From: Chromohalobacter nigrandesensis
Lineage (GTDB): Bacteria > Pseudomonadota > Gammaproteobacteria > Pseudomonadales > Halomonadaceae
Reading direction: 5' to 3'
Length of the DNA: 64,000 bases
Assembly (NCBI RefSeq): GCF_023061285.1
Contig: NZ_JAKGAM010000001.1
Coordinates: 186,001 to 250,000 of the forward strand
Positions 1 through 64,000 of this stretch are shown in pieces. The notes under the pieces are model-generated. The model did not search any database and was not told the DNA's origin. It saw only the letters and a list, made by a program, of their open reading frames with translations. The stretch's first letter is position 1. The number at the start of each line of letters is the position of its first letter. The translations under genes and the position numbers were made by a program.

Positions 1-428
1 ACGGCAGGATGATACGAGCACAGGAGAATAGGAATGGGCGCCCTAGTAGAGACGCTACCGGTGGCCTTCCTTGTTGCACCCTCGCCCGCTGACATGGCGG
101 TGTCGTCGTTGTTGTAACGCTAGATTCGAAAAGACAGCAAAACGCGGCCCTCCTGGCCACGCTGCCTCATTCTATGTGAGCCCCCCGCCCATCTCTACCG
201 TTATGCCGTTGAATTTTGTGAAAGAAGCCAAAAAATTTGTCGCGCCATGGCGACGTTTAGAGCGTATTCGCCTGAATGGATCGATGCCGTGAAGCGCTAC
301 GCCGAGGCCACGGTGGCAAGCAAAATACGACGAGACACGCCCATAGCCCCGCGCGGCAGCTCATTGATCAGGCTGTTTGCCCTCAGACATGAACCAACGT
401 CAGGGCCTTGCCAGCAGGCGGCGCATCC
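1..428. other. No recognisable gene
   Basis: This stretch lies downstream of the leftward wzz gene. Short open frames exist on the plus strand (for example one opening at 247), but none resembles a family I know. I see no terminator or repeat. It may hold the edge of a polysaccharide locus that continues outside the window. Confidence 0.4.
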
Positions 429-1541
429 TCACGCGGCCCGACGCTGACGCAGTACCGCCCCCATGCCTGCCCGCAGGAAAACTGCCATAACGCCCAGCAT
501 GCCGCCGAGTACTATCGCCAATGCCAGCACCAGCGTGGTACGTGGCTTGACGGGATTATTCGCTGGATAGGCGCGCTCGATCACGTTGACGACGCGCTCA
601 TCGGGATAGTTCGAGACGCCCTCTTCAAGAGGATAGAAGCTGTCCTTATTGAGCATGGCGGCGATTTGGGCGCGCCGGTTCAGCTCTTCACGGGTATTGC
701 GCAGGGCGCCATTGCTTAGGCCTTCGCGCATTTGGTCCTTGAGGGTTTTGCGTTCGGCCTCGAGGGTTTTATACCCCATGAAGTAGAGCGGGAGCGCCCC
801 ATTGCCGGAAAGGCTGGCGTAGATGATTTCTCTTTCGGGATTGAGCTGGCCGAATTCCTGCGGCGTGGTGGGCGACTCGATCCCCAGGGCGTGGGCCGTG
901 TTGATGGCGTTGTTCAAGGCAAAGAGACGATGCTCACGCTCGGCGATAAGTTTGTCTTCGCCGACATCCACACGCGTATTGAGCGAGGCGATTTGTGCCT
1001 GATTGGCGCGTGCGAAGCGGTTCTTGAGTTCTTCCCATACGCGCTCGGCTGTGGCATCGATGTAGCCGTTGAGGTTCTCGTTACCGGCTTCGCCTTCGGG
1101 ATAGCGATAGGTGAGGCTGAGTTCGGTAGAGCCGCTGACGTCCGAGGTCAGCCCGGCGATCTCGAACCGGTTGGCGAAAACGCCCGCCAACGCTGCCTCG
1201 TCTGATATCGCGAAGTCATCGCGATGGTTCTCGACGTAACGCTCGAAATTCTGAAAGCTGCTCAGGCGATTGCCCAAAGTGGTGTAGGCGTCTTGCGGGG
1301 AAACGGAGAACCCCGAGAGCAGGTTCATGCCCGAGAAGTTGGAGGCAGCCGCGGGCGAGGCGCGAAACGTGGCCTCGTATTGCGGCGTCGTCATCATCAG
1401 GTAAACGCCCGCCAGCACCAAGGCGGCGACAATCGCCCCTACGATGAGCTGCCAACCGTCGATCAACAGATTGACGAGTTGCGCCAGGTCGATTTCGTCA
1501 TCTTCGGGACGCGCGCGTTCCGTTTCCATGTCCGTTGCCAT
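429..1541 (-). CDS. wzz: Wzz-type polysaccharide chain-length determinant
   Basis: This is a polysaccharide co-polymerase of the Wzz/FepE family, which sets the chain length of O-antigen or exopolysaccharide made by the Wzy route in the inner membrane. The 370-residue product has the expected plan: a short cytoplasmic start, a membrane segment at about residues 30-50, a long periplasmic part rich in predicted helix (about 55-330), and a second membrane segment at about 335-357 followed by a short basic tail. No Walker motifs or tyrosine cluster follow, so it is not a fused tyrosine kinase. An AAGGG lies upstream of the chosen ATG. No other polysaccharide gene is visible in the window, so its partners must lie further left. 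The family call is firm, but the polymer it controls is unknown. Confidence 0.82.
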   Translation of the reverse strand: MATDMETERARPEDDEIDLAQLVNLLIDGWQLIVGAIVAALVLAGVYLMMTTPQYEATFRASPAAASNFSGMNLLSGFSVSPQDAYTTLGNRLSSFQNFERYVENHRDDFAISDEAALAGVFANRFEIAGLTSDVSGSTELSLTYRYPEGEAGNENLNGYIDATAERVWEELKNRFARANQAQIASLNTRVDVGEDKLIAEREHRLFALNNAINTAHALGIESPTTPQEFGQLNPEREIIYASLSGNGALPLYFMGYKTLEAERKTLKDQMREGLSNGALRNTREELNRRAQIAAMLNKDSFYPLEEGVSNYPDERVVNVIERAYPANNPVKPRTTLVLALAIVLGGMLGVMAVFLRAGMGAVLRQRRAA

Positions 1542-1923
1542 AGAGGTCTACCCTTCGTTGTTCCCTTGACCGGCGTTGGCCGGTACGACTCGCGCACTCA
1601 CTCGCCGAGGCCGTTCACTGCCTGCGGCGCTGAGGGCGCTGGCCACTGCGTATGGCCACGTAACCAAAACGTGATGCTACGAGCAGCACGCTAATGACGG
1701 CTTGTTTGATTTTGAGTTGCAGATGTTACCGGAATTACCTTAACAACCCAATATCAACAAACAGTTACGCTGTATTACGCTTATTCCACGAGAATTCTGA
1801 TTGATTGGCTGACATCGTCATTCGCATTTATCTAATGCAACACGCCGCGCCATGTGCTTAACTTGACCATTAGTTACATTTAATTTTGAACTATTGGTTA
1901 CGCTGCATGGAGGACGGTTGAGG
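1542..1923. other. Divergent AT-rich intergenic region
   Basis: This region separates the leftward wzz from the rightward PLP-fold gene. From about 1690 to 1890 it is clearly richer in A and T than its surroundings, so it probably carries both promoters and could be a target of the MvaT-type nucleoid protein encoded at 28.6 kb. I could not pick out a convincing -35/-10 pair. Confidence 0.35.
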
Positions 1924-3318
1924 ATGGCAATGACGAACGCGGTACATGCGATGCACGAATCCCCGCACGGCGCTAGCTCGGCGACGTGCGGCCGGGCGGT
2001 CAGCTTGCCGCCGCGGTTGTTGCGGCAGGTGCGGGGGCATTTCTATTACGTCGACCACTGCCCCATCGATGGCAAGCGAATCCATTTGAACGGTGTCGGC
2101 GAGCCGCTGGCGTTGAAGTCAGCGGTGCAGATTAATGCGGAGTTGGCGAGTTTGCCGGTGCCGCTGGAGACGGACGCGCCGGGCCATCATGTTCAGGCAA
2201 TGCTGACGACGCATGGCTGGGAGGATCTCGCAACCTGGTTGGGAGTGGCGTCGGCAGGTTCGCATGATCAGCTTTGGCGGGCATCTAGCGTGGCGGAATG
2301 CTGGGCACAGGTATTGGCATTGGCGCTGGGGGCGACTCCCCGCGGGAGCCATGTCGTGACCACGGCGCTGGCCTCTGCCGAGGAGGCGACGGCCATTGCA
2401 CTGCGCGCCAGGCAGCGGGCGTTGAGCAGTGCCACGGTGCCGGTGAATCCACTCACCGGTCGGCTGGAAGTGGCGGAGTACGCGCATTGCGTAACGCCGG
2501 AGACGCGCGTTGCCACGCTCGTGCATACCTGCCCTTTCACCGGCATGCGCCAGGATGTAGCGGCGATTGCGCATGCCATCCGCGAGGTGGCGCCGGCGTG
2601 TTTCATCCTGGTGATGGGGGAGCATCACGCCGCGCACGCGCCGCTGGCGGTGGCGCATTGGGAGATCGATGCGTATGTGGTCGGTGCGGAGGCGATCTTC
2701 TGTCGCCCTCGGCAAGGGTTTGCATGGCTGTCGCGGCGTTTGTCACTGGCCATGCGCGGCACGCCACCGAACGGCTTGATGGCGCCGCATAGCGGTGAGG
2801 AGCCCACTGCCCTGGCGAGCATTACCGAGTGGGTGGCGTATCTCGATTGGCTGGGCAGGCCTTTCACCGGCGCCCCGCCCCGGTGTTCTCGCTTACAGGC
2901 AGCGGGCGAGGCCATTCAGGCCCATGAGCGGGCGTTGCTGAACCGGTTGTTGCATGGCTTTCCCGAGGCGCCGGAAACACCGGAGGCGAGCGCATCGCCG
3001 ACGTCATTGTGGCGATGCGGCTTGCACGGCCATCCACGCGTGCGGGTGATCGGCGCGCCGCATTCGTCATGGCGGGACGCCACCGTGGCATTCGATGTAC
3101 GCGGAATCGAAGCGTGGAAGGTAGTTCAGTGGCTAGCGGCCACCGGCATCGCCGCCCAGCTTTTGTCCTCGCCCCAGGCCAGGCGCGCACTCGCGCCGTT
3201 TGGGTATACCACCGCCACACGTTTATCCGTCAGCCATTACAACAGCGAGGCAGAGATCGAGACCTGCCTGCAGACGCTGGAGCCCTTGCTGGAACGGCCA
3301 GCGGAGGCGTGGGGGTAA
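1924..3318 (+). CDS. Class V PLP-fold protein lacking catalytic lysine
   Basis: The product aligns by eye with the class V aminotransferase / cysteine desulfurase fold, closest to the VC1184-like subfamily. The second half keeps the family's order: a VTPETRVATLVHTCPFTG-like strand, the HxAxH region, and a C-terminal VSHYNSEAEIE block. The residues that make such proteins enzymes are missing. Where relatives have VDxxH (PLP nitrogen aspartate), this protein reads VMGEH at about residues 230-234. Where they have SxxKxFGP (Schiff-base lysine), it reads GAEAIFCRP at about 254-262. I therefore infer a non-catalytic pseudoenzyme. The ATG at 1924 has GGAGGA nine bases upstream; a longer TTG start at 1894 is less likely. 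The gene stands alone. Confidence 0.6.
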   Translation: MAMTNAVHAMHESPHGASSATCGRAVSLPPRLLRQVRGHFYYVDHCPIDGKRIHLNGVGEPLALKSAVQINAELASLPVPLETDAPGHHVQAMLTTHGWEDLATWLGVASAGSHDQLWRASSVAECWAQVLALALGATPRGSHVVTTALASAEEATAIALRARQRALSSATVPVNPLTGRLEVAEYAHCVTPETRVATLVHTCPFTGMRQDVAAIAHAIREVAPACFILVMGEHHAAHAPLAVAHWEIDAYVVGAEAIFCRPRQGFAWLSRRLSLAMRGTPPNGLMAPHSGEEPTALASITEWVAYLDWLGRPFTGAPPRCSRLQAAGEAIQAHERALLNRLLHGFPEAPETPEASASPTSLWRCGLHGHPRVRVIGAPHSSWRDATVAFDVRGIEAWKVVQWLAATGIAAQLLSSPQARRALAPFGYTTATRLSVSHYNSEAEIETCLQTLEPLLERPAEAWG

Positions 3319-3335
3319 GGTTGCGGGCTTCGGGC

Positions 3336-3364
3336 TTGCAATAATGCAATACTGCAACTATATT
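3336..3364 (+). promoter_or_regulatory. Probable hicAB promoter with TGCAA repeats
   Basis: TTGCAA (3336-3341) and TATATT (3359-3364) are separated by 17 bases, a good sigma-70 arrangement 22 bases before hicA. TGCAA occurs three times in the spacer region at roughly 8-10-base intervals, so the core promoter could be covered by a HicB operator. AAGGAG (3375-3380) is the hicA ribosome site. Confidence 0.55.
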
Positions 3365-3385
3365 TAGTCGCCATAAGGAGCCAGG

Positions 3386-3634
3386 ATGTCCAAAACGGAA
3401 AAGCTCATTGCCAAGTTGCTGAACGAGCGGGCCACCTTCACGTGGCAAGAGCTGGAAACTCTATTGCAACGACTCGGCTATCGGCAACTTGACGGCCAAG
3501 GCTCGCGTATCAAGTTCCACAATGGCGACCCCCAGGCCATGATCAACCTGCACAAGCCGCATCCAGGTAACGAATTGAAGGCCTACGCCAAGCGCCAAGT
3601 CATCGAGCAGCTACGCTCAGGAGGGCTGATCTAA
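3386..3634 (+). CDS. hicA: HicA-type mRNA interferase toxin
   Basis: HicA is a small RNA-binding toxin that cleaves mRNA when its partner HicB is lost. The 82-residue product has the usual length and the dsRBD-like layout, with a GSRIKF strand and the NLHKPHPGNELK segment typical of one HicA subfamily. AAGGAG lies six bases before the ATG. The stop overlaps the start of hicB by one base (TAATG), as expected for a translationally coupled toxin-antitoxin pair. The gene opens the toxin-antitoxin patch that extends to 8.4 kb. Confidence 0.85.
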   Translation: MSKTEKLIAKLLNERATFTWQELETLLQRLGYRQLDGQGSRIKFHNGDPQAMINLHKPHPGNELKAYAKRQVIEQLRSGGLI

Positions 3635-3975
3635 TGGAAAAACTCTTGAAGTACCGGGGCTACTACGGCTCCCTCGAAGCCAGCACCGAAGACAACTGCC
3701 TGTTCGGCAAGCTGCAGTTCGTTCGCGCCCTGGTCAGTTACGAAGGCGAGACGGTGGCAGAGCTGGAAGCCGCGTTCCGCGAAGCCGTCGATGACTATCT
3801 CGCCACCTGCGAGCAACTCGGCGAGACGCCCGAGACCCCGTGCAAGGGCTCCTTCAACGTGCGCGTCGGCCACGACCTGCACCTGGCCGCCGCCGTTTCA
3901 GCCTCGCAACACGGCATCTCGCTCAATGACCTCACCCGCCAGGCGCTGAACGACTACCTGCAACAGCATCCTTGA
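3634..3975 (+). CDS. hicB: HicB antitoxin
   Basis: HicB neutralises HicA and represses the operon. The first part (about residues 1-75) is the partial RNase H-like fold (VAELEAAFREAVDDYLATCEQLG). The last 35 residues read as a ribbon-helix-helix DNA-binding unit (NVRVGHDLHLAAAVSASQHG, then SLNDLTRQALNDYL). The start overlaps the hicA stop. Residues about 39-86 are repeated almost unchanged in a fragment 1.2 kb downstream, so this locus has been copied or rearranged. Confidence 0.85.
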   Translation: MEKLLKYRGYYGSLEASTEDNCLFGKLQFVRALVSYEGETVAELEAAFREAVDDYLATCEQLGETPETPCKGSFNVRVGHDLHLAAAVSASQHGISLNDLTRQALNDYLQQHP

Positions 3976-4003
3976 CTGCCGGACACTGCGGGCTTCGGGC
4001 TTC

Positions 4004-4122
4004 GGGCGCCAGGCTCGGGGCGCTGTGAAGAGCGGCTTCGAGCTTCGAGCAACATTATAGCTCGTGGCTCGCCGCCCGTAGCTCGCGGCATGGCCGCGCT
4101 AGGCGACGCTTTCGCGCAGGGC
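4004..4122. repeat. Direct repeat copy 1 with duplicated cysQ tail
   Basis: The segment matches 6776-6925 in the same order: a GCGCCAGGCTCGGGGCGCTG block, GAAGAGCGGCTTCGAGCTTC, GCTCG-rich low-complexity DNA, and then a copy of the last codons of cysQ. Read on the minus strand, 4099-4120 gives ALRESVA followed by a stop, against ALRESIA in the real cysQ. The two copies bracket the relE-like pair, the hicB fragment, higA and tacAT. Confidence 0.65.
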
Positions 4123-4130
4123 GATCACTA

Positions 4131-4538
4131 TTATGGCCCACTTGCTTCGTCTTCCCGCAGTACGTCGTCGTGCAGGTCATCCAGGCTCACGCCGAGCACA
4201 TCGGCGATCCTGCGCAGTGCTTCGATGCGCCCGGTTCGATCCCCGCGCTCGATCATGGCGACGTACGACTGGGATACGCCCGCCGGCTCGGCCAGCGCGG
4301 CCTGGGTCAAGCGGCGGTATTCGCGCCAGACCTTGACGGGGTTCTCCCCGGCAAGTAGCCGGTCGACCACCTCTGCCGGCACCAGCTCGTCACGTCCCTC
4401 CGCCAGCTCGCGCGTCGCATGATCAAACGCCGTCACGTCATCCAGCTCTTCGGCCTTGTGCAACAGCTCCCGGTATTCGTCATAAGGAATGACGGCGTAT
4501 TCCGGCCGCCCCTCCCGTTCAATGATCTGTGCGTTCAT
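4131..4538 (-). CDS. XRE-family antitoxin of a RelE-like pair
   Basis: The 135-residue product is a helix-turn-helix antitoxin. Its N-terminal part (about 1-60) looks like the toxin-binding and PHD-like segments of such antitoxins (EYAVIPYDEYRELL). The C-terminal part carries an XRE-type HTH (LTQAALAEPAGVSQSYVAMI, then ERGDRTG). An upstream frame adds 27 residues, but I chose the ATG at 4538 because it overlaps the toxin stop by four bases (ATGA). It would bind the toxin encoded just before it and repress the promoter at about 4800-4830. The order toxin then antitoxin matches HigBA-like and some RelBE-like pairs. Confidence 0.78.
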   Translation of the reverse strand: MNAQIIEREGRPEYAVIPYDEYRELLHKAEELDDVTAFDHATRELAEGRDELVPAEVVDRLLAGENPVKVWREYRRLTQAALAEPAGVSQSYVAMIERGDRTGRIEALRRIADVLGVSLDDLHDDVLREDEASGP

Positions 4539-4792
4539 TTGTAAATGTCCCCTCTGGGTCCGATATCCAACACCAAAATCACCAGCTCGTCGTCGACGAT
4601 CTTGTAAATCGCCCGCCATCGACCCACTCTGAGCCGATAGCCGGGCCGGCTCTGCAATTTCCGCGTATCCAAATCAACGCGCTGCGGGTCCTGCGCTAGC
4701 TGCTCCAGCGATTCTCTGAGCTGACGCCGCTGCTTTGCGGGCATCTTGCACAAGCCTTTGGCCGCCGATTTCTTGAACGTAATTTTGTACAT
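4535..4792 (-). CDS. RelE/ParE-superfamily toxin
   Basis: This 85-residue protein has the RelE-type plan: an N-terminal helix pair (KKSAAKGLCKMPAKQRRQL), then RKLQSRPGYRLRVGRWRAIY and a terminal strand (ELVILVLDIGPRGDIY). RelE homologues cleave mRNA on the ribosome, and the Arg-rich RVGRWRAIY strand is the usual active surface. The ATG at 4792 is preferred over one at 4810 because the latter lies inside the perfect palindrome at 4801-4817, the likely operator. The gene overlaps its antitoxin by four bases. Confidence 0.8.
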   Translation of the reverse strand: MYKITFKKSAAKGLCKMPAKQRRQLRESLEQLAQDPQRVDLDTRKLQSRPGYRLRVGRWRAIYKIVDDELVILVLDIGPRGDIYK

Positions 4793-4800
4793 GGATAAAG

Positions 4801-4817
4801 TATCACACAATGTGATA
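4801..4817. promoter_or_regulatory. Palindromic operator of the RelE-like pair
   Basis: TATCACA-CAA-TGTGATA is a perfect 7-3-7 inverted repeat immediately upstream of the toxin ATG at 4792. On the minus strand a TATTAT that could serve as -10 adjoins it. The position fits autorepression by the XRE antitoxin. Confidence 0.55.
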
Positions 4818-4924
4818 ATAAATGCCAGTGCCTGTCCGGGGCGGTTCCCCGACCCGGGCGAGTATCACGCGCCTGCCTCGTACGCACGTTTCGTTGCAGA
4901 CTTGAAAGCCCCCGAACGTGCATG

Positions 4925-5078
4925 TGAGACGGTGGCGGAGCTGGAAGCCGCGTTCCGCGAAGCCGTCGATGACTATCTCGCCACCTGCGAGCAACTCGGT
5001 GAGGCGCCCGAGACTCCGAGCAAGGGTTCCTTCAACGTGCGCGTCGGCCACGACCTGCACTTGGCTTGTCACGTGTGA
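4925..5078 (+). pseudogene. hicB fragment (truncated at both ends)
   Basis: The segment encodes ETVAELEAAFREAVDDYLAT and the following residues down to NVRVGHDLHLA, nearly identical to residues 39-86 of the intact HicB. It lacks the N-terminal 38 residues and most of the ribbon-helix-helix domain and then runs into a stop. DNA identity between 4925-5066 and 3749-3890 is very high by eye, so the copy is recent. An open frame extends left to 4746 but is antisense to the RelE-like gene and is not taken as coding. Confidence 0.75.
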
Positions 5079-5097
5079 TGTGATAAGTCACACGTGA
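5069..5097. promoter_or_regulatory. Inverted repeat, putative higBA operator
   Basis: TCACGTGTGA and TCACACGTGA form perfect 10-base arms around a nine-base spacer, ending four bases before the first codon of the higB remnant. HigA-type repressors bind such palindromes over their own promoter, so the operator may still serve the intact higA. Confidence 0.5.
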
Positions 5098-5100
5098 GAC

Positions 5101-5273
5101 ATTATCATCAGCTTTCGACACAAGGGCCTGCGTGACTTCTTCGAAACAGGCACTACCAAGAGGATTCGCACCAACCACGCCAAGCGTCTGGGGCGCATTC
5201 TGGCAATGCTCGACCGCGCGGAAGATCTAGAAGCGGTTAACCTGCCGGGCTGGTCGATTACTTGGATTATCAC
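5101..5273 (+). pseudogene. higB: higB toxin with internal deletion
   Basis: The first 50 codons read as HigB (IISFRHKGLRDFFETG, NHAKRLGRILAMLDRAEDLE, NLPG). The HPLKG...WSVTVNGNWRITF core expected next is missing. The sequence jumps to VDYLDYH, the usual C-terminal end of HigB, in another frame. The missing part is about 30 residues and includes the catalytic strand. The first codon is ATT with a stop just before it, so the start may also be lost. After the junction the original frame runs directly into higA. I infer a dead toxin beside a live antitoxin. Confidence 0.75.
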
Positions 5274-5286
5274 CAGGAGGTGGCAC

Positions 5287-5577
5287 ATGGCTTACATGCA
5301 CAACCCCCCGCACCCCGGTGAGACGTTGCGCGAAGATGTATTGCCGGCGCTGGACATCAGCGTAACGGAAATGGCGCGTCGTCTGGGGCTAGCGCGGGAA
5401 ACCCTGTCGCGGATTCTGCACGGGCGGGCACCGATCAGCCCCGACTTGGCCGTTCGTCTGGAACGGGCCGGCATCGGCCGGGCGCGTACCTGGCTGGCAG
5501 TGCAAGGCGATTACGACTTGTGGCAGGCCGAACACCGCACCCAGCCGGCCATCGAGCGCTTCGCCAAGCTGGCGTAA
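5287..5577 (+). CDS. higA: HigA-type antitoxin
   Basis: The 96-residue product is a typical HigA: NPPHPGETLREDVLPALDIS at the N-terminus, then an XRE helix-turn-helix (VTEMARRLGLARETLSRIL, then HGRAPIS) and a helical tail. AGGAGG (5275-5280) lies six bases before the ATG. An open frame continues 27 codons upstream into the higB remnant, but that is a product of the higB deletion rather than a longer protein. With the toxin broken, HigA may persist as a stand-alone repressor or as an anti-addiction factor against HigB carried elsewhere. Confidence 0.85.
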   Translation: MAYMHNPPHPGETLREDVLPALDISVTEMARRLGLARETLSRILHGRAPISPDLAVRLERAGIGRARTWLAVQGDYDLWQAEHRTQPAIERFAKLA

Positions 5578-5936
5578 GCGTTGTTTGAGAAAAATTTCCT
5601 CTCGCGTTCCAAGGACACGCCCATGGCGATACAGGTAGGGATGCTGGGGTAGTGCCTCGGCTGTCTCTTCGATGGCACTGATGAGTGCTTCGAGCGCCAG
5701 GTTCGGGGCGCTGTGAAGAGCGGCTTCGCGCGCCAGGTCCGGGGCGCTTTAATAGAGTGTGCCCAAATTGACCCGAGAGGCCTAGCTATACGTGTAGCTA
5801 ATAGCGTTACGGTATAGACGATGGCGTTACGACGCGCTATTGTGTGTCACAAGACACACGCATTCAGTGTGTGGCGATGCTAGCGCCATTAAACGGCTAA
5901 AGAGTCAGTAAAAATTTAATTAAACAGGTGATGAGC
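5578..5936. other. Intergenic region before tacAT with palindrome
   Basis: Besides the repeat at 5693 this gap contains GTGTGTC-ACAA-GACACAC (5842-5859), a perfect 7-4-7 inverted repeat about 80 bases before tacA and a plausible operator for the TacA ribbon-helix-helix protein. The DNA just before the gene is AT-rich. No further gene is evident. Confidence 0.45.
5693..5756. repeat. Third copy of the GCGCCAGG repeat
   Basis: GAGCGCCAGGTTCGGGGCGC followed by TGTGAAGAGCGGCTTCG matches the units at 4004 and 6776, and a second partial unit (GCGCCAGGTCCGGGGCGC) follows at once. No cysQ tail is attached. It separates the higA module from the tacAT module, so each module is flanked by a copy. Confidence 0.6.
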
Positions 5937-6230
5937 ATGAGTCAAGTTGCAGAGGCGCGCCCGAATAAGTTGTTGCCTCTCAATATGCGCGTTGAGAGTA
6001 AGAAACGCGCCCTCATCGATAGGGCCGTTGCAGAATGTGGCGGTGATCGGACCAGCTTCGTGTTGGATGCAGCATGTCGCCGAGCAGAGGAAATCTTGAT
6101 GGATCGGCGTGTGCTTGTCATGGATGATCGCTCGTTTGAGGCCTTCGAGAGGGCATTAGAAGCCCCCATAGAGGACAATCCATGTGTGATGAAGCTGATG
6201 AACCGAAAGAAACGCTGGGACAAGACGTAA
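5937..6230 (+). CDS. tacA: TacA-like (DUF1778) antitoxin
   Basis: This 97-residue protein is a DUF1778 antitoxin: an N-terminal ribbon-helix-helix (LPLNMRVESKKRALIDRAVA, then SFVLDAACRRAEEIL) and a C-terminal toxin-neutralising tail (DDRSFEAFERALEAP). It binds the GNAT toxin encoded next and represses their operon. GTG/ATG codons at 5928-5933 are possible starts, but the ATG at 5937 has AGGTG at better spacing. Its 3' end overlaps tacT by 49 bases. Codon use is less GC-rich than in the surrounding housekeeping genes, consistent with transfer. Confidence 0.85.
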   Translation: MSQVAEARPNKLLPLNMRVESKKRALIDRAVAECGGDRTSFVLDAACRRAEEILMDRRVLVMDDRSFEAFERALEAPIEDNPCVMKLMNRKKRWDKT

Positions 6231-6730
6231 TTGAAGCGGCGCGTGTTGACCCTCCTGTCGTTATTGCCCAGCTTCATGAAGTCGATAAGTTCGATTGTGG
6301 CCGGCATAGCCTTAACGACTTCTTGAAGGATCGAGGTGTCAAGAACACGCAGCGTAAGGCCACAACGACGTATGTCGTGTGCTATGAAGGAACAAGCCAG
6401 GTGGCAGGCTACTTCTCACTAGCGACCGGCGCGGTGCTGCGGGACGTAGCCCCCAAGAACATGCGGCGCAACATGCCCACTGAATTGCCTGTGATAAAGC
6501 TGGGGAGGCTAGCGGTAGATCAGCCTTGCCAGGGTGCGGGACTCGGTGGCGACTTGCTCGGAGATGCTATCGAGCGATCTTTGATCGCGGCTGGACATGT
6601 TGCAGCGCGTGCTCTAATTGTCGATGCGCTCGATGAGGATGCAGCAGCTTTCTACAAGAAGCATGGTTTTCTCGAGACCCCCGACAACCCCCTTATGCTG
6701 TTCTTGTCGTTGAAGACCCGAGGCGGATGA
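6182..6730 (+). CDS. tacT: TacT-like GNAT acetyltransferase toxin
   Basis: TacT-type toxins acetylate the amino group of aminoacyl-tRNAs and stop translation. The 182-residue product carries the diagnostic FDCGRHSLNDFLK near residue 40, a central strand pair (YFSLATGAV), and VIKLGRLAVDQPCQGAGLGG, where QGAGLG is the acetyl-CoA pyrophosphate loop. The C-terminal AAAFYKKHGF contains the tyrosine usually used as general acid. The ATG at 6182 lies inside tacA, and I see no better in-frame start, so the first 20-25 residues are less certain. Confidence 0.87.
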   Translation: MCDEADEPKETLGQDVIEAARVDPPVVIAQLHEVDKFDCGRHSLNDFLKDRGVKNTQRKATTTYVVCYEGTSQVAGYFSLATGAVLRDVAPKNMRRNMPTELPVIKLGRLAVDQPCQGAGLGGDLLGDAIERSLIAAGHVAARALIVDALDEDAAAFYKKHGFLETPDNPLMLFLSLKTRGG

Positions 6731-6775
6731 CGGGAATAGGGTCGGTTGTCGAAGCATGTGGTGGTTAGCGGGCTT

Positions 6776-6925
6776 CGAGCGCCAGGTTCGGGGCGCTGTG
6801 AAGAGTGGCTTCGAGCTTCGAGCTTCGGCAGGATTGCAGCTCGTTTCTCGTCGCCCGCCGCTCGTAGCTCGTAGCTCGTAGCTCGTAGCTCATGACCGCA
6901 TCAGGCGATGCTTTCGCGCAGGGCG
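6776..6925. repeat. Direct repeat copy 2 with GCTCGTA tandem
   Basis: This copy repeats the order seen at 4004-4122 and ends in the genuine 3' end of cysQ. Between the conserved block and cysQ lie four tandem GCTCGTA units (6860-6887) plus a partial fifth. The tandem is absent from copy 1, which has diverged there. Confidence 0.6.
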
Positions 6926-7737
6926 TTTTCCCAGCGTGCGTCGCGTTGGCCGCAGACGATGAAGAAGGGGTTCAAGACGCTGTCTTGTTGGTTGCAGCGC
7001 AGCGGTTGGAGCGTTTCGACATCGAGTACGTGGCCGCCGGCGGCGGTGACGATGGCTTGGGCGGCGGCGGTATCCCATTCGCAGGTAGGCGCAAGGCGCG
7101 GGTAGAGATCGGCTTGGCCTTCGGCCACCAGGCATAGCTTCAACGAGCTGCCCATGGAGACGCATTCATGCGCGGGCAGACGCTGGCAAAAGGCGTCGAA
7201 GATTTCGGCGCCATGCCGGCGGCTGCCGATGATCTTCCAGGGCTCGGCCTGGGGGTCGGGCAAGGCGCGGGCATGAATCGCTTGGTCGTCATCGCCGTTC
7301 TCGCGCTTGTAGGCGCCCTCCCCGTGCTGGCCCCACCAGGTCGCGGGGCCGCTTTCCAGCGCCGGCGCGTGGACGATGCCGAACACCGGCACGCCGTCTT
7401 CCACCAGAGCGACATTGAGCGTGAATTCACCGTTGTGGCTGATGAATTCCTTGGTGCCATCCAGCGGGTCGATCAGCCAGTAACGCTGCCACGTCTGGCG
7501 GGTCTCATAGCGGATCGCGGCGGATTCCTCGGAGAGAATCGGCACCTTGGGGGTGAGCGCTTCCAGCAGCCCGACCAGGGCGTGGTGCGAGGCCATATCC
7601 GCCTCAGTGAGCGGGCTGGCGTCGGCTTTTTCCTCGATTTCGAAGTCGCGACGGTAAATCGCCATGACTTCCTGGCCGGCGACGTGAACGCCCTCGATAA
7701 GGCGATTGCGCGTGGAATCGGTAATAAAATCGGTCAT
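6901..7737 (-). CDS. cysQ: 3'(2'),5'-bisphosphate nucleotidase CysQ
   Basis: CysQ removes the 3' phosphate from PAP, the by-product of sulfate assimilation. The 278-residue protein has the inositol-monophosphatase fold signatures in order: SPLTEADMASH (about 41-51), ILSEESA, the metal-binding WLIDPLDGTKEFI (near 87-99), and a C-terminal WDTAAAQAIVTAAGG. Length and start (MTDFITDS) are normal for the family. It is transcribed leftward into the repeat region, and its last codons are duplicated at 4099-4120. It could act on other small phosphate esters, as family members overlap in specificity. Confidence 0.92.
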   Translation of the reverse strand: MTDFITDSTRNRLIEGVHVAGQEVMAIYRRDFEIEEKADASPLTEADMASHHALVGLLEALTPKVPILSEESAAIRYETRQTWQRYWLIDPLDGTKEFISHNGEFTLNVALVEDGVPVFGIVHAPALESGPATWWGQHGEGAYKRENGDDDQAIHARALPDPQAEPWKIIGSRRHGAEIFDAFCQRLPAHECVSMGSSLKLCLVAEGQADLYPRLAPTCEWDTAAAQAIVTAAGGHVLDVETLQPLRCNQQDSVLNPFFIVCGQRDARWENALRESIA

Positions 7738-7804
7738 CTTGATTCGGGTATCCGGAATATCGGGTTGAGACTATTGCAGATGGGCACGGTTGCTGGGCAG
7801 CCAG

Positions 7805-8095
7805 CTAGAAGCCCGCTTCTTTCTGTTGACGGATGGCCAACACTACCACGGTGTCAGCGTCGACACGGTACCGGGCGATATAGCCGCTATCGCCGAAGTC
7901 AATCAGCCAATCCCGGTAGGCTTCTGGCAGGTCGTCGATTGGGCGTCCGATATGGGGATGTTCTCCGAGTGCCTGGACGCCTTGGAGGATAGCCTCGGCA
8001 GTTCGCTCGGCCGCTGCGGGGTTCTTCGGTCGCAAGAAGTCACGCAGCCGCTCGAGGTCGCTGATCGCTGCCGGGGCGAAGATCACTTGTGGCAT
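7805..8095 (-). CDS. parE: ParE-family toxin
   Basis: The 96-residue protein is a ParE/RelE-superfamily toxin: an N-terminal strand and helix pair (QVIFAPAAISDLERLRDFLR), AAAERTAEAILQGVQALGEH, then IGRPIDDLPEAYRDWLIDFG and GYIARYRVDADTVVVLAIRQ. Members either poison gyrase or cleave mRNA; the PEAYRDWLI form is common in ParE. It overlaps parD by 13 bases, antitoxin first, as usual for parDE. Confidence 0.85.
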   Translation of the reverse strand: MPQVIFAPAAISDLERLRDFLRPKNPAAAERTAEAILQGVQALGEHPHIGRPIDDLPEAYRDWLIDFGDSGYIARYRVDADTVVVLAIRQQKEAGF

Positions 8096-8361
8096 GTGGG
8101 AGCGGGCGCCTCATGATCCGCTCCCCAGCTATTCAGCCACTTCTCTACGTCGTCTGCAGTCGCGTGCAGGCCCGTCGCCTGGTAGTCCTCCCAAGCCCGG
8201 AGCGCCTCCTGCTTGAAAGCTTCCCGGCTTTCCTCACGCACGACATACTGCTCGATGGCTTCACGCATGAGCCAGTGCGACGAGCGTCGGCGCGCATCGG
8301 CCAAGTGCTGCACCCTTCCTTTCAAATCGTCGTCGAGCTTGATGGATGTCGGGGTCGCCAT
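8083..8361 (-). CDS. parD: ParD/CopG-type ribbon-helix-helix antitoxin
   Basis: The first 45 residues form a CopG-like ribbon-helix-helix (TSIKLDDDLKGRVQHLADAR, then SSHWLMREAIEQYV). The remainder is a charged helical tail (EAFKQEALRAWEDYQAT) that should wrap the toxin. It is transcribed first in the operon. It follows cysQ in the same direction but is separated from the other toxin-antitoxin modules by cysQ, so it may be an independent acquisition. Confidence 0.85.
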   Translation of the reverse strand: MATPTSIKLDDDLKGRVQHLADARRRSSHWLMREAIEQYVVREESREAFKQEALRAWEDYQATGLHATADDVEKWLNSWGADHEAPAPTCHK

Positions 8362-8522
8362 GTCAGCCTCCGTAATTAAAGCTCGTAGTAAGAGGTATTA
8401 CCTTTAAATACTATAGACCGGTGCGGCCTGGCTGTCGATGAAAGCAAAACGCCTAAAGCATGGATTGACAGCTTTCTTCGGGACTGGATAAATACCCGCT
8501 CCATTCTCAACCAAGAGTCTTC

Positions 8523-9551
8523 ATGGTCCTCCTTGCGGCCTTTGCCCTGCTTTCCATCGGGTTTTCGTTTCTGTGTTCCATTCTCGAGGCGGCGTTGCTG
8601 TCACTCACGCCAAGCTATATTGCGCAGTTGAAGGACGAGCGCCCGAAGCTGCATGCCTCGCTTTCAAAGCTGAAGTCCAACATCGATAGGCCGCTGGCGG
8701 CGATCCTCACGCTCAATACCATCGCGCATACCGTGGGCGCGACGGGCGTGGGCGCGCAGGTAGCGGTGGTATTCGGCGATGCGCATGTGGCGATTGCCTC
8801 GGCAGTGATGACGCTGGCGATTCTGGTCGTCTCGGAGATCATCCCCAAGACCATCGGCGCAAGCTACTGGCGAGCCCTCGCCCCGCTGCTGCCGCCGATC
8901 CTGCGGGTGATGATCGTGCTGCTGACGCCATTCATCTGGCTTTCCGAGCGGATCACCAATCGTATCGGCTCCTCGGAGAACGATGTCGATATGCGCGGCG
9001 AGATCAAGGCGCTGGCGAGCATCGGCCTGGATGAGAAGGCGCTGGATAGCGACGAGACGCGTGCCATCGTCAATATCCTCAACCTGCACGAGATTCGGGT
9101 AAAAAGCGTGATGACGCCGCGTACGGTGTGCGTGGCGGTGACGCCAGATCTCAGCGTGGCGGAATTCGATGCGCAGTACGGCAAGATGCAGTTCACGCGC
9201 TTTCCGGTGATGGACGGCGGCGAGCAGGCGATTGGCTACATCCATAAGGCGGATACCTATCACGCCGAGGATGAGCAGACCATGAAGGCGCTGATGCACC
9301 CCATCGAGGCACTGCACGAGACGGATAACGTCGAGCATGTGTTCACCGCGATGCTCAAGGATCACGGGCACATGCGCGTGGTGTACGACGAGCACGGCAC
9401 CTGGGTGGGCTTGATCACACTGGAAGACGTGATCGAGACGATTCTCGGCCAGGATATCGTCGATGAGACGGACAACGTCGAGAACCTGCGCAAATACGCC
9501 AAGCAACGCTGGGTGAAACGCCTCAAGCGTGACGGCAACGACGCCGGCTGA
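8523..9551 (+). CDS. CNNM-family (DUF21) membrane protein with CBS pair
   Basis: This 342-residue protein belongs to the CNNM/CorC-like family tied to magnesium or cobalt export. Residues about 1-135 hold three to four hydrophobic segments of the DUF21 domain, including the SEIIPKTIGA motif near 104. A linker (about 150-185) leads to two CBS domains (about 185-305), with VMTPRTVCVAV opening the first and GLITLEDVIETILGQDIVDE closing the second. The C-terminal transporter-associated domain of longer homologues is absent, which is normal for the YfjD-short type. It stands alone. The substrate is not predictable from sequence. Confidence 0.82.
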   Translation: MVLLAAFALLSIGFSFLCSILEAALLSLTPSYIAQLKDERPKLHASLSKLKSNIDRPLAAILTLNTIAHTVGATGVGAQVAVVFGDAHVAIASAVMTLAILVVSEIIPKTIGASYWRALAPLLPPILRVMIVLLTPFIWLSERITNRIGSSENDVDMRGEIKALASIGLDEKALDSDETRAIVNILNLHEIRVKSVMTPRTVCVAVTPDLSVAEFDAQYGKMQFTRFPVMDGGEQAIGYIHKADTYHAEDEQTMKALMHPIEALHETDNVEHVFTAMLKDHGHMRVVYDEHGTWVGLITLEDVIETILGQDIVDETDNVENLRKYAKQRWVKRLKRDGNDAG

Positions 9552-9741
9552 TCCGCGCCCGGTTGACCTCGCGCAGAATCAACTTTTTAAAGTGACAGGC
9601 TCTATGTCTTGTTCTTAACAATTGTTATTGAAACTTAGCTTATGACATAACAAGCTATATGCCCCGCGCAATAGGTGGATGTACCACGCCATTCGCGACG
9701 CACGTTTCACGCCTTTTGCTAGACTACTAACGCCAGCAACG

Positions 9742-9777
9742 AACGCTGTCAGACGCTCTGCGTCGATAGCGTTTTTT
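9742..9777 (+). terminator. Strong hairpin with T-run before the 9826 gene
   Basis: AACGCT (9742-9747) pairs with AGCGTT (9768-9773), and inside it GACGC pairs with GCGTC around a three-base loop; six T follow at 9772-9777. This is a good intrinsic terminator, but it lies about 190 bases after the preceding gene and 50 before the next start. It may end a short leader or small RNA, or act as an attenuator. Confidence 0.6.
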
Positions 9778-9825
9778 CTTTTTCAAACAATACCATTTAC
9801 TTACCACCCATAAGGAGAGCAAGGA

Positions 9826-10491
9826 ATGCTCGAGTGGCTCAACAATAATAGCGGTGCGCTGAGCGCAATCGCGAGTTTCTGCACTTTGGCCGTGTGGCTG
9901 TTCTACGCGCAGCTTCTTTACCTGGGCTTTGCACGCCAGCGGCGGCCGCGCATTCTTATCAACCGCGGGCGCAGCAAGTCACCGGATGGCATGTGCCTGA
10001 TCAGCAACATGAGCTCAGAAGCGATATTCGTCACGAATGTCTTGGGGGTCTTGCATACGTCTCAGGGCGAATATACCTGCGATCTAACCGACTACACCCG
10101 GTCGGATGACAGCAGAGAAGAGAGCGGTGAGGAGCGCGCCACGCGCCAAGGACCACTCGCTTCCGGCGGTTACCATCAGGTGTGTTCGTTCAGGGAGATC
10201 ATCGACCACATCGCCGAGGGGCACAATCTCGATATCGACCGGAGCACGCTGACACTCGACGGTGAAATGCTGAGAATGTTGGAGATTCGGCTGATCGCGA
10301 TCTACGGCAGCGAGAATCGCCCGCTGGGAGCCTACCGTTGCTTCATGCTGGAAAAGACGGATCTCGACCCCAACGTCAAGAATCAGGATTGTCTGATCGT
10401 ACCGACCTCGTTCGATACCTACCGCGTGTCGCGTCGCTGGCACCAGAAGCGTATACGCCAGTGGCTGGAGTCACTGCCGGGTAGCCGTTGA
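9826..10491 (+). CDS. Membrane-anchored protein of unknown function
   Basis: I do not recognise the family. The 221-residue product has one hydrophobic segment at about residues 14-37 and then a basic stretch (FARQRRPRILINRGRSK), suggesting an N-terminal anchor with the rest in the cytoplasm. The soluble part has alternating strands (CLISNMSSEAIFVTNVLGVL), an acidic-basic low-complexity segment near 92-107, and a basic tail (RRWHQKRIRQWLE). AAGGAG lies upstream of the ATG. A hairpin-plus-T signal sits between its probable promoter and the gene. It is monocistronic, with its own terminator before cspA. Confidence 0.7.
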   Translation: MLEWLNNNSGALSAIASFCTLAVWLFYAQLLYLGFARQRRPRILINRGRSKSPDGMCLISNMSSEAIFVTNVLGVLHTSQGEYTCDLTDYTRSDDSREESGEERATRQGPLASGGYHQVCSFREIIDHIAEGHNLDIDRSTLTLDGEMLRMLEIRLIAIYGSENRPLGAYRCFMLEKTDLDPNVKNQDCLIVPTSFDTYRVSRRWHQKRIRQWLESLPGSR

Positions 10492-10510
10492 TCGTCCGCC
10501 GCCCCAAACG

Positions 10511-10540
10511 TGACAGGGCCCGCCGAAGCGGGCCCTGTCA
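10511..10540. terminator. Bidirectional terminator between 9826 gene and cspA
   Basis: TGACAGGGCCCGC and GCGGGCCCTGTCA form a perfect 13-base stem with a four-base loop between two convergent genes. The T-run is weak on both sides, but the stem is very GC-rich. Confidence 0.7.
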
Positions 10541-10577
10541 TGCGAAACCTTAGAGGCTTCGAATCAAGCGAGTGAGA

Positions 10578-10781
10578 TCACTCGGGCTTGACGTTGGACG
10601 CCTGAAGGCCTTTCTTGCCCTGAGTGACGTCAAAAGCAACCTTTTGACCGTCCTGCAGAGATTTGAAACCTTCAGCCTGAATTTCGGAGAAGTGGACAAA
10701 GAGGTCATCGCCGCCATCTTCCGGAGAGATAAAGCCGAAGCCTTTAGCGTCGTTGAACCACTTGACTGTACCAGTTGCCAT
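10578..10781 (-). CDS. cspA: Cold-shock domain protein
   Basis: The 67-residue protein is one complete cold-shock domain that binds single-stranded RNA and DNA. Both RNP motifs are present (GFGFISPE for RNP1, [10 protein letters not shown] for RNP2), preceded by the usual [11 protein letters not shown] start. AAGGA lies ahead of the ATG. Whether it is truly cold-induced or a constitutive CspD/CspE-like member cannot be told from sequence. Confidence 0.93.
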
Positions 10782-10997
10782 TTTCGATATCCTTTACACT
10801 TTCAATTGCCGGGTATTTACCCGAGTTGCAGTGGGTAAAACAAATTAGCGGTACACCAAGCTCTCGAAGACATCGATTACTACTGCGGTACGCCACTTGC
10901 TAACCTACTGCGCTAAGCTTGGACCTTTGCGGGAGCGCTGTCAACACTTTCTCTTCGTATCTTCTCAGCGCGCCAGTGACGCGCCCCGACAGGCGTT

Positions 10998-11261
10998 TCA
11001 CTGCGCCCCGCGTGACGAATGACGCAGCTCGACGATGGTGCGCAACAACGTGGCGACGCTTTGGCTGGATTGGCTGTATTCGTTCATCAGCGCCTGCAGA
11101 CGTTCTTCGAACGGCGGCTCTTGAGGCTTGGCTTTTTCATTGCTTGCCCCGCCGTCATCGAGCTCCTGAAGAGCCGTAGCGAAGGCGTCATCGAGTTCAC
11201 GAAACTTGCGGAGCTTTTCACGCTCGTCCATTTGGGACGAGGCTTGACGATTGTTTTTCAT
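10998..11261 (-). CDS. MvaT-like oligomerisation domain without DNA-binding domain
   Basis: The 87-residue frame (ATG at 11261; alternatives at 11318 and 11231) is mostly charged helix. Its central segment FEERLQALMNEYSQSSQSVA resembles the matching part of the MvaT protein encoded at 28.6 kb (FKEKLEALMKEYDKSPAAVI), so it looks like the N-terminal coiled-coil dimerisation region of the MvaT/H-NS family. The AT-hook-like C-terminal domain (YKNPxTGEV...GGNxKTLKxW) is absent, replaced by about 15 unrelated residues. Truncated H-NS relatives can poison or tune full-length partners; that role is inferred here. No clear ribosome site is visible, so the start is uncertain. Confidence 0.55.
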   Translation of the reverse strand: MKNNRQASSQMDEREKLRKFRELDDAFATALQELDDGGASNEKAKPQEPPFEERLQALMNEYSQSSQSVATLLRTIVELRHSSRGAQ

Positions 11262-11530
11262 GGAAATATTGAAATCACGATGTAACGGTTCAAAAGCGTA
11301 ATGCCACGCCTTCGGCAAGGCTTACCGGAGACGCTCGACGTAAGGCAACGAGTCACGCTGATAGGTAACGCGGGAAAAACGATCTCTCTGAATAGGCGGC
11401 GTCTGAATCGCTTGGCATTGACTCGGCCCAGTATTATAGATGATGCCAAATCTGCGAAGTTCAATCCCTGCGGGGGTTTATATGCTCCGCGCTCGACGAA
11501 TTGTCGCCAAGGGCCTTTCTCTCCAAGGGC

Positions 11531-14035
11531 CTAATGCGCGCGTGCGGAGTGCGATGGCAGCGTTTCTTGACGCTGTGACAGCCGCCACAGGAAAGACTCG
11601 ACGGGCCTGGGCCTACCCAGTAGATAGCCTTGGCCAACGGGGCACCCCAGTCCTTGCAGGACATCCATCTGCTCCTGAGTTTCTATCCCTTCGGCGACGA
11701 CAGTCAACCCTAGCCCCCGCGCTAGATCGATGATGCCTTTGACCAGCAATTGGCTGCGCTCGTCGTCGGCGATGGCATCGATATAGACCTTGTCGAGTTT
11801 GACCTTGGTGAACGGCAATTCCTTGAGAAAACGCAGCGAAGTATAGCCGACCCCGAAGTCGTCCAGCACCAATCCGAAGCCGTGCAAGCGCAGAGTGCGC
11901 ATGATCTGGCAAACCTGAGCAAGATCCTGCGTGGCGACGTGCTCGGTGACCTCGAGCTCGATACAGTGCGGCGGTACGCCATAATGTTTGCAGCGCGCCA
12001 GCAGCCAATCGCCGAATTGGGGATCGTCGAAATGCCGTATCGACAGGTTGATCGCCCAAACCAGGCGCTGCGTCTGCGGTAATTCATGGCGCGCCAGCCA
12101 GCCGAGCATGGCATCGAAGACTTTTTCGTCCAGCGGCACGATCTGGTGGCTGGCTTCGGCCACGGGGATGAATTCACCCGGCGATATAGTGCCGAAGGTG
12201 GCATGCTGCCAACGAATCAAGGCTTCAGCGCCCACCAGTTGCCGAGTGGCAAGACGGTATTGGGGTTGCAGATACAGCTCGAAGAACGGCGTTTCCTGCT
12301 CCATTGCATCAGCCAATGTTTCCGCCAGGAACCGCCGACGCTCGGCGGTCTTGAGCAGCTCGAGCTTGAACAGTTGCGGCTCGGCCCCGGCACTGACCAA
12401 CACCTGGTCGGCGGCATCCTGCGCGGCTTGCAACAGTGCCATGGGTGTCTTGCCATGCTCGGGCGACATGGCGATCCCGATGCGCGGTTCGACCCGATGC
12501 GGCACGCCGTAAACCTCGATGGGCGCATGGAGAAGTTCCTGATAACGCGCGGCCATGGCCAGGGGGGCTTGCGCGCCGGAGGCCATGACCACGAAGACAT
12601 CATCCGAGAGCCGTGCCGGATAACACACGCCGCCACAGGTATCACGCAGGCGTTCGGCAATGCCCTGAGCCGCCAGGTCGGCGCATTCGACCCCGAACTG
12701 GGTACGCAGGCGGCGCAAATCATCGAACGCCAGGTAATAAAGCGAGACGGCGTAGGCGTCGTCCATGGCGCGTTGTAAGCGCCGTTCGAGGAGCACGCGC
12801 CCCGGCAGGTCGGTCACACGGTCGTTACGCAGGGCCTGGCGCTTCAAACGCTGCTTACGCTCGCGCCACCGCGCCAGCCAGATGGCGAGCCCCGCTATGA
12901 CCAGCGCGGCCAACGCCAGGGCGAAGGCCCACCAGGTCCATTGACGCTGATCGACGACCGCGTCGGGTACCTCGAGCCAGTTCACGCCCTCCTGTGCGGA
13001 TACCTCGATTTGCTCCCGAGCGCTGTACAGCACGCTAGGCGTGGCGGAGACCAGGCGCGCGCCGTCCAATGCCAGGCCATTTTCCAGGGCTTCTCTACCT
13101 TGCATCCGTGCGCCTTGGGGCGCGAGCAAGGCGTCGACCAGGCTATCGGCCATATGCTCGGGCGCCGGGAAGACGCCCCCCAGGCAGCCGTGATTTAGCC
13201 ATTCACGCTGATGACACCAGAACTGCCAGCCCTGCTCGGCCAGCGCCTTGACGCGCGTCAGGTTGGCCTGCGTGACGGGTGCCGAGAGGTAGGCTTGCAG
13301 GGGTTCTCCTTGTTGCTGGCGGCGCGCGCGAAAACGCGCCAGCACGTTTTCGTCGGGCGATTCCAACGCCAACCAGGCATCGCTGAGCCAGGGCGAACCC
13401 ACCCGGCGTGCGCTGGCCACCAACGCATCGCGGCGCTCGCCCTGGGCGTACCACAGTGCCAGCGGGCCTTCCTGCGGGCGGCGAGCCTCCAGGGCCCAGC
13501 GCAAGCCGCGCTCGGCATAGGTGTCGAGCCCGATATGCTTGATCTCCCGCGCTTTAAGCCACTCGCGAAGCTCGCCGTCACGCACACCATAGGCCACCGC
13601 TATCGCGTTCTCGGGCGAGTTGGAAGCATTCTCGGGCGAGTTGGAAGCGTTCCTGGAAGAGGTAGACAGATGACGATAGGCGCGCACGGCGGCGTCATGC
13701 ATGAGCAGCACGTAGCCGAGATCGGCCTGGCGATGCGCCATGGTTTCGCGCCAGCGACGCAGCATCGTCTCTTGGGGGAAACGATCCGCTCCCAGTACCT
13801 CGAGGCTGACATTGCCCTCACCCATGCGACGAGTTAGCGCGTCGCGCACATCGCTCAACAGGGCGTCGTCACTTTGCAACGCAAGCTGGCTGGGCACCAC
13901 GATCATGGCGCTGGACGCGGTCGCAGACGGTCCTGGAGCGTCATCCTCGGCCGCCCCTGCCCCATCCAGCGGCAGGATCGCCAATACAAGGAGATACCAT
14001 AGCCAAGGCCCGGACTTGTTGATGCCCTTTAGCAT
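11531..14035 (-). CDS. EAL c-di-GMP phosphodiesterase with degenerate GGDEF
   Basis: The 834-residue membrane protein has an N-terminal signal/anchor (about 11-29), a periplasmic region (about 30-364) resembling ABC-substrate-like sensors, a membrane segment (366-390), a GGDEF-like domain (about 405-540) and an EAL domain (about 585-820). The GGDEF site is degraded (LSDDVF at 476-481), so cyclase activity is unlikely. The EAL domain keeps GAEALIRW (E604), NLS, ELEVTE, DDFGVGYTSL (D725/D726), KLDK and the E782 of VAEGIET, so c-di-GMP hydrolysis is expected. A duplicated NASNSPE at about 129-142 comes from a 21-base tandem. It follows tadE in the same direction and may tune pilus or biofilm output. 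Confidence 0.85.
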   Translation of the reverse strand: MLKGINKSGPWLWYLLVLAILPLDGAGAAEDDAPGPSATASSAMIVVPSQLALQSDDALLSDVRDALTRRMGEGNVSLEVLGADRFPQETMLRRWRETMAHRQADLGYVLLMHDAAVRAYRHLSTSSRNASNSPENASNSPENAIAVAYGVRDGELREWLKAREIKHIGLDTYAERGLRWALEARRPQEGPLALWYAQGERRDALVASARRVGSPWLSDAWLALESPDENVLARFRARRQQQGEPLQAYLSAPVTQANLTRVKALAEQGWQFWCHQREWLNHGCLGGVFPAPEHMADSLVDALLAPQGARMQGREALENGLALDGARLVSATPSVLYSAREQIEVSAQEGVNWLEVPDAVVDQRQWTWWAFALALAALVIAGLAIWLARWRERKQRLKRQALRNDRVTDLPGRVLLERRLQRAMDDAYAVSLYYLAFDDLRRLRTQFGVECADLAAQGIAERLRDTCGGVCYPARLSDDVFVVMASGAQAPLAMAARYQELLHAPIEVYGVPHRVEPRIGIAMSPEHGKTPMALLQAAQDAADQVLVSAGAEPQLFKLELLKTAERRRFLAETLADAMEQETPFFELYLQPQYRLATRQLVGAEALIRWQHATFGTISPGEFIPVAEASHQIVPLDEKVFDAMLGWLARHELPQTQRLVWAINLSIRHFDDPQFGDWLLARCKHYGVPPHCIELEVTEHVATQDLAQVCQIMRTLRLHGFGLVLDDFGVGYTSLRFLKELPFTKVKLDKVYIDAIADDERSQLLVKGIIDLARGLGLTVVAEGIETQEQMDVLQGLGCPVGQGYLLGRPRPVESFLWRLSQRQETLPSHSARAH

Positions 14036-14125
14036 GCGTGCGGCCTCCTACCGTCGAGATGAAACCCGCCATCCTTTCCCCGAGTCACTACTTAGCATAG
14101 ACGTCGGCGACATCTTTCATGCCAT

Positions 14126-14605
14126 TCAATCGAGAAAGATGCTGGCAGTCGTTGTCAAGGGATCTGGCGTGCCCGGTATGCTGATGCCAAATAGGTTCAA
14201 GATAGGAAGCGGAAAGTCAGCTTGAACGCAGATAGTCAGCAACCCTTCTTCAAACGTGGGGGGGTCATCCTCACAAAACCGGGTATTAAAGCGAGCGAGC
14301 CAACTATCATCCTTTTGTGTGCCATCCTCACCGGTAATTAAACCTAGCTCCGTGAGGCGATCTTCAAGCTTTTCCACGGGGTCTTCATCGCCTTCTTGTA
14401 CGAGCGTGGTGCTGATCGTCGCGGCTTGGCGCGCGGTTTCACTCGCCAGGTTCTGCAAGCCGCTTTGAATCAGAAACACGAAGGCGTAACCGATCAAGGC
14501 ATAAAGCACTAAGAAGAACACCGGAAAGACGATGGCGAATTCGATGGCGGCCACGCCGCTTTGGCGCCTGCGCGGCGTGTACTTGAAGCGATTCGCTTTA
14601 CTCAT
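14126..14605 (-). CDS. tadE: TadE-like pseudopilin
   Basis: This is a TadE-family minor pseudopilin of the Flp/Tad pilus. The 159-residue product begins with a basic stretch and the prepilin-type site RRRQSGVAAIEFAIVFPVFF (about 12-31), where cleavage after the glycine would leave an alanine-initiated helix with the conserved glutamate. A second helical region (GLQNLASETARQAA) follows. It overlaps tadG by eight bases and is the last pilus gene before the EAL phosphodiesterase. A separate tadF is not seen. Confidence 0.85.
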   Translation of the reverse strand: MSKANRFKYTPRRRQSGVAAIEFAIVFPVFFLVLYALIGYAFVFLIQSGLQNLASETARQAATISTTLVQEGDEDPVEKLEDRLTELGLITGEDGTQKDDSWLARFNTRFCEDDPPTFEEGLLTICVQADFPLPILNLFGISIPGTPDPLTTTASIFLD

Positions 14606-16427
14606 CGGAAACTTCCCCTACGCGGATCAGTTCGACTTTTCCGTACTCGACACCGAGCACTTCGGCATCCACGCCATTGAGGCTCAATCCCAGGGCGTTG
14701 AGCAGCGGGTCGATAAGGGGCGCCAGGACGCTGTCGAGCACATCGTCGAGCCCCGCCGTAAGTGCTGACAGCAAGTCGCCGACGGAACCCAGCGCCTCGT
14801 TCACCAGGTCTTCTATACCCTGCCCTAAGCAGCCAAGAAGGCCGTTGCACTGCTCGTTTCCATCATCGAGCAATGACAACTCAATATTCGATTCCGTCAG
14901 CAGCGGCCCTAGCAGCCCCGAGACACCACCGATGCCTTCGCCGAAGCGCAGCGTCGTCTGTAAGGGCCAGGCATCCAGCGTGTCGTGATACGCGGTACCC
15001 GCGGCGGTAACGGTTTGGCTTTCTGCGTCGTTATTGAGACGCAGGGAGAGTAGATCGGCGAACTTCAGCAGGCTCAGCTCAACGTCAGCAGTGCTCGTCA
15101 GCAGCGCCGAGCGAGCGCTGACGCTCACGTCGTATCGCTGATCGCCCGCCGGCTCGACGGATTCGATACCACCACTTGCCGAAGCTGATTCAAGCTCCAA
15201 CCCCAGATCCAGCGTTACCAAATCTATGACGTTAACCTCCGTGTCGAGATCCAGCTCCAACTGCGCCGTTTTCGCCTCGCTGCGCCATTCGTCACACCCG
15301 TCCGCCGCATAGGTCTCGCACCCCACCGGCCCCACGGCGATTTTCGGCGGCTCGATGATGTCGAGATCAAGCGACACGTTGGTCAAGTCACCGATATTGG
15401 CCTCAAGATTGTCGATATGTATGCCGCTTTGCTGGTTCGCTGCCAGCAATGCGCCGCTGAGCAAATTGCCGAGCCCCACACCGGCGAAAAGCGCGCTGTC
15501 ACGCTCCGGGGATTCGACATCTACCGCCAGTAGATCCCCCAAAGGAACGGAGACATCCAACGCATTGCCGGATAACCCGCCGATCAGGTCATCGAGTGCC
15601 GTGTTCACCTCGCCGAGGCCAATGGCGTCATCAGCGGATTGCAGCGCCACGAGTGCATCACCATTGCCGGGCCGGCGCAAAGCGGCAAGACTGGCTTCGG
15701 CCAATTCACTGACCGTGACGTCCGTCGCCAGGAGTTCGTCCAGACCGGCGGCGCTCAAGTCAACATCCACGCCCGATAACTCACGCGCCAGTTCAAGCAG
15801 GGTTATCTGGGTTTGTGCCAGGCCCTCGTAGCCCACCAGATCGAGGTCTAGATTCTTCGCCCCCAGCGCTGCGAGCACGGGCTCGAGCAGTGTCTTGTCA
15901 CCGTCGACGGACAATAGCTGCGTACCTAACGCGATGGCGGCGACTGGTGTACGGCGCGCCACAGCCGAGGCGCTGAGTGTGCTTTGCTCCTCGATATTGG
16001 AGTCGGAATCAGAGAACAGCCGTTGGAGATTGACGATCAGACTGGTCGGCACCGCTTCGCTCACCACCACTCTGACGGCATCGCTCGTGACATCGTCACT
16101 GGCGGTGAAGACATTGAACCCGTCTTTCACCTCGACCATGCCGCGTTGCAGTTCAAGGGAACTGCCTTCAGCATCCGACCCACGTACCAAATTGGCGTTG
16201 GCGATCTCGCGAAGTTGAGTCATGTCCTGCGTGCGCATGAGGGCCGCCGCGGCTTCCATGGCGGCGGTGTCGGCTTGCTTCTGGAGCTTGGCTTGTTCGT
16301 AATACAGCCGCCCCACATCCAGCGCCAGCACCAGGCACAGGATCACCAGCCCCAGCACGCCCATAGCGAGCAGGCCGATGGCGCCGCGTTGGGCACCAGG
16401 CGACGTAGGCAATGCGCGACGCGGCAT
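14598..16427 (-). CDS. tadG: TadG-like pilus assembly protein
   Basis: The 609-residue protein starts with GAQRGAIGLLAMGVLGLVIL, a TadE/TadG-type membrane segment, followed by DVGRLYYEQAKLQKQADTAA, the conserved TadG N-terminal motif. The rest is a large periplasmic region, rich in Leu, Ser and Asp, with a few cysteines (CETYAADGCDEW; CNGLLGCLG) that could form disulfides. The upstream frame adds 50 residues, but the ATG at 16427 matches the family start. TadG-type proteins link the pilus machine to the envelope. No von Willebrand A domain is evident, unlike some larger TadG proteins. Confidence 0.82.
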   Translation of the reverse strand: MPRRALPTSPGAQRGAIGLLAMGVLGLVILCLVLALDVGRLYYEQAKLQKQADTAAMEAAAALMRTQDMTQLREIANANLVRGSDAEGSSLELQRGMVEVKDGFNVFTASDDVTSDAVRVVVSEAVPTSLIVNLQRLFSDSDSNIEEQSTLSASAVARRTPVAAIALGTQLLSVDGDKTLLEPVLAALGAKNLDLDLVGYEGLAQTQITLLELARELSGVDVDLSAAGLDELLATDVTVSELAEASLAALRRPGNGDALVALQSADDAIGLGEVNTALDDLIGGLSGNALDVSVPLGDLLAVDVESPERDSALFAGVGLGNLLSGALLAANQQSGIHIDNLEANIGDLTNVSLDLDIIEPPKIAVGPVGCETYAADGCDEWRSEAKTAQLELDLDTEVNVIDLVTLDLGLELESASASGGIESVEPAGDQRYDVSVSARSALLTSTADVELSLLKFADLLSLRLNNDAESQTVTAAGTAYHDTLDAWPLQTTLRFGEGIGGVSGLLGPLLTESNIELSLLDDGNEQCNGLLGCLGQGIEDLVNEALGSVGDLLSALTAGLDDVLDSVLAPLIDPLLNALGLSLNGVDAEVLGVEYGKVELIRVGEVSDE

Positions 16428-16429
16428 GC

Positions 16430-16783
16430 TTATTGTTCCCCGAAGTCGTCGCTGTCGATATAACGCTCGGGAATCTCGTGTTCGAAGCTTTCCACGTAGC
16501 GCTGCCAGATGGCCGATTGCACGGGCCCTGCGAGTTCCTGGCGGTGGGACGAGGCACCACGCCCGCTGCGTTGCCATTCGAGCAAGCGCTGCGTTGCCTG
16601 GCCGGGATGCCCCGAGAGATCGTTGTGCGTGCGCGTCGTCTCGACACCTTGGGTATCCTGCTGGCCCTGGGCGGGTTGACCGCTGGCCATGCCCACCAGT
16701 ACCAAGCCGCCGAGCGCGGTCATGGCGAGACGCCCGAGACGTGGTGCACCTGAGTTCATGAATGCTGTGTGTGTCGTAAGCAT
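16430..16783 (-). CDS. Small secreted DUF3613-like Tad-locus protein
   Basis: The 117-residue product has a probable signal peptide (about 14-42, RLAMTALGGLVLVGMASGQP, AQGQ) and a short mature part with THNDLSGHPGQATQRLLEWQ, a pattern seen in DUF3613 proteins found in Tad loci. The ATG at 16783 is preceded by AGGAGA at good spacing; the long open frame through tadD on this strand is not coding. It lies between tadD and tadG with 55 and 2 bases of spacing, so it should be part of the same transcript. Its exact role is unknown; a periplasmic accessory function is likely. Confidence 0.7.
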   Translation of the reverse strand: MLTTHTAFMNSGAPRLGRLAMTALGGLVLVGMASGQPAQGQQDTQGVETTRTHNDLSGHPGQATQRLLEWQRSGRGASSHRQELAGPVQSAIWQRYVESFEHEIPERYIDSDDFGEQ

Positions 16784-16838
16784 GTGAGTCTCCTGCATGT
16801 AAGTCTGCTGTCGGTCGGCGTGTCCGAGCGATACGCCG

Positions 16839-17756
16839 TCATTGGCGAATGATTTCGAGCGAGCCCGGAGCGGTTGGCCTCTCGATGGGGGTTTGAGTGA
16901 TCGATGCGCCCGCGCCACTCGGGGTAGACGCCGAGACACTGGAGACAGCATCGGCAGCGGCACTCGCGTCGTCGCTTGAAGTAGCGTTGGACGATTCGGC
17001 CTTGGCCAGCCGGGTCTGGCGCAACAACGCCACTTCTTCCTGATCGATTCCGTACCGTTGGGCGACGCCTTGCGCCTGCCGATCATTGTTCTGGGCATAT
17101 AGCGCCATAACGAGGTTGCGCGCGGCACGCGCATAATCGGGACTGAGTTCCAGAGCGGTGAGGAATTCGTCTTGCGCTTGTCGGGGCTGACCTTCCAACA
17201 GGCGCAGATAGCCCAGGTCATTGCGGATGGCGGCGTCGATGGGACGCGCCTCGCGGGCACGCTGCATGGAGTCCAAGGCGGTCTCGAGTTTTCCCCGTGC
17301 GGCCTGGTTACGCGCGATGCCGCGCCAGGCATCGGCGGCCAGGCAGGTCTCGGTGAGCGTCTCGTAGACGGCGTCAGCCCTGTCGCGCTTGCCCGTCTTG
17401 CGCAGCGCCTCACCCCGCAGCAGGCGCGGCTCGGCCAGCGAGTCACGCGCTGCGTCCAGCGACAAGTCATCGAGATGCGCCAGGGCAGCGCGCGGCTTGT
17501 CATCGTTGAGCATCTGGCGGATCAGCGAGATCTGCATGCCGGCGGTGGCCGTCATTTCCTCGCCGCAGGCACCGCGCCGGGTATCGCCCTGGCTTTCTTC
17601 GGGCTCCGCCAGGCGGCTGGACGCGCTCTGTGCGCCTTGGGGTTGCGTCCAGGCGGTGTTCGGTGTCGACGAGCTGGCGCATCCGCCCAGCGCGATCAGA
17701 CAGACGATGCCAGCGAGGGCATGCCATGGCCGAGACGACATTGCATGCGACATCAT
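16839..17756 (-). CDS. tadD: TadD-like TPR lipoprotein
   Basis: TadD is an outer-membrane lipoprotein that helps assemble the Tad secretin. The 305-residue product has a lipoprotein signal ending in LIALGGC (Cys about 26), a linker, and several tetratricopeptide repeats between about 95 and 235 (AWRGIARNQAARGKLETALD, then LGYLRLLEGQPRQAQDEFLT). The C-terminal 60 residues are Ser/Ala/Thr-rich. The gene starts one base inside the tadC stop, so the two are coupled. Confidence 0.85.
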   Translation of the reverse strand: MMSHAMSSRPWHALAGIVCLIALGGCASSSTPNTAWTQPQGAQSASSRLAEPEESQGDTRRGACGEEMTATAGMQISLIRQMLNDDKPRAALAHLDDLSLDAARDSLAEPRLLRGEALRKTGKRDRADAVYETLTETCLAADAWRGIARNQAARGKLETALDSMQRAREARPIDAAIRNDLGYLRLLEGQPRQAQDEFLTALELSPDYARAARNLVMALYAQNNDRQAQGVAQRYGIDQEEVALLRQTRLAKAESSNATSSDDASAAADAVSSVSASTPSGAGASITQTPIERPTAPGSLEIIRQ

Positions 17757-18646
17757 TAACCTCCCAGGGTCGCCAGCGCACCGGCGAGATTGAGTACGGC
17801 GGGCCCGGCCAAAACGATCAGCAAGGCGGGGAATAGAAACACCATCATGACCAGCGACATCTTGCCCGAGAGCCGGGTAACGGCTTCTTGCAGGCGTGTG
17901 CGCCGCCGATCGCGCAGCAGTTCGCCCAGCGTGCGCAGCGAGTCCCGCGCGCCGCCCCCGCTGGACGAAACTTGCGCCAGCAACTTGAGCAAGTCGCCCA
18001 GGCCTTCGCTGGCCTGCACATCGGCGACTTCCTCGAGGGCATCTTCGCGGGCTTGGCCGGCTTCGATCTTGTGGGTCACGCTGCGCAGTTCGCGCACGCT
18101 TTCCGGGGCGGTGCCTTCGAGGTTGTGGATCAACCCTTGCAGCACGCTTTCCAGCGTCATGCCGGCCTCCCAGAGCATCCGCGTGACCTGCAATACCAGG
18201 GCGATTTCCTCATCCAGGGCACGGGTTCGCTGACGGCGGCGATTCTTGATCCACGCCCAGCACAACACGCCGGTCAGCGCGCTCGCCGCGACGCCCAACA
18301 ACAGGCTGCCCCAAACGTCCCGGCCTTGCTCCCAGCCCCATGCGGTGCCCACCAGCCAGGCGCAGGCCGCCAGCGTGCCGAGCACGCCCAGTAGGCGCGC
18401 TTGAGAACGCGAGCCGATGAACCCCGCCTGGCGCAGGACGATGGCCAGCTCGGCGCTGCGCGCATGCCGGCGCCGATGCACGCGCCATGCGCTACCGCTA
18501 CGCAGCAATAGCGACTCGGTCTGGCGCCAGCTTTCCGGCGCTTGCGGGGGCTGGCGTTCCAGGCTCCGCTGCGCGAGGGCCCAGCAAACCCCGGCGGCAG
18601 TCATCAATACCGCGCCACTGGCGAGTAACCACATCACTGCTTGCAT
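17756..18646 (-). CDS. tadC: TadC inner-membrane platform protein
   Basis: TadC and TadB form the inner-membrane platform of the Tad machine. The 296-residue product has an N-terminal membrane segment, two further ones at about 86-135 (LLGVLGTLAACAWLVG; GSLLLGVAASALTGVL), a cytoplasmic T2SSF domain (about 140-265, with ESVLQGLIHNLEGTAPESVR), and a final pair of hydrophobic helices (SLVMMVFLFPALLIVLAGPA). Length and domain plan are standard. It follows tadB at nine bases. Confidence 0.88.
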   Translation of the reverse strand: MQAVMWLLASGAVLMTAAGVCWALAQRSLERQPPQAPESWRQTESLLLRSGSAWRVHRRRHARSAELAIVLRQAGFIGSRSQARLLGVLGTLAACAWLVGTAWGWEQGRDVWGSLLLGVAASALTGVLCWAWIKNRRRQRTRALDEEIALVLQVTRMLWEAGMTLESVLQGLIHNLEGTAPESVRELRSVTHKIEAGQAREDALEEVADVQASEGLGDLLKLLAQVSSSGGGARDSLRTLGELLRDRRRTRLQEAVTRLSGKMSLVMMVFLFPALLIVLAGPAVLNLAGALATLGG

Positions 18647-18655
18647 GCGCCCTCC

Positions 18656-19531
18656 TCAAATCGCCCTGAGCATTCGCCACATCACGAAGCAGCCGCTCAA
18701 TTCGAGTCCCAGTGCCAGCCATAGCGCCGCGCGACCATCCGCGCTGTGCCACATGGTGCTCAGGAACTCGGGGTTGGTAATCAGGATGTAACCGCCGATC
18801 AATATCGGGATGACGGCCAGCACCATGGCGGTGAAACGCGTTTCGCCGGTGAGTGCCTTGAGCTCGCGGCGTCCGCGCTCTTGCTGACGCAAGAGGGTGA
18901 TGAAGCTGCTCAGAATGTCGCGCAGGCTGCCGCCGTGGCGTTGATTGACTTCCAACGCGGTGGCCAGCAGCGCCAATTCGTTGAGCTTGAGCAGCGTGCT
19001 CTCGCGAACCAGACCTTCATGCAGTTCCATCCCCAGTTCGCGACGCGCCCAGACCCGTTCGAGCATGTTGCGAAGCGGCGGCGCGCTGCGTGCGATCTGG
19101 CGCCTGAAGGCGTTTTCCGGGCTGGCGCCGACGGAAAGCTCGCGCAGCAGTTGTTCGAGATACCCCGGCAACTGGGCCCGCAGACGCGAGCGCAGGCGTC
19201 GCGCTCGCCATTGCAATAGCAGGTTGCCGCCCACCAGCACGCCCGCCAGCAAGTACAGGCTCCAGCGTTGATCGAGCAGTACCAGCATTACCGCGAGCAC
19301 ACTCAGCACCAGGGCGACGGCGATCACCAGTCGACGCGGTGTGAGTTGAATGCCGGCACGCAATAGATAGTCGAGCGACCAGTCGAGCAACGACTCGCTG
19401 GGCGCGATACGTCGCCGTTGACGGCGTGGCGCGCCCGCTTCGCGCGGCATCGAGGCTGCCCGCGCACTGGTCCATACCAGCCCCGCCGCGGCCAACAGCA
19501 AAACCATTGCGACCCACCACCACAAGGTCAT
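18656..19531 (-). CDS. tadB: TadB inner-membrane platform protein
   Basis: This is the TadB partner of TadC. The 291-residue product has an N-terminal membrane helix, a second hydrophobic region (about 68-105), the T2SSF core (QLPGYLEQLLRELSVGASPE, RHGGSLRDILSSFITLLR) and two C-terminal helices (TAMVLAVIPILIGGYILIT; AALWLALGLELSGCFVMW). Its start overlaps the tadA stop by four bases, showing translational coupling. Confidence 0.88.
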   Translation of the reverse strand: MTLWWWVAMVLLLAAAGLVWTSARAASMPREAGAPRRQRRRIAPSESLLDWSLDYLLRAGIQLTPRRLVIAVALVLSVLAVMLVLLDQRWSLYLLAGVLVGGNLLLQWRARRLRSRLRAQLPGYLEQLLRELSVGASPENAFRRQIARSAPPLRNMLERVWARRELGMELHEGLVRESTLLKLNELALLATALEVNQRHGGSLRDILSSFITLLRQQERGRRELKALTGETRFTAMVLAVIPILIGGYILITNPEFLSTMWHSADGRAALWLALGLELSGCFVMWRMLRAI

Positions 19532-20754
19532 GCTTGTACCCTCGCGGTGGCGAGTTGGGTCCAGGGCGCGTCGTGGCGATGATAGAGCGTTTCGAGTTTG
19601 ATGATGTCGCTATCGAACCCGACTACGCGCTGCACCTCGAGCACATGGCGATGACCTTTCACGTCGCGGGTGACATGCACGACCAGATCCAGCGCCGTGG
19701 CGATGATGCGGTTGATCAGGGTATCCGAGCCCTGAAAGCCCGATAGACGCACCATCATCTGCAGGCGGACCAGGGCATCCGCCGCCGCGTTGGCATGCAC
19801 CGTGCTCATCGAGCCCAGATGGCCGGTGTTCATGGCCTGCAGCACATCGAGAACTTCATCGCCGCGACTCTCGCCGAGAATCACGCGGTCGGGACGCATG
19901 CGCAGCGAGTTGCGTACCAGTTGCCGCGCGCTGATCTCGCCTTCGCCCTCGCTGTTGGCGGGGCGCGTTTCGAGACGTACGACATGGCTGTTGCGCAACT
20001 GCAGTTCGGCGGCATCCTCAATGGTGACGACGCGTTCGTGCGGCGGAATCGACTGACTCAGGGCATTGAGCAAAGTGGTCTTGCCCGAGCCGGTGGCACC
20101 ACTGATGAGGATGTTGCGCCGCCGTTCGACGGCTTGTTCCAGCTCGCTGAGCAGCGCGGCGGGCAAGGCATCGCGTTCGACCAGCGCCAGTGCGCTCATG
20201 GCGTCGTGACGAAACTTGCGGATCGAGACGCAAGGACCGTCCAGCGCCAGCGGCGGGATGATGGCGTTGACGCGGGAGCCGTCTTCCAGGCGGGCATCCA
20301 CCATGGGACTGGATTCATCGAGCCGCCGCCCCAGAGGTGCCAGCATGCGGCGCACCACGCGCAGTACATGAGCATCGTTGAGAAACTGCTGGGAGACGCG
20401 CTCGAGCTTGCCCTCGCGTTCGGCGAAGACGTGGTGCGGCCCGTTGATGAGGATGTCGGTGATGCCATCATCGCGCAACAGCGGTTGCAGCGGGCCGTAG
20501 CCGGTCATTTCGTGATACAGCGATTGCAGTACCGTTTGCATGGCGTCGTCGGGGATAAACTCGCCGCGCTCGGCCAGCCAGTCGCGCACGCTATCCTCTA
20601 GGCGTGTAAACAACACGCTGGGTTCGGCATCGAGTTCCATGCCTTCGTCCTCGAAGCGCTCGATGACGCTGCGGTGCAGTTCCGACTTGAAGGCCGGGTC
20701 GTCGGGGTCGGCGACGACGTTCAAGTGACGTTGTCCAAAACGTGGCAGTGCCAT
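19528..20754 (-). CDS. tadA: TadA/CpaF pilus assembly ATPase
   Basis: TadA is the hexameric secretion ATPase that powers Flp pilus assembly. The 408-residue protein has the CpaF N-terminal domain (about 1-190; MTGYGPLQPLLRDDGITDIL), a Walker A site GATGSGKTT (219-227), the Asp/His boxes (VVTIEDAAELQL), and the Walker B-like VILGESRGDE (about 291-300). GGAGG precedes the ATG at 20754; a frame 12 codons longer lacks a ribosome site. A structured repeat (20830-20892) lies 75 bases upstream in the gap after rcpA, where tadZ/cpaE usually sits; no tadZ is present. Confidence 0.92.
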   Translation of the reverse strand: MALPRFGQRHLNVVADPDDPAFKSELHRSVIERFEDEGMELDAEPSVLFTRLEDSVRDWLAERGEFIPDDAMQTVLQSLYHEMTGYGPLQPLLRDDGITDILINGPHHVFAEREGKLERVSQQFLNDAHVLRVVRRMLAPLGRRLDESSPMVDARLEDGSRVNAIIPPLALDGPCVSIRKFRHDAMSALALVERDALPAALLSELEQAVERRRNILISGATGSGKTTLLNALSQSIPPHERVVTIEDAAELQLRNSHVVRLETRPANSEGEGEISARQLVRNSLRMRPDRVILGESRGDEVLDVLQAMNTGHLGSMSTVHANAAADALVRLQMMVRLSGFQGSDTLINRIIATALDLVVHVTRDVKGHRHVLEVQRVVGFDSDIIKLETLYHRHDAPWTQLATARVQA

Positions 20755-20829
20755 GGTGTTTCCTCCCTGGCGGTGGCCCCTGAGAGACACCGCTTAACGT
20801 TCCAAGCGGCTATGCCGGTAACAAGCCTG

Positions 20830-20892
20830 GCGAGGGCGCTGTAAACCCTTCCCTGGGCGCTACTTTTGCCATCCATGGCAAAAAACCCTCGC
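20830..20892. repeat. Covarying structured repeat, copy A
   Basis: Outer arms GCGAGGG and CCCTCGC (20830-20836, 20886-20892) enclose a constant core and an inner hairpin TTTTGCC-ATCCAT-GGCAAAA (20864-20883). The core holds a three-pair stem, CCC-TTCCCT-GGG. On the minus strand, which is the coding strand of rcpA and tadA, the loops read AUGGAU and AGGGAA. The element lies between the two genes. See copies at 35792 and 62288. Confidence 0.75.
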
Positions 20893-20940
20893 TGCGTCTT
20901 GCCCCCGGCGCCCACTGATTGCCGGATGTAAAATCGACAC

Positions 20941-22326
20941 TCAGTCGCCGAAGCCGACGTTCCCCAGGCGCTCGAGGCTTTCGGCGTCCTGCGGGTCGAA
21001 CAGCAGTTCCAGATACGAGGGGTCGTAGCGACGCAGCGCCTCGCCGGGCAGGTCCGGACGCGGCGCATCCGCCGCCATCGGTGAGACGAGGTGCGGCGTG
21101 ACGACCATCACCAGTTCCTTGTTTTCGGTCTCGAAACGCGTGGAGCGGAAAAACGCGCCGATGATCGGCAGGTCGCCAAGGCCGGGGAACTTGTCCACGG
21201 TCTGCATGGTGCTGTTGCTGACCAGGCCGCTGATGATCAGGCTCTCGCCGTCGCCGAGCTGCACGCTGGTGTCGGTACGCCGCACGTTCAGCGCGGGCAC
21301 GGCAACGCCACTGGCTTGCACGCCTTGCGTGAAGTCGAGTTCGCTGACCTCTGGGGCCACCTTGAGCATGATGCTGTCGTTATCCAGCACCGTGGGCGTC
21401 AGTTGCAGCCTCACCCCGAATTGCTTGAAGTCGATGCGCACGTCGCCATCGTCGTTGCTGATCGGGAAGGGAAATTCGCCACCGGCGAGAAACGAGGCGC
21501 TTTGCCCCGAGAGCGTGACCAGGCTGGGCTCGGCAAGGGTGTAGGCGAAGCCGTTGCTGCGCAGGGCGCTGATCACGCCGAGCATGCTGTCGTCGGCGCT
21601 GCCTCCGACGATGTTGTAGCCACCATCGCCGGTCTGAAAGCCGGAGCCGGTGAGGAAGGAAAAGCCTTCGCTGAAGGTGTCGCCGACGGCCTCGGCACCG
21701 CCCAAGGCGCCGCTGGTACCGACGCCTGCCAGGGTGTTACCGCCGTTATTCTTGCCGAAGAAGAAGCCGGCGGATTGCAGTTTGCTGCGGTTGACCTCGA
21801 CCACGCGGATATCGGTCTGTACCTGGACCGGACCGCTCTGGCGCGTGGCATCGACCGTGTTCTGATCGCCGAGCCGATTGCGCGCCTGGTCATGACGCGA
21901 CAGGGACTCGCTCTCGCCCGAGAGAGTCGGCGTATCGGTGCCGTCGGCCAGGGTGTATTCGGATTCCATACCCCGCGCGCCGCGCGGACGCACCGTGACG
22001 CGATAGTCCCGGGGCTCGTCATCGCCATTGCGCCATACACTCAGCGAGGTCGTCCCCGCCGCCAACCCGGTGACCATGAGTTGACGTGCATCCAGCACCT
22101 GGGCGCTGGCGATATCGCCATCCCCCAGGGCCGTGCGTTCCACGGGGCGGTCGAATGTCAGGCGCTGCTGACCACCGGCATCCAGACGCAGCGTGCGCCC
22201 TTCTTGCCCGTCATCCTGCTGAGCCATCGACACAGCGGAAAATGACAGCGCCAATAAGCACAACAGTCCATACACAGCGCGCTGTCCCACGGCGATGACA
22301 GTCGACGTCGGTAGGTATTGCATCAT
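20941..22326 (-). CDS. rcpA: RcpA/CpaC outer-membrane secretin
   Basis: RcpA forms the outer-membrane channel for the Flp pilus. The 461-residue product has a signal peptide (about 14-35), the secretin-associated N-terminal domain (QRLTFDRPVERTALGDGDIA; VTGLAAGTTSLSVW), and the C-terminal secretin core (about 165-425) with VQVQTDIRVVEVNR, PSLVTLSGQSASFLAGGEFP and the terminal SLIISGLVSNSTMQTVDKFP then LGDLPIIGAFFRS. The order rcpC-rcpA-tadA follows known Tad loci, but rcpB and tadZ are missing. Confidence 0.9.
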   Translation of the reverse strand: MMQYLPTSTVIAVGQRAVYGLLCLLALSFSAVSMAQQDDGQEGRTLRLDAGGQQRLTFDRPVERTALGDGDIASAQVLDARQLMVTGLAAGTTSLSVWRNGDDEPRDYRVTVRPRGARGMESEYTLADGTDTPTLSGESESLSRHDQARNRLGDQNTVDATRQSGPVQVQTDIRVVEVNRSKLQSAGFFFGKNNGGNTLAGVGTSGALGGAEAVGDTFSEGFSFLTGSGFQTGDGGYNIVGGSADDSMLGVISALRSNGFAYTLAEPSLVTLSGQSASFLAGGEFPFPISNDDGDVRIDFKQFGVRLQLTPTVLDNDSIMLKVAPEVSELDFTQGVQASGVAVPALNVRRTDTSVQLGDGESLIISGLVSNSTMQTVDKFPGLGDLPIIGAFFRSTRFETENKELVMVVTPHLVSPMAADAPRPDLPGEALRRYDPSYLELLFDPQDAESLERLGNVGFGD

Positions 22327-22418
22327 GTTTTCCTTCTTCCCTGCATTGGCGCGACATCTAGCATCGGCATGAAGTGTCGCGCTTGTCGTTATCGTGCCGA
22401 CGGCTTTAAAGGCCGTTC

Positions 22419-23432
22419 CTAACGTTGCGTTTCGGTCACCCGACGCTCGCCCCCGACAAATTGCACGACGCGATGGCCGCTTGTTTGCTGGGTTGCGCGA
22501 CGCGGTTCAGCAGGCTGTTGGTTATCGTCGTCGGCTGCGGCGATATCGGCATAGGTGACGGCCGGCGCCAGTTCGTCGTCGTCTCGCGCGCTTTCCTCGC
22601 GTGACGTTTCGCCACCGCTGGCGTCGGACAGGCCCAGTACCATGTCGTCGCCCTGCCCGTCCGGCGCGGTAACGAGATTGGCCATCAAGGCATCGACGCG
22701 CTCGCGACTGCCGACCACGGCCAATCGCAGGCGACCGGTACTTTCGGCCAGTAGCAGCTTGGGAGCCTGCGATTCGTCGACGGCGACCACGGCGGTACGT
22801 GCACCGCGTCGACCGGGACCCTCGTCGTCCTCGTCCTGCGCAGAGGCATCACCGAGACGCTCGCCATAACCGAGCACCAGCACATCGTCGAGCAAACGAC
22901 GCGCCAGCGTTTCGCGACTATCACCGGATGCAGCGGCACGCGCCTGAAACAGCACATCGACTCGGTCACCGGGAGCGATGAAACCGCCGCCACCGATGAC
23001 ATCGTCAACGCCGATAGCCAGGGCGCGGTAGCCCGCCGGAATCTGGCTGGCCAACACGCTACCCAGGGCAAAATCCCCTTCGCGAATCACCTCGCCAGCC
23101 TCGACAGGACGTGTCAGCACGCGCCCATCCAGTGCCTCGCGCTCGGCGAAGCTCTTTGGCAAGGCATTGGGGAAATCCACCACCGCCAGCATCGGCGATC
23201 CCGTGGCATCATCCACCGCATCGTCGGCCGCCAGTTCCGTGCCTTCGCTGAGATCCCGCCTGGCTACCACTGCGGGATGCCGCATATCCGGCGTCTCGGT
23301 AGCCGACTCGACGGCATTTTCCTCTACCGGTGGCGGCGCGGCCTGCTGGGTCAAACGCCAACCGGTGAACCCCAACCCCAGGGCCAAGGCCACCAGCAGC
23401 ACCGCGACGATTTTTAGGGTCTTGGGAGACAT
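22419..23432 (-). CDS. rcpC: RcpC/CpaB pilus assembly protein
   Basis: RcpC is a periplasmic or membrane-anchored factor needed for Flp pilus biogenesis. The 337-residue product has an N-terminal anchor (about 7-26), a SAF domain (VVARRDLSEGTELAADD, near 57-75), and the CpaB core (YRALAIGVDDVIGGGGFIAP, then GDRVDVLFQARA). The C-terminal third is acidic and low in complexity. It starts ten bases after the flp stop and is probably co-transcribed with it. Confidence 0.88.
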   Translation of the reverse strand: MSPKTLKIVAVLLVALALGLGFTGWRLTQQAAPPPVEENAVESATETPDMRHPAVVARRDLSEGTELAADDAVDDATGSPMLAVVDFPNALPKSFAEREALDGRVLTRPVEAGEVIREGDFALGSVLASQIPAGYRALAIGVDDVIGGGGFIAPGDRVDVLFQARAAASGDSRETLARRLLDDVLVLGYGERLGDASAQDEDDEGPGRRGARTAVVAVDESQAPKLLLAESTGRLRLAVVGSRERVDALMANLVTAPDGQGDDMVLGLSDASGGETSREESARDDDELAPAVTYADIAAADDDNQQPAEPRRATQQTSGHRVVQFVGGERRVTETQR

Positions 23433-23442
23433 GGTTTAGCCC

Positions 23443-23706
23443 TTACTCAGTATCAGGGTTTTCCGCCGTTCCAACGGCTTGCGCAATGCTGTCGAAAATG
23501 CCCCCAAATATGTTTTGCAGGCCTTCATCGCCGTTGAAAACCGCGATAATGACTACCGCGACGACACCCGCGATAATCGCGTACTCGATCGCCGTAGCAC
23601 CTTGCTGTCGTTTAAAGCGCGCCTGATTGAGTGTCTTGTTGGCGTGACCCTGCGCCGCGATGCGTTGGGTCAGGGTGGTGAACTTATCGATCAATGAAAT
23701 ACGCAT
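23443..23706 (-). CDS. flp: Flp major pilin
   Basis: The 87-residue product is the Flp pilin. A 35-residue leader ends in KRQQG, followed by the processing motif ATAIEYAIIAGVVAVVII; cleavage after the glycine by a TadV-type prepilin peptidase would release the mature subunit. The leader is longer than in most Flp pilins. No tadV peptidase gene is present in the window, so processing must depend on a gene elsewhere. A 69-base pyrimidine tract lies 45 bases upstream of the start. Confidence 0.9.
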   Translation of the reverse strand: MRISLIDKFTTLTQRIAAQGHANKTLNQARFKRQQGATAIEYAIIAGVVAVVIIAVFNGDEGLQNIFGGIFDSIAQAVGTAENPDTE

Positions 23707-23750
23707 GATGGTTTCCCTGCATTGTGTGATAAGTGTTGTCTTGCTACTTA

Positions 23751-23819
23751 CCTCTTCCTTCTTCTTTCTTTTCTCTTCTCTCTTCCCTCTTCCCTCTTCC
23801 CTCTTCCCTCTCCCTTCTT
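23751..23819. repeat. Uninterrupted pyrimidine tract with CTTCCCT tandem
   Basis: All 69 bases are C or T. Four perfect CTTCCCT units (23782-23809) lie inside it. On the transcribed strand it is a pure purine run between tpsB and flp, in the leader or promoter zone of flp. Such tracts can form triplex DNA, bind CsrA-like proteins through GGA, or vary in length. Confidence 0.7.
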
Positions 23820-23847
23820 ACTGCTGCTTCCTTCTTCATTGACGGCT

Positions 23848-25602
23848 TTAGCCGCCATCGAACTGCCAGGAGACGCGTGCATTGATGCGCCCGTCGCGGT
23901 TATCGGTATCCAGGTCTTCCTCGGCAATGGGACGTGCGTATTCCACGCCTAGCCGGTAGTAGCGGTTGTCGGTGAATTCGAGGCCGAAGGCCGCCGAGGC
24001 GAGGTTGTATTCGATGTCGTTGTCGTGGAAGCGCGTGCGCGCGCCGTCGACGACCAGGTAGGGTTCGACCCGGCTGACCCAGCCCCAGGGCACGGCTTGC
24101 AGAAAGCGCATTTCGATCTCGCCGGCGTAGCCGTAATCCCCTTCGGCCTGGCCATCCGGATAACCGCGCCCGAAGCGTGTACCGCCGTAGTTGCCGCGTT
24201 CGGGCACGGGCAGACTGTCCTCGGCCCAGAAGCCATCCGCGCGGGTGGTAAGACGCCAACGCTCACCCAGCGCTTCTACCCAGCGCCCCTGAAGTCCCAG
24301 ACGGGTGTAACGCAGCGGGTCATCATCGCTCTGGGAAACGCCGGTCGTCTCGATGGTCAGCTCGTTCTTGCTGCCGCCGACTTCGAGCCCTTGGCGCACG
24401 TCGCCGCTGATTTCCCAGAGGCGGTCGTCGCTGACCTGACGGTAACGCGTATTGAGCTCGGCGGTGCCGTAGCGCAGGGATTCATTGGCACGGCTCTCGC
24501 CATTCTCGCTGGTGTAGCGATATTGAGTGTCTTCATCGAGATATTCGACGGCGCCGCCGACTTCCCATAGCGTCTCGCGAGACAATTCGATGGGATATTC
24601 GAGTCCGGCACGATAGCGATAGCGTTCCTTGTCTTCTCGCGCTTCGATGGGCACACCGCGCAACTGGGTGGCGTCGTCGCCGTCGAAGTGCGTCGCCGAA
24701 AGCTTGAGTCGCAGGCCGTCGCTGCCCAGTGCCTGGCTGTATTCGGCGGCGAGGTATTCGTCGTCATCGTCCACGGGTAGCAGGCCGGCCAACGAGAGAC
24801 GCTCGGCGTGCCGCGTATTGCCCTGAGTGGCGATATTGGCCAACGTCTGGGTGTCGTCCTCGTCGTCGTAATTCACGGAGAGCCCGGCGTCGACGCGCTT
24901 TATATCGCGCTCCTCGACACGCACGGTGGTAGCGCCATTGATGGTACGCGGCAACGGCACGTTGACCGACAGGCTGGCGCCGGGAATACGTTCGATCAGG
25001 GCGGTATAGCGCTCGAAACGCTCGCGGCGCAGCGGACGCTCCTCGGCCATGCGCTCGATCAAGCGCTGAACGCGAGCCGCCACGGCATCGTTGTCGATAT
25101 CCAGCTCGGCGCGGGCGATATAGCCTTCGACCACGACCACCTCGACATTGCCGTTGGCGAAGTTATCCGCCGGCAGGTAGGCATAAGAAATCGGGTAGCC
25201 GGCGTTCTGATAGCGCTCGGTGATGCGCCTCACGGCCTTGTTGATACGACCGACGGTGACCGTTTCTCCCACCAACGACTTGAGAGGCGCGGCCAGCTCA
25301 TCGAGCTCAAACACCGAGCCGCCCCGGATATTGATATGTCGGACGTTGACCTGCGCATTCTCCGACACACCCGGTGCCGAATCCGGCTGCTGTACGTTGA
25401 GGTCCAGTGTACGTTGGCGTTCCTGCTGCTCTTGTTGCTCGCGCGTGGCGGTCGGCGAGCGTTCATCGATGAAGGAGGGGACGACATCGTCGGCCATGAG
25501 CGAACCACTGTGGCCGATCAGCACGATGGCCAGGCAACCCAGCAGCGATTCAGACAGCGGGCGACGGCGTTCGTCGCGACGAAGACGCAGCAATGACGGC
25601 AT
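23848..25602 (-). CDS. TpsB/ShlB-family outer-membrane translocator
   Basis: This is a two-partner-secretion translocator of the ShlB/FhaC/HecB type. The 584-residue product has a signal peptide (to about 37), a Gln-rich linker helix, a POTRA_2 domain (about 87-165, VNVRHINIRGGSVFELDELA), a ShlB POTRA region, and a C-terminal 16-strand barrel (about 230-584). The barrel includes the conserved L6 motif GGTRFGRGYPDGQ near residue 475. No TpsA with a haemagglutinin-type TPS domain is next to it. Instead the upstream gene in the same direction is a glycine-rich lipoprotein, and the Flp pilus genes follow. The cargo is therefore open. Confidence 0.87.
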   Translation of the reverse strand: MPSLLRLRRDERRRPLSESLLGCLAIVLIGHSGSLMADDVVPSFIDERSPTATREQQEQQERQRTLDLNVQQPDSAPGVSENAQVNVRHINIRGGSVFELDELAAPLKSLVGETVTVGRINKAVRRITERYQNAGYPISYAYLPADNFANGNVEVVVVEGYIARAELDIDNDAVAARVQRLIERMAEERPLRRERFERYTALIERIPGASLSVNVPLPRTINGATTVRVEERDIKRVDAGLSVNYDDEDDTQTLANIATQGNTRHAERLSLAGLLPVDDDDEYLAAEYSQALGSDGLRLKLSATHFDGDDATQLRGVPIEAREDKERYRYRAGLEYPIELSRETLWEVGGAVEYLDEDTQYRYTSENGESRANESLRYGTAELNTRYRQVSDDRLWEISGDVRQGLEVGGSKNELTIETTGVSQSDDDPLRYTRLGLQGRWVEALGERWRLTTRADGFWAEDSLPVPERGNYGGTRFGRGYPDGQAEGDYGYAGEIEMRFLQAVPWGWVSRVEPYLVVDGARTRFHDNDIEYNLASAAFGLEFTDNRYYRLGVEYARPIAEEDLDTDNRDGRINARVSWQFDGG

Positions 25603-25686
25603 ATTGTAGCTTCCCTGTGTGTGTCTTGTCGGAGCCGCTCGTTATTGTGTCGATGGCGACTCTCGTGGCGGTGCAGCGCACCGTGA

Positions 25687-25714
25687 GTGCCCTCATGGCA
25701 GGCCATGAGGGCAC
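25687..25714. terminator. Hairpin between lipoprotein gene and tpsB
   Basis: GTGCCCTCATGG and CCATGAGGGCAC form a perfect 12-base stem with loop CAGG. There is no T-run, so it may be a partial terminator or an mRNA 3' stabiliser that lowers tpsB expression relative to the lipoprotein. Confidence 0.5.
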
Positions 25715-25753
25715 CTTGCCTACGTTCGCTTCAGTGATGAGCGATAGTGGGCA

Positions 25754-27091
25754 TTAGCGTTCGCCTCCTCCCAGCAGTCCACCAAGAAGGCCGCCTGCGA
25801 GACCATTGCTCTCGCTACCTTGATCGGTGCCGCCATTGTCCGAACCGGCACCGCCACTCAGGCCACCGGTCACGCCGGAGACGGAATCAGTCACACCGCC
25901 GACCAAGCCGCCGACGAGGCCTTTGCTGCTGTCGCCGCCGTCGCTCGAGCCACCACCGGTCAAGCCGCCCGTGGACTCGGTCAATCCACCGACGAGGCCG
26001 CCGACCAGACCTTGGCTACCACCGTTTTCGCCACCGCCGGTCACGCCACCGAGGAGGCCGCCTTCACCACCGGTAAGACCGCTGAGCAGGCCACCGCCTT
26101 CGCCATCGGCGTTGCCGCCCGTCACACCACCGAGGAGGCCGCCTTCGCCACCGGTAAGACCGCTGAGCAGACCGCCATTACCGCCTTCTCCGTTGGTCGC
26201 GACGCCGCCCAGGTCAGCCACGGCATTGCCTACGCCTTGCAGGGTTCCGCCAAGGCCACCTAACGCTTCGGAACGATCGCCGACACGGCCACCGAGCTGT
26301 GTGACGACGCCCCCGACCGATGTCAGCAAGCCGTCAACGGGTTGGCCGACGCCAAGTCCATCACCCAGCGTTTGCGTGGTGCCTTCGAGATTGGTGACCA
26401 ATGGCCGTACGACCCCCGTCACTTCGGTGGTCAGCCCGCTGAGGTGGCCGTCTTCGGCGGTCAAGGAAGACGTCAGCGATCCCGCCGTCGAGCTCAGTGC
26501 CACCCCAAGCTGGTTGACCGTGTCGCCGGCCCCCGAAACCAGGTTGGTACGTTCGTCGACCTGGCCGACGACCGGTAGGGTATTCAACCCCGTGACAATA
26601 GTGCTGGCGGAGGAAACCGCTTCACCGACTTCTCCCACCGTCGATGTCGCGCCGCCGAGCGTGGTACCTAGCGCATTGTCATTCTCGCTCAGATCCCCGA
26701 CCCCATTACGTAGGCCATCACTGAGACTGTTGACACCTTCCCCGACATCGACGACGGCATTTCCGGCGCCATCAGTGACAAAGCCTGCGCCACCGACATC
26801 GGATTGCGAGATGGCCTCACCCGCGCCGACAACGGTATCGCCGACACCGGTAGTGCCATCGCCAGTATCGGAAACGACCTCTTCGACCGCTGTGGAATTA
26901 TCTCCACCATCGCCATTGTTGCCGTCGCCGCCATTGTTGCCGTCGCCACCGCCGTTGTTGTCACCCATGTCAGGACCATCGCCCGCGCCACCATCCATGG
27001 GTTGAGACTCGGATGAACTGCCACTGCAACCGCTCAGGACCAGTGCCAATACGACCGTTGTCAGTGCCGGTATCTTGAGTTCCCCAAGCAT
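25754..27091 (-). CDS. Glycine-rich repeat lipoprotein
   Basis: The 445-residue product has a lipoprotein signal with lipobox LVLSGC (Cys about 21) and a long low-complexity chain. First comes an Asp/Asn/Gly segment (about 30-65, GDNNGGGDGNNGGDGNNGDG), then a Val/Thr/Gly region with heptad-like VGE/VGD spacing, then Gly-Leu repeats. GGLLSGLTGGEGGLLGGVTG occurs twice in tandem, followed by GLVGGLVGG variants. Such proteins are sometimes labelled collagen-like, but there is no strict G-x-y periodicity. GGAGG precedes the ATG at 27091. It heads the transcription unit that runs into tpsB and flp, so it may be a surface or matrix component handled by the TpsB channel; that link is inferred. Confidence 0.72.
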   Translation of the reverse strand: MLGELKIPALTTVVLALVLSGCSGSSSESQPMDGGAGDGPDMGDNNGGGDGNNGGDGNNGDGGDNSTAVEEVVSDTGDGTTGVGDTVVGAGEAISQSDVGGAGFVTDGAGNAVVDVGEGVNSLSDGLRNGVGDLSENDNALGTTLGGATSTVGEVGEAVSSASTIVTGLNTLPVVGQVDERTNLVSGAGDTVNQLGVALSSTAGSLTSSLTAEDGHLSGLTTEVTGVVRPLVTNLEGTTQTLGDGLGVGQPVDGLLTSVGGVVTQLGGRVGDRSEALGGLGGTLQGVGNAVADLGGVATNGEGGNGGLLSGLTGGEGGLLGGVTGGNADGEGGGLLSGLTGGEGGLLGGVTGGGENGGSQGLVGGLVGGLTESTGGLTGGGSSDGGDSSKGLVGGLVGGVTDSVSGVTGGLSGGAGSDNGGTDQGSESNGLAGGLLGGLLGGGER

Positions 27092-27620
27092 CTCGACCTC
27101 CATTAATTATCGTTTACTGTCTACGGTTTTCCGTGTAGCGGCTGGTAGAGCATTGACCCTCATATTGCTCACTTTGACCGCCTCTCATCTTTCAAATGAA
27201 TGAGATTTCGTCTCATTTACGCAGGAGATATCCAAAATAAAAGACAGCCCCCTTACACTATTTTCTTCTTATTAGCCAGCTAACTTTACCTAAAAAATCC
27301 TATAGAACGCTGTTTTTTATACATATATTCTTTGAAATAACTGTATACACCCCCAGCATCCCACCTTTCTTTAAGATAAAGGGAGCCACTTTCGCTTTCT
27401 TTACTAGAAAGCAATCTACAAACTTAACTATTGATTAAATCACAAAATATTCTATATAAATCATCCTTTTTATCCGAATTTCGTACTATCCTTTACACTC
27501 TTTGCATATTAGGGTTCTCATCCTTTTAGGCTTTGCAATTCTGATCATCATCTCGGTATTTACAGATTGAGTCAGAAATGACTTACAAAGTAAGACGCAA
27601 AAAACCAAGGGGAAGCATGT
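27092..27620. other. AT-rich divergent intergenic region
   Basis: The gap between the leftward lipoprotein gene and the rightward AraC-type gene is strongly AT-rich from about 27230 to 27560, unlike the rest of the window. It contains AATGAGA-TTTCG-TCTCATT (27199-27217), a perfect 7-5-7 inverted repeat about 110 bases before the lipoprotein start, and several TATA-like boxes. It probably carries both promoters and is a likely target of the MvaT protein encoded 1 kb away. Confidence 0.5.
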
Positions 27621-28478
27621 ATGGCAGCGTATGAGACATCGTTATCGACTAGCCTCAATACCATGCGGGCTGCCGAGATATGGCTGCATGAACGGTCAGG
27701 CGATAGCCCATCGATCCGTGAACTGGCCAATTATCTCGGGTATTCGGAAGCGCAGATACGCCGTAACTTCAACCGCTTCTTCGGCATTTCGCCCGGCCGT
27801 TATCGTGACTCGCTACGCTTGGAACGCGCAGCCCTGCTGTTATGTCGTACGCCGATGCAGGTGCTCGATGTCGCCATCAGTTGCGGATATCGCAGCCATG
27901 CCATTTTTACGCGGGCCTTCCATGGCTACTTCGGCGTCTCTCCCAGCGAGTATCGGCGCCGCTTCGACGATCACTTGCGCAACTTGGCACCTCGACACGC
28001 GCCCGAATCGCTGAGCATCGGGATACGAGAAGAATCACGCTATTTCTTGACCCGCCATTACGGCGATGTACCAGTAACCGAACATCCCGGCTTATGGCGC
28101 CGCTACGCGCAACAATGGCAGCCTTATTTGAAAGGATGTGAGGTCTCGCGGACCTGGGTATATCACGACGATCCGAATATCACGCCCGCTAGCAGGGTGC
28201 GTATCGACTTCGGTTTCAAGGTCGAAGGCGACTGTATGACACCTCCGGCAATGGCATTTAGGCAGGTCCGCATTCCTGCCAGACGGCAGGTCAAGATGCG
28301 TGTGGCGGGGAGGGAGAACATCACTGGCGCATTTGCTTATCTACTTTATGAATGGTTACCGACACATGATGAATGGTTGAGTGGTGAGCCCGTCGTCGTC
28401 ACGTGGTTGGACAGTTCGTCGTCACATTCACAGCTCGAGACTTTCGAACTGGGTATCCCCCTCTTGACGATTCATTAG
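27621..28478 (+). CDS. AraC-family regulator with GyrI-like domain
   Basis: The 285-residue protein has an N-terminal AraC DNA-binding domain (about 12-115; SIRELANYLGYSEAQIRRNF, NRFFGISPGRYRD, VLDVAISCGYRSHAIFTRAF) and a C-terminal GyrI/Rob-like effector domain (about 125-285). This is the Rob-like order rather than the common effector-first order. AAGGGGAAG lies upstream. It diverges from the lipoprotein-TpsB-Tad unit across an AT-rich gap, so it is the best local candidate to control those genes, though this is inferred from position only. A clear terminator follows. Confidence 0.85.
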   Translation: MAAYETSLSTSLNTMRAAEIWLHERSGDSPSIRELANYLGYSEAQIRRNFNRFFGISPGRYRDSLRLERAALLLCRTPMQVLDVAISCGYRSHAIFTRAFHGYFGVSPSEYRRRFDDHLRNLAPRHAPESLSIGIREESRYFLTRHYGDVPVTEHPGLWRRYAQQWQPYLKGCEVSRTWVYHDDPNITPASRVRIDFGFKVEGDCMTPPAMAFRQVRIPARRQVKMRVAGRENITGAFAYLLYEWLPTHDEWLSGEPVVVTWLDSSSSHSQLETFELGIPLLTIH

Positions 28479-28504
28479 CTCGCCAGCTCGTCCAGGAGCA
28501 AATA

Positions 28505-28538
28505 AAAAAAGGCTGATGCTCTAAAGCATCAGCCTTTT
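28505..28538. terminator. Bidirectional intrinsic terminator
   Basis: AAGGCTGATGCT and AGCATCAGCCTT form a perfect 12-base stem with loop CTAA, flanked by A and T runs on both sides. It serves the AraC-type gene on the plus strand and mvaT on the minus strand. Confidence 0.85.
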
Positions 28539-28602
28539 CCAGACAGTACGGCTTGGCGTACTTAGCGCGCTTTCACTGGAAAGCGCTTATCCGCAAAGAC
28601 GC

Positions 28603-28980
28603 TCACTCCTCGACGCGTACCAACCAGGACTCGACGGTGTCGTTGCCGTACTCGTCTTTCCACGCCTTGAGCGTCTTTTGATTACCACCCCGTGTTTCCA
28701 CCACTTCACCGGTGTTGGGGTTCTTGTAGATCTTCAGCTTACGCTTGCGGCGCCCGCCAGTGTTCGCCTGAGAAGACGACGCGGAAGAAGAAGTCGGCTG
28801 TGGATCGAGCAGTTCGATCACGGCAGCAGGCGACTTGTCGTATTCTTTCATCAAGGCTTCGAGCTTTTCCTTGAATTCCAGCTCAGTCGTCAGGCGCTGG
28901 TCCTTTTCCAACTGCTGCAACTCTTCGCTGAGTTGCTTTAGCAGCTGTTCCTTTTTCATGTACTCGCTCAAAAGAGACAT
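28603..28980 (-). CDS. mvaT: MvaT-family H-NS-like nucleoid protein
   Basis: The 125-residue product matches the Pseudomonas MvaT/TurA family, the functional counterpart of H-NS that silences AT-rich and transferred DNA. Residues about 1-60 are the coiled-coil dimerisation region (MSLLSEYMKKEQLLKQLSEE; FKEKLEALMKEYDKSPAAVI). After a Ser/Gln linker comes the DNA-binding domain, RKRKLKIYKNPNTGEVVETR, with GGNQKTLKAWKDEYG. A protein sharing only the first part is encoded at 10998-11261. Several AT-rich gaps in this window are natural targets. Confidence 0.9.
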   Translation of the reverse strand: MSLLSEYMKKEQLLKQLSEELQQLEKDQRLTTELEFKEKLEALMKEYDKSPAAVIELLDPQPTSSSASSSQANTGGRRKRKLKIYKNPNTGEVVETRGGNQKTLKAWKDEYGNDTVESWLVRVEE

Positions 28981-29163
28981 TCTTTACCTCTAGACAGTTG
29001 GGATGCGCTCGTATTATCGCTACTTATTCGCTTATTGCCAAGTCCCGTCTTTATTTTTTTATTTAACCTGTCGCAACCTCGGGCCTTCCAAGATGCCTTT
29101 AATGCGCTTTCAAGCAAGCTCGGCGACACCATCACGCCCCCTCTTAAAAGAGACCGGCGCCAT

Positions 29164-30510
29164 TTAAAGCCACATTGCCGCCAACCACCCGAACACGATG
29201 AGCGGGATATTGTAATGAATGAAAGTGGGGACGACCGAGTCCCAGATATGATCGTGCTGGCGGTCGACATTGAGTCCTGAGGTCGGCCCCAGCGTCGAAT
29301 CGGATGCCGGCGAGCCGGCATCGCCCAACGCGGCGGCGGTGCCCACCAGGGCCACCGTGGCCATGGGCGAGAAACCGAATTGCATGGCCAGCGGGACGTA
29401 GATCGCGGCGATGATGGGAATCGTCGAGAATGACGAGCCGATCCCCAGTGTGATGAACAAACCGACCAACAACATGATCAACGCTGCGAGCCCTTGATTG
29501 TCACCGATAATGGCGAAGGCGTTTTCGACCAGCGTGTCGATATCCCCCGTGGCTTGCATGACCGAGGCAAATCCCGCTGCCGTGATCATGATGAAGCCAA
29601 TCAGTGCCATCATGCGCATTCCGCTGGTGAAAAGATCATCGGCTTCTCGCCACTTGAAGATGCCACCCAAAGATAGCAGGGCAAAACCTACGAGCCCGCC
29701 CATGATCATCGAGCCGCTATACAATTGAATCGACAAGGCAGCGACGATGGCCACGACGGCCATCACCAACCCACGTGTATGCAGAGCGACTTCACTAGCG
29801 TGATGTGGGGCGTTGCTAGCAACGACATCGCGCGCTTCATAATCACGCGGCTTGCGATAGGAATAGAACACGGCCACTAAAAGGCCCAGTGCCATACCGG
29901 CGACCGGAATTCCCATGGCGAGTGGCACCATGCCACGCGTTACTTCAAGCCCTACAGCCTCGCCTGCCGAATTGATATTGGCCAATAGAATATCGTTGAG
30001 GAAGATTGCCCCGAACCCGACCGGCAACAGCATATAAGGTGCCGTCAGACCAAAGGTCAACACGCACGCCACCATGCGTCGATCCAGACGCAGGGGATTC
30101 ATGATCTTGAGTAGCGGGGGAACCAGAATGGGAATGAAGGCAATATGTACGGGAATCAGGTTCTGCGATGAAATCGCCACCAATAGCAACGCCACGAGCA
30201 GGATGTATTTCACCGCCGATTGGCGTTTATATGACGCCTCGTGCCCGAGCAGACGAATCAAACGCTGGGCCAACACGTCAGGAAGTCCTGAGCGTGAAAT
30301 CGCCACCGCGAACGCCCCCAGCGTTGCGTAGGCCAACGCCACCTTGGCGCCGCCTCCCACACCATCGTTGAATGCGGCCAACGTGTCCTCGAGCCCCAGA
30401 CCGCCGACCATACCGCCCACCAAGGCCCCCACGATAAGCGCAAACACTACCGATACTCGCGCCAAGGCGAGCCCTACCATGACCAGAACGGCCAGAATAA
30501 CCGCGTTCAT
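29164..30510 (-). CDS. NhaC-like sodium/proton antiporter family protein
   Basis: The 448-residue protein has about 11-12 hydrophobic segments and the features of the Na+/H+ antiporter / YuiF-like family within the IT superfamily, including [20 protein letters not shown] and [20 protein letters not shown] near the C-terminus. The start at 30510 ([13 protein letters not shown]) is used; a frame 33 codons longer reads through the 13-base tandem repeat upstream and is not credible. In a halophile, sodium extrusion or an amino-acid/sodium exchange role is reasonable, but the substrate is not settled by sequence. It is a single-gene unit. Confidence 0.8.
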
Positions 30511-30559
30511 TGCCGTGTTCCCGTTGAGTGTGTTGTATGAAAAGAGCGAGATACTAACA

Positions 30560-30624
30560 GAAGTGGCCATCGGAAGTGGCCATCGGAAGTGGCCATCGGA
30601 AGTGGCCATCGGAAGCGGCTATCA
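30560..30624. repeat. 13-base tandem repeat upstream of the antiporter
   Basis: GAAGTGGCCATCG is repeated four times exactly (30560-30611) and once in degenerate form. It ends 50 bases before the antiporter start on the minus strand, in the position expected for its promoter or leader, so copy number could alter expression. Confidence 0.8.
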
Positions 30625-30721
30625 AAAGTCGCCATGAAAACGTCACATCCGCGACGCGACATTGTCATGAAGACGGATTACAACGGGGGGCGACAATCAA
30701 TGGTCAAGCAAGCCATTGCTT

Positions 30722-30869
30722 GTCAGACAAGGGACACTGTCGTTAAGCGCGTCAGGGAGGCATGCTGAGCGAGGAGGCTCACGGGAACCGGCAAAGTACC
30801 GGTGCGTCAGGAAGACGCCAAGGGAGCGCGGAATATTACGCCATGGTCGAATACGGCCATGGCGTTTTT
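30722..30869 (+). ncRNA. Probable CsrB/RsmZ-type small RNA
   Basis: The stretch has no credible gene but shows the hallmarks of a CsrA/RsmA-sequestering RNA. GGA motifs recur at 30732, 30756, 30773, 30784, 30810, 30823 and 30130-133 of the next hundred (30830). Three lie in hairpin loops: GACA-AGGGACAC-TGTC, TGAGC-GAGGAG-GCTCA (30766-30781) and GCGTC-AGGAA-GACGC (30804-30818). ACCGG/CCGGT adds a further stem. The end is an intrinsic terminator, CGCCATGG and CCATGGCG (30839-30846, 30857-30864) with five T. The 5' end is not fixed; 30722 is approximate. A BarA kinase, the usual upstream activator, is encoded at 46.3 kb. Confidence 0.7.
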
Positions 30870-31273
30870 ATGATGCCGCGAACGATCACAAAAACACGAG
30901 CTGAACTGCCCCCAACAGATGGCCGCTCAGCAGCTTGTCCCCTCTTGCGAAATGCCTGTCACGCCCTCCATAAGCGTTCACACGGGGATTCCCAGCCATT
31001 TCATAACACCTGTTTATGTGATGGCAAGATTTAGGTATGCTACGTGTCATAACGAAAAGAAAAGCAATCAGGGAACGCCTGAACCAAATCCAACGCATGG
31101 CTCACGAAGCATGGGAACCGTCCTCGTTTCAAGATGGACGCGTCTTCGTGCTTGGCATGGTGTTGTGTGCTCATTGAGAGCGCGCGGTTCAGCGTTTCCC
31201 AGGCGTCAGTTCGCAAGGGCGACCCAGCCCATCCGACGACTCACGACCCTAAGCAGGAAACGGAGAAAATAAA
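30870..31273 (+). other. Upstream region of the porin gene
   Basis: About 400 bases separate the small-RNA terminator from the porin. Short frames here look random. It should contain the porin promoter and a leader, but no box could be assigned with confidence. Confidence 0.35.
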
Positions 31274-32584
31274 GTGGCACAACTATCATTCAAGGCAGCC
31301 GGCCTCGCCATGGGCGTTACCGGCACACTGGCTTTTGCTGCACCGGCATTGGCACAACAAGACACCGAGGCCATGCAACGTCAGTTGGATGCCCTGCGCG
31401 CGCAAGTAGAGCGCATGGAGCAGCAACTCGACGCCCAGCAGTCGACCACATCCGCCGACAGCAGCCAGGAAAGTTCGCAGACGCGTGACCTCGCCGAGGA
31501 AAACAGCTCTCTGATCGAATCGATCCAGAATACTCAGTTCAGCGGTACGCTCCAGTTGAAGGGCACCTACGATGACTGGAGCGAGCCTAGCAAGGACACC
31601 GCCGGGGACATGGACTTCGGCAAGTTCGTGCTCGGTATCGACGGCCAACAAGGCAACTTCCTCTACTCGTTCGAGTACCGTTTCTACGACGGCAATCAGT
31701 TCCTCAAGAAGGGCTGGATGGGGTATCAGGCCAGCGATAACGACACCGTCAAGGTGGGCCTGGTCCAGACGCCGTTCGGCAACATGGATTACGGCTACCT
31801 GGGCTGGTACGGCAACCTGCCTTACCTGGCCGGTTTCAACGACAACCAGAACGCCGGTATCAAGTGGGATCATACCCAGGGCGCCTGGGACACCTCGCTG
31901 GCCTTCTTCAAGAGCGACCAGTTGGGAGATGGCAACGAGCACTACGGCGCTAACCCGGTGGGTGAAAGTCCTCAAGGCAATACCGCCGAGAACCAGCTTG
32001 CCGGCCGTGTCGCTTACACCTTCGGCCAGGGCACCGACTACACCACCGAGATCAACTTCTCGGCCAAGGGTGGTCAGCTCTACAACAAGAACACCAACGA
32101 CAGTGGCAGCAACTGGCAGGCCGCCGTGGGCCTCAACGGCAGCTATGGCAACTGGCTGACGCAACTGCAGGCCACCGCCTACGAATATGATGCCGAGAAC
32201 TCGCCTGAGTCAGCCAGTGGTATCTCCGACGACGTGATGCAGATCGGTGCGTTCGGTTTCAATTACCTGATCCCCGCCGAAGGTCAGATGTATTCCGCCA
32301 GCGTGGGCTACAGCATGAACGTCGACTGGGGTGACATCGATAATGTCTACTTCTACAACGACTTCAGCTATATCAGCCCGGAAGGGGATTATTCCCCGGT
32401 TAACGGTGGTTTCGGTGATGTCGACGACCCGATGCTCAACGATCTAGGCATGAAGGTTACCGCCGGCCCTTACTACGCCTGGTTCAGTGTCGTCTCCAAC
32501 AAGAACGGGCTCAACTACTTCGGTTCACCAGTCGATGATGGCTGGCACACCAGCCTGCAGACCAACTTCGGTCTCAACTTCTAA
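31274..32584 (+). CDS. Outer-membrane porin
   Basis: The 436-residue product is a barrel porin. The start is GTG (31274) with a GGAG about ten bases upstream. A signal peptide ends in AAPALAQ (about 22-28), followed by a coiled coil (AMQRQLDALRAQVERMEQQL), the trimer-forming segment found in some carboxylate, phosphate and polyphosphate porins. The rest is a run of amphipathic strands rich in Gly, Asn, Tyr and Asp ending in a C-terminal phenylalanine (TNFGLNF), the usual Bam signal. The high acidic content fits a halophile. A terminator follows. Substrate unknown. Confidence 0.85.
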   Translation: MAQLSFKAAGLAMGVTGTLAFAAPALAQQDTEAMQRQLDALRAQVERMEQQLDAQQSTTSADSSQESSQTRDLAEENSSLIESIQNTQFSGTLQLKGTYDDWSEPSKDTAGDMDFGKFVLGIDGQQGNFLYSFEYRFYDGNQFLKKGWMGYQASDNDTVKVGLVQTPFGNMDYGYLGWYGNLPYLAGFNDNQNAGIKWDHTQGAWDTSLAFFKSDQLGDGNEHYGANPVGESPQGNTAENQLAGRVAYTFGQGTDYTTEINFSAKGGQLYNKNTNDSGSNWQAAVGLNGSYGNWLTQLQATAYEYDAENSPESASGISDDVMQIGAFGFNYLIPAEGQMYSASVGYSMNVDWGDIDNVYFYNDFSYISPEGDYSPVNGGFGDVDDPMLNDLGMKVTAGPYYAWFSVVSNKNGLNYFGSPVDDGWHTSLQTNFGLNF

Positions 32585-32615
32585 GCAACGCGTCTTGACT
32601 AGCTGACGTTTTATT

Positions 32616-32643
32616 GCCCCGCTCCCCAGGAGTGGGGCTTTTT
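32616..32643 (+). terminator. Terminator of the porin gene
   Basis: GCCCC-G-CTCC pairs with GGAG-T-GGGGC around a short loop, followed by five T. It lies about 30 bases after the porin stop. Confidence 0.85.
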
Positions 32644-32923
32644 ATGCGCTGAGCTTCACGCCATGTCGAGCCGAGTGTATTACGCAAGGCTTGTCTTCAG
32701 TGGCCTCTCCACTCCCCCCTTCATTACCACGCGATTGAACCGATACTTTAAAAGTAAATCTTAACTTCAATCTTCCATATGATATGCCGCCGCCATCAAA
32801 CGCTTGTTTAAATTTGATCCAAATCAACTAATAATAATTAATTCTGTTTTACTTATGAGATAACTTTATTTACATTACCTAACTGTTTAGACTAAACGCT
32901 TCATAAAAACGGCATGGATACGA
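32644..32923. other. AT-rich gap before the GGDEF gene
   Basis: No gene is evident. From about 32745 to 32910 the DNA is very AT-rich and should hold the promoter of the diguanylate cyclase gene. Confidence 0.4.
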
Positions 32924-33850
32924 ATGTCTATAATATCGATGCAGGGAAAACATACACTTATCTTCAAAAGGCGATGGGCACGCCTGTGTGTGCCGGCCTT
33001 CATGGCCAGTGGCCTGTTCGGTTGGGGAGTCGGTGGAGCGCACTGGCCCTGGCCTATAAAGGTCATCGCGCTGCTACTACTGGTATCACTGACTGCAGGT
33101 TGGGTGCTGCTGAGAATCGACCGAGACCTTTTGCACCCCATGCGGAGGCTCTCGGAGCATGCTCGTCGGCTTCATGAAGGTGACAATACCCACCTCATGA
33201 TGACGACCTACCTCACCGAGCGCCACGATGAAGTCGGCGAGCTGGCACGCCAGTTTCAGCATCTGGTCGAAGAGCTCAAGACACACAATGCCCAGTTGCT
33301 GGAACAATCGCTGATCGATCCGCTCACGAAACTGGGCAATCGCCGCATGCTGGAAAATCGTCTCGATGTCGCTCTACCGCTGACGCGTCGTCTCGACTGT
33401 ACGGTGTCGGTGCTGATGATGGATGTCGACCATTTCAAGCCTTATAACGACTATTATGGCCATCCTGCCGGCGATGAATGCCTGGTGCAGATCTCCGGCG
33501 TATTGCGCGATACCTTCCGCCGTGAAACGGATATCGTCGTGCGTCTGGGCGGCGAGGAATTTCTCGTCTTGCTCATCGACACTCCCAGTCAAGAGGCCTG
33601 GCGCCTGGCCGACGCCATGCGTGGCATGATCCAGGCCATGGCTATCCCGCATGAGTACTCGCCCACCGCCGATGTCGTGACCGTCAGTGTGGGGGTCGTG
33701 ACCAGCCCACCCGGCGTCAGCGCGGATATCGATGCCATGATTGCCTGCGCCGATGAAGCCCTTTACGCCTGCAAGGCCCAAGGCCGCAACACCACCCAGG
33801 CGCGCATGCTTTCGTCCCCCACCGAGGCGCTTGAAGCTCACGCCGGATAG
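32924..33850 (+). CDS. Diguanylate cyclase with HAMP-like linker
   Basis: The 308-residue protein has one strong membrane segment (about 45-64) and possibly a weaker one near 24-39, a HAMP-like linker (about 65-120, HPMRRLSEHARRLHEGDNTH), and a GGDEF domain (about 130-300). The active site GGEEF (209-213) is intact, and an I-site RETD (200-203) five residues upstream predicts product inhibition. The FKPYNDYYGHPAGDECL block is canonical. There is almost no periplasmic sensor. Together with the EAL enzyme at 11.5 kb it gives the window both arms of c-di-GMP turnover. A long hairpin terminator follows. Confidence 0.88.
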   Translation: MSIISMQGKHTLIFKRRWARLCVPAFMASGLFGWGVGGAHWPWPIKVIALLLLVSLTAGWVLLRIDRDLLHPMRRLSEHARRLHEGDNTHLMMTTYLTERHDEVGELARQFQHLVEELKTHNAQLLEQSLIDPLTKLGNRRMLENRLDVALPLTRRLDCTVSVLMMDVDHFKPYNDYYGHPAGDECLVQISGVLRDTFRRETDIVVRLGGEEFLVLLIDTPSQEAWRLADAMRGMIQAMAIPHEYSPTADVVTVSVGVVTSPPGVSADIDAMIACADEALYACKAQGRNTTQARMLSSPTEALEAHAG

Positions 33851-33862
33851 CGCCATGATCAA

Positions 33863-33905
33863 AACCCCGCAAGGTACACCCGGCACGGTGGTACCTTGCG
33901 GGGTT
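33863..33905. terminator. Strong terminator after the GGDEF gene
   Basis: AACCCCGCAAGGTAC and GTACCTTGCGGGGTT form a perfect 15-base stem, with a short A run on one side and T on the other, so it can act in both directions. Confidence 0.85.
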
Positions 33906-33920
33906 TGTATGCCTCAATTA

Positions 33921-33936
33921 CTGTATATAATTACAG
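33921..33936. promoter_or_regulatory. LexA (SOS) box candidate over a promoter
   Basis: CTGTATATAATTACAG fits the E. coli LexA consensus CTG(T)-N8-(A)CAG exactly, with an AT-rich centre and a preceding TA as in strong boxes. A TATAAT (33926-33931) lies inside it and a TTTGTA lies 16 bases upstream, so LexA would block this promoter. The next gene on the plus strand is the SatD-like gene 116 bases downstream. Confidence 0.55.
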
Positions 33937-34051
33937 CATTGATGATATCGAGCTAGTCAGCTTATAAATCGTATTATTTTGCGATTATATGCATTTATAG
34001 AATTATTCTACTATTATTGCCATATACCGCATTAAAAGGCGATAAATAAGC

Positions 34052-34702
34052 ATGAATGAGAACTCACTCGGCGTACTGACCGGCGACATCGTCGGGTCAC
34101 GCCGTATCAATGACCACATGCAGCTCGATCAAGCGCTCGAGAGCGTACTAGGGCTCCTCGAATCGCAATACGGGGCATGCGTGGACCGCTATCGAGGCGA
34201 TGGCTTTCAAGTCGCCTTGAGCTCGCCCGCGCAGACCATGACGGCCGCCGTACTGACCCGTGCAGCGTTGATACGTCACTCGCCTTCGCGCCGCGAGACT
34301 TGGGACGCCCGCATCGCAGTGGCCGTCGGCTGGGGGGATTTACCCGAGGCGGGGCGTTTCGCGTCTGCCAATGGCGAGGTCTATGTGCGCTCGGGCCAGA
34401 CCCTGGACGCCTTGAGTGAGGGCGATACACGCTTTGCGCTGTCATTGCCCCAACCCGATGACACCCTGGCCCTGTTGACCCGCTTCGCCGATGACGTCAT
34501 CCAGGGCTGGACCCATAACGCCGCCGAGGTGATGTACTGGCAGTTGCAACACGGCGAAACACAGCAGGCTCTGGCCAAACGCCTTGGGCGCGCGCAATCG
34601 ACCATCCATCAACGTCTGCACGCCGCGCGTTGGTCGCTGATCGACGACTATCTCACGCATCTCGATCGGCGCATCACCGCCATCATGGAGGCTCCGCGAT
34701 GA
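34052..34702 (+). CDS. SatD-like protein with C-terminal HTH
   Basis: The 216-residue product resembles SatD-family proteins, whose function is not established. The N-terminal part has LTGDIVGSR (9-17) and YRGDGFQVAL (47-56). These two Asp-bearing motifs, about 38 residues apart, resemble the metal-binding DIVGF and GDGF motifs of class III nucleotidyl cyclases, and RIAVAVGWGDL (88-98) sits where cyclases have RIGIHxG. The C-terminal part (about 158-195, QQALAKRLGRAQSTIHQRLH) reads as a sigma-70 region 4-like helix-turn-helix. The gene overlaps a broken DUF3307 gene by four bases and lies behind a candidate SOS box. Cyclase activity is only a hypothesis. Confidence 0.6.
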   Translation: MNENSLGVLTGDIVGSRRINDHMQLDQALESVLGLLESQYGACVDRYRGDGFQVALSSPAQTMTAAVLTRAALIRHSPSRRETWDARIAVAVGWGDLPEAGRFASANGEVYVRSGQTLDALSEGDTRFALSLPQPDDTLALLTRFADDVIQGWTHNAAEVMYWQLQHGETQQALAKRLGRAQSTIHQRLHAARWSLIDDYLTHLDRRITAIMEAPR

Positions 34703-34859
34703 TCGATTCTCCCTTGACCACGCTATTGCTGTTACTGATCGCGCACCTGGCCGGTGACTTTCTGCTCCGGAGCCGTACGTCCTGCTGGGCACCATGCTGA
34801 GCTTCTCGTTGACGCTTACGCTGGGCATACTGATCGCCCATTGGTATACCGCCTTGTAG
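34699..34859 (+). pseudogene. DUF3307 membrane protein with internal deletion
   Basis: The frame opens with MIDSPLTTLLLLLIAHLAGD, then FLLRS, the normal start of DUF3307 membrane proteins that accompany SatD. It then shifts and stops within ten codons. In another frame the DNA continues as EPYVLLGTMLSFSLTLTLGI, then LIAHWYTAL and a stop, which reads as the C-terminal end of the same protein. Everything between, roughly 200 residues judging from the usual length, is missing. The ATG overlaps the stop of the upstream gene (ATGA), so the pair was once coupled. Confidence 0.68.
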
Positions 34860-34891
34860 TCCTGTAATACGTCAACGCCGGAGACGCCGCC

Positions 34892-35785
34892 ATGCCGACG
34901 CCACGCTTCCATGTGCACCAAGCGCAATGGCGGCTCCCCGTGCCCTGCCTTCCGATGGCCTGCGTTGTTGCCGTCTGCCTGCTTGCGCTGACAGCGTGCA
35001 GCGGTACGCCGATGTTGGAATCACGCCACGGCTATCAGGTCGATCATCGTTATCAGTCCACCGCCCAGAGCAGCCGCGTGCGCCACTTGGTGCTGCATTA
35101 CACCGACAGTAATGCACGGCGGTCGCTTCACACCCTGACCGGACCGCATGTAAGTTCGCACTATCTAGTGACGCACGACTCAACGCCGACGGTCTATCAA
35201 CTGGTCGATGAATCGCGGCGCGCCTGGCATGCCGGGGCCAGCGCCTGGGGCTCGCGTGCGAACCTCAATGACACCTCCATCGGTATCGAGATCGTCAATC
35301 GTGGGCCGCGCGACATGCCCCATGGACGCACCTGGACACCCTATCCCGCGCAACAGATCGACACGCTCATCGCCGTGGCACGCGACATCATCGCGCGCCA
35401 CGACATCGACCCTGTGGATGTCGTGGGCCACGCCGACGTCGCCCCGCAGCGCAAGATCGACCCCGGCCCGCGTTTTCCCTGGTATCGGCTTTATCGCGCA
35501 GGCATCGGCGCCTGGCCTGACACCGACCGCGTCGCGGCTTATCAAGCATACTTCACGCAGCATCCGCCGAGCCTGGCGCAATTTCAGCGTGCACTCGCAG
35601 CTTACGGTTATCCGGTGCGTATCACGGGAACATTCGATTCACTCACCCACGACACCTTGCGTGCCTTTCAGATGCACTTTCGGCCGATACGCCATGAGGG
35701 TTTTCCCGATACGCAGAGCACGGCCATCCTCTGGGCACTGCTGGAGAAATATCGGCCCGAGGCCTTAAAGAACATCCGTAAATAG
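34892..35785 (+). CDS. amiD: AmiD-like N-acetylmuramoyl-L-alanine amidase
   Basis: AmiD is an outer-membrane lipoprotein that cleaves the MurNAc-L-Ala bond, including on anhydro-muropeptides. The 297-residue product has a lipoprotein signal with LLALTAC (Cys about 36), an amidase_2 domain (about 60-205) with the zinc ligands in VLHYTDS, GHADVAPQRKIDPGP, and SIGIEIVNRG, and a C-terminal peptidoglycan-binding domain (about 225-290, LAQFQRALAAYGYPVRITGT). Length and order match E. coli AmiD. It appears to be expressed alone; the structured repeat copy B follows seven bases after the stop. Confidence 0.88.
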   Translation: MPTPRFHVHQAQWRLPVPCLPMACVVAVCLLALTACSGTPMLESRHGYQVDHRYQSTAQSSRVRHLVLHYTDSNARRSLHTLTGPHVSSHYLVTHDSTPTVYQLVDESRRAWHAGASAWGSRANLNDTSIGIEIVNRGPRDMPHGRTWTPYPAQQIDTLIAVARDIIARHDIDPVDVVGHADVAPQRKIDPGPRFPWYRLYRAGIGAWPDTDRVAAYQAYFTQHPPSLAQFQRALAAYGYPVRITGTFDSLTHDTLRAFQMHFRPIRHEGFPDTQSTAILWALLEKYRPEALKNIRK

Positions 35786-35791
35786 CACGTC

Positions 35792-35882
35792 GGTGGTAAG
35801 CCTTTGCGAGGGCGCTGTAAACCCTTCCCTGGGCGCTACATTCGTCTTCCATGACGAATGACCCTCGCACCGGCTTACCACC
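35792..35882. repeat. Covarying structured repeat, copy B
   Basis: Outermost arms GGTGGTAAGCC and GGCTTACCACC pair perfectly (35792-35802, 35872-35882). Next TGCGAGGG pairs with CCCTCGCA. Inside are the constant core with CCC-TTCCCT-GGG and an inner hairpin ATTCGTC-TTCCAT-GACGAAT (35840-35859). The element sits between convergent amiD and the XRE-cupin gene; on the strand of the latter the loops read AUGGAA and AGGGAA. Confidence 0.78.
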
Positions 35883-35903
35883 GCGCGGCGCAACAACCCT
35901 GGA

Positions 35904-36461
35904 CTAGACCTGCGGGTAATGAATCACGCAGTGAAAGCGCGCGGTGCGTTGGTCGGGGTTGCGATAGCCATGCTCACGGTCGGCGGTAAAGCGTCGTGCC
36001 TCGCCGGTGCCAAGCGCGCTCCACTGCCCTTCGAGGCCCAGTTCAAGTGCCCCTTCAAGCACCACGACATGTTCGACCACGCCAGGTTCGTGGGGAGATG
36101 ACTCGCTGCATGCTCCCGGCGCCAGTTCGATCAGGAACATTTCGAAGCGTAGTTCGGGGTCGAAGGCGAAGAGCGGCGTCACCGTAATGCCAGCGGCGGC
36201 GTCTTCCAATACCATGGTGGCAGCATCGTCAGGCGGGCTGCCCTCAACCGAGGCCTGCTCGAAGAACTGCGAGAACGACACGCGGAATCCGCCCGAGATT
36301 TTCCATAACGTCGCCACGGTGGGGCTCGACTCGCCGCGCTCGATCTGCCCCAGCATCGCCTTGCTGACCCCCGTCGCCTGCGCAGCCCTATCGAGACTCC
36401 AGCCTTGCGCGGCACGCAGCGTCTTGAGCGTCGCGGCGATGTGCGGTGTGGGTTCCTGCAT
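35904..36461 (-). CDS. XRE-cupin transcriptional regulator
   Basis: The 185-residue protein has an N-terminal XRE helix-turn-helix (about 8-62, WSLDRAAQATGVSKAMLGQI, ERGESSPTVATLWKI) and a C-terminal cupin domain (about 105-180, EHVVVLEGALELGLEGQWSA). This is the plan of regulators such as PuuR or SutR, where the cupin binds a small ligand. GAGGAGG precedes the ATG at 36461; a longer frame reads into the element at 36502. It diverges from benE, and a perfect palindrome before benE (36684-36699) is a natural operator, so it probably controls benE in response to a carboxylic ligand. Confidence 0.85.
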   Translation of the reverse strand: MQEPTPHIAATLKTLRAAQGWSLDRAAQATGVSKAMLGQIERGESSPTVATLWKISGGFRVSFSQFFEQASVEGSPPDDAATMVLEDAAAGITVTPLFAFDPELRFEMFLIELAPGACSESSPHEPGVVEHVVVLEGALELGLEGQWSALGTGEARRFTADREHGYRNPDQRTARFHCVIHYPQV

Positions 36462-36501
36462 GTCCGTGACCTCCTCCTCTAAACCGTCCTTGGAATGACT
36501 A

Positions 36502-36641
36502 GGCACTGTCCGAAAAGTGTCTGCGCTCGACCATGCTGCGTTAAAAATTGGCTCAAAGTACTCATTTACCACCGTAAACTCCGTCTTTTCGCCGATTTTT
36601 GCCTTGCCTGATCATCGCTCGTCGACTTTTCAGACAAGGCC
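36502..36641. mobile_element. MITE-like element with imperfect terminal inverted repeats
   Basis: GGCACTGTCCGAAAAGT at the left end matches the reverse complement of the right end (GGCCTTGTCTGAAAAGT) at 14 of 17 positions. Inside, AAAAATTGGC and GCCGATTTTT form a second nearly perfect pair. The roughly 140-base length, nested inverted repeats, absence of coding sequence and position in a divergent promoter gap suggest a non-autonomous miniature element. No target-site duplication was clearly identified. Confidence 0.45.
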
Positions 36642-36683
36642 TGCACCGTGGGTTAATTGTACGTCATCGTCGGCGCTGCTATC

Positions 36684-36699
36684 GTGCGTTATAACGCAC
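36684..36699. promoter_or_regulatory. 16-base palindrome, putative XRE-cupin operator
   Basis: GTGCGTTATAACGCAC is a perfect palindrome 41 bases upstream of the benE ATG. Its place between the divergent regulator and benE suggests the regulator binds here. The MITE-like element now separates it from the regulator's own start. Confidence 0.6.
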
Positions 36700-36740
36700 A
36701 ACATGCCAAAATCAGCCGTCTGACTGGGCAAGGAGCCACC

Positions 36741-37919
36741 ATGCGTCAGCCTTTTTTTCTACGCGACCTTTCCGTCTCGGCGAGCGTGGCGGGGTTCGTG
36801 GCCGTGCTGGTGAGCTACGCCAGTTCGGCGGTGATCGTCTTTCAGGCGGCCGAGGCTGCCGGCGCGAGCCCTGCACAGATCGGCGGCTGGCTGAGCACGC
36901 TGGGGTTGGGCATGGGCGTCACGTCGCTGGGGTTGTCGCTTTACTATCGCGTGCCGGTACTTACCGCATGGTCGACTCCCGGCGCGGCGTTACTGGCCAC
37001 GAGCCTCGGCGACTACACACTCGCCGAGGCCATCGGCGTGTTCCTGTTCTCGGGCGCGCTGATGGTGCTATGCGGGGTCACGGGAATCTTCGCACGGCTC
37101 ATGGAGCGCATACCCCACGCCCTCGCCGCCGCCATGCTCGGCGGGGTATTGCTGCGCTTCGGGCTCGAGGCCTTTGCCTCTCTCGAGGATAATGTCAGCC
37201 TGGTGGGCGCCATGTGCATTGCGTATCTGCTGGGGCGGCGCTATTGCCCTCGCTACGCGGTACTCGGTGTGCTTCTGGCCGGGTTGGCCGTCGCCGGGCT
37301 GCAAGGCGGCATCGACACGACGCGTGTCACGCTGGCCATCGACATGCCCGAACCGATCATGCCGCGCTTTACGTTGTCGTCGCTGATCGGCATAGGTATT
37401 CCGCTGTTCGTGGTCAGCATGGCGTCCCAGAACGCGCCGGGGGTGGCCACGTTACGCGCAGCAGGCTATACGCCCCCGTTGTCGCCGCTGATCGCCTGCA
37501 CGGGATTGGCGACGCTGATATTGGCACCACTCGGCGGTTTCTCGATCTGCCTGGCGGCGATCACCGCTGCCATCTGCATGGGGCCTGAAGCGCATCCCGA
37601 TCCCGGGCGGCGCTACATGGCCGCCGCTTGCGCGGGGGCCTTCTACTTGCTGGCGGGAGTCTTCGGCGGCTCCATCGGTACGCTGTTCGCCGCCCTGCCC
37701 AGCCCTTTGGTACTGGCCATCGCAGGGCTGGCGCTGTTGACCACCATCGGCGGTAGCCTGCACAACGCCCTGCACGACGACAGCCAGCGCGACGCGGCGC
37801 TGGTCACCTTTCTCATCACCGCCTCGGGGGTGACGCTACTGGGTGTCGGTGCCGCGTTCTGGGGTCTCGTCGGTGGCATGCTCACCCGGGCGCTACTGAC
37901 GCCCGCGCGCCCGTCATGA
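36741..37919 (+). CDS. benE: BenE-family benzoate/proton symporter
   Basis: The 392-residue protein is an inner-membrane transporter of the BenE family, linked to benzoate uptake. It has about 11-12 hydrophobic helices with conserved stretches such as TAWSTPGAALLATS (about 73-86) and FVVSMASQNAPGVATLRAAG near 235. AAGGAG lies upstream of the ATG at 36741; a frame 28 codons longer runs through the palindrome and is rejected. No benzoate-degradation gene is adjacent, so the substrate might be another aromatic or organic acid. Confidence 0.86.
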   Translation: MRQPFFLRDLSVSASVAGFVAVLVSYASSAVIVFQAAEAAGASPAQIGGWLSTLGLGMGVTSLGLSLYYRVPVLTAWSTPGAALLATSLGDYTLAEAIGVFLFSGALMVLCGVTGIFARLMERIPHALAAAMLGGVLLRFGLEAFASLEDNVSLVGAMCIAYLLGRRYCPRYAVLGVLLAGLAVAGLQGGIDTTRVTLAIDMPEPIMPRFTLSSLIGIGIPLFVVSMASQNAPGVATLRAAGYTPPLSPLIACTGLATLILAPLGGFSICLAAITAAICMGPEAHPDPGRRYMAAACAGAFYLLAGVFGGSIGTLFAALPSPLVLAIAGLALLTTIGGSLHNALHDDSQRDAALVTFLITASGVTLLGVGAAFWGLVGGMLTRALLTPARPS

Positions 37920-37948
37920 CCAGCGCCCGGCGCAAGCAGAAACCGCCA

Positions 37949-40600
37949 TCATCCGGTATTACGCAGGCCCGCCGCGATCCCCGCCATGGTCACCATCAAC
38001 GCCCGCGATAGCTCGGGACTGATCGCGCCGTCGGCGTCGCGGTTACGCTGCAGGAGCTCCGCCTGCAGGCCATGCAAGGGGTCGATATAGGGGTTGCGCA
38101 CCTCGATGGCCTGGCGAATCAGTGGCGTGTGCTCGAGTAGTTCATCCTGATCGAGGATATCCAGCAGCGCCGTGTGCAGATGCGCCAGACGCTCGCGCAG
38201 CGACTTGCCCAGGGCTTGCAGCGCCGGCTCGTCGACCAGACGACGCTCGTAATACGCCGCGATGTCCGGGTCGGCTTTGGCCAGCAGCATTTCGAGCATG
38301 TCCAGATAGGTACCGAAGAACGGCCAGCGCGCGCGCATGTCACGCAGGCGCTCGCGGCCGTCGGGTTCGGCGAGACGCGTGGCGAAGGCCTCGCCACTGC
38401 CCAGCCAGGCCGGCAGCATGAGCCGCGTTTGGGTCCAGGCGAAGATCCAGGGAATCGCCCGCAGCGATTCCACCCCGCCCTCCTGGCGTCGCTTCGCCGG
38501 TCGCGAGCCCAGCGGCAGCCGGCCCAGCGCGCTTTCCGGTGTCACCGAACGGAAATAGGGCACGAAGTCGGGGTCCTCGCGGACCACGCCGACGTAGGCG
38601 CGATGCGCGATATCGGCCAGGCGGTCCATTTCCTCACGCCACACCGGTTCCGGGTCGGGCGGCGGCAGCAACGTGGCTTCGAGCACCGCACAGGCGTAGA
38701 TCTCCATGGAGCGCAGGGCGATATCCGGCTGACCGAACTTGAAGCGGATCATTTCGCCCTGCTCGGTGACGCGCAAGCTGCCGTTCACCGAACCCGGCGG
38801 CTGCGAGAGAATCGCCGCATGCGCCGGACCGCCGCCGCGTCCCACGGTACCGCCACGCCCATGGAACAGCGTCAATGCGACGCCGTGTTCACGGCAGATA
38901 CCGACGAGTTGTTCCTGGGCGCGGTACTGGGCCCAGGCAGCGGCCAGTTGACCGGCGTCCTTGGCCGAATCCGAATAACCGATCATGACTTCCTGGTTAT
39001 CGCCAGCCATGCGCCGGTACCCCGGCAATGACAGCAACCGCTGGATGACATCGCCGGCGCGATTGAGATCGTCGAGCGTTTCGAACAGCGGTGCGATAGG
39101 CAGGTGCATGTCGCCGCCGACTTCCTTCATCAACAGCGCCACCGCCAGCACGTCGGACGGCTGCCCCGCCATGGAGATGACATAAGTACCCAGCGCTTCG
39201 CGGTGCTCGCGGGCGATGACGCGGAAGGTGTCGATGACCTCGCGGGTTTCCGCCGAGCAATCCCAGCGCCGGGGAATCAGCGGGCGTGGCGATGCCAGCT
39301 CCTCGAGGAGGAAGGCCTGACGCTGGTCTTCGTCCCACTCGAGGTAGTGACCCAAGCCCAGACAATCGCTGAGCTCGTCGAAAACCTGGGCATGACGCCC
39401 GGCTTCCTGGCGGATATCCAGCTTGGTGAGCGAGACGCCGAACACCGCCACACGTCGCAGGGTATCCAGCAGGCTGCCGTTGGCGATGGTATCCAGGCCC
39501 ATATCGCACAACGAGCGATAGCAGGTCAGCAGCGGCGCATAGAGCTGATCGCGGGTTTCGATGATGGGAATATCGCTGTCGAACGGACGCCCATCGAGAC
39601 GCGCCTTGGCCCAGTCGCGCGTCGCCTCGACCCGTGCCAGCAAGCGCTTGAGCAAGGCCCGATACGGCTCGGGATCACTGCCGACTTCGGCACGCAGCGC
39701 GCCGTTGGCCTTCCACATCGAGAGTTCGGACTTGAGGCGTAAAAGGTCACGCGCGTAGAGATCGGCGGCCATCCAGCGGCCCAGCAGCAGCACTTCCTCG
39801 GTAACCCGCCCGGTGACATTGGGATTGCCATCACGGTCGCCGCCCATCCACGAGGCGAAGCGCAACGGTGCGGCGTCCAGCGGCAAACGCTCACCGGCGG
39901 AGGCCAGCAATAGATCATCCAGCTCGCGATGAAAATCGGGCACCGCCTGCCACAGCGAGTTTTCGATCACCGCGAAGCCCCATTTGGCTTCATCCACCGG
40001 GGTCGGGCGTTCGTGGCGAATCTCGTCGGTGTGCCAGGCCTGACCGATCAACTCCTCGAGCCGCCCCCGGGCACGGCCGGCGATTTCCTCGCGCTCGGTA
40101 GCGCCTTCCATGGTGCTCAGGCACTCGTCTATGGAATCGTATTTGCGGATCAGGGTGCGTCGGATGACCTCGGTGGGATGCGCGGTGAGCACCAGTTCCA
40201 CACGCATGGCGGCCAGTGTCTCGACCAGCTTGCGCGGCGCATGGCCGGCGCTACGAATGCGTTCGAACAGTTCGCCGAGATCGGGCTGGGTGCCGGGCTT
40301 GTAGTCCTCGACGCGACGAAAGCGCGCGCGATAGTGCTGCTCGGCGATATTGGAGAAGTTGAGAAACTGGTTGAAGGCACGCGTGACCGGCAGCAAGTCC
40401 TGCTCGGGCAGCGCGCGCAGGTATTCGATCAATTCACGGCGGCCTTCGCTGTCTTCCTGACGCCCTTGCTTGGCCAGGCGGCGAATGGTCTCGATCTTGT
40501 CGACGAAGCCATCGCCCAGGTCATCGGCGATGGTGCGGCCCAGGCTATCGCCGAGGATGCGGACGTTGTCGCGCAGCGATTCATGCAAGTCGTGACTCAT
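37949..40600 (-). CDS. ppc: Phosphoenolpyruvate carboxylase
   Basis: PEPC makes oxaloacetate from PEP and bicarbonate, refilling the TCA cycle. The 883-residue length matches E. coli Ppc. The catalytic histidine motif VLTAHPTEV lies near residue 141, LTLFHGRGGTVGRGGGPAHA in the second half is the active-site glycine loop, MIGYSDSAKDAG is present, and the C-terminus ends in the expected GLRNTG. GGAGGG precedes the ATG at 40600; the frame extends 15 codons further but without support. It is transcribed leftward after mazG with a 120-base gap, so it may have its own promoter. In halophiles it also feeds ectoine and glutamate synthesis. Confidence 0.96.
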   Translation of the reverse strand: MSHDLHESLRDNVRILGDSLGRTIADDLGDGFVDKIETIRRLAKQGRQEDSEGRRELIEYLRALPEQDLLPVTRAFNQFLNFSNIAEQHYRARFRRVEDYKPGTQPDLGELFERIRSAGHAPRKLVETLAAMRVELVLTAHPTEVIRRTLIRKYDSIDECLSTMEGATEREEIAGRARGRLEELIGQAWHTDEIRHERPTPVDEAKWGFAVIENSLWQAVPDFHRELDDLLLASAGERLPLDAAPLRFASWMGGDRDGNPNVTGRVTEEVLLLGRWMAADLYARDLLRLKSELSMWKANGALRAEVGSDPEPYRALLKRLLARVEATRDWAKARLDGRPFDSDIPIIETRDQLYAPLLTCYRSLCDMGLDTIANGSLLDTLRRVAVFGVSLTKLDIRQEAGRHAQVFDELSDCLGLGHYLEWDEDQRQAFLLEELASPRPLIPRRWDCSAETREVIDTFRVIAREHREALGTYVISMAGQPSDVLAVALLMKEVGGDMHLPIAPLFETLDDLNRAGDVIQRLLSLPGYRRMAGDNQEVMIGYSDSAKDAGQLAAAWAQYRAQEQLVGICREHGVALTLFHGRGGTVGRGGGPAHAAILSQPPGSVNGSLRVTEQGEMIRFKFGQPDIALRSMEIYACAVLEATLLPPPDPEPVWREEMDRLADIAHRAYVGVVREDPDFVPYFRSVTPESALGRLPLGSRPAKRRQEGGVESLRAIPWIFAWTQTRLMLPAWLGSGEAFATRLAEPDGRERLRDMRARWPFFGTYLDMLEMLLAKADPDIAAYYERRLVDEPALQALGKSLRERLAHLHTALLDILDQDELLEHTPLIRQAIEVRNPYIDPLHGLQAELLQRNRDADGAISPELSRALMVTMAGIAAGLRNTG

Positions 40601-40722
40601 GATGCCCTCCGTGGTGGATGTGCCGGTCATCGCGGTGGCCGACATGGCAAGTTGTTGTCTTGACTATTGTTGTCTTGACTACATTACCCGGGCACGCCGA
40701 CACCCACAACGGATGCTCCCCC

Positions 40723-41565
40723 TCAGGATGCCGAGGTTTCACGGCGCTTGGCGGCCTGCCAGTGACGCTCCATCTCGTCGAGGGACGAGGCCTCGAGGGA
40801 ATCGCCCCGCTCCGCCAGCGCACGCTCCACATGACGAAAGCGGCGCTCGAACTTGCCATTGGCTTCGCGCAGCGCGCGCTCGGGGTCGATATCGAAGCGC
40901 CTGGCCAGGTTAGTCACGGCGAACAGCAGGTCGCCGATCTCCTCGCGCACGTGGTCTGCATCCTGCTGCTCGGCGGCCTCCTCGACTTCCGCCAGCTCTT
41001 CGCGGATCTTGTCGTAGACGCCGCGCTCATCGGGCCAGTCGAAGCCGACCCGGGCGGCACGCTTGGAGAGCTTGGCACCACGCGACAGGGCCGGCAGCGT
41101 GCGTGGCACGTCATCCAGCACCGACACCGCCTCGCGGGTCTCGCGCTCCTGCGCCTTGAGAGCTTCCCAACGCGTCTTGACGCCCGCCGTTTCGACCTCG
41201 TCGGCGGAAACGCCCGCGGGACGCCGCGAGTCAAGCGTGCCCTCGGGAAATACATGCGGATGACGCGCCACCATCTTGGCAGTCAACACATCGACGACGT
41301 CGTGAAAATCGAAGCGCCCTTCCTCCCGCGCGAACTGGCTGTAATAGACGACCTGAAACAGCAAGTCACCCAACTCGCCGGGCAGTTCGTCGAAGGCGCG
41401 GCGCTCGATGGCATCGGCCACCTCGTAGGACTCTTCCAGGGTGTGCGGGACGATGCTGTCCCAGTCCTGTTTGACGTCCCAGGGGCAACCTTGATCGGTG
41501 TCCCGCAACACCGCCATCAACGTCAAAAGATCGTCGAGCCCGTAACGCGTGGATGCCTCGCTCAT
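40723..41565 (-). CDS. mazG: MazG nucleoside triphosphate pyrophosphohydrolase
   Basis: MazG hydrolyses NTPs to NMPs and PPi and in E. coli moderates ppGpp signalling. The 280-residue protein has two MazG repeats. The first holds GCPWDVKQDWDSIVPHTLEE then SYEVADAIE; the second holds EELAEVEEAAEQQDADHVRE then EIGDLLFAVTNLAR with the metal-binding E-x-x-E/D pattern. It starts four bases inside the relA stop (ATGA), so it is coupled to the alarmone synthetase, a conserved arrangement in gammaproteobacteria. Confidence 0.95.
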   Translation of the reverse strand: MSEASTRYGLDDLLTLMAVLRDTDQGCPWDVKQDWDSIVPHTLEESYEVADAIERRAFDELPGELGDLLFQVVYYSQFAREEGRFDFHDVVDVLTAKMVARHPHVFPEGTLDSRRPAGVSADEVETAGVKTRWEALKAQERETREAVSVLDDVPRTLPALSRGAKLSKRAARVGFDWPDERGVYDKIREELAEVEEAAEQQDADHVREEIGDLLFAVTNLARRFDIDPERALREANGKFERRFRHVERALAERGDSLEASSLDEMERHWQAAKRRETSAS

Positions 41566-43814
41566 GCCGTCTTGCCTCCTCCACTGCGCAGCCGCTTGAC
41601 GTCGATGACGTTGGGCAGTTGCTGAATCCGCGAAAAGATGCGCTCCAGGGCCTCGAGGCCATCGACTTCCAGGGTGATCTTCATGCGCGCCAGGTTGTCA
41701 TGCTTGTCGGTGAGCGTATTGACCGACAGCACGTTGATGCGATCGCCGGTGAGTATGTGCGTGACATCACGCAGCAATCCCGAGCGGTCCCAGGCTTCGA
41801 TCTCGATATCCACCGGGTACTGAGCGCTGGCGTTGCCCCACTCGACATCGACGATGCGGCGCGGCTCCTCGGCACGCAGTTGCAGGATATTGGGGCAATC
41901 CTGACGGTGGATGGTCACGCCGCGCCCCTGGGTGATATAACCGACGATCTGATCGCCGGGTACCGGGTGGCAGCAATTGGCCATCGAGGTCTTGAGGTTG
42001 CCGACACCCAGCACGGTGATGTCGTCCACCGCCTCCCGCGACGAGCGCCGCGGCTTGGCCAGCAGGCGATCGAGCTGTTCCTGATCGTCGGTGTCACCGA
42101 AGAGTTGCTGCGCCTGGTGCAGCACTTGCCCGATGCGTAGATCGCCGCCGCCGATGGCGGCATACATATCGTCGACCGTCTGGTAATTGACGGCCTGCGC
42201 CAGGGCGTCGAAGTCCACGCCCTCGATGTCCAGGCGCCGAAACGCCTTCTCGAACAACGTGCGCCCTTCTTCGATATTCTGGCTGCGCGCCTGGTACTTG
42301 AACCATGCCTGGATCTTGGCCCGCGCCCGCGAGGTCCTGACGAAGCCCAGGTTAGGGTTGAGCCAGTCACGGCTCGGCCCGCCCTTGGTCGCGGTGAGGA
42401 TCTCGACCTGCTGCCCGGTTTCGAGCTGATAGGTCAACGGCACGATGCGGCCGTCGACCTTGGCGCCCCGGCAAAGATGGCCGATCTCGGTGTGCACGCG
42501 ATAGGCGAAGTCGATGGGTGTGGCGATCTTGGGCATGTCGATGACATGGCCATCCGGTGTAAAGACGTAGATACGGTCCGGCGCCACATCGCTGGTGAGT
42601 CCCTCGCTCAAGTCGCCCAACTCACCGACTTCTTCCTGCCATTCGAGCACCTGGCGCAACCAGGCGATCTTCTCCTCGTAGCTGCGGCTTTTCGAGTCGA
42701 CATCGTGGCCCTTGTAACGCCAGTGGGCACAGACGCCGAGTTCGGCCTCCTCGTGCATGGCGAAGGTGCGGATCTGGATTTCCAGCACCTTGTTTTCGGG
42801 GCCGATCACCGCCGTGTGCAGCGATTGGTAGCCATTGCGCTTGGGATTAGCGATGTAATCGTCGAATTCATGCGGCACGTGATGCCAGCTCGAATGTACG
42901 ATCCCCAGTGCGGTGTAGCAGTCAGCGACTTCCGGCACCAGAATGCGCACCGCACGCACGTCGTAGACCTGCGAGAAATCGATGTGCTTGCGCTGCATCT
43001 TGCGCCAGATCGAATAGATATGCTTGGCGCGGCCGTCGATATCGTATTGCTTGATGCCTTGCTGATCGAGCAATCCCTTGAGGGTTTCCACCACGTCATG
43101 GATGTAGCGGTCACGGTCGAGGCGCTTCTCGGCCAATTGTTTGGCGATGGCCTTGTAGTCGCTCTCCTGCAGATAGCGGAACGATAAGTCCTCGAGTTCC
43201 CACTTGAGCTGCCCGATACCCAGGCGGTGGGCCAACGGCGCGTAGATGTCGAAGACCTCACGCGCGACGCGCAGACGCTTGTCGCGCGGCGCGTCGCGCA
43301 CCATGCGCAGCGCACAGGTACGCTCGGCGATCTTGATCAGGGCGACGCGCACATCGTCGACCATCGCCACCAGCATCTTGCGCAGGTTTTCCTGCTGATT
43401 GTGCTGCGACAACCCCTGGCGCGGCGCTTGCAGTTGGCTGATCGCCGCCATGTGCAGCACGCCGTCGATCAGCGACGCGACTTCCGAGCCGAAGCGCTTC
43501 TCGATGGCTTCCTGCGTGATCAATCCCTCGCGCACCACGCGGTAGAGTACCGCTGCCTCGAGAATCGACTGATCGAGCTTGAGTTCACCGAGAATATCGG
43601 CCATTTCCAGGCCGGTGCGAAAGCTCGATCCCGGCTCGGCCCAGTTGTGGTGCGGTTTCTCGGCGTTATAGGCCAGATATCGAGCAAGTTCGCAGGCCTC
43701 ACGCATCTCCTCGACATCGCGCAATACGACATCGTCCTGGAGGCGCTTCAACCACAATGCGATATCGACCTCACCGGTCGGCGTCAGCGGCTGGTCTTCA
43801 CGGACCTTGACCAT
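41562..43814 (-). CDS. relA: RelA (p)ppGpp synthetase
   Basis: RelA makes pppGpp on ribosomes carrying uncharged tRNA. The 750-residue product has a degenerate HD domain (about 30-190) in which the hydrolase HD motif is replaced by YRVVREG, so it should be synthetase-only, the RelA rather than SpoT type. The synthetase domain (about 245-365) has VYDVRAVRILVPEVADCYTA and AELGVCAHWRYKG. A TGS domain (YVFTPDGHVIDMP), a helical/zinc-finger-like region and a C-terminal ACT domain follow. AAGGGAAG precedes the ATG at 43814. It overlaps rlmD by 17 bases. Confidence 0.95.
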   Translation of the reverse strand: MVKVREDQPLTPTGEVDIALWLKRLQDDVVLRDVEEMREACELARYLAYNAEKPHHNWAEPGSSFRTGLEMADILGELKLDQSILEAAVLYRVVREGLITQEAIEKRFGSEVASLIDGVLHMAAISQLQAPRQGLSQHNQQENLRKMLVAMVDDVRVALIKIAERTCALRMVRDAPRDKRLRVAREVFDIYAPLAHRLGIGQLKWELEDLSFRYLQESDYKAIAKQLAEKRLDRDRYIHDVVETLKGLLDQQGIKQYDIDGRAKHIYSIWRKMQRKHIDFSQVYDVRAVRILVPEVADCYTALGIVHSSWHHVPHEFDDYIANPKRNGYQSLHTAVIGPENKVLEIQIRTFAMHEEAELGVCAHWRYKGHDVDSKSRSYEEKIAWLRQVLEWQEEVGELGDLSEGLTSDVAPDRIYVFTPDGHVIDMPKIATPIDFAYRVHTEIGHLCRGAKVDGRIVPLTYQLETGQQVEILTATKGGPSRDWLNPNLGFVRTSRARAKIQAWFKYQARSQNIEEGRTLFEKAFRRLDIEGVDFDALAQAVNYQTVDDMYAAIGGGDLRIGQVLHQAQQLFGDTDDQEQLDRLLAKPRRSSREAVDDITVLGVGNLKTSMANCCHPVPGDQIVGYITQGRGVTIHRQDCPNILQLRAEEPRRIVDVEWGNASAQYPVDIEIEAWDRSGLLRDVTHILTGDRINVLSVNTLTDKHDNLARMKITLEVDGLEALERIFSRIQQLPNVIDVKRLRSGGGKTA

Positions 43815-45225
43815 GATCTTCCCTTTCTGCGGACATGGACCGACCACGCGATATCTCGCGGGTCAGCAACAGCATGGACTCCAAGTGCGCGGTGTGCGGA
43901 AACATATCCACCACCGCGGCACGTTCAATGCGATAGCCACCTTGCACAAGATGTGCCGTATCCCGCGCCAGCGCGGCAGGATCGCACGAGACATACAGCA
44001 CCTTTTCTACCGGATGCTCGGCAAGCGACCGGCACAGCGCTTCGGCACCGCCACGCGGTGGGTCGAGCATTACCCAATCGATACCATCGACATCGGGCAT
44101 CCGCGTAGCCAGATCGGCCTGATGTGCCTCGACATGGTGCAAACCGGCGCGGCGCGCGTTGTCGGCCAGGCGCTCGACCATCGCCGAGCTGCCTTCGATG
44201 CCGCTGATCGCGGCCACATGCGGCGATAACGCCAGGGTGAAATTGCCCACGCCGGCGAACAGGTCGAGCACGCGTTCGTGCCCCTGTGGTGCAAGCCAAC
44301 GTAGCGCCGTGCGCACCAGTCGAGCATTGACCTCGGCATTGATCTGCAGGAAATCGCCCGGCGCGCATCCCAGTTGCAAGGTGGTGTCATCCAGCGCCAG
44401 CGTGACGTGCAGCGTCTCGCCGAACGGCGCGTGCAACCAGCGCTGCGTAGGCGAGTCGCGCCCCACCTGCCAGACCAGGGTGATATCGCGTTCGGCGGCG
44501 AAACGTTGCCAGCGCGTTTCGTCACCGGGCACATCGCGCAATTGACGTATCACCACGCAGGCGCCTTCGGCGGTGGCGAGCAGTTCGATGTGGCCGACGC
44601 GTCGCGGCGCCTCTAGCGTGGCCAGGCATTCGCGTAGCGGGGCGATCAAGTCCGCCAGCATGGGCTCGAGCACCACACACGTGTCGATATCGATCAAATG
44701 CTCACTGCCCCGGGCACGAAAGCCGAGGTGCGGCGAGCCCTGGGCATCGCATTTGACCCCCAGACGCGCGCGACGCCGATAGCCCAAGCCCTCGCCGGCC
44801 AAGCGCTGCACCTCGGGGAGGCCGAGCCCCTGACGCGCGAACAGTTCCTCGAGCGTACGCTGCTTGTGGGTGCGCTGATCCTCGAGCGCCAGGTGCTGCA
44901 AATCACAACCGCCGCAACGCCCATAGTACGCACAAGGCGGTGTCACCCGCTGTGGAGAGGGTTCGAGACACTCGACGACATGTGCCTCGTCGAAGCGCTT
45001 GCGCTGACGATGCACGGCGATGCGCACGCGCTCGCCGGGGAGCGCCTGATCGACGAACACCGTCTTGCCCTGCGGGTCGCGAGCCACGCCACGACCATCA
45101 TGCGCCAGCCGCTCGATGGTCAACGTATCTGCCGCCTCGTCACCGCGCGGCGCGTTCGCCCCGCTTTCCCGACGCACACGATTTGTGGCGGCACGCGGTG
45201 GGCGCCGCTTGCCCAGCATCGCCAT
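43798..45225 (-). CDS. rlmD: 23S rRNA (uracil-1939-C5) methyltransferase RlmD
   Basis: RlmD (RumA) methylates U1939 of 23S rRNA. The 475-residue protein has an N-terminal TRAM domain (LTIERLAHDGRGVARDPQGK), the iron-sulfur cysteines in CAYYGRCGGC with a later partner cysteine (DIDTCVVL), and the SAM-binding VLDLFAGVGNFTLALS. The MLDPPRGGAE motif and the catalytic cysteine in VSCDPAALARD complete it. GGAG precedes the ATG at 45225, one base after the cysM stop. The upstream extension of the frame lies within cysM and is not used. Confidence 0.95.
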   Translation of the reverse strand: MAMLGKRRPPRAATNRVRRESGANAPRGDEAADTLTIERLAHDGRGVARDPQGKTVFVDQALPGERVRIAVHRQRKRFDEAHVVECLEPSPQRVTPPCAYYGRCGGCDLQHLALEDQRTHKQRTLEELFARQGLGLPEVQRLAGEGLGYRRRARLGVKCDAQGSPHLGFRARGSEHLIDIDTCVVLEPMLADLIAPLRECLATLEAPRRVGHIELLATAEGACVVIRQLRDVPGDETRWQRFAAERDITLVWQVGRDSPTQRWLHAPFGETLHVTLALDDTTLQLGCAPGDFLQINAEVNARLVRTALRWLAPQGHERVLDLFAGVGNFTLALSPHVAAISGIEGSSAMVERLADNARRAGLHHVEAHQADLATRMPDVDGIDWVMLDPPRGGAEALCRSLAEHPVEKVLYVSCDPAALARDTAHLVQGGYRIERAAVVDMFPHTAHLESMLLLTREISRGRSMSAEREDHGQGP

Positions 45226-45226
45226 C

Positions 45227-46123
45227 TCAGCGCTCCGGGGCGAACAGGCCGGTGGACAGGTAACGGTCACCTCGGTCGCAAACGATGAACACGATCACCG
45301 CGTTTTCCACTTGCTCGGCGATACGCAGCGCACCGGCGAGCGCGCCACCGGAAGAGACGCCTGCCAGGATGCCTTCCTCGCGGGCAAGAAGACGCATATG
45401 TTCCTCGGCTTCCTGCTGACCGATATCCAGGGTGACATCGACTCGAGAGGCATCGAAAATGCTCGGCAGATACTCCTGCGGCCAGCGGCGAATACCGGCG
45501 ATGCTGGCACCGTCGGCGGGCTGCAGGCCGACGATCTGAATGTCGTCGCGGCGTTCCTTGAGATACTGCGAAACGCCCATGATGGTGCCGGTGGTGCCCA
45601 TCGAGCTGACGAAATGGGTGATTTGCCCGTCGGTCTGCTCCCAGAGCTCCGGCCCGGTGGTGCGATAGTGCGACAAGGGGTTGTCGGTATTGGCGAACTG
45701 GTTGAGCGGCTTACCCTCGCCCCGCGCGATCATCTCATCGGCCAGGTCGCGGGCGCCTTCCATGCCCGCCTCCTTGCTGACCTCGATCAACTGCGCGCCA
45801 TAGGCGGCCATCGCCTGCTTGCGCTCGCTGGAAGCGCTCTCGGGCATGATCAAGGTCATGCAATATCCCTTGATCGCCGCCGCCATGGCCAACGCGATGC
45901 CGGTATTGCCCGAGGTCGCCTCGATCAGGGTATCGCCGGGGACGATCTCGCCACGCGCCTCGGCTTCTCCGAGCATCGATAGTGCCGGACGGTCCTTGAC
46001 CGAGCCCGCCGGGTTGTTGCCCTCCAGCTTGGCCAGTAGCGTGTTGTTACGACCTGCGTTCAGCCGGGTCAAACGGACCAACGGCGTGTGGCCGACCACA
46101 TCCGCAAGAGTGGGAAATTGCAT
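45227..46123 (-). CDS. cysM: Cysteine synthase B
   Basis: CysM joins O-acetylserine with sulfide or thiosulfate. The 298-residue PLP enzyme carries the lysine loop EGNNPAGSVKDRPALSM (K43), the substrate loop IEATSGNTGIALAMAAAIKG, and the glycine-rich SSMGTTGTIMGVSQYL. CysM-type features (shorter length, RDDIQIVGLQP) favour CysM over CysK. It begins the cysM-rlmD-relA-mazG series and diverges from barA, an order also found in Pseudomonas. Confidence 0.94.
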   Translation of the reverse strand: MQFPTLADVVGHTPLVRLTRLNAGRNNTLLAKLEGNNPAGSVKDRPALSMLGEAEARGEIVPGDTLIEATSGNTGIALAMAAAIKGYCMTLIMPESASSERKQAMAAYGAQLIEVSKEAGMEGARDLADEMIARGEGKPLNQFANTDNPLSHYRTTGPELWEQTDGQITHFVSSMGTTGTIMGVSQYLKERRDDIQIVGLQPADGASIAGIRRWPQEYLPSIFDASRVDVTLDIGQQEAEEHMRLLAREEGILAGVSSGGALAGALRIAEQVENAVIVFIVCDRGDRYLSTGLFAPER

Positions 46124-46306
46124 GGATTCATCCTTTGCTGACTGCGACCCCCATCGATACGCCTGGCGTGAGCGATGCGCGTCGCTTTGGAACGCATTCG
46201 TCGGTTATTCGCTGCGTCCAATTATATCCGGGACGGCCCGTCGGCGACAGGCGAACCCCCTGAGTGTGGCATACTGGCGATGGGGAACACGAAGGGAGCG
46301 GTCGGA

Positions 46307-49063
46307 ATGTCATTAAGGCTGCGCTTGCTGCTTTTATTGCTGGGTTTGCCACTGGGTGTGGGACTCGCCTATGGGGCGTATGACGTCTATGCCGGGCGCC
46401 AGGAGGCGCGTCAGGCACTCGTCACCCGCATCGCCGATGTCACCGCCACCTTGGCACCGGCCTTCACGCTGGCGCTCGATGAAGGACGTGACGAGCATCT
46501 TCGCCAGTTGGCCCAACGCCTGCTGGATATCGATGAAATCGACGCCGTCAGCGTTCGCGATGGCGACGGCGAGGCCGTGCTCAGCCTCGGCGAAACGCAG
46601 CAGCCTCCCGCCCAACCGATGCCGACCCAGGGCACATTGCAGGAGCACGCACAACGCTGGCGCTGGCTGCACCCCTTGGGTACGGTCAATACGGACCAGG
46701 AGGCGGCGGACGATACCACGGCCTACTGGCTCGATGTCGATCTGGGCACCACGGCGCTGACGCTGGCCTTTTATCGCCAATTGGCCGGCCACGGCATGGC
46801 CGGATTGGTGCTGGGCCTGCTGCTGTTCTTGCTCGCTTACCCTCTGAGCCGCCGTCTGACCAGGCCGTTGCAACATCAGATCGACCTGCTCGAACGCCTC
46901 AACGACGGCGATTACAGCGCCCGCCTGGCGCCTCGCGGCGCGCGCGAACTGGCCACGCTAGGGCACCAGCTCAACGCTCTGGGCGATCACATGATGCGCC
47001 TGCGTGAGGACACCCAGGCGCAGATCGATCAGACGACCTTCGATCTGCGCGAGTCGATGGAAACCATCGAGGTCAAGAACATCGAACTCGACATGGCGCA
47101 CCGCCGCGCGCTGGAAGCCAATCGCATCAAGTCCCAGTTTCTGGCCAATATCAGCCATGAAATCCGCACGCCCCTCAACGGCATCATCGGTTTCTGCCAA
47201 CTGCTCGGGCGCAGCGCCCTGGACAGTCGCCAGCGCGAATGGCTCGAACAGGTACAAACCGCCTCGGACAACTTGCTTTCGCTGATCAGCGATGTGCTGG
47301 ACTTTTCCAAGATCGAGGCCGGCAAGCTCGAACTGGAAACCGTGCCGGTGGACATGGTGGCGCTGGTCGACGAGGTGCTCGGCTTGCAGGCGCCCAACGC
47401 CCAGCGCAAGAGCCTGCATCTTTTGGGGCTGGTCTACGACGATGTGCCCGACCAACTGCTCGGCGATCCACTGCGCATCAAGCAGGTGCTCACCAATCTG
47501 GTCAATAACGCCGTCAAATTCACCGAGCGCGGCGAGGTCGTGGTTCGCGTCATGCTCGATGATCTCAGCACCACCAGCACCAAGCTGCGCATCAGCGTCC
47601 GCGATACCGGCATCGGCCTCGATCTGGCGAGTCGTGAGCGACTTTTCCAGGCTTTCAGCCAGGGCGATGCCAGCCGCTCACGCCAATACGGCGGCACCGG
47701 GCTGGGACTGATGATCAGTAAGCGTCTGGTGGAGCAGATGGGCGGTGAGATCGACGTCGAAAGCGAAAGCGGTGAAGGCACGACCTTCACGTTCTCGCTG
47801 ACGCTCATCGCCACGCAACAACGCGAGCGGCTTCCCGAATTGAACCTGGGCGGTTATCGCGTCGGTTTGTTCGAAGCCCACTCCACCAGCCGTCGAACCT
47901 TCACGCACCTCCTCGAGCGCTGGGATGCCCGCGTCGTGTCGCTGCCCTCACGGGATGCCTGCACGACCCCGCCGCCGGAGATCGATCTATTGCTGCTGGG
48001 GCTGACTCAGGACGACCTGCGTCCCCGCGAGATTGCGGCCTGGCGCGAGGTGCTGGATCAGTGCGCTTGCCCTGGGCTGCTGTTGGTCAATGCCGACCCT
48101 TTCGAGCTCCCCGATCTGGCGCTTCCCCATGGCGGCGAAATCACCACCAAACCCATTTCGCGACGCGGGCTGGGTAACGCCATCAATGCCTTGTTGACGG
48201 GGGAACGCGAGTCGTCGCACACGATGCCGGAAGCATCATCGCTCGCGCCTTCCGGCAAGGTGCTGGTCGTCGATGACACGCCCTCCAACCGCTTGCTGGT
48301 CAAAGAACTACTACAAGACCGCGGTTTGACGCCGCTACTCGCGGGAAGCGGCGAGGAAGCGCTGGCAATGGCGCATGGCGAGTCCATTTCCCTGGTATTG
48401 ATGGATATCCAGATGCCCGGCATGAATGGCGTGGAGGCCATGAAAGCGCTCCGCGCGCTTGGCGACGACTGGCAGTGGCGGCCCATCGTGGCGCTGACCG
48501 CCCACGCTCTCGAAGAGGAACGCCAGCAGTTGCTGCGCGACGGCATGAGCGACTGCTTGATAAAACCGATCCGCGAAGCGGCGCTGGATACCCTGCTCAA
48601 GCACCACCTGGGCGATACCGTCGATTCCACGTCCGACCCTCGCCCCACGGCGCTTCCCGCGCCACCGCCCGACGAGGCACCGACGCAAGAAGCTCAGAAC
48701 GATACCGCTGGGGATGAATTACCCGTGGTCGATATGCAGCTTGGCATGCGCATGGCCGGAGGGCGCGAAGCACTGGCACACGATATGCTCAGCCTGCTGT
48801 TCGAGCACCTGGATGAATCCGAGCAGGCGATTCACGCCGCTTGGGTCGCCCAGGATGCCGAGGCTTTCCATGAGCAGGTCCATCGTCTCAATGGCGCCTG
48901 TCGCTACTGCGGCGTGCCGCAACTGGCCTTGTTGGCGGAAACGCTGGAAACTCGCTTCAAGGCCCAGGGACTCGAGGCCTGCCAGGGACTCTATGCGGCA
49001 CTTCAGACCGCGATCGCGCGGCTACGTGAGTGGCAGGCCCAGCACTGGCAGACCGTGGACTGA
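46307..49063 (+). CDS. barA: BarA/GacS hybrid sensor histidine kinase
   Basis: BarA (GacS) phosphorylates UvrY/GacA, which turns on CsrB/RsmZ-type small RNAs. The 918-residue protein has membrane segments at about 6-24 and 162-180, a periplasmic sensor between, a HAMP domain (about 180-235), and a HisKA domain with NISHEIRTPLNG (H284). An HATPase (DTGIGLD, GGTGLGL), a degenerate receiver-like stretch (about 510-630), a true receiver (DD656-657, D700, K753) and a C-terminal HPt domain (H859 in VHRLNGACRYCG) complete the tripartite phosphorelay. AAGGGAG precedes the ATG at 46307; an in-frame ATG at 46280 is possible. The CsrB-like RNA at 30.7 kb is a likely downstream target. Confidence 0.93.
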   Translation: MSLRLRLLLLLLGLPLGVGLAYGAYDVYAGRQEARQALVTRIADVTATLAPAFTLALDEGRDEHLRQLAQRLLDIDEIDAVSVRDGDGEAVLSLGETQQPPAQPMPTQGTLQEHAQRWRWLHPLGTVNTDQEAADDTTAYWLDVDLGTTALTLAFYRQLAGHGMAGLVLGLLLFLLAYPLSRRLTRPLQHQIDLLERLNDGDYSARLAPRGARELATLGHQLNALGDHMMRLREDTQAQIDQTTFDLRESMETIEVKNIELDMAHRRALEANRIKSQFLANISHEIRTPLNGIIGFCQLLGRSALDSRQREWLEQVQTASDNLLSLISDVLDFSKIEAGKLELETVPVDMVALVDEVLGLQAPNAQRKSLHLLGLVYDDVPDQLLGDPLRIKQVLTNLVNNAVKFTERGEVVVRVMLDDLSTTSTKLRISVRDTGIGLDLASRERLFQAFSQGDASRSRQYGGTGLGLMISKRLVEQMGGEIDVESESGEGTTFTFSLTLIATQQRERLPELNLGGYRVGLFEAHSTSRRTFTHLLERWDARVVSLPSRDACTTPPPEIDLLLLGLTQDDLRPREIAAWREVLDQCACPGLLLVNADPFELPDLALPHGGEITTKPISRRGLGNAINALLTGERESSHTMPEASSLAPSGKVLVVDDTPSNRLLVKELLQDRGLTPLLAGSGEEALAMAHGESISLVLMDIQMPGMNGVEAMKALRALGDDWQWRPIVALTAHALEEERQQLLRDGMSDCLIKPIREAALDTLLKHHLGDTVDSTSDPRPTALPAPPPDEAPTQEAQNDTAGDELPVVDMQLGMRMAGGREALAHDMLSLLFEHLDESEQAIHAAWVAQDAEAFHEQVHRLNGACRYCGVPQLALLAETLETRFKAQGLEACQGLYAALQTAIARLREWQAQHWQTVD

Positions 49064-49074
49064 CGCGTGCAGGC

Positions 49075-49884
49075 TCAATCGCCGCAGCACTCGCCGTTAT
49101 CGTCATGCCCGTGGTCGTGCTCGTGGGCATCGAGCTGCGCCATGACCCCGGCTTCCTGACCGGCGATGGCGAGGCGCTTCATGTCCGCCACGGCCTCTTT
49201 GAGGCCGACGAACAGCGCCCGCGCGATAATGGCATGTCCGATATTCAGTTCATGAATGCCGGGAATCGCGGCAATCGCCTCGACGTTGTGGTAATGCAGA
49301 CCATGACCGGCATTGACCGTCAGCCCCAGCTCGAACGCCATTTCGGCCGCCGCCACCAGGCGCTGGTACTCGATACGCTGTGCTTCGCCACTGGCCTCGG
49401 CGTACGCCCCAGTATGCAGTTCGACGGTCGGCGCGCCCAGCTCGAACGCGGTCTGGATCTGGGCGGGCTCGGGGTCGATGAACAACGACACCTCACAGCC
49501 CGCCGCCGCCAGGCGCCGGCAAGCCTCGTCGACGCGCTCGCGTGCGCCGGCGACATCGAGTCCGCCTTCGGTGGTCAACTCCTCGCGCTGCTCGGGCACC
49601 AGGCAGACGTTGGCGGGATGCAACGCCTCGGCGAAGGCGATCATTTCCTCGGTCACGGCCATTTCCAGGTTCATGCGCGTAGCCAGCGTCTCGGCGAGGA
49701 CACGCACGTCACGCTCCTGAATATGGCGGCGATCTTCGCGCAGATGCAGGGTAATGCCGTCGGCGCCGGCCTCTTCGGCCAGCATCGCCGCCTGCACGGG
49801 ATCGGGATAGCGTGTCCCGCGCGCCTGACGCAGCGTGGCGATATGATCGATGTTGACGCCCAACAGGATACGTGGCGGATGCAT
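49075..49884 (-). CDS. pdxJ: Pyridoxine 5'-phosphate synthase
   Basis: PdxJ closes the ring of vitamin B6 from aminoacetone phosphate and deoxyxylulose phosphate. The 269-residue TIM-barrel protein opens with [20 protein letters not shown] and keeps [27 protein letters not shown] and [15 protein letters not shown], including the active-site histidines and glutamate. The C-terminal tail is His/Glu/Asp-rich ([18 protein letters not shown]), unusual for the family and possibly metal-binding. It follows recO in the lepA-to-pdxJ block and converges on barA with only 11 bases between the two stops. acpS, often next, is absent. Confidence 0.95.
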
Positions 49885-49936
49885 GGCGGTGTCCTTTCAA
49901 TAAGAGGATGAAGTCAGTAAGAGTATGGAATAATCG

Positions 49937-50653
49937 TCAGGAGGTGCGTCGACGCTCGGCCAGTCGCCGCATCAACTCTCGTGAGCGCAGCGGGCGCTCA
50001 CCCAATAAAGGCGCCAATGCCGCACGCGTGACGTGCTTGGCAACGCCTGCCAGGCCCGGCGCCTCCCAGTCGCCCCGCGCCAGCCATTTGAGGCTGCGCC
50101 CGTCGATGCCGCCCTCGCCGGGGGCGACGGCGCGAAAACAGAGGCGTTCGGGGTGATATCGATAATGCGTGAAGGCGTCCAACGGGGCATCATGCTCATC
50201 GACGAAGCGCGGCGCCATGTCGAGGCTTTCCAGCAGGGTGATTTCCAGGCGCCTCAACACCCCTGCTCGCCTGGCCGGCTCTGGCAAGGCCTCGAGCGTC
50301 AGCGCGTACAGCGAGAACACCTCGTTCGCCGGATATTCCAGCGGCAATGCCCGCGCCAAGAGCTCGTTGGCATAGACGCCACACAGCAACCCTTCTCCGG
50401 CCAGCAAAGCCGTACTGCCCTGGCTTTCGAGCAGTCGCAGACGCTTGAGCTCGCCGTTGCCGCTCCAGGTGACGTGCAGGGGGGAAAACGGTTGCAGAAT
50501 GCTGCGCGCCTTGCTTCCACCGCGTTGCACGCCTTGGGCAACGGCACGCACGCGCCCCTGAGTGAGCGTCAGCAACTCGACGATGGCACTGGTCTCACGA
50601 TAAGGGCGCTTGTGCAGTAAAAAGGCCGGTTCAGGCGTCATCGCAGCATCCAT
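49937..50653 (-). CDS. recO: RecO DNA repair protein
   Basis: RecO helps load RecA on SSB-coated DNA in the RecFOR pathway. The 238-residue product has the N-terminal OB-fold start (PAFLLHKRPYRETSAIVELL; GRVRAVAQGVQRGGSKARS) and a helical C-terminal domain. The zinc-finger cysteines of some RecO proteins are not evident. Either ATG (50653 or 50641) could be used; neither has a clear ribosome site. It follows era by 18 bases. Confidence 0.92.
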   Translation of the reverse strand: MDAAMTPEPAFLLHKRPYRETSAIVELLTLTQGRVRAVAQGVQRGGSKARSILQPFSPLHVTWSGNGELKRLRLLESQGSTALLAGEGLLCGVYANELLARALPLEYPANEVFSLYALTLEALPEPARRAGVLRRLEITLLESLDMAPRFVDEHDAPLDAFTHYRYHPERLCFRAVAPGEGGIDGRSLKWLARGDWEAPGLAGVAKHVTRAALAPLLGERPLRSRELMRRLAERRRTS

Positions 50654-50671
50654 GCGCCATGGCAGGCGCCA

Positions 50672-51571
50672 TCAGTCGAGGTCGTAACCCAGGCTCTTCA
50701 GGGCGCGATCGTCGTCGGACCAGCCCCGCTTGACCTTCACCCAAAGATTGAGCATGACCTTGGCATCGAAGGCACGCTCCATCTCCAGACGGGCTTCACG
50801 GCCGATGTTCTTGATACGTTCGCCCTGGTCGCCGATCAGAATCTTCTTCTGTCCCGCACGCTCGACCAGAATCAAGGCACTGATGTGCAGCGTCTTGCCA
50901 TCGTCCTTGAATTCCTCGATCTCGACAGTCATCTGATACGGCAGTTCGTCACCCAACTGACGCATGACCTTCTCGCGCACCAGCTCGGCGGCCAGGAAAC
51001 GCTGACTCTTGTCGGTGATCTGCTCTTCCGAGAAGTAATGCACGCTTTCCGGCAAGCGCTGGGCGACTTCGGCTTCAAGCTCAGGCACATTGGTGCCGTT
51101 CTTGGCCGAGAGCGGCACGATGGCCGCGAACTCGCGCTTCTTGCTCACGCCATCCAGCCACGGCAGCAGGCTGCTCTTGTCCTCGAGCCAGTCGACCTTG
51201 TTGACGGCCAGAATCACCGGCGCCGGCACGTTGCTGAGCTTCTCGAGTACTACATCGTCTTCCTCGGTCCACTTGGTACGGTCGACGATGAAGATCACGC
51301 AGTCGATATCGCGCAAAGCGTGCGTGGCCGCCTGATTCATGAAGCGGTTGATCGCCTTGTTGCGATCGCGCGTCTGAATGTGCATGCCCGGTGTATCGAC
51401 ATAGATGAACTGGGTGTCTGCCTCGGTCTTGATGCCCATCACCTGATGGCGCGTCGTTTGCGGACGCCGTGAGGTGATGGATATCTTCTGCCCGAGAATC
51501 CGATTCATCAGCGTCGACTTGCCGACATTGGGGCGGCCAACGATGGCCACGAAACCACAGTGTTGCGTCAT
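50672..51571 (-). CDS. era: GTPase Era
   Basis: Era is a GTPase that binds 16S rRNA and assists 30S assembly. The 299-residue protein has G1 [10 protein letters not shown]3 DTPG ([10 protein letters not shown]), G4 NKVD, G5 SAKNG, and a C-terminal KH domain ([20 protein letters not shown]). Its start at 51571 overlaps the rnc stop by four bases; the longer open frame lies within rnc. Confidence 0.96.
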
Positions 51572-52260
51572 GCGTACCTGCTCTGGGAAGGTTCGAGTAT
51601 TTCCAGCGCCTTTTCGGCGGCTTGCTGTTCGGCGTGGCGGCGGCTGGAGCCGACGCCCAGCGTATGATCCTCGAGCATCGCGACATGACACTCGATGGTA
51701 AAGACCTGCGCGTGTGCTTCGCCTTCGACCGAGACGACGTCATAGCGCGGCAACGCCGACTGCCGCGACTGCAGAAACTCCTGCAAGCGTGTCTTGGGGT
51801 CTTTCTGATTGTCCTGTAAGTCGATCCCTTCCAGACGCGTCGCGTACCACGACAGCACCCGCGCCTTGGCGACTTCCATGCCCGCATCGAGATAGATGGC
51901 GCCGATCAGCGCTTCCACGCCATCGGCGAGGATCGAATCGCGCCGATAACCGCCGCTTTTCATCTCGCCGGAGCCGAGTCGCAGACATTCGCCCAACTCG
52001 AACTCGCGCGCCAGTTCGGCCAGGGTCTGCCCTTTCACCAAGCGCGCGCGCAAACGCGACAACTGGCCTTCTCGGGCCTGAGGAAAGCGCTGGAACAGCG
52101 CTTCGCCGATCACGAAGTTGACGATGGAGTCACCCAAAAATTCCAGGCGCTCATTATTCTGGCCCCCATAGCTACGATGGGTCACCGCCAATTCAAGCCG
52201 CGCGGCATCACGAAACTGGTAACCGATTCGTTTACTGAGGGCGTGCAAAGGGCTACTCAC
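51568..52260 (-). CDS. rnc: Ribonuclease III
   Basis: RNase III cuts double-stranded RNA in rRNA and mRNA processing. The protein has the signature [20 protein letters not shown], the second metal site ([15 protein letters not shown]) and a C-terminal dsRBD ([37 protein letters not shown]). I chose the GTG at 52260, which gives 230 residues, close to E. coli Rnc, with AAGG upstream. An ATG at 52305 would add 15 poorly conserved residues. Confidence 0.94.
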
Positions 52261-52341
52261 GACACTGCCTTTTTCATCTGTTCTGGGTGAAGCGGCGGAG
52301 AGCATCGCTTTCCGCCAGCATGAGTCATTCGAGAGTATGGT

Positions 52342-53145
52342 TCATTCAATGACCCTGACACTAGAGAAACTCGGCAAGCCGCCATCCCAGTGCATCCACA
52401 CCGCGAACGCCTTGCCCACGATATTCTCTTCCGGTACGAAGCCCCAGTAGCGGCTATCGTTGGAATGATCGCGGTTGTCGCCCATCATGAAATACTCACC
52501 ATCCGGCACCACGACCTCGCGCATTTGCGGACCGGGGTCGTCGGGATTGTTGTAAATGGCGTGCGCCACGCCATCTAGCTGCTCCTCGAGTTGTTCCTCG
52601 CCAGGCGCTGCCTCGATGTCATCGCCGGTTACCGATTTACTGACCGGCTTACCATTGACATAAAGCTGCTTGTCTTCATAGCGAATGCGATCCCCCGGCA
52701 AGCCGATGACACGCTTGATGAAGTCGACCGAGGGGTCGTCCGGGAAGCGGAATACCATGACATCGCCGCGCTCGGGTTCACCGAAATCGACGACCTTGGT
52801 GTTGATGACGGGTAGCCGCAGCCCGTAAGTGAATTTGTTGACCAGAATGAAGTCCCCGACCTTGAGCGTCGGGCGCATCGAGCCGGAGGGAATCTGAAAC
52901 GGCTCGACCACGAAACTCCGTAGTACCAGCACGATCAGCAACACGGGAAAGAAGGAACGCGCATAATCCACCGCCCAGGGTTCCTTGACCAACTTGCCCC
53001 GTGTGTCGGCATCCAGCCCACCATCGACTTGCGATTCGGCTTTTTCCAGACGAGCGCGACGGGCTCGCCGCCACCAGACGATATCGACCAGCCAGACAAT
53101 GCCGGTGACGGCGACTGCCAACACCAGCAACAACGAAAAATCCAT
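52342..53145 (-). CDS. lepB: Signal peptidase I
   Basis: LepB removes signal peptides at the outer face of the inner membrane. The 267-residue product has two N-terminal membrane segments (about 4-25 and 63-80), box B with the catalytic serine (IPSGSMRPTL, S89) and the general-base lysine in VDFIKRVIG (K144). Box E reads FMMGDNRDHSNDSRYWGFVP. It lies between lepA and rnc with short gaps. Confidence 0.95.
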   Translation of the reverse strand: MDFSLLLVLAVAVTGIVWLVDIVWWRRARRARLEKAESQVDGGLDADTRGKLVKEPWAVDYARSFFPVLLIVLVLRSFVVEPFQIPSGSMRPTLKVGDFILVNKFTYGLRLPVINTKVVDFGEPERGDVMVFRFPDDPSVDFIKRVIGLPGDRIRYEDKQLYVNGKPVSKSVTGDDIEAAPGEEQLEEQLDGVAHAIYNNPDDPGPQMREVVVPDGEYFMMGDNRDHSNDSRYWGFVPEENIVGKAFAVWMHWDGGLPSFSSVRVIE

Positions 53146-53156
53146 GGCTATGATTC

Positions 53157-54977
53157 CTAATCATTCATCTTGAGGACGGCGAGGAAGGCATCCTGGGGAA
53201 TTTCCACTTTACCTACCTGCTTCATGCGCTTTTTGCCTGCCTTTTGCTTTTCGAGCAACTTCCGTTTGCGGGTCACGTCGCCGCCGTAACACTTGGCAGT
53301 GACGTTCTTGCGCAACGCCTTGACGGTAGAGCGCGACACGACCTGACCGCCCAGCGTCGCTTGGATCGCGACATCGAACATTTGGCGCGGGATCAGCTCT
53401 TTCATCTTTTCCACCAACGCACGGCCACGCGGATGCGCATGGTCGCGGTGCACGATGGTGGCGAGCGCATCGACGCGGTCACCGTTGATGAGTACGTCGA
53501 GACGCACGAGATTGGCGGCTTCGAAACGCTCGAAGTTGTATTCGAGCGACGCATACCCCTTGGAGATGGACTTCAAGCGATCGAAGAAGTCCATCACCAC
53601 TTCGCTCATCGGCAATTCGTAGGTGAGCTGGAGCTGACTGCCCAGGAACAGCATGTCGAGCTGTGTCCCGCGACGCTGCTCACACTCAGTGATGACGTTG
53701 CCAACGTATTCCTGCGGCACCAGAATGCTGGCGCGCACGATGGGCTCACGCATCTCGTCGATGTCGGCCATGTCCGGCAATTTGGACGGATTGGAGATAT
53801 AACGTACCTCGCCATCCTTCATGACCAGCTCGTAGATGACCGTCGGCGCCGTGGTCAGCAGCTCCAGGTCGTACTCACGTTCGAGACGTTCCTGGATGAT
53901 CTCCATGTGCAAGGTGCCGAGGAAACCGACACGAAAACCGAAGCCTAGTGCATCGGAATTCTCTGGCTCGTAATCCAGCGAGGCATCGTTGAGCGCGAGT
54001 TTCTCCAACGCATCGCGAAACTCTTCGTAATCGTCGGAGCTGACCGGGAACATACCCGCATAGACCTGGGGCTTGACCTTCTGGAACCCGGGCAGGCGCG
54101 CGACATCATCACCGCCCTTGGCGTGCACGATGGTGTCACCCACCGGGGCGCCATGAATATCCTTGATACCCGCCACGACGAAGCCGACTTCACCGGCACG
54201 CAGCACACCGGTCTGCTTGCGCTTGGGCGTAAAGACGCCCACTTCGCTGACCTCCCAGGCCCGCTCGGTGGACTTCATGCGAATCTTGTCGCCCTTCTTG
54301 AGCGTGCCGTCGAAGAGACGCACCAGAGAAATAACACCCACGTAGTTGTCGAACCACGAGTCGACGATCAGCGCTTGCAACGGCGCCTCGGGATCACCCT
54401 TGGGCGGCGGCACGTCACGCACCAAGCGCTCGAGCAAGGCGTCCATCCCCAGGCCACTCTTCGCGGAAACCTGACAGGCATCGGTGGCATCGATACCGAT
54501 GATTTCTTCTACCTCATGGGCCACGCGATCGGGGTCGGCCTGGGGCAGGTCGATCTTGTTGAGGACCGGCAGGACCTCGAGCCCCTGCTCCACCGCCGTG
54601 TAGCAATTGGCTACCGACTGCGCCTCGACCCCTTGCGCCGCATCGACCACCAACAGCGCGCCCTCGCAGGCATAAAGCGAGCGCGACACTTCGTAGGAAA
54701 AGTCGACGTGGCCCGGCGTATCGATGAAGTTGAGCTGATAGACCTGACCATCGTCGGCCTTGTAGTCCAGCGTCACGGACTGAGCCTTGATGGTGATGCC
54801 TCGCTCACGCTCGAGATCCATCGAGTCGAGCACCTGCTCCTTCGTCTCACGCTCGGTCAAGCCACCGCAAATCTGGATGATGCGGTCGGAAAGCGTCGAC
54901 TTGCCGTGGTCGATATGGGCAATGATGGAGAAATTGCGAATGAGTGGAAGCGTTGCGTTATTTTCGTCGCGGCTCAT
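53157..54977 (-). CDS. lepA: Elongation factor 4 (LepA)
   Basis: LepA is a ribosome-bound GTPase acting in translation or 30S assembly. The 606-residue protein has the G-domain motifs [19 protein letters not shown] and [10 protein letters not shown], the EF-G-like domains II, III and V, and the LepA-specific C-terminal domain ([33 protein letters not shown]). TAGGA precedes the ATG. It starts the lepA-lepB-rnc-era-recO-pdxJ block. Confidence 0.97.
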
Positions 54978-55145
54978 CGAGTCCTACCTGAGTCAGAAAC
55001 ACGATCCGGCCAAGCAATACCGTTAGCAGTGGTCAAGCCCGAAAGGCTGCTAGGCGAGCGTACGCGGACCGATGGACAATTCAATTGAAAGGCATTGTAC
55101 CGGCAAGCACCTTCCATGGACAGCGAGGACGTGCGATCGACGCGA

Positions 55146-55171
55146 CGAGGCCCCGACAGAGCGGGGCCTCG
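55146..55171. terminator. Terminator after degP
   Basis: CGAGGCCCC and GGGGCCTCG form a GC-rich stem with an extra G-C pair and a six-base loop. On the minus strand it ends the degP unit before lepA; the T-run is weak. Confidence 0.65.
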
Positions 55172-55199
55172 ATTCCTGGCATCGGCAGCCAATCCGGCT

Positions 55200-56633
55200 T
55201 CAGTCGCCGTCGGACTGCAGCCGCAGCGCCACGAACAGCGAACGCCCTTCGCGAACGATACGCACCGGGATGGCGCGATCGGTAGGCGCATTCTTCACCG
55301 CCTCGATCAGGGCATCGGTGTCCTCGATGGAGGTGCTATCGAAGCTGACGATGACGTCGCCACGCGCGATTCCGGCAGCGGCTGCGGCGCCGCGCGGATC
55401 GAGCTGGCGCACCACGACGCCGTTGTCGACGTCGAGTTGACTGCGCATCCGATCGTCGAGATCACTGACCGCAACGCCCAGGCGCGCTTGGCTGTCGTTT
55501 TTGGAGTGCTGCTGGTCGGAAGCCATTTTGCCCTCTTCCGGCCAGTTACCCACGGTGACCTCGATTTCCTGGGGATCGCCGTCACGCAGAATGTTCAGCG
55601 TCACTTCATCGCCAGGCGACACACGGCCCACCAATCGCGGCAAAGTACTGGAGTCCTCAACTTCGTCGTCGTCGACCGCCAGCACCACATCGCCGGCCTT
55701 GAGTCCGGCCTCGCTGGCAGGGCTGCCATCGGTGACGTCGGCAATCAACGCACCGCGCGTATCGTCGAGCCCGAAGGATTCCGCCAGATCGTTCGACACG
55801 GGCTGAATCACCACCCCGAGCCAGCCACGGCTGACGTGTCCGGCGTCTTTCAACTGATCGGCGATATCCATCGCCACATTGATCGGGATGGCGAAGGAGA
55901 TTCCCATGAAACCACCGCTGCGGGTATAGATCTGCGAGTTGATGCCCACGACCTCACCGTCGAGATTGAACAAGGGCCCGCCGGAGTTGCCGGGGTTGAT
56001 CGCCACATCGGTCTGAATGAAGGGCACATAGGCATCGCTCGGCAAGGTACGGTCGATCGCACTGACAATGCCGGAGGTTACCGAGTGATCGAAGCCGAAG
56101 GGCGAGCCGATGGCGGCGACCCATTGGCCGACCTGCAGCTTGTCGGAGTCACCCATGTCGAGCGTCGGCAAATCGTCGGCGTCGACCTTGAGCACGGCGA
56201 CATCGGTCTTCTTGTCGGCACCCACCAGTGTCGCCTCGAGCTCGCGGCGATCGTTGAGCCGCACCACGATCTCATCGGCGCCATCCACCACATGGGCGTT
56301 GGTCATGATGTAGCCGTCATGGCTGATCACGAACCCCGAGCCCAACGAATGGCGTTTCTCGCTTCCGCGATCGGGGCCTCTCGGCACCATGGGCGGCATC
56401 TGATCGCCGAAGAAGCGCCGAAAAATCTCGGGAACGTCCTGTTCTCCGAATGGCGAGCCCTGCATGGCCCGTGTATCGACCTTACTGGTAGTGGAAATGT
56501 TGACGACGCCCGGCGCGGCGTCTTCGACCAATTGGGTGAAATTCGGCAATTCGCGTGCCTGAGCGAACTGCGCGGCGCATAGCGCAATAAACGCAAATAA
56601 CAGCGGGGTGACATAACGAGAGAAACGTTGCAT
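55200..56633 (-). CDS. mucD: DegP/MucD periplasmic serine protease
   Basis: This HtrA-family protease degrades misfolded envelope proteins. The 477-residue product has a signal peptide (to about 27), a trypsin-like domain with the triad H114 (TNAHVV), D144 (KTDVAV) and S217 (GNSGGP), and two PDZ domains (about 270-360 and 385-475). AGGAG precedes the ATG at 56633. It follows mucA in the algU-mucA series and corresponds to MucD of Pseudomonas, which also lowers AlgU activity. mucB and mucC, which usually lie between, are absent. Confidence 0.95.
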   Translation of the reverse strand: MQRFSRYVTPLLFAFIALCAAQFAQARELPNFTQLVEDAAPGVVNISTTSKVDTRAMQGSPFGEQDVPEIFRRFFGDQMPPMVPRGPDRGSEKRHSLGSGFVISHDGYIMTNAHVVDGADEIVVRLNDRRELEATLVGADKKTDVAVLKVDADDLPTLDMGDSDKLQVGQWVAAIGSPFGFDHSVTSGIVSAIDRTLPSDAYVPFIQTDVAINPGNSGGPLFNLDGEVVGINSQIYTRSGGFMGISFAIPINVAMDIADQLKDAGHVSRGWLGVVIQPVSNDLAESFGLDDTRGALIADVTDGSPASEAGLKAGDVVLAVDDDEVEDSSTLPRLVGRVSPGDEVTLNILRDGDPQEIEVTVGNWPEEGKMASDQQHSKNDSQARLGVAVSDLDDRMRSQLDVDNGVVVRQLDPRGAAAAAGIARGDVIVSFDSTSIEDTDALIEAVKNAPTDRAIPVRIVREGRSLFVALRLQSDGD

Positions 56634-56757
56634 GAAAAACTCCTGATACAAAGCGTGAACTCGTTAACCAAAACGAGGAGTCACATTGACAATATGCCGG
56701 TGCGCATTACCGGCTTAGCATAGATCGACAACCAAGAAACCTGGCGTCGACAGTTAC

Positions 56758-56784
56758 ATTGATACACTAACGGGACAAGAGTTC
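56758..56784 (-). promoter_or_regulatory. Candidate AlgU-type promoter of degP/mucD
   Basis: On the minus strand GAACTC (56784-56779) and TCAAT (56762-56758) are 16 bases apart, close to the sigma-E/AlgU pattern GAACTT-N16-TCTGA/TCAAA. It is about 125 bases upstream of the start and downstream of the mucA terminator, so degP can be expressed separately from algU-mucA. Confidence 0.35.
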
Positions 56785-56865
56785 ACTGGACAGCATAATT
56801 AGTTCAGCACCACTCGTTCAATATGTAGCCCTGACTGCTGCACAGCATCGACGAATCGCCAAACG

Positions 56866-56902
56866 AAAAAAGGCGCGCCCCTGATGACAGGTGACGCGCC
56901 TT
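56866..56902 (-). terminator. Terminator of algU-mucA
   Basis: AAGGCGCG and CGCGCCTT pair, with CCCTG/CAGG extending the stem. On the minus strand a six-T run follows, giving a good intrinsic terminator 50 bases after mucA. Confidence 0.8.
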
Positions 56903-56951
56903 GGCACGGCGTCGAGGGAATCGTCACAAGTGGACGACAGACTTCATGGAA

Positions 56952-57725
56952 TTAACGCTGACCCGACGCCTCGGCGCCCGCACCATCGAGTGAGCGAGAA
57001 GACGACATCCAAGCCTCGCTCGCACCGTCAGACTGCTGCTGGTTCAGGTATGTCTGCAGAAGGCGCGCCTGTTCATGGTCGCTGCGTGAGGCCTGACGTG
57101 GAGAGTCGGAAAAGAGCGACGCGTCCATGCTGGCTTCCATGGCACCGCCGGGGCCCGAAGGCGCGAGGCTGGGAAATACTGTATTCGCCCCTGATGAGGT
57201 CAAGAACCCGGTACCCTCACCGCCGAAGCTCGCGAGTCTGGCACCAACACCGCCCCCCGAGGGCGCGCTCTGCAGCGATGCTGGCTGCACGTTGGCGCCG
57301 CCCTCGGCGGAAGGCGTCTCACCGGAAGCGGCATTACCGCTGGCGAACTCGGTCCCCTCACCGCTGACACCGCTCGGCGAGTTGGCGTTATACACCTGGA
57401 CACCGGTGATGACCATCAGCGACACCGCAGCGGCGATCGCAGCGCTACCGGCAAAGGAGAACGGCACCGCACGGCGCGTGCCAGATGTCGCCGACTCCTG
57501 CACCTCAGGCTCGTCGGCAAGGCGTGCCATGATGCCGGCGGACAGATCCGCACTGACATCCACACCGCGATCACGCTGCATCATGCTGCGCGCCAAGTGA
57601 TAACGTCGCCATGTGTCGGCGTCTTCAGGGGCGTCTTGCAACGACCTCATGACACGGCGTATCTCGAGCTCGTCGCCCTCATTATCCATCAGCGCGGACA
57701 AGGACTCTCGTACGTTCTGATTCAT
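56952..57725 (-). CDS. mucA: MucA/RseA-type anti-sigma factor
   Basis: The 257-residue inner-membrane protein should hold AlgU inactive until envelope stress triggers its cleavage. The N-terminal part (about 1-85) is an RseA/MucA domain (MNQNVRESLSALMDNEGDEL; DTWRRYHLARSMMQRD). A membrane segment follows at about 92-112. The periplasmic part is long and rich in Gly, Ser and Ala, with little similarity to the MucB-binding region of Pseudomonas MucA. It is directly downstream of algU and is followed by a terminator. With no mucB next to it, the signal that frees AlgU may be wired differently. Confidence 0.85.
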   Translation of the reverse strand: MNQNVRESLSALMDNEGDELEIRRVMRSLQDAPEDADTWRRYHLARSMMQRDRGVDVSADLSAGIMARLADEPEVQESATSGTRRAVPFSFAGSAAIAAAVSLMVITGVQVYNANSPSGVSGEGTEFASGNAASGETPSAEGGANVQPASLQSAPSGGGVGARLASFGGEGTGFLTSSGANTVFPSLAPSGPGGAMEASMDASLFSDSPRQASRSDHEQARLLQTYLNQQQSDGASEAWMSSSRSLDGAGAEASGQR

Positions 57726-57947
57726 ACTTACCCCCTCACATTCGAGAAGACGAATGCCTATCGTCTACTGGGCGCTACGCAGCGGTTCACGTGTGGCAAT
57801 ACCTTTTCTTGATATCTTGCACGATTATCCTGCCCACCTGACACGGTAGCGCCCACTCATTCCACTGGTACTCGTTGAGACGTCAAAGTCGCCGGACAGT
57901 TCACTTTTGAATGCGTCGCGCGACACTTTTTTTATCATCCCACTCGG

Positions 57948-58553
57948 TCATTCGACCGTGGCATCGGCCTGGCGCGGCGCGTTCAGCATCGGCTCGATGG
58001 CTTTGTCCACCGCCTCGCGCGCCCTGAAGATGCGTGAACGTACCGTCCCCACCGGGCACTGCATGATATTGGCGATATCTTCATAGGCGAGCCCGTCCAT
58101 TTCGCGCAAGGTAATCGCGGTGCGCAGATCTTCCGGCAGGTTTTCGATGGTCTCGAACACTACCGCCTCAAGCTGATCGCGCTGCAAGGCGGCTTCCGGG
58201 GTTTCTATATCGGAAAGACGACCGCTATGGTCGAGCACCTCGGCGTCCGCGATGTCCATGTCGTTGCCCGGTGGCCGGCGGCCACGAGACACCAGGTGAT
58301 TCTTGGCGGTATTGATAGCGATGCGGTACATCCACGTATAAAAAGCACTATCGGAACGAAACTTGCCCAAGGCACGATAGGCCTTGATGAAGGCTTCCTG
58401 CGCGACATCCTGCACTTCGGCGGGATCATGCACATAACGCCCGATCAGGCCGAGAATCTTGTGCTGGTACTTCTTGACCAGGAGATCGAAAGCCCGAGTG
58501 TCCCCCTTCTGGGCACGCTCGACGAGCTGGTGATCGGTTTCCCTAGTGCCCAT
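57948..58553 (-). CDS. algU: Extracytoplasmic sigma factor AlgU/RpoE
   Basis: The 201-residue sigma factor of the RpoE/AlgU group directs the envelope-stress response. Region 2 (about 10-90) contains the family block RAFDLLVKKYQHKILGLIGR and AFYTWMYRIAINTAKNHLVS. Region 4 (about 130-190) contains LPEDLRTAITLREMDGLAYE and DIANIMQCPVGTVRSRIFRA. Length and sequence are very close to Pseudomonas AlgU. mucA follows after 222 bases, an unusually wide gap for this pair. Confidence 0.95.
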   Translation of the reverse strand: MGTRETDHQLVERAQKGDTRAFDLLVKKYQHKILGLIGRYVHDPAEVQDVAQEAFIKAYRALGKFRSDSAFYTWMYRIAINTAKNHLVSRGRRPPGNDMDIADAEVLDHSGRLSDIETPEAALQRDQLEAVVFETIENLPEDLRTAITLREMDGLAYEDIANIMQCPVGTVRSRIFRAREAVDKAIEPMLNAPRQADATVE

Positions 58554-58940
58554 TCATTCTTCCCCCATGCCGGAGGCACTATAAAGCGAAGCGCCGACAA
58601 CGGCGCCAGCGCAGGAAAATTGTATCTGCTGTGTGGTCATCATGTTCCAGTCGAGCCCACGGGGCGCTGAATGATCGAGGTAATGGATGAAGTTGGGCGA
58701 AGACCTGCGGTCATGTGGCCGATCCACTTGCTTGATTTAAGTAGGACCTAGTGTTCCTTTTTCTGCCCGCCCCATCAAGGTGATAAAGCGGCGGATGCGC
58801 TTATGGCATCCAGACATTGACCGTCATCATCGCGAGAAGTTCGGCCATGAGATTGATTTTCCCGGCGCCAACAAGCGATAGTAGCGCTTTATCGCAAGCG
58901 AAACCGATGCCCTTCGCGACACATATCTACAGGTAGCGGA
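58554..58940. other. Divergent region between algU and aroF
   Basis: Both promoters should lie here. On the minus strand a TATAGT about 30 bases before algU could be a -10. GCGATA and TATCGC form an inverted repeat around nine bases (near 58875-58895), upstream of aroF. I see no gene and no convincing attenuator peptide. Confidence 0.35.
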
Positions 58941-60020
58941 ATGTCAGAACAGCACGTCAATAACATTAACGTCCTTTCCCAGGACGTCCTGGTCACACCC
59001 GAAGCGCTCAAGCGTGAAATTCCCCTTTCCGAGGAGGCCGAACGTACGGTACTCGAGGGGCGCCGAACCGTTCAACGGATTATCGACGGCGACGACCCGC
59101 GCCTCGTCGTCGTCATCGGTCCTTGCTCGATCCACGATGTGGAGGCGGCACGCGATTATGCTCGTCGCCTGAGCCAGTTGGCCGATGAGGTGAGCGATAG
59201 CCTGTACGTGGTCATGCGCGTGTATTTCGAGAAGCCACGCACCACCGTCGGCTGGAAGGGTCTGATCAACGACCCGCACCTCGACGACACCTTCGATATC
59301 CAGGAAGGGCTGCGCACTGCTCGGCGCCTATTGGTGGAGCTCGCCGAAATGGGCCTGCCATTGGCCACCGAGGCGCTCGACCCCATCTCACCGCAGTATC
59401 TGCAGGATTGCATCAGCTGGTCGGCCATCGGGGCACGCACCACCGAGTCCCAGACACACCGTGAGATGGCGTCCGGCTTGTCGTCGCCGGTGGGCTTCAA
59501 GAACGGCACCGATGGCAGTCTCGATGTCGCGGTCAACGCGCTCAAGTCGGTTGCCCACCCGCACAACTTTCTGGGTATCGACCAGGGTGGACAAGTTGCC
59601 GTGATTCGCACGCGCGGCAATGCCTATGGCCATATCGTGTTGCGCGGCGGTAACGGCAAGCCCAATTACGACAGCGTCAGCGTTGCCCTCGCCGACAAGG
59701 AGCTGCGCAAGGCAGGCGTGATACCCAACATCATGGTCGACTGCTCGCACGCCAACTCCAACAAGGATCCGTCTCTGCAGTCCTTGGTGATGGATAACAT
59801 CGCCAACCAGATCCTCGAGGGCAACACCTCGATCATGGGGCTGATGGTCGAGTCGCACATCGGCTGGGGCAACCAGAAGATCCCCGAGGATCGCTCGCAA
59901 CTAGAGTACGGTGTTTCCATCACCGATGCCTGCATCGACTGGCCGACCACCGAAACGGCCATGCGCGAGATGAACGAGAAGTTGAAACCGGCACTGAGCC
60001 AGCGCCAGCGCGGCGAATAA
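58941..60020 (+). CDS. aroF: DAHP synthase, AroF (tyrosine-sensitive) type
   Basis: This enzyme condenses PEP and erythrose 4-phosphate in the first step of the shikimate pathway. The 359-residue class I-alpha protein has LVVVIGPCSIHD, VMRVYFEKPRTTVGWKGLIN, SWSAIGARTTESQTHREMAS and the metal-site HANSNKD. N-terminal NNINVLSQDVLVTPEALKRE and LPLATEALDPISPQYL match E. coli AroF better than AroG or AroH, so tyrosine inhibition is predicted but not proven. It is a single gene. Confidence 0.93.
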   Translation: MSEQHVNNINVLSQDVLVTPEALKREIPLSEEAERTVLEGRRTVQRIIDGDDPRLVVVIGPCSIHDVEAARDYARRLSQLADEVSDSLYVVMRVYFEKPRTTVGWKGLINDPHLDDTFDIQEGLRTARRLLVELAEMGLPLATEALDPISPQYLQDCISWSAIGARTTESQTHREMASGLSSPVGFKNGTDGSLDVAVNALKSVAHPHNFLGIDQGGQVAVIRTRGNAYGHIVLRGGNGKPNYDSVSVALADKELRKAGVIPNIMVDCSHANSNKDPSLQSLVMDNIANQILEGNTSIMGLMVESHIGWGNQKIPEDRSQLEYGVSITDACIDWPTTETAMREMNEKLKPALSQRQRGE

Positions 60021-60030
60021 GTGCACTTCC

Positions 60031-60054
60031 CCGGCCCCGCCTGTCGCGGGGTCG
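60031..60054. terminator. Weak hairpin after aroF
   Basis: GGCCCCGC and GCGGGGTC can pair (one G-T) around a five-base loop just after the aroF stop. No T-run follows, so termination here is possible rather than clear. Confidence 0.4.
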
Positions 60055-60123
60055 GCGCCTACCTTCTAGCCTACCGCGCTTCCGAGCGGTGCGTCTGTGA
60101 GCAGTACGCTTGTAAGCAGTGCG

Positions 60124-62268
60124 CTACTGCGCCATGCCGTCGATTTCACGCCGGAAAGGTGGTAACGAGTCGAGCAGCGCGCGTCCATAACGACGCGTCA
60201 GAACACGGCGGTCGAGCAATGTGATGCGCCCCTGATCGGCTTCCTTGCGGATCAAACGACCGCAAGCCTGCACCAAGCGAATTGAGGCATCCGGTACCGA
60301 GATGCGCATGAACGGATTCCCGCCTCGGCTTTCGATCCACTCCGCCAGGGTCGCCCCCACCGGATCGTCGGGCACGGAAAACGGCAAGCGGGTGATTACC
60401 ACGTGAGTGAGATACTCGCCCGGCAGGTCGATCCCTTCGGCGAAACTGGCCAGCCCGAAGATGATACTGCCCTCCCCGGCATCGACGCGCGCACGATGAC
60501 GCTGCAGCAATTCACGCTTGGGCAGGTGATTCTGCGCCGACACGCGCTGACGCACCGCCTCCGGCAGCGCCTCGAGCACCGCGCGCATCTGCTTGCGTGA
60601 CGAGAACAGCATGAGTACGGCTTCGCGCTCCCCCAGCGCTTGGGTGAAATCGATCAGCGCGCGCTCGTGGGCCTCGCGATTGCTGGGGTCGACGGCCTCC
60701 GGCGGCACACTGAGCACCGCCCGCGAATAATCGAACGGGCTGGGCAGGCGTTGATAACGATAGCGGTTGGCAAGCCCGGCGCGTTCTTGCAAGCGCTCGA
60801 AGCGATTGAGCGCGGTCAGCGTCGCCGAGGTCACCACCGCGCCATAGCACGTACCCCACAAATGCCGGGCCAAGGTCTCGGCAGCCGACACGGGGCTTGC
60901 CGAAAACGTCAACTCCGCCTCGCCGGCGACACGTTCGAAGGTTAGCCAACGTGCCTGCGGCACGCCGTCTTCGGGGTCCGCCGTGGCCAACGCCTGCCAC
61001 AAGGCATGTGCTTCCTGCGCACGGCCATGCAACAGGGCGATCAGCGGCAGCCAGGCCTCGGCCTGTTCGCGCGGCAAGCCGGTAGCCTTTTCCGGATCGA
61101 GGCTCTCGCGCAGGATATCGGCCATGCTCTCGAGCGTGCGCGACAACTCGGCAAAGGCCGTCACCATCGCTCCAGCCTGCTCGGAAAGCGCCTCGGGCAC
61201 GCGCCCCATGGGGAAACGATGGTGCACAGCATCGGTCGCGTCGTCGGGAAGGCCTTCCTCGCGTTCGGCGATGCGATGGCCCATGGCGAAGGCCTCGCCG
61301 AGGCGCGGCTCCAGCGCGGCGATGGCTTCCGGCAGGCTACCCAGCAAACGCGCCAGGGTCGGCTGCACGGCCAGCGCGGTATTGAGCTCGGTGAGCGACT
61401 TCTTCAGCGTGCGCAGCCAGCGCAGCGTGCCGTTGACGGGCAGGCGATGATAAAAGTGATCGAGCGCCTTGTCGGGCAGATGGTGGCCTTCATCGAAGAC
61501 GTAGATGCATTCCTTGGGCGAGGGCAATACCAGCCCACCGCCCAGGGAAAGATCCGCCAGCACGAGGTCGTGATTAGCGACGATGATATCGGCCTGGTCG
61601 AGCCCGCGGCGGGCACGAAAGAAGGCGCAGGCGCCGAAGTGGCCACAGCGGCGATTGGTGCACTGGCGATGATCGATGGTCAGGCGGCGCCAATCCGCAT
61701 CGTCGATCCCCGTCGGCCAGCTATCGCGATCACCCTCCCAGCGCCCTGCCGAGTAGGCCTCGGCCATTTCGTGCGCCAGGGCCTGGAAGTCGTCACCGTC
61801 GCGCGACGTCATCGCTTCTTCGAAAAGCGACAGCGTGGGGTTGTCTTCCCCACCTTCCAGGACTTGATCGAGCCGCGCCACGCACAGATAGCGCCCCCGC
61901 CCCTTGGCCAGGGCGTATTCAAAATCGAGACCGCTATGTGCCTTGAGCGCCGGCAGGTCGTGATGCAGCACCTGCTCTTGCAGCGCCACCGTAGCAGTGG
62001 AAATCACCAGGCGCTTGCCCCGTGCCTGGGCGATGGGCAGTGCGGCAAGCAAATAGGCCAGCGTCTTGCCGGTGCCGGTACCCGCCTCGAGCACACAGAC
62101 ATGCTCGTTGGAGAGGCGTCGCCCGGCGTCATCCGCCTCGATGCCACCCAGGGTCCGAGCGATCTCGGCGATCATCAAGCGCTGTCCATAACGCGGCGTC
62201 AGCTCGAGTCCATCGAGCACGCAGCGATAGGCGGTCTGTATCTCGTCCTTCAGGGCCTCATCAAGCAT
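60124..62268 (-). CDS. dinG: DinG-family ATP-dependent DNA helicase
   Basis: DinG is a 5'-3' iron-sulfur helicase that unwinds D-loops, R-loops and forks. The 714-residue product has Walker A in EAGTGTGKTLAYLL, a DEAH-like VFDEGHH, cluster cysteines in LCVARL and QCTNRRCGHFGACAFF, and C-terminal motifs (VITRLPFSVPDDP, VQACGRLIRKEADQGRI). The ATG at 62268 is preferred; a longer frame runs back through the structured repeat. No ordinary ribosome site is visible, and the repeat (62288-62394) ends only 20 bases before the start, so translation may be controlled by that structure. In E. coli dinG is SOS-induced; no LexA box was seen here. Confidence 0.92.
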   Translation of the reverse strand: MLDEALKDEIQTAYRCVLDGLELTPRYGQRLMIAEIARTLGGIEADDAGRRLSNEHVCVLEAGTGTGKTLAYLLAALPIAQARGKRLVISTATVALQEQVLHHDLPALKAHSGLDFEYALAKGRGRYLCVARLDQVLEGGEDNPTLSLFEEAMTSRDGDDFQALAHEMAEAYSAGRWEGDRDSWPTGIDDADWRRLTIDHRQCTNRRCGHFGACAFFRARRGLDQADIIVANHDLVLADLSLGGGLVLPSPKECIYVFDEGHHLPDKALDHFYHRLPVNGTLRWLRTLKKSLTELNTALAVQPTLARLLGSLPEAIAALEPRLGEAFAMGHRIAEREEGLPDDATDAVHHRFPMGRVPEALSEQAGAMVTAFAELSRTLESMADILRESLDPEKATGLPREQAEAWLPLIALLHGRAQEAHALWQALATADPEDGVPQARWLTFERVAGEAELTFSASPVSAAETLARHLWGTCYGAVVTSATLTALNRFERLQERAGLANRYRYQRLPSPFDYSRAVLSVPPEAVDPSNREAHERALIDFTQALGEREAVLMLFSSRKQMRAVLEALPEAVRQRVSAQNHLPKRELLQRHRARVDAGEGSIIFGLASFAEGIDLPGEYLTHVVITRLPFSVPDDPVGATLAEWIESRGGNPFMRISVPDASIRLVQACGRLIRKEADQGRITLLDRRVLTRRYGRALLDSLPPFRREIDGMAQ

Positions 62269-62287
62269 GATGCATCCATAAAGAAGC

Positions 62288-62394
62288 GCGGCGACGGGGA
62301 CAGGCCGACGCGGAGGTGCTGTAAACCCTTTCCTGGGCACTACCGATTCCTTCCCTGGAATCGGACCTCCACTCTGGCCTGTCCTCGTCGCCGC
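62288..62394. repeat. Covarying structured repeat, copy C
   Basis: A 19-base outer stem (62288-62306 with 62376-62394) pairs with one mismatch. GGAGGT pairs with ACCTCC inside it. Then come the core with CCC-TTTCCT-GGG and the inner hairpin CGATTCC-TTCCCT-GGAATCG (62344-62363). On the minus strand, shared by rhlB and dinG, the loops read AGGGAA and AGGAAA. The element lies immediately before dinG. Confidence 0.78.
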
Positions 62395-62488
62395 TCACCA
62401 AGGGGCCAACGCAGCCCGGGCAGTCTTTCTTCAAGCGGCGTAGCCGCTGTCTTCCAGCTTCCAGGCACGCAGTGCCGATCTTCACGCT

Positions 62489-63763
62489 TCAGAGCAACCC
62501 TTCGGGAGGATGCTGACAAGGCAGCTTGGCGTCGATGTAGGATTCGATTCCCGGCAGCGCAAAGGCATCTTCTTCGCCGACGAAACTGATCGACACGCCC
62601 TCGGCACCGGCCCGCCCCGTACGGCCGATACGGTGAACGTAATCTTCGGGGTCTTCCGGCAGGGTGTAATTCACCACATGGCTGACATCATCGATATGAA
62701 TGCCACGCCCTGCCACGTCAGTGGCGACCAGCACATCCACTTCGCCGTTACGGAAGCGATCGAGGGTTTCGATACGTGCTTTTTGCGGCACATCACCGGA
62801 GAGCATCGCCACATTGATGCCGGCCTCACGCAAGGACGAGTCGAGATTGCGCACCAGGTCACGGCGGTTACCGAACACGATCACGCGTTCCATGCTCTCC
62901 TGATTGAGCAAGTTGATCAGCAGGCGCTGCTTGTCGCTGTCACCCACCAGATAGACACGCTGGTCGATGTTGGCGGCATTCTCGAGGCTGGCCTCGATCT
63001 CGACGTGCGTGGCGCCATGCGTCCACTGGCTGGCCAGGTTGAGAATGTCCGGGCTGAACGTCGCCGAGAACAGGAAGGTCTGGCGCTCTTCGGCCTTGGG
63101 CGTATGCTGGATGATGCGCTTGACGTCAGGGATGAAGCCCATCGACAGCATGCGATCCGCTTCGTCGAGAACCAGCACTTCGGTTTGCGTCAAATCGACA
63201 TCGCGCTTCTCGTGGAAGTCGAGCAGCCGCCCGGGGGTCGCCACCAGCACATCGAGATTGCGCGACAATTGCTCGCGCTGCTTCTGATAGTCCATACCAC
63301 CGACGACACTCGCCACATTGAGCGACGTGAAGCGCGCCAGTGCCTTGGCATCCTTCTCGATCTGCAGTGCCAGCTCTCGTGTCGGCGCGACAATCAACGC
63401 GCGCGGCGCACCGGGCTTCTGACCATCGGGGGCTTTCTCTTCCAGGAAATACGCCAGAATCGAGATCAGGAAAGCGGCGGTCTTGCCGGTACCCGTCTGC
63501 GCCTTGCCGACCACATCGCCGCCGAGCAGCGTATGCGTCAAGGCTTCCGCCTGGATCGGCGTGCAGTATTCGAATCCCAGGGCGTGAATCGCACGCATCA
63601 GCGGCACGGGAAGATCGAAATCGTGAAAACGCCACTTGCCCGCCACCGGCGTTACCTGGAACTGCTTGACGTCCCACTGGGACTGCGAACGCCGCGGCTT
63701 GCGACGCCGACGCTTGGGCTTGCGGTTCTGGGCCGGTGCTGGGGTTTTATCCGACTCACTCAT
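62489..63763 (-). CDS. rhlB: DEAD-box RNA helicase RhlB
   Basis: RhlB unwinds RNA and works with RNase E in mRNA decay. The 424-residue protein has a basic N-terminal tail ([17 protein letters not shown]), the Q motif FEYCTPIQ, Walker A AQTGTGKT, motif Ia [12 protein letters not shown] (VLDEADRM), SAT, and the C-terminal [11 protein letters not shown] and [10 protein letters not shown]. The basic extension is at the N-terminus, as in Pseudomonas RhlB, rather than the C-terminus of E. coli. dinG follows 220 bases downstream on the same strand. Confidence 0.92.
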
Positions 63764-64000
63764 AGGCTTCTATGTCTGTCCATATTCGTACGCAAATGCA
63801 TGAATCCAGCGCGCTTTTCCGCCTTTCCGGAGCGCGCCACGGCCATCGCGACAGCCAAGCTGGATCACGACGCAAGCGGACATTGTATCAGTCATTGCCA
63901 AGCATCGCGCGGGCATCACACTCAAGCACGGATGTCGCCCGGCAGCGCGACTGGTAGAATAGTCCTCAAGTCAATACGACACAGGATCACGACATGACAC
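63764..64000. other. Upstream region of rhlB; start of a further gene at the edge
   Basis: Promoter region of the leftward rhlB. At 63995 an ATG (preceded by CAGGATCACGAC) may begin a rightward gene that continues beyond the window. Nothing else is evident. Confidence 0.35.

Follow-up and report, generated by a model that had tools for sequence, protein, structure and literature searches.

What kind of element recurs three times, as two hairpins on a common stem, in a 64-kb stretch of the Chromohalobacter nigrandesensis genome (the window), and on which strand is its fold under constraint? The three copies, described in an earlier note, were all recovered, and the core pattern with up to three mismatches occurs three times in the window vs. 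not once in 100 shuffled sequences. The R1 covariance model, whose training set includes them, scores copies A, B, and C at 95.3, 108.7, and 102.2 bits, respectively. At the gathering level of Rfam, only cspA was matched elsewhere in the window.

Each copy is ~100 nt long and has two hairpins besides its outer stem: an inner one with a loop of 6 nt and a core one with a CCC/GGG stem; all three copies are minus-strand features. The model match of copy A covers 20813..20910. By coordinates read from the sequence, its outer stem is 20830-20836/20885-20891, its core hairpin has the stem 20846-20848/20855-20857 and the loop 20849-20854 (AGGGAA on the minus strand), and its inner hairpin has the stem 20864-20870/20877-20883 and the loop 20871-20876 (minus ATGGAT). 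Copy B is matched at 35788..35886, with an outer stem (35806-35812/35862-35868) within a longer stem (35791-35812/35862-35883), a core loop at 35825-35830 (minus AGGGAA), and an inner hairpin with the stem 35840-35846/35853-35859 and the loop 35847-35852 (minus ATGGAA). The match of copy C, 62292..62390, is exceeded by its outer stem, which reaches 62288-62394; its core loop lies at 62329-62334 (minus AGGAAA, outside ANGGAN) and its inner hairpin has the stem 62344-62350/62357-62363 and the loop 62351-62356 (minus AGGGAA). The conserved core string, made up of the bulge, the hairpin, and CTAC, was matched by the core pattern on the plus strand at 20838..20863 (A), 35814..35839 (B), and 62318..62343 (C). 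Thus, five of the six minus-strand loops read ANGGAN, as had been claimed, the exception being the core loop of copy C, so that this copy keeps only one of the two CsrA-motif loops found in nearly all copies. Within the 64 kb, CANGGANG sites spaced 10-30 nt apart form a pair nowhere but at copies A and B, on the minus strand.

The stems had been said to differ completely. This is true of the inner stems and of copy C, but the outer stems of copies A and B are near-identical. That the stems covary was borne out with 12 copies of this genome, in which both sides have changed at 18 of 32 pairs, vs. 8.9 in shuffles, and 90.0% of the cells are paired, vs. 79.4%; further pair types showed no excess (27 vs. 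26.3 in shuffles of the same 12 copies). Minus-strand RNA folding gave z-scores of -3.8 (A), -7.3 (B), and -8.9 (C), and plus-strand folding gave -2.8, -7.7, and -9.9, so the strand is left undecided by the folding of single copies.

A covariance-model search of halomonad genomes, as the earlier note had proposed, found further copies within the family, and the element also occurs beyond it. This genome has 14 copies. All 10 genomes of the genus carry the element, as do 48 of the 81 family genomes, where a single genome can hold as many as 74 copies, and 21 of the 274 class genomes. They are multi-copy, mostly intergenic, and patchy between species, and this spread together with the covariation supports the view of a dispersed structured element. 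An origin of the arms from target DNA alone is not supported, since the arms of copies in the same genome are partly alike. One tandem site holds a copy in nine of the genus's ten genomes, with the tenth not recovered, and in a single genome of another genus; these copies lie in either orientation, and two of them are truncated. At orthologous places, in a survey whose detection pattern missed 18 of 96 loci, the element is absent, truncated, or present either way round. Sites devoid of it are rearranged, and neither a clean empty site nor a target duplication was found, so the case for mobility has to be made from copy number and patchiness. Viral carriage was rejected, as two pattern scans of viral contigs gave no match. 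The only two plasmid records matched were a 1.8-Mb Halomonas replicon, at 11 places, and a Vibrio record, weakly; a plasmid search with a 43-nt core query returned seven records, at an E-value of 0.6 only. A distant-mode search with one class-level copy gave no match in E. coli.

Mostly outside Halomonadaceae, the element takes a more general form, in which the core stands on an outer stem of 25-31 bp and of nearly free sequence. Among the matches listed, the general-type set numbers 117 copies plus four at contig edges, and it includes about seven halomonad loci (Bisbaumannia, Halomonas, Franzmannia). Gene context was counted for the 102 copies with 400 nt on both sides, and of these the 82 whose stems have 20 pairs or more served for mismatches and stems. 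In these 82, among the matches listed, 1906 of 2050 outer-stem cells are paired, vs. 823 when shuffled. The 30 nearest general-type pairs, among the matches listed, differ by 171 double Watson-Crick changes vs. 32 one-sided ones; in halomonad copies the two kinds are about equal (65 double vs. 63 one-sided). No conserved word or flank stood out outside the stem among the matches listed. Since the copies are related, neither these nor the other counts are independent.

Because the general-type search pattern fixes the loops, as well as the bulge, the junction, and the loop spacing, the conservation of these parts was taken from copies found by R1, itself trained on copies with these loops. The ANGGAN form pointed out in the note is kept by both loops in nearly all copies, R1-found samples included: 67 of 67 core and 64 of 67 inner loops in a sample of 67 further copies, drawn from the best 60 regions of a score-ranked list; 20 of 20 and 18 of 20 in 20 of the 28 class-level loci; and 63 of 67 for either loop in the loop-table tally of 67 halomonad copies. 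Both hairpins are closed by a C-G pair in 65 of these 67, and variation in halomonad loops is confined to the two N's of ANGGAN. By coordinates, the loops are spaced by 22 nt in copies A-C and by 24 in RU-2; the 23-nt spacing in the 67-copy loop table was set by the search pattern. ANGGAN is the CsrA/RsmA motif, displayed in hairpin hexaloops of RsmZ/RsmY/CsrB-type RNAs according to the accessible part of PMC3791407. The longer consensus RUACARGGAUGU, as quoted in an excerpt of PMC4347634, occurs on the minus strand of 22 of the 102 general-type copies and on the plus strand of none, among the matches listed and with part of the 12-mer fixed by the pattern.

The strand of the constrained fold is revealed by its mismatches. 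In the general type, plus-strand A.C outnumber G.T mismatches 62 to 10 (37 vs. 2 copies), among the matches listed. Further counts of the same types gave 55 vs. 22 and, separately, 26 vs. 10 copies, and the 67 further copies gave 41 vs. 6 (27 vs. 4 copies). Read on the minus strand, the excess is of the G.U type, far above the mirror type. It is present in every gene context, including copies where the minus strand is antisense (20 vs. 1). The fold under constraint is thus shown to be the minus-strand one. A folded single strand of DNA would fit the G.U excess as well, since G.T is only mildly disruptive there too. More generally, the strand bias of mismatches offers a means of telling which strand of a dispersed palindrome is folded and selected.

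The earlier note took the minus strand to be the sense strand of the neighboring genes. This is so on both flanks of copy A (secretin and T2SSE-type ATPase genes) and of copy C (genes for a DEAD helicase and for a DinG-like helicase, whose longest open frame, 60124-62340, overlaps the copy and whose true start is uncertain); copy B sits between convergent amidase and XRE-cupin genes. Among the copies of this genome, the minus strand is sense at eight tandem sites and antisense at one, three copies lie between convergent genes, and two are uncalled. The genus sample leans the same way at tandem sites (40 vs. 12 in a set of 67 copies that includes many orthologues), and eight other halomonad genomes gave 31 vs. 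21. An orientation bias, for which the note had proposed a test, thus appears in this genome and genus and is missing from the general type (32 vs. 29 among the matches listed), many copies of which therefore need not be transcribed from the minus strand. The gene callers behind these counts are simple codon-usage scripts; one such crude script placed 10 of 67 halomonad copies inside genes and left four uncalled, which is why the later halomonad run calls each side separately. Among the matches listed, 100 of the 102 general-type copies lie outside called genes, with more at convergent (27) than at divergent (12) sites; a second halomonad sample showed no convergent excess (5 vs. 6). Relative to replication, 26 of 41 copies listed are co-oriented, which is not significant, in the six of ten genomes checked that have dnaA motifs at the contig start, with the terminus assumed at half length.

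From sequence comparison, the repeat is best read as a dispersed hairpin of the YPAL type; we consider it somewhat probable that it is a mobile element and that CsrA would bind the RNA folded from its minus strand. The predicted fold is a three-way junction, in which an outer stem of free but complementary sequence bears two hairpins, one of them with a one-sided bulge. Copies would spread as a non-autonomous mobile element by means of some enzyme, and the minus-strand RNA, when made, may be held by a CsrA/RsmA dimer through both loops. Selection on the fold would then act mainly for the spreading element and weakly for the adjoining host gene. In minus-sense copies such as A and C, the hairpin could offer CsrA a place for landing or titration, and it could also be an mRNA end or an intercistronic stabilizer. 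If this is one gamma-proteobacterial family with a conserved paired CsrA site, a mobile repeat scatters sites for a global regulator in genomes, which has to be reckoned with when sRNAs are counted or CsrA targets mapped. A SINE-like reading, which we put forward only tentatively, would have a class-wide, non-coding mobile hairpin cycle through a folded minus-strand RNA with a paired CsrA/RsmA dock, its dozens of copies per genome both depending on the regulator and titrating it; YPAL/Ysr224 would then be reinterpreted as well.

The element may instead be a hairpin transposon at the DNA level, which we regard as possible but doubtful: the minus strand would fold as single-stranded DNA, a transposase would read the two like-looped hairpins, and the match to the CsrA motif would be a coincidence. 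IS200/IS605-type enzymes do recognize paired hairpins. The mismatch counts fit, as G.T is tolerable in folded DNA, and so do the even gene orientation of the general type, among the matches listed, and the GTAG beside the hairpin in the window copies, a REP tag (PMC3733652, as excerpted). Against this, the Y1 transposase domain PF01797 is missing from this genome and from element-rich ones such as G055 and G078; it occurs in 15 of the 48 genomes that carry the element and in 9 of the 33 that lack it, an absence of association that led us to reject RAYT/REP mobilization. The lack of viral matches in both scans and the mere two plasmid records also count against a DNA transposon, as does the fact that halomonad loops vary at just the two places where the CsrA motif has an N. 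A hairpin at mRNA ends or between cistrons that works either way round, as a stabilizer or processing site of the kind proposed for YPAL, with the GGA loops secondary, seems rather unlikely to us. It would suit the intergenic location and convergent excess of the general type, among the matches listed, the tandem site filled in either orientation across nine genomes of the genus and one of another, and the reported association of YPAL with upstream transcripts (PMC2229807), but it leaves the one-strand mismatch bias and the kept loops unexplained, its convergent excess is not found in the second halomonad sample, and stems of 25-31 bp seem longer than stabilization requires.

The reading of the earlier note, a cis-acting CsrA site kept for adjacent genes, draws on the minus-sense lean of tandem copies, 8 of 9 here and 40 vs. 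12 in the genus, where many are orthologues. Elsewhere the lean weakens (31 vs. 21 in the eight other halomonad genomes) or vanishes (32 vs. 29 in the general type, among the matches listed), copies are flipped at orthologous sites, and the mismatch bias persists where the minus strand is antisense, so that this part of the claim holds only weakly, and we judge such a site very improbable. Palindromes perfected solely by template switching during replication, with a fold free of selection, would account for the preponderance of double changes between the nearest general-type copies among the matches listed (171 vs. 32), but not for the near-equality in halomonad copies (65 vs. 63), nor for constant loops beside variable inner stems in model-found copies. 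The strongly one-sided mismatches contradict it too, because such correction should be strand-blind, and we give this mechanism hardly any credence.

The favored reading of a mobile CsrA-binding hairpin builds on a kinship that the earlier note, which could name no published family, had missed: YPAL/RU-2 of Yersinia and Ysr224 of Rfam share the core and the fold. By these sequence features, the three repeats are small, dispersed hairpin-forming elements of the YPAL/RU-2/Ysr224 kind. All have, on the minus strand and in the same order, CGTC, a hairpin with an ANGGAN loop, TCGAGC, a second such hairpin, a TTTAC bulge, and GGCG; all are mostly intergenic and multi-copy with a similar fold. The YPAL unit measures about 167-168 bp and has a target site duplication of 3-26 bp; one halomonad subfamily shares 164-168 nt, and the general type has no conserved word beyond its stem, among the matches listed. 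The printed 168-nt RU-2 shows the same fold, with CANGGANG at 74 and 98, TCGAGC, and TTTACGGCG. The Rfam model RF02770 and R1 match the same places (G172:C2:103358 vs. 103338, G150:C92:17624 vs. 17603, G174:C11:52975 vs. 52954). The best RF02770 score is 38 bits against a gathering cut-off of 70, with none of 94 genomes above the cut-off, and copies A and C score 18.4 and 12.9 bits. Halomonad copies thus differ from YPAL in lying far under the Ysr224 cut-off, as well as in their CTAC (minus GTAG) at the junction and in that no target duplication was found. A free outer stem and class-wide spread are absent from the published descriptions of YPAL, as far as their accessible text goes. This text reports YPAL from Yersinia and Erwinia carotovora (PMC2229807) and places Ysr224 among the 20 most prevalent sRNAs (PMC9029176). 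No halomonad or Marinobacter version of YPAL and no CsrA link was found among the literature matches listed; a search with core strings gave PMC2759123 as the sole bacterial match, and a MITE review (PMC10969869) mentions neither YPAL, RU-2, Halomonas, nor CsrA.

Two other kinds of system invite comparison. RsmZ/RsmY/CsrB-type sponge RNAs likewise present ANGGAN hexaloops in hairpins; they are dedicated sRNA genes, whereas the halomonad element is a dispersed repeat. TwoAYGGAY (RF01731) and Bacillaceae-1 RNAs, proposed to bind CsrA, have two motif matches each, like the halomonad element; the accessible part of PMC4333381 does not present them as mobile repeats dispersed in genomes. Copies A and C matched neither model at E-values up to 10, and copy B did not match RF01731 at the gathering level. 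Among small repeats, ERIC/IRU elements are 127 bp long. GTAG- or CGTC-tagged REPs and BIMEs, which lie between tandem and convergent genes (PMC3733652, in part), are similar in being short dispersed palindromes with such tags at such sites. The present element is without their link to Y1 transposase genes, and REPs are single hairpins of 20-40 bp, whereas it is a three-way junction of ~100 nt.

The three repeats placed by the earlier note at 20830, 35792 and 62288 of the window (copies A, B and C) are real and were correctly described, as inspection of the sequence at each place confirmed. Their 26-nt core did not occur in shuffles of the window, and RNA energy folding gave structures stabler than those of shuffled sequence on both strands. 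The home genome (3.64 Mb in 50 contigs) carries the core pattern at 12 places, and a covariance model built on these matched 14. The covariation read from the stems also stands, these 12 copies exceeding shuffles in all pair measures but one, the number of further pair types. Elsewhere in the window lie a 13-bp tandem repeat (unit GAAGTGGCCATCG, 30547-30648), a minus-strand match to the cspA thermoregulator RNA just above its cut-off (10510-10922; 79 versus 78 bits), and two 140-nt direct repeats, 95% alike and 1178 nt apart (3748-3887 and 4926-5065).

R1, a covariance model trained on copies including A-C, matched all 10 genomes of the genus at E 0.01, with 3-16 matches each, some of which hit a palindromic copy on its other strand. 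The search of Halomonadaceae that the earlier note had suggested found further copies at E 0.001 in 48 of 81 genomes and 14 of 24 genera, with up to 74 matches in the richest genome; at E 1e-4, 21 of 274 genomes of the class were matched. These class-level copies gave a general pattern, whose core was fixed for searching while the arms and inner stems were left free. A strict pattern detected at least 120 stretches in named genomes, the genera among the matches listed being Marinobacter, Alteromonas, Halomonas, Bisbaumannia, Parahaliea, Cellvibrio, Pseudoxanthomonas, Allochromatium, Halorhodospira and others. Viral contigs contained no match in either of two scans by pattern.

Read on the minus strand, the general pattern consists of CGTC, a hairpin with an ANGGAN loop, GTCGAGC, a second such hairpin, a TTYAC bulge and RGCG, with outer arms flanking both ends. 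Copies of the halomonad type, those of the window included, have GTAG and a slightly altered junction. The outer stem spans 25-31 bp in 66 of 102 pattern-found copies (ungapped measure, counted by hand). At the middle positions of this stem, the four Watson-Crick pairs are about equally common across 82 copies, and pairing is still 93-98%; the arms are only partly common to copies of one genome. Nearest general-type copies differ by 171 double, pairing-preserving changes versus 32 one-sided ones, and nearest halomonad copies about equally by both (65 versus 63). Four copies (L025 1501-1651, L273, and 150-nt matches in G003:C34 and G002:C1:2437586) contain some 52 extra nt, which in L025 and L273 sit inside the inner hexaloop and include a hairpin of their own, nested there in opposite orientation and with an ATGGAT loop. 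The long perfect stem of one class-level copy (L096 1496-1607) matches mir-2041, a model of an animal microRNA, on both strands but under its cut-off, a match that is probably spurious.

Nearly all general-type copies (100/102) lie outside called genes, 29 between tandem genes with the minus strand antisense, 32 with it sense, 27 at convergent and 12 at divergent sites. A bias of the minus strand toward the sense of its neighbors is absent from the general type, but halomonad copies do lean that way. A first set, in part orthologous, has 40 sense versus 12 antisense copies, with 11 at convergent and 3 at divergent sites; a second has 31 versus 21, with 5 and 6. Orthologous places can hold the element flipped: G008 and G004 do so at the site of copy B, and three further sets show it too. 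Five genus genomes lack the element at copy B's site, and there the two genes adjoin directly. At one site between tandem genes, the element is present in 9 of 10 genus genomes (the G008 site was not recovered) and in one genome of another genus, with differing subfamilies and both orientations, truncated in G001 and G009 and degraded in G005. In G007 and G009, another copy's site lacks the element, but the spacer is rearranged. At the site of the home-genome copy G000:C12:4639, G006 has another palindrome-rich sequence, with the end GCAGCCATTTTCAG, in the element's place (L289/L309).

Mismatches in the stems are unevenly distributed between the strands. On the plus strand, A.C outnumbers G.T by 62 to 10 in 82 general-type copies (37 copies versus 2), by 55 to 22 in 67 halomonad copies (26 versus 10) and by 41 to 6 in 67 further ones from eight other genomes (27 versus 4). 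Because a plus-strand A.C is a minus-strand G.U, the protected fold is that of the minus strand. The excess appears in tandem contexts with the minus strand sense (12 versus 2) or antisense (20 versus 1) and at convergent (23 versus 5) and divergent sites (5 versus 2); being present in every gene context, it is not set by transcription of neighboring genes. Other C-containing plus-strand mismatches, G.A and G.G on the minus strand, are likewise in excess; they may persist as the remaining mild mismatches, though something else might explain their excess. Energy folding of A-C alone showed no preference for the minus strand. RNA rather than DNA would be the form under selection; the main rival is a DNA-hairpin transposon, read by some enzyme.

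The loop motif is kept in nearly all copies. ANGGAN occupies the core and inner loops in 63/67 and 63/67 copies of the first halomonad set, 67/67 and 64/67 of the second, and 20/20 and 18/20 of the class-level loci (20 of 28 used); variation in the halomonad sets falls mainly at the two N positions, and C-G closes both hairpins in 65/67 copies of the first. According to the parts of the sources consulted, ANGGAN is the recognition motif of RsmA-family proteins (PMC3791407), SELEX with CsrA produced RUACARGGAUGU, its GGA lying in hairpin loops (PMC4347634), and Halomonas hydrothermalis CsrA is listed at 86% identity to that of E. coli (PMC12889724). The full 12-mer, partly fixed by the search pattern, occurs in 22/102 general-type copies on the minus strand and in 0/102 on the plus strand. 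Most likely, the element is a hairpin that spreads as a mobile unit and that binds CsrA in the form of folded minus-strand RNA: an enzyme would presumably move the element, and CsrA would be the partner of its RNA.

In the YPAL and element literature searched, partial texts included, class-wide spread, a free outer stem, a one-strand mismatch bias and paired ANGGAN loops were not found. The portions consulted equate RU-2 of Y. pestis with YPAL (PMC2759123) and describe YPAL insertion at or near dyad symmetry, with 3-26 bp duplications (PMC2229807). The earlier note could name no published family, but a known kind fits the repeats. Although the curated cut-off is not reached and no target duplication was seen, the window copies are members of the known YPAL/RU-2/Ysr224 kind, because matches to RF02770 (Ysr224), scoring below that cut-off, coincide with the element's places and Y. 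pestis RU-2, on the strand as printed, has a string and a kind of fold in common with them.
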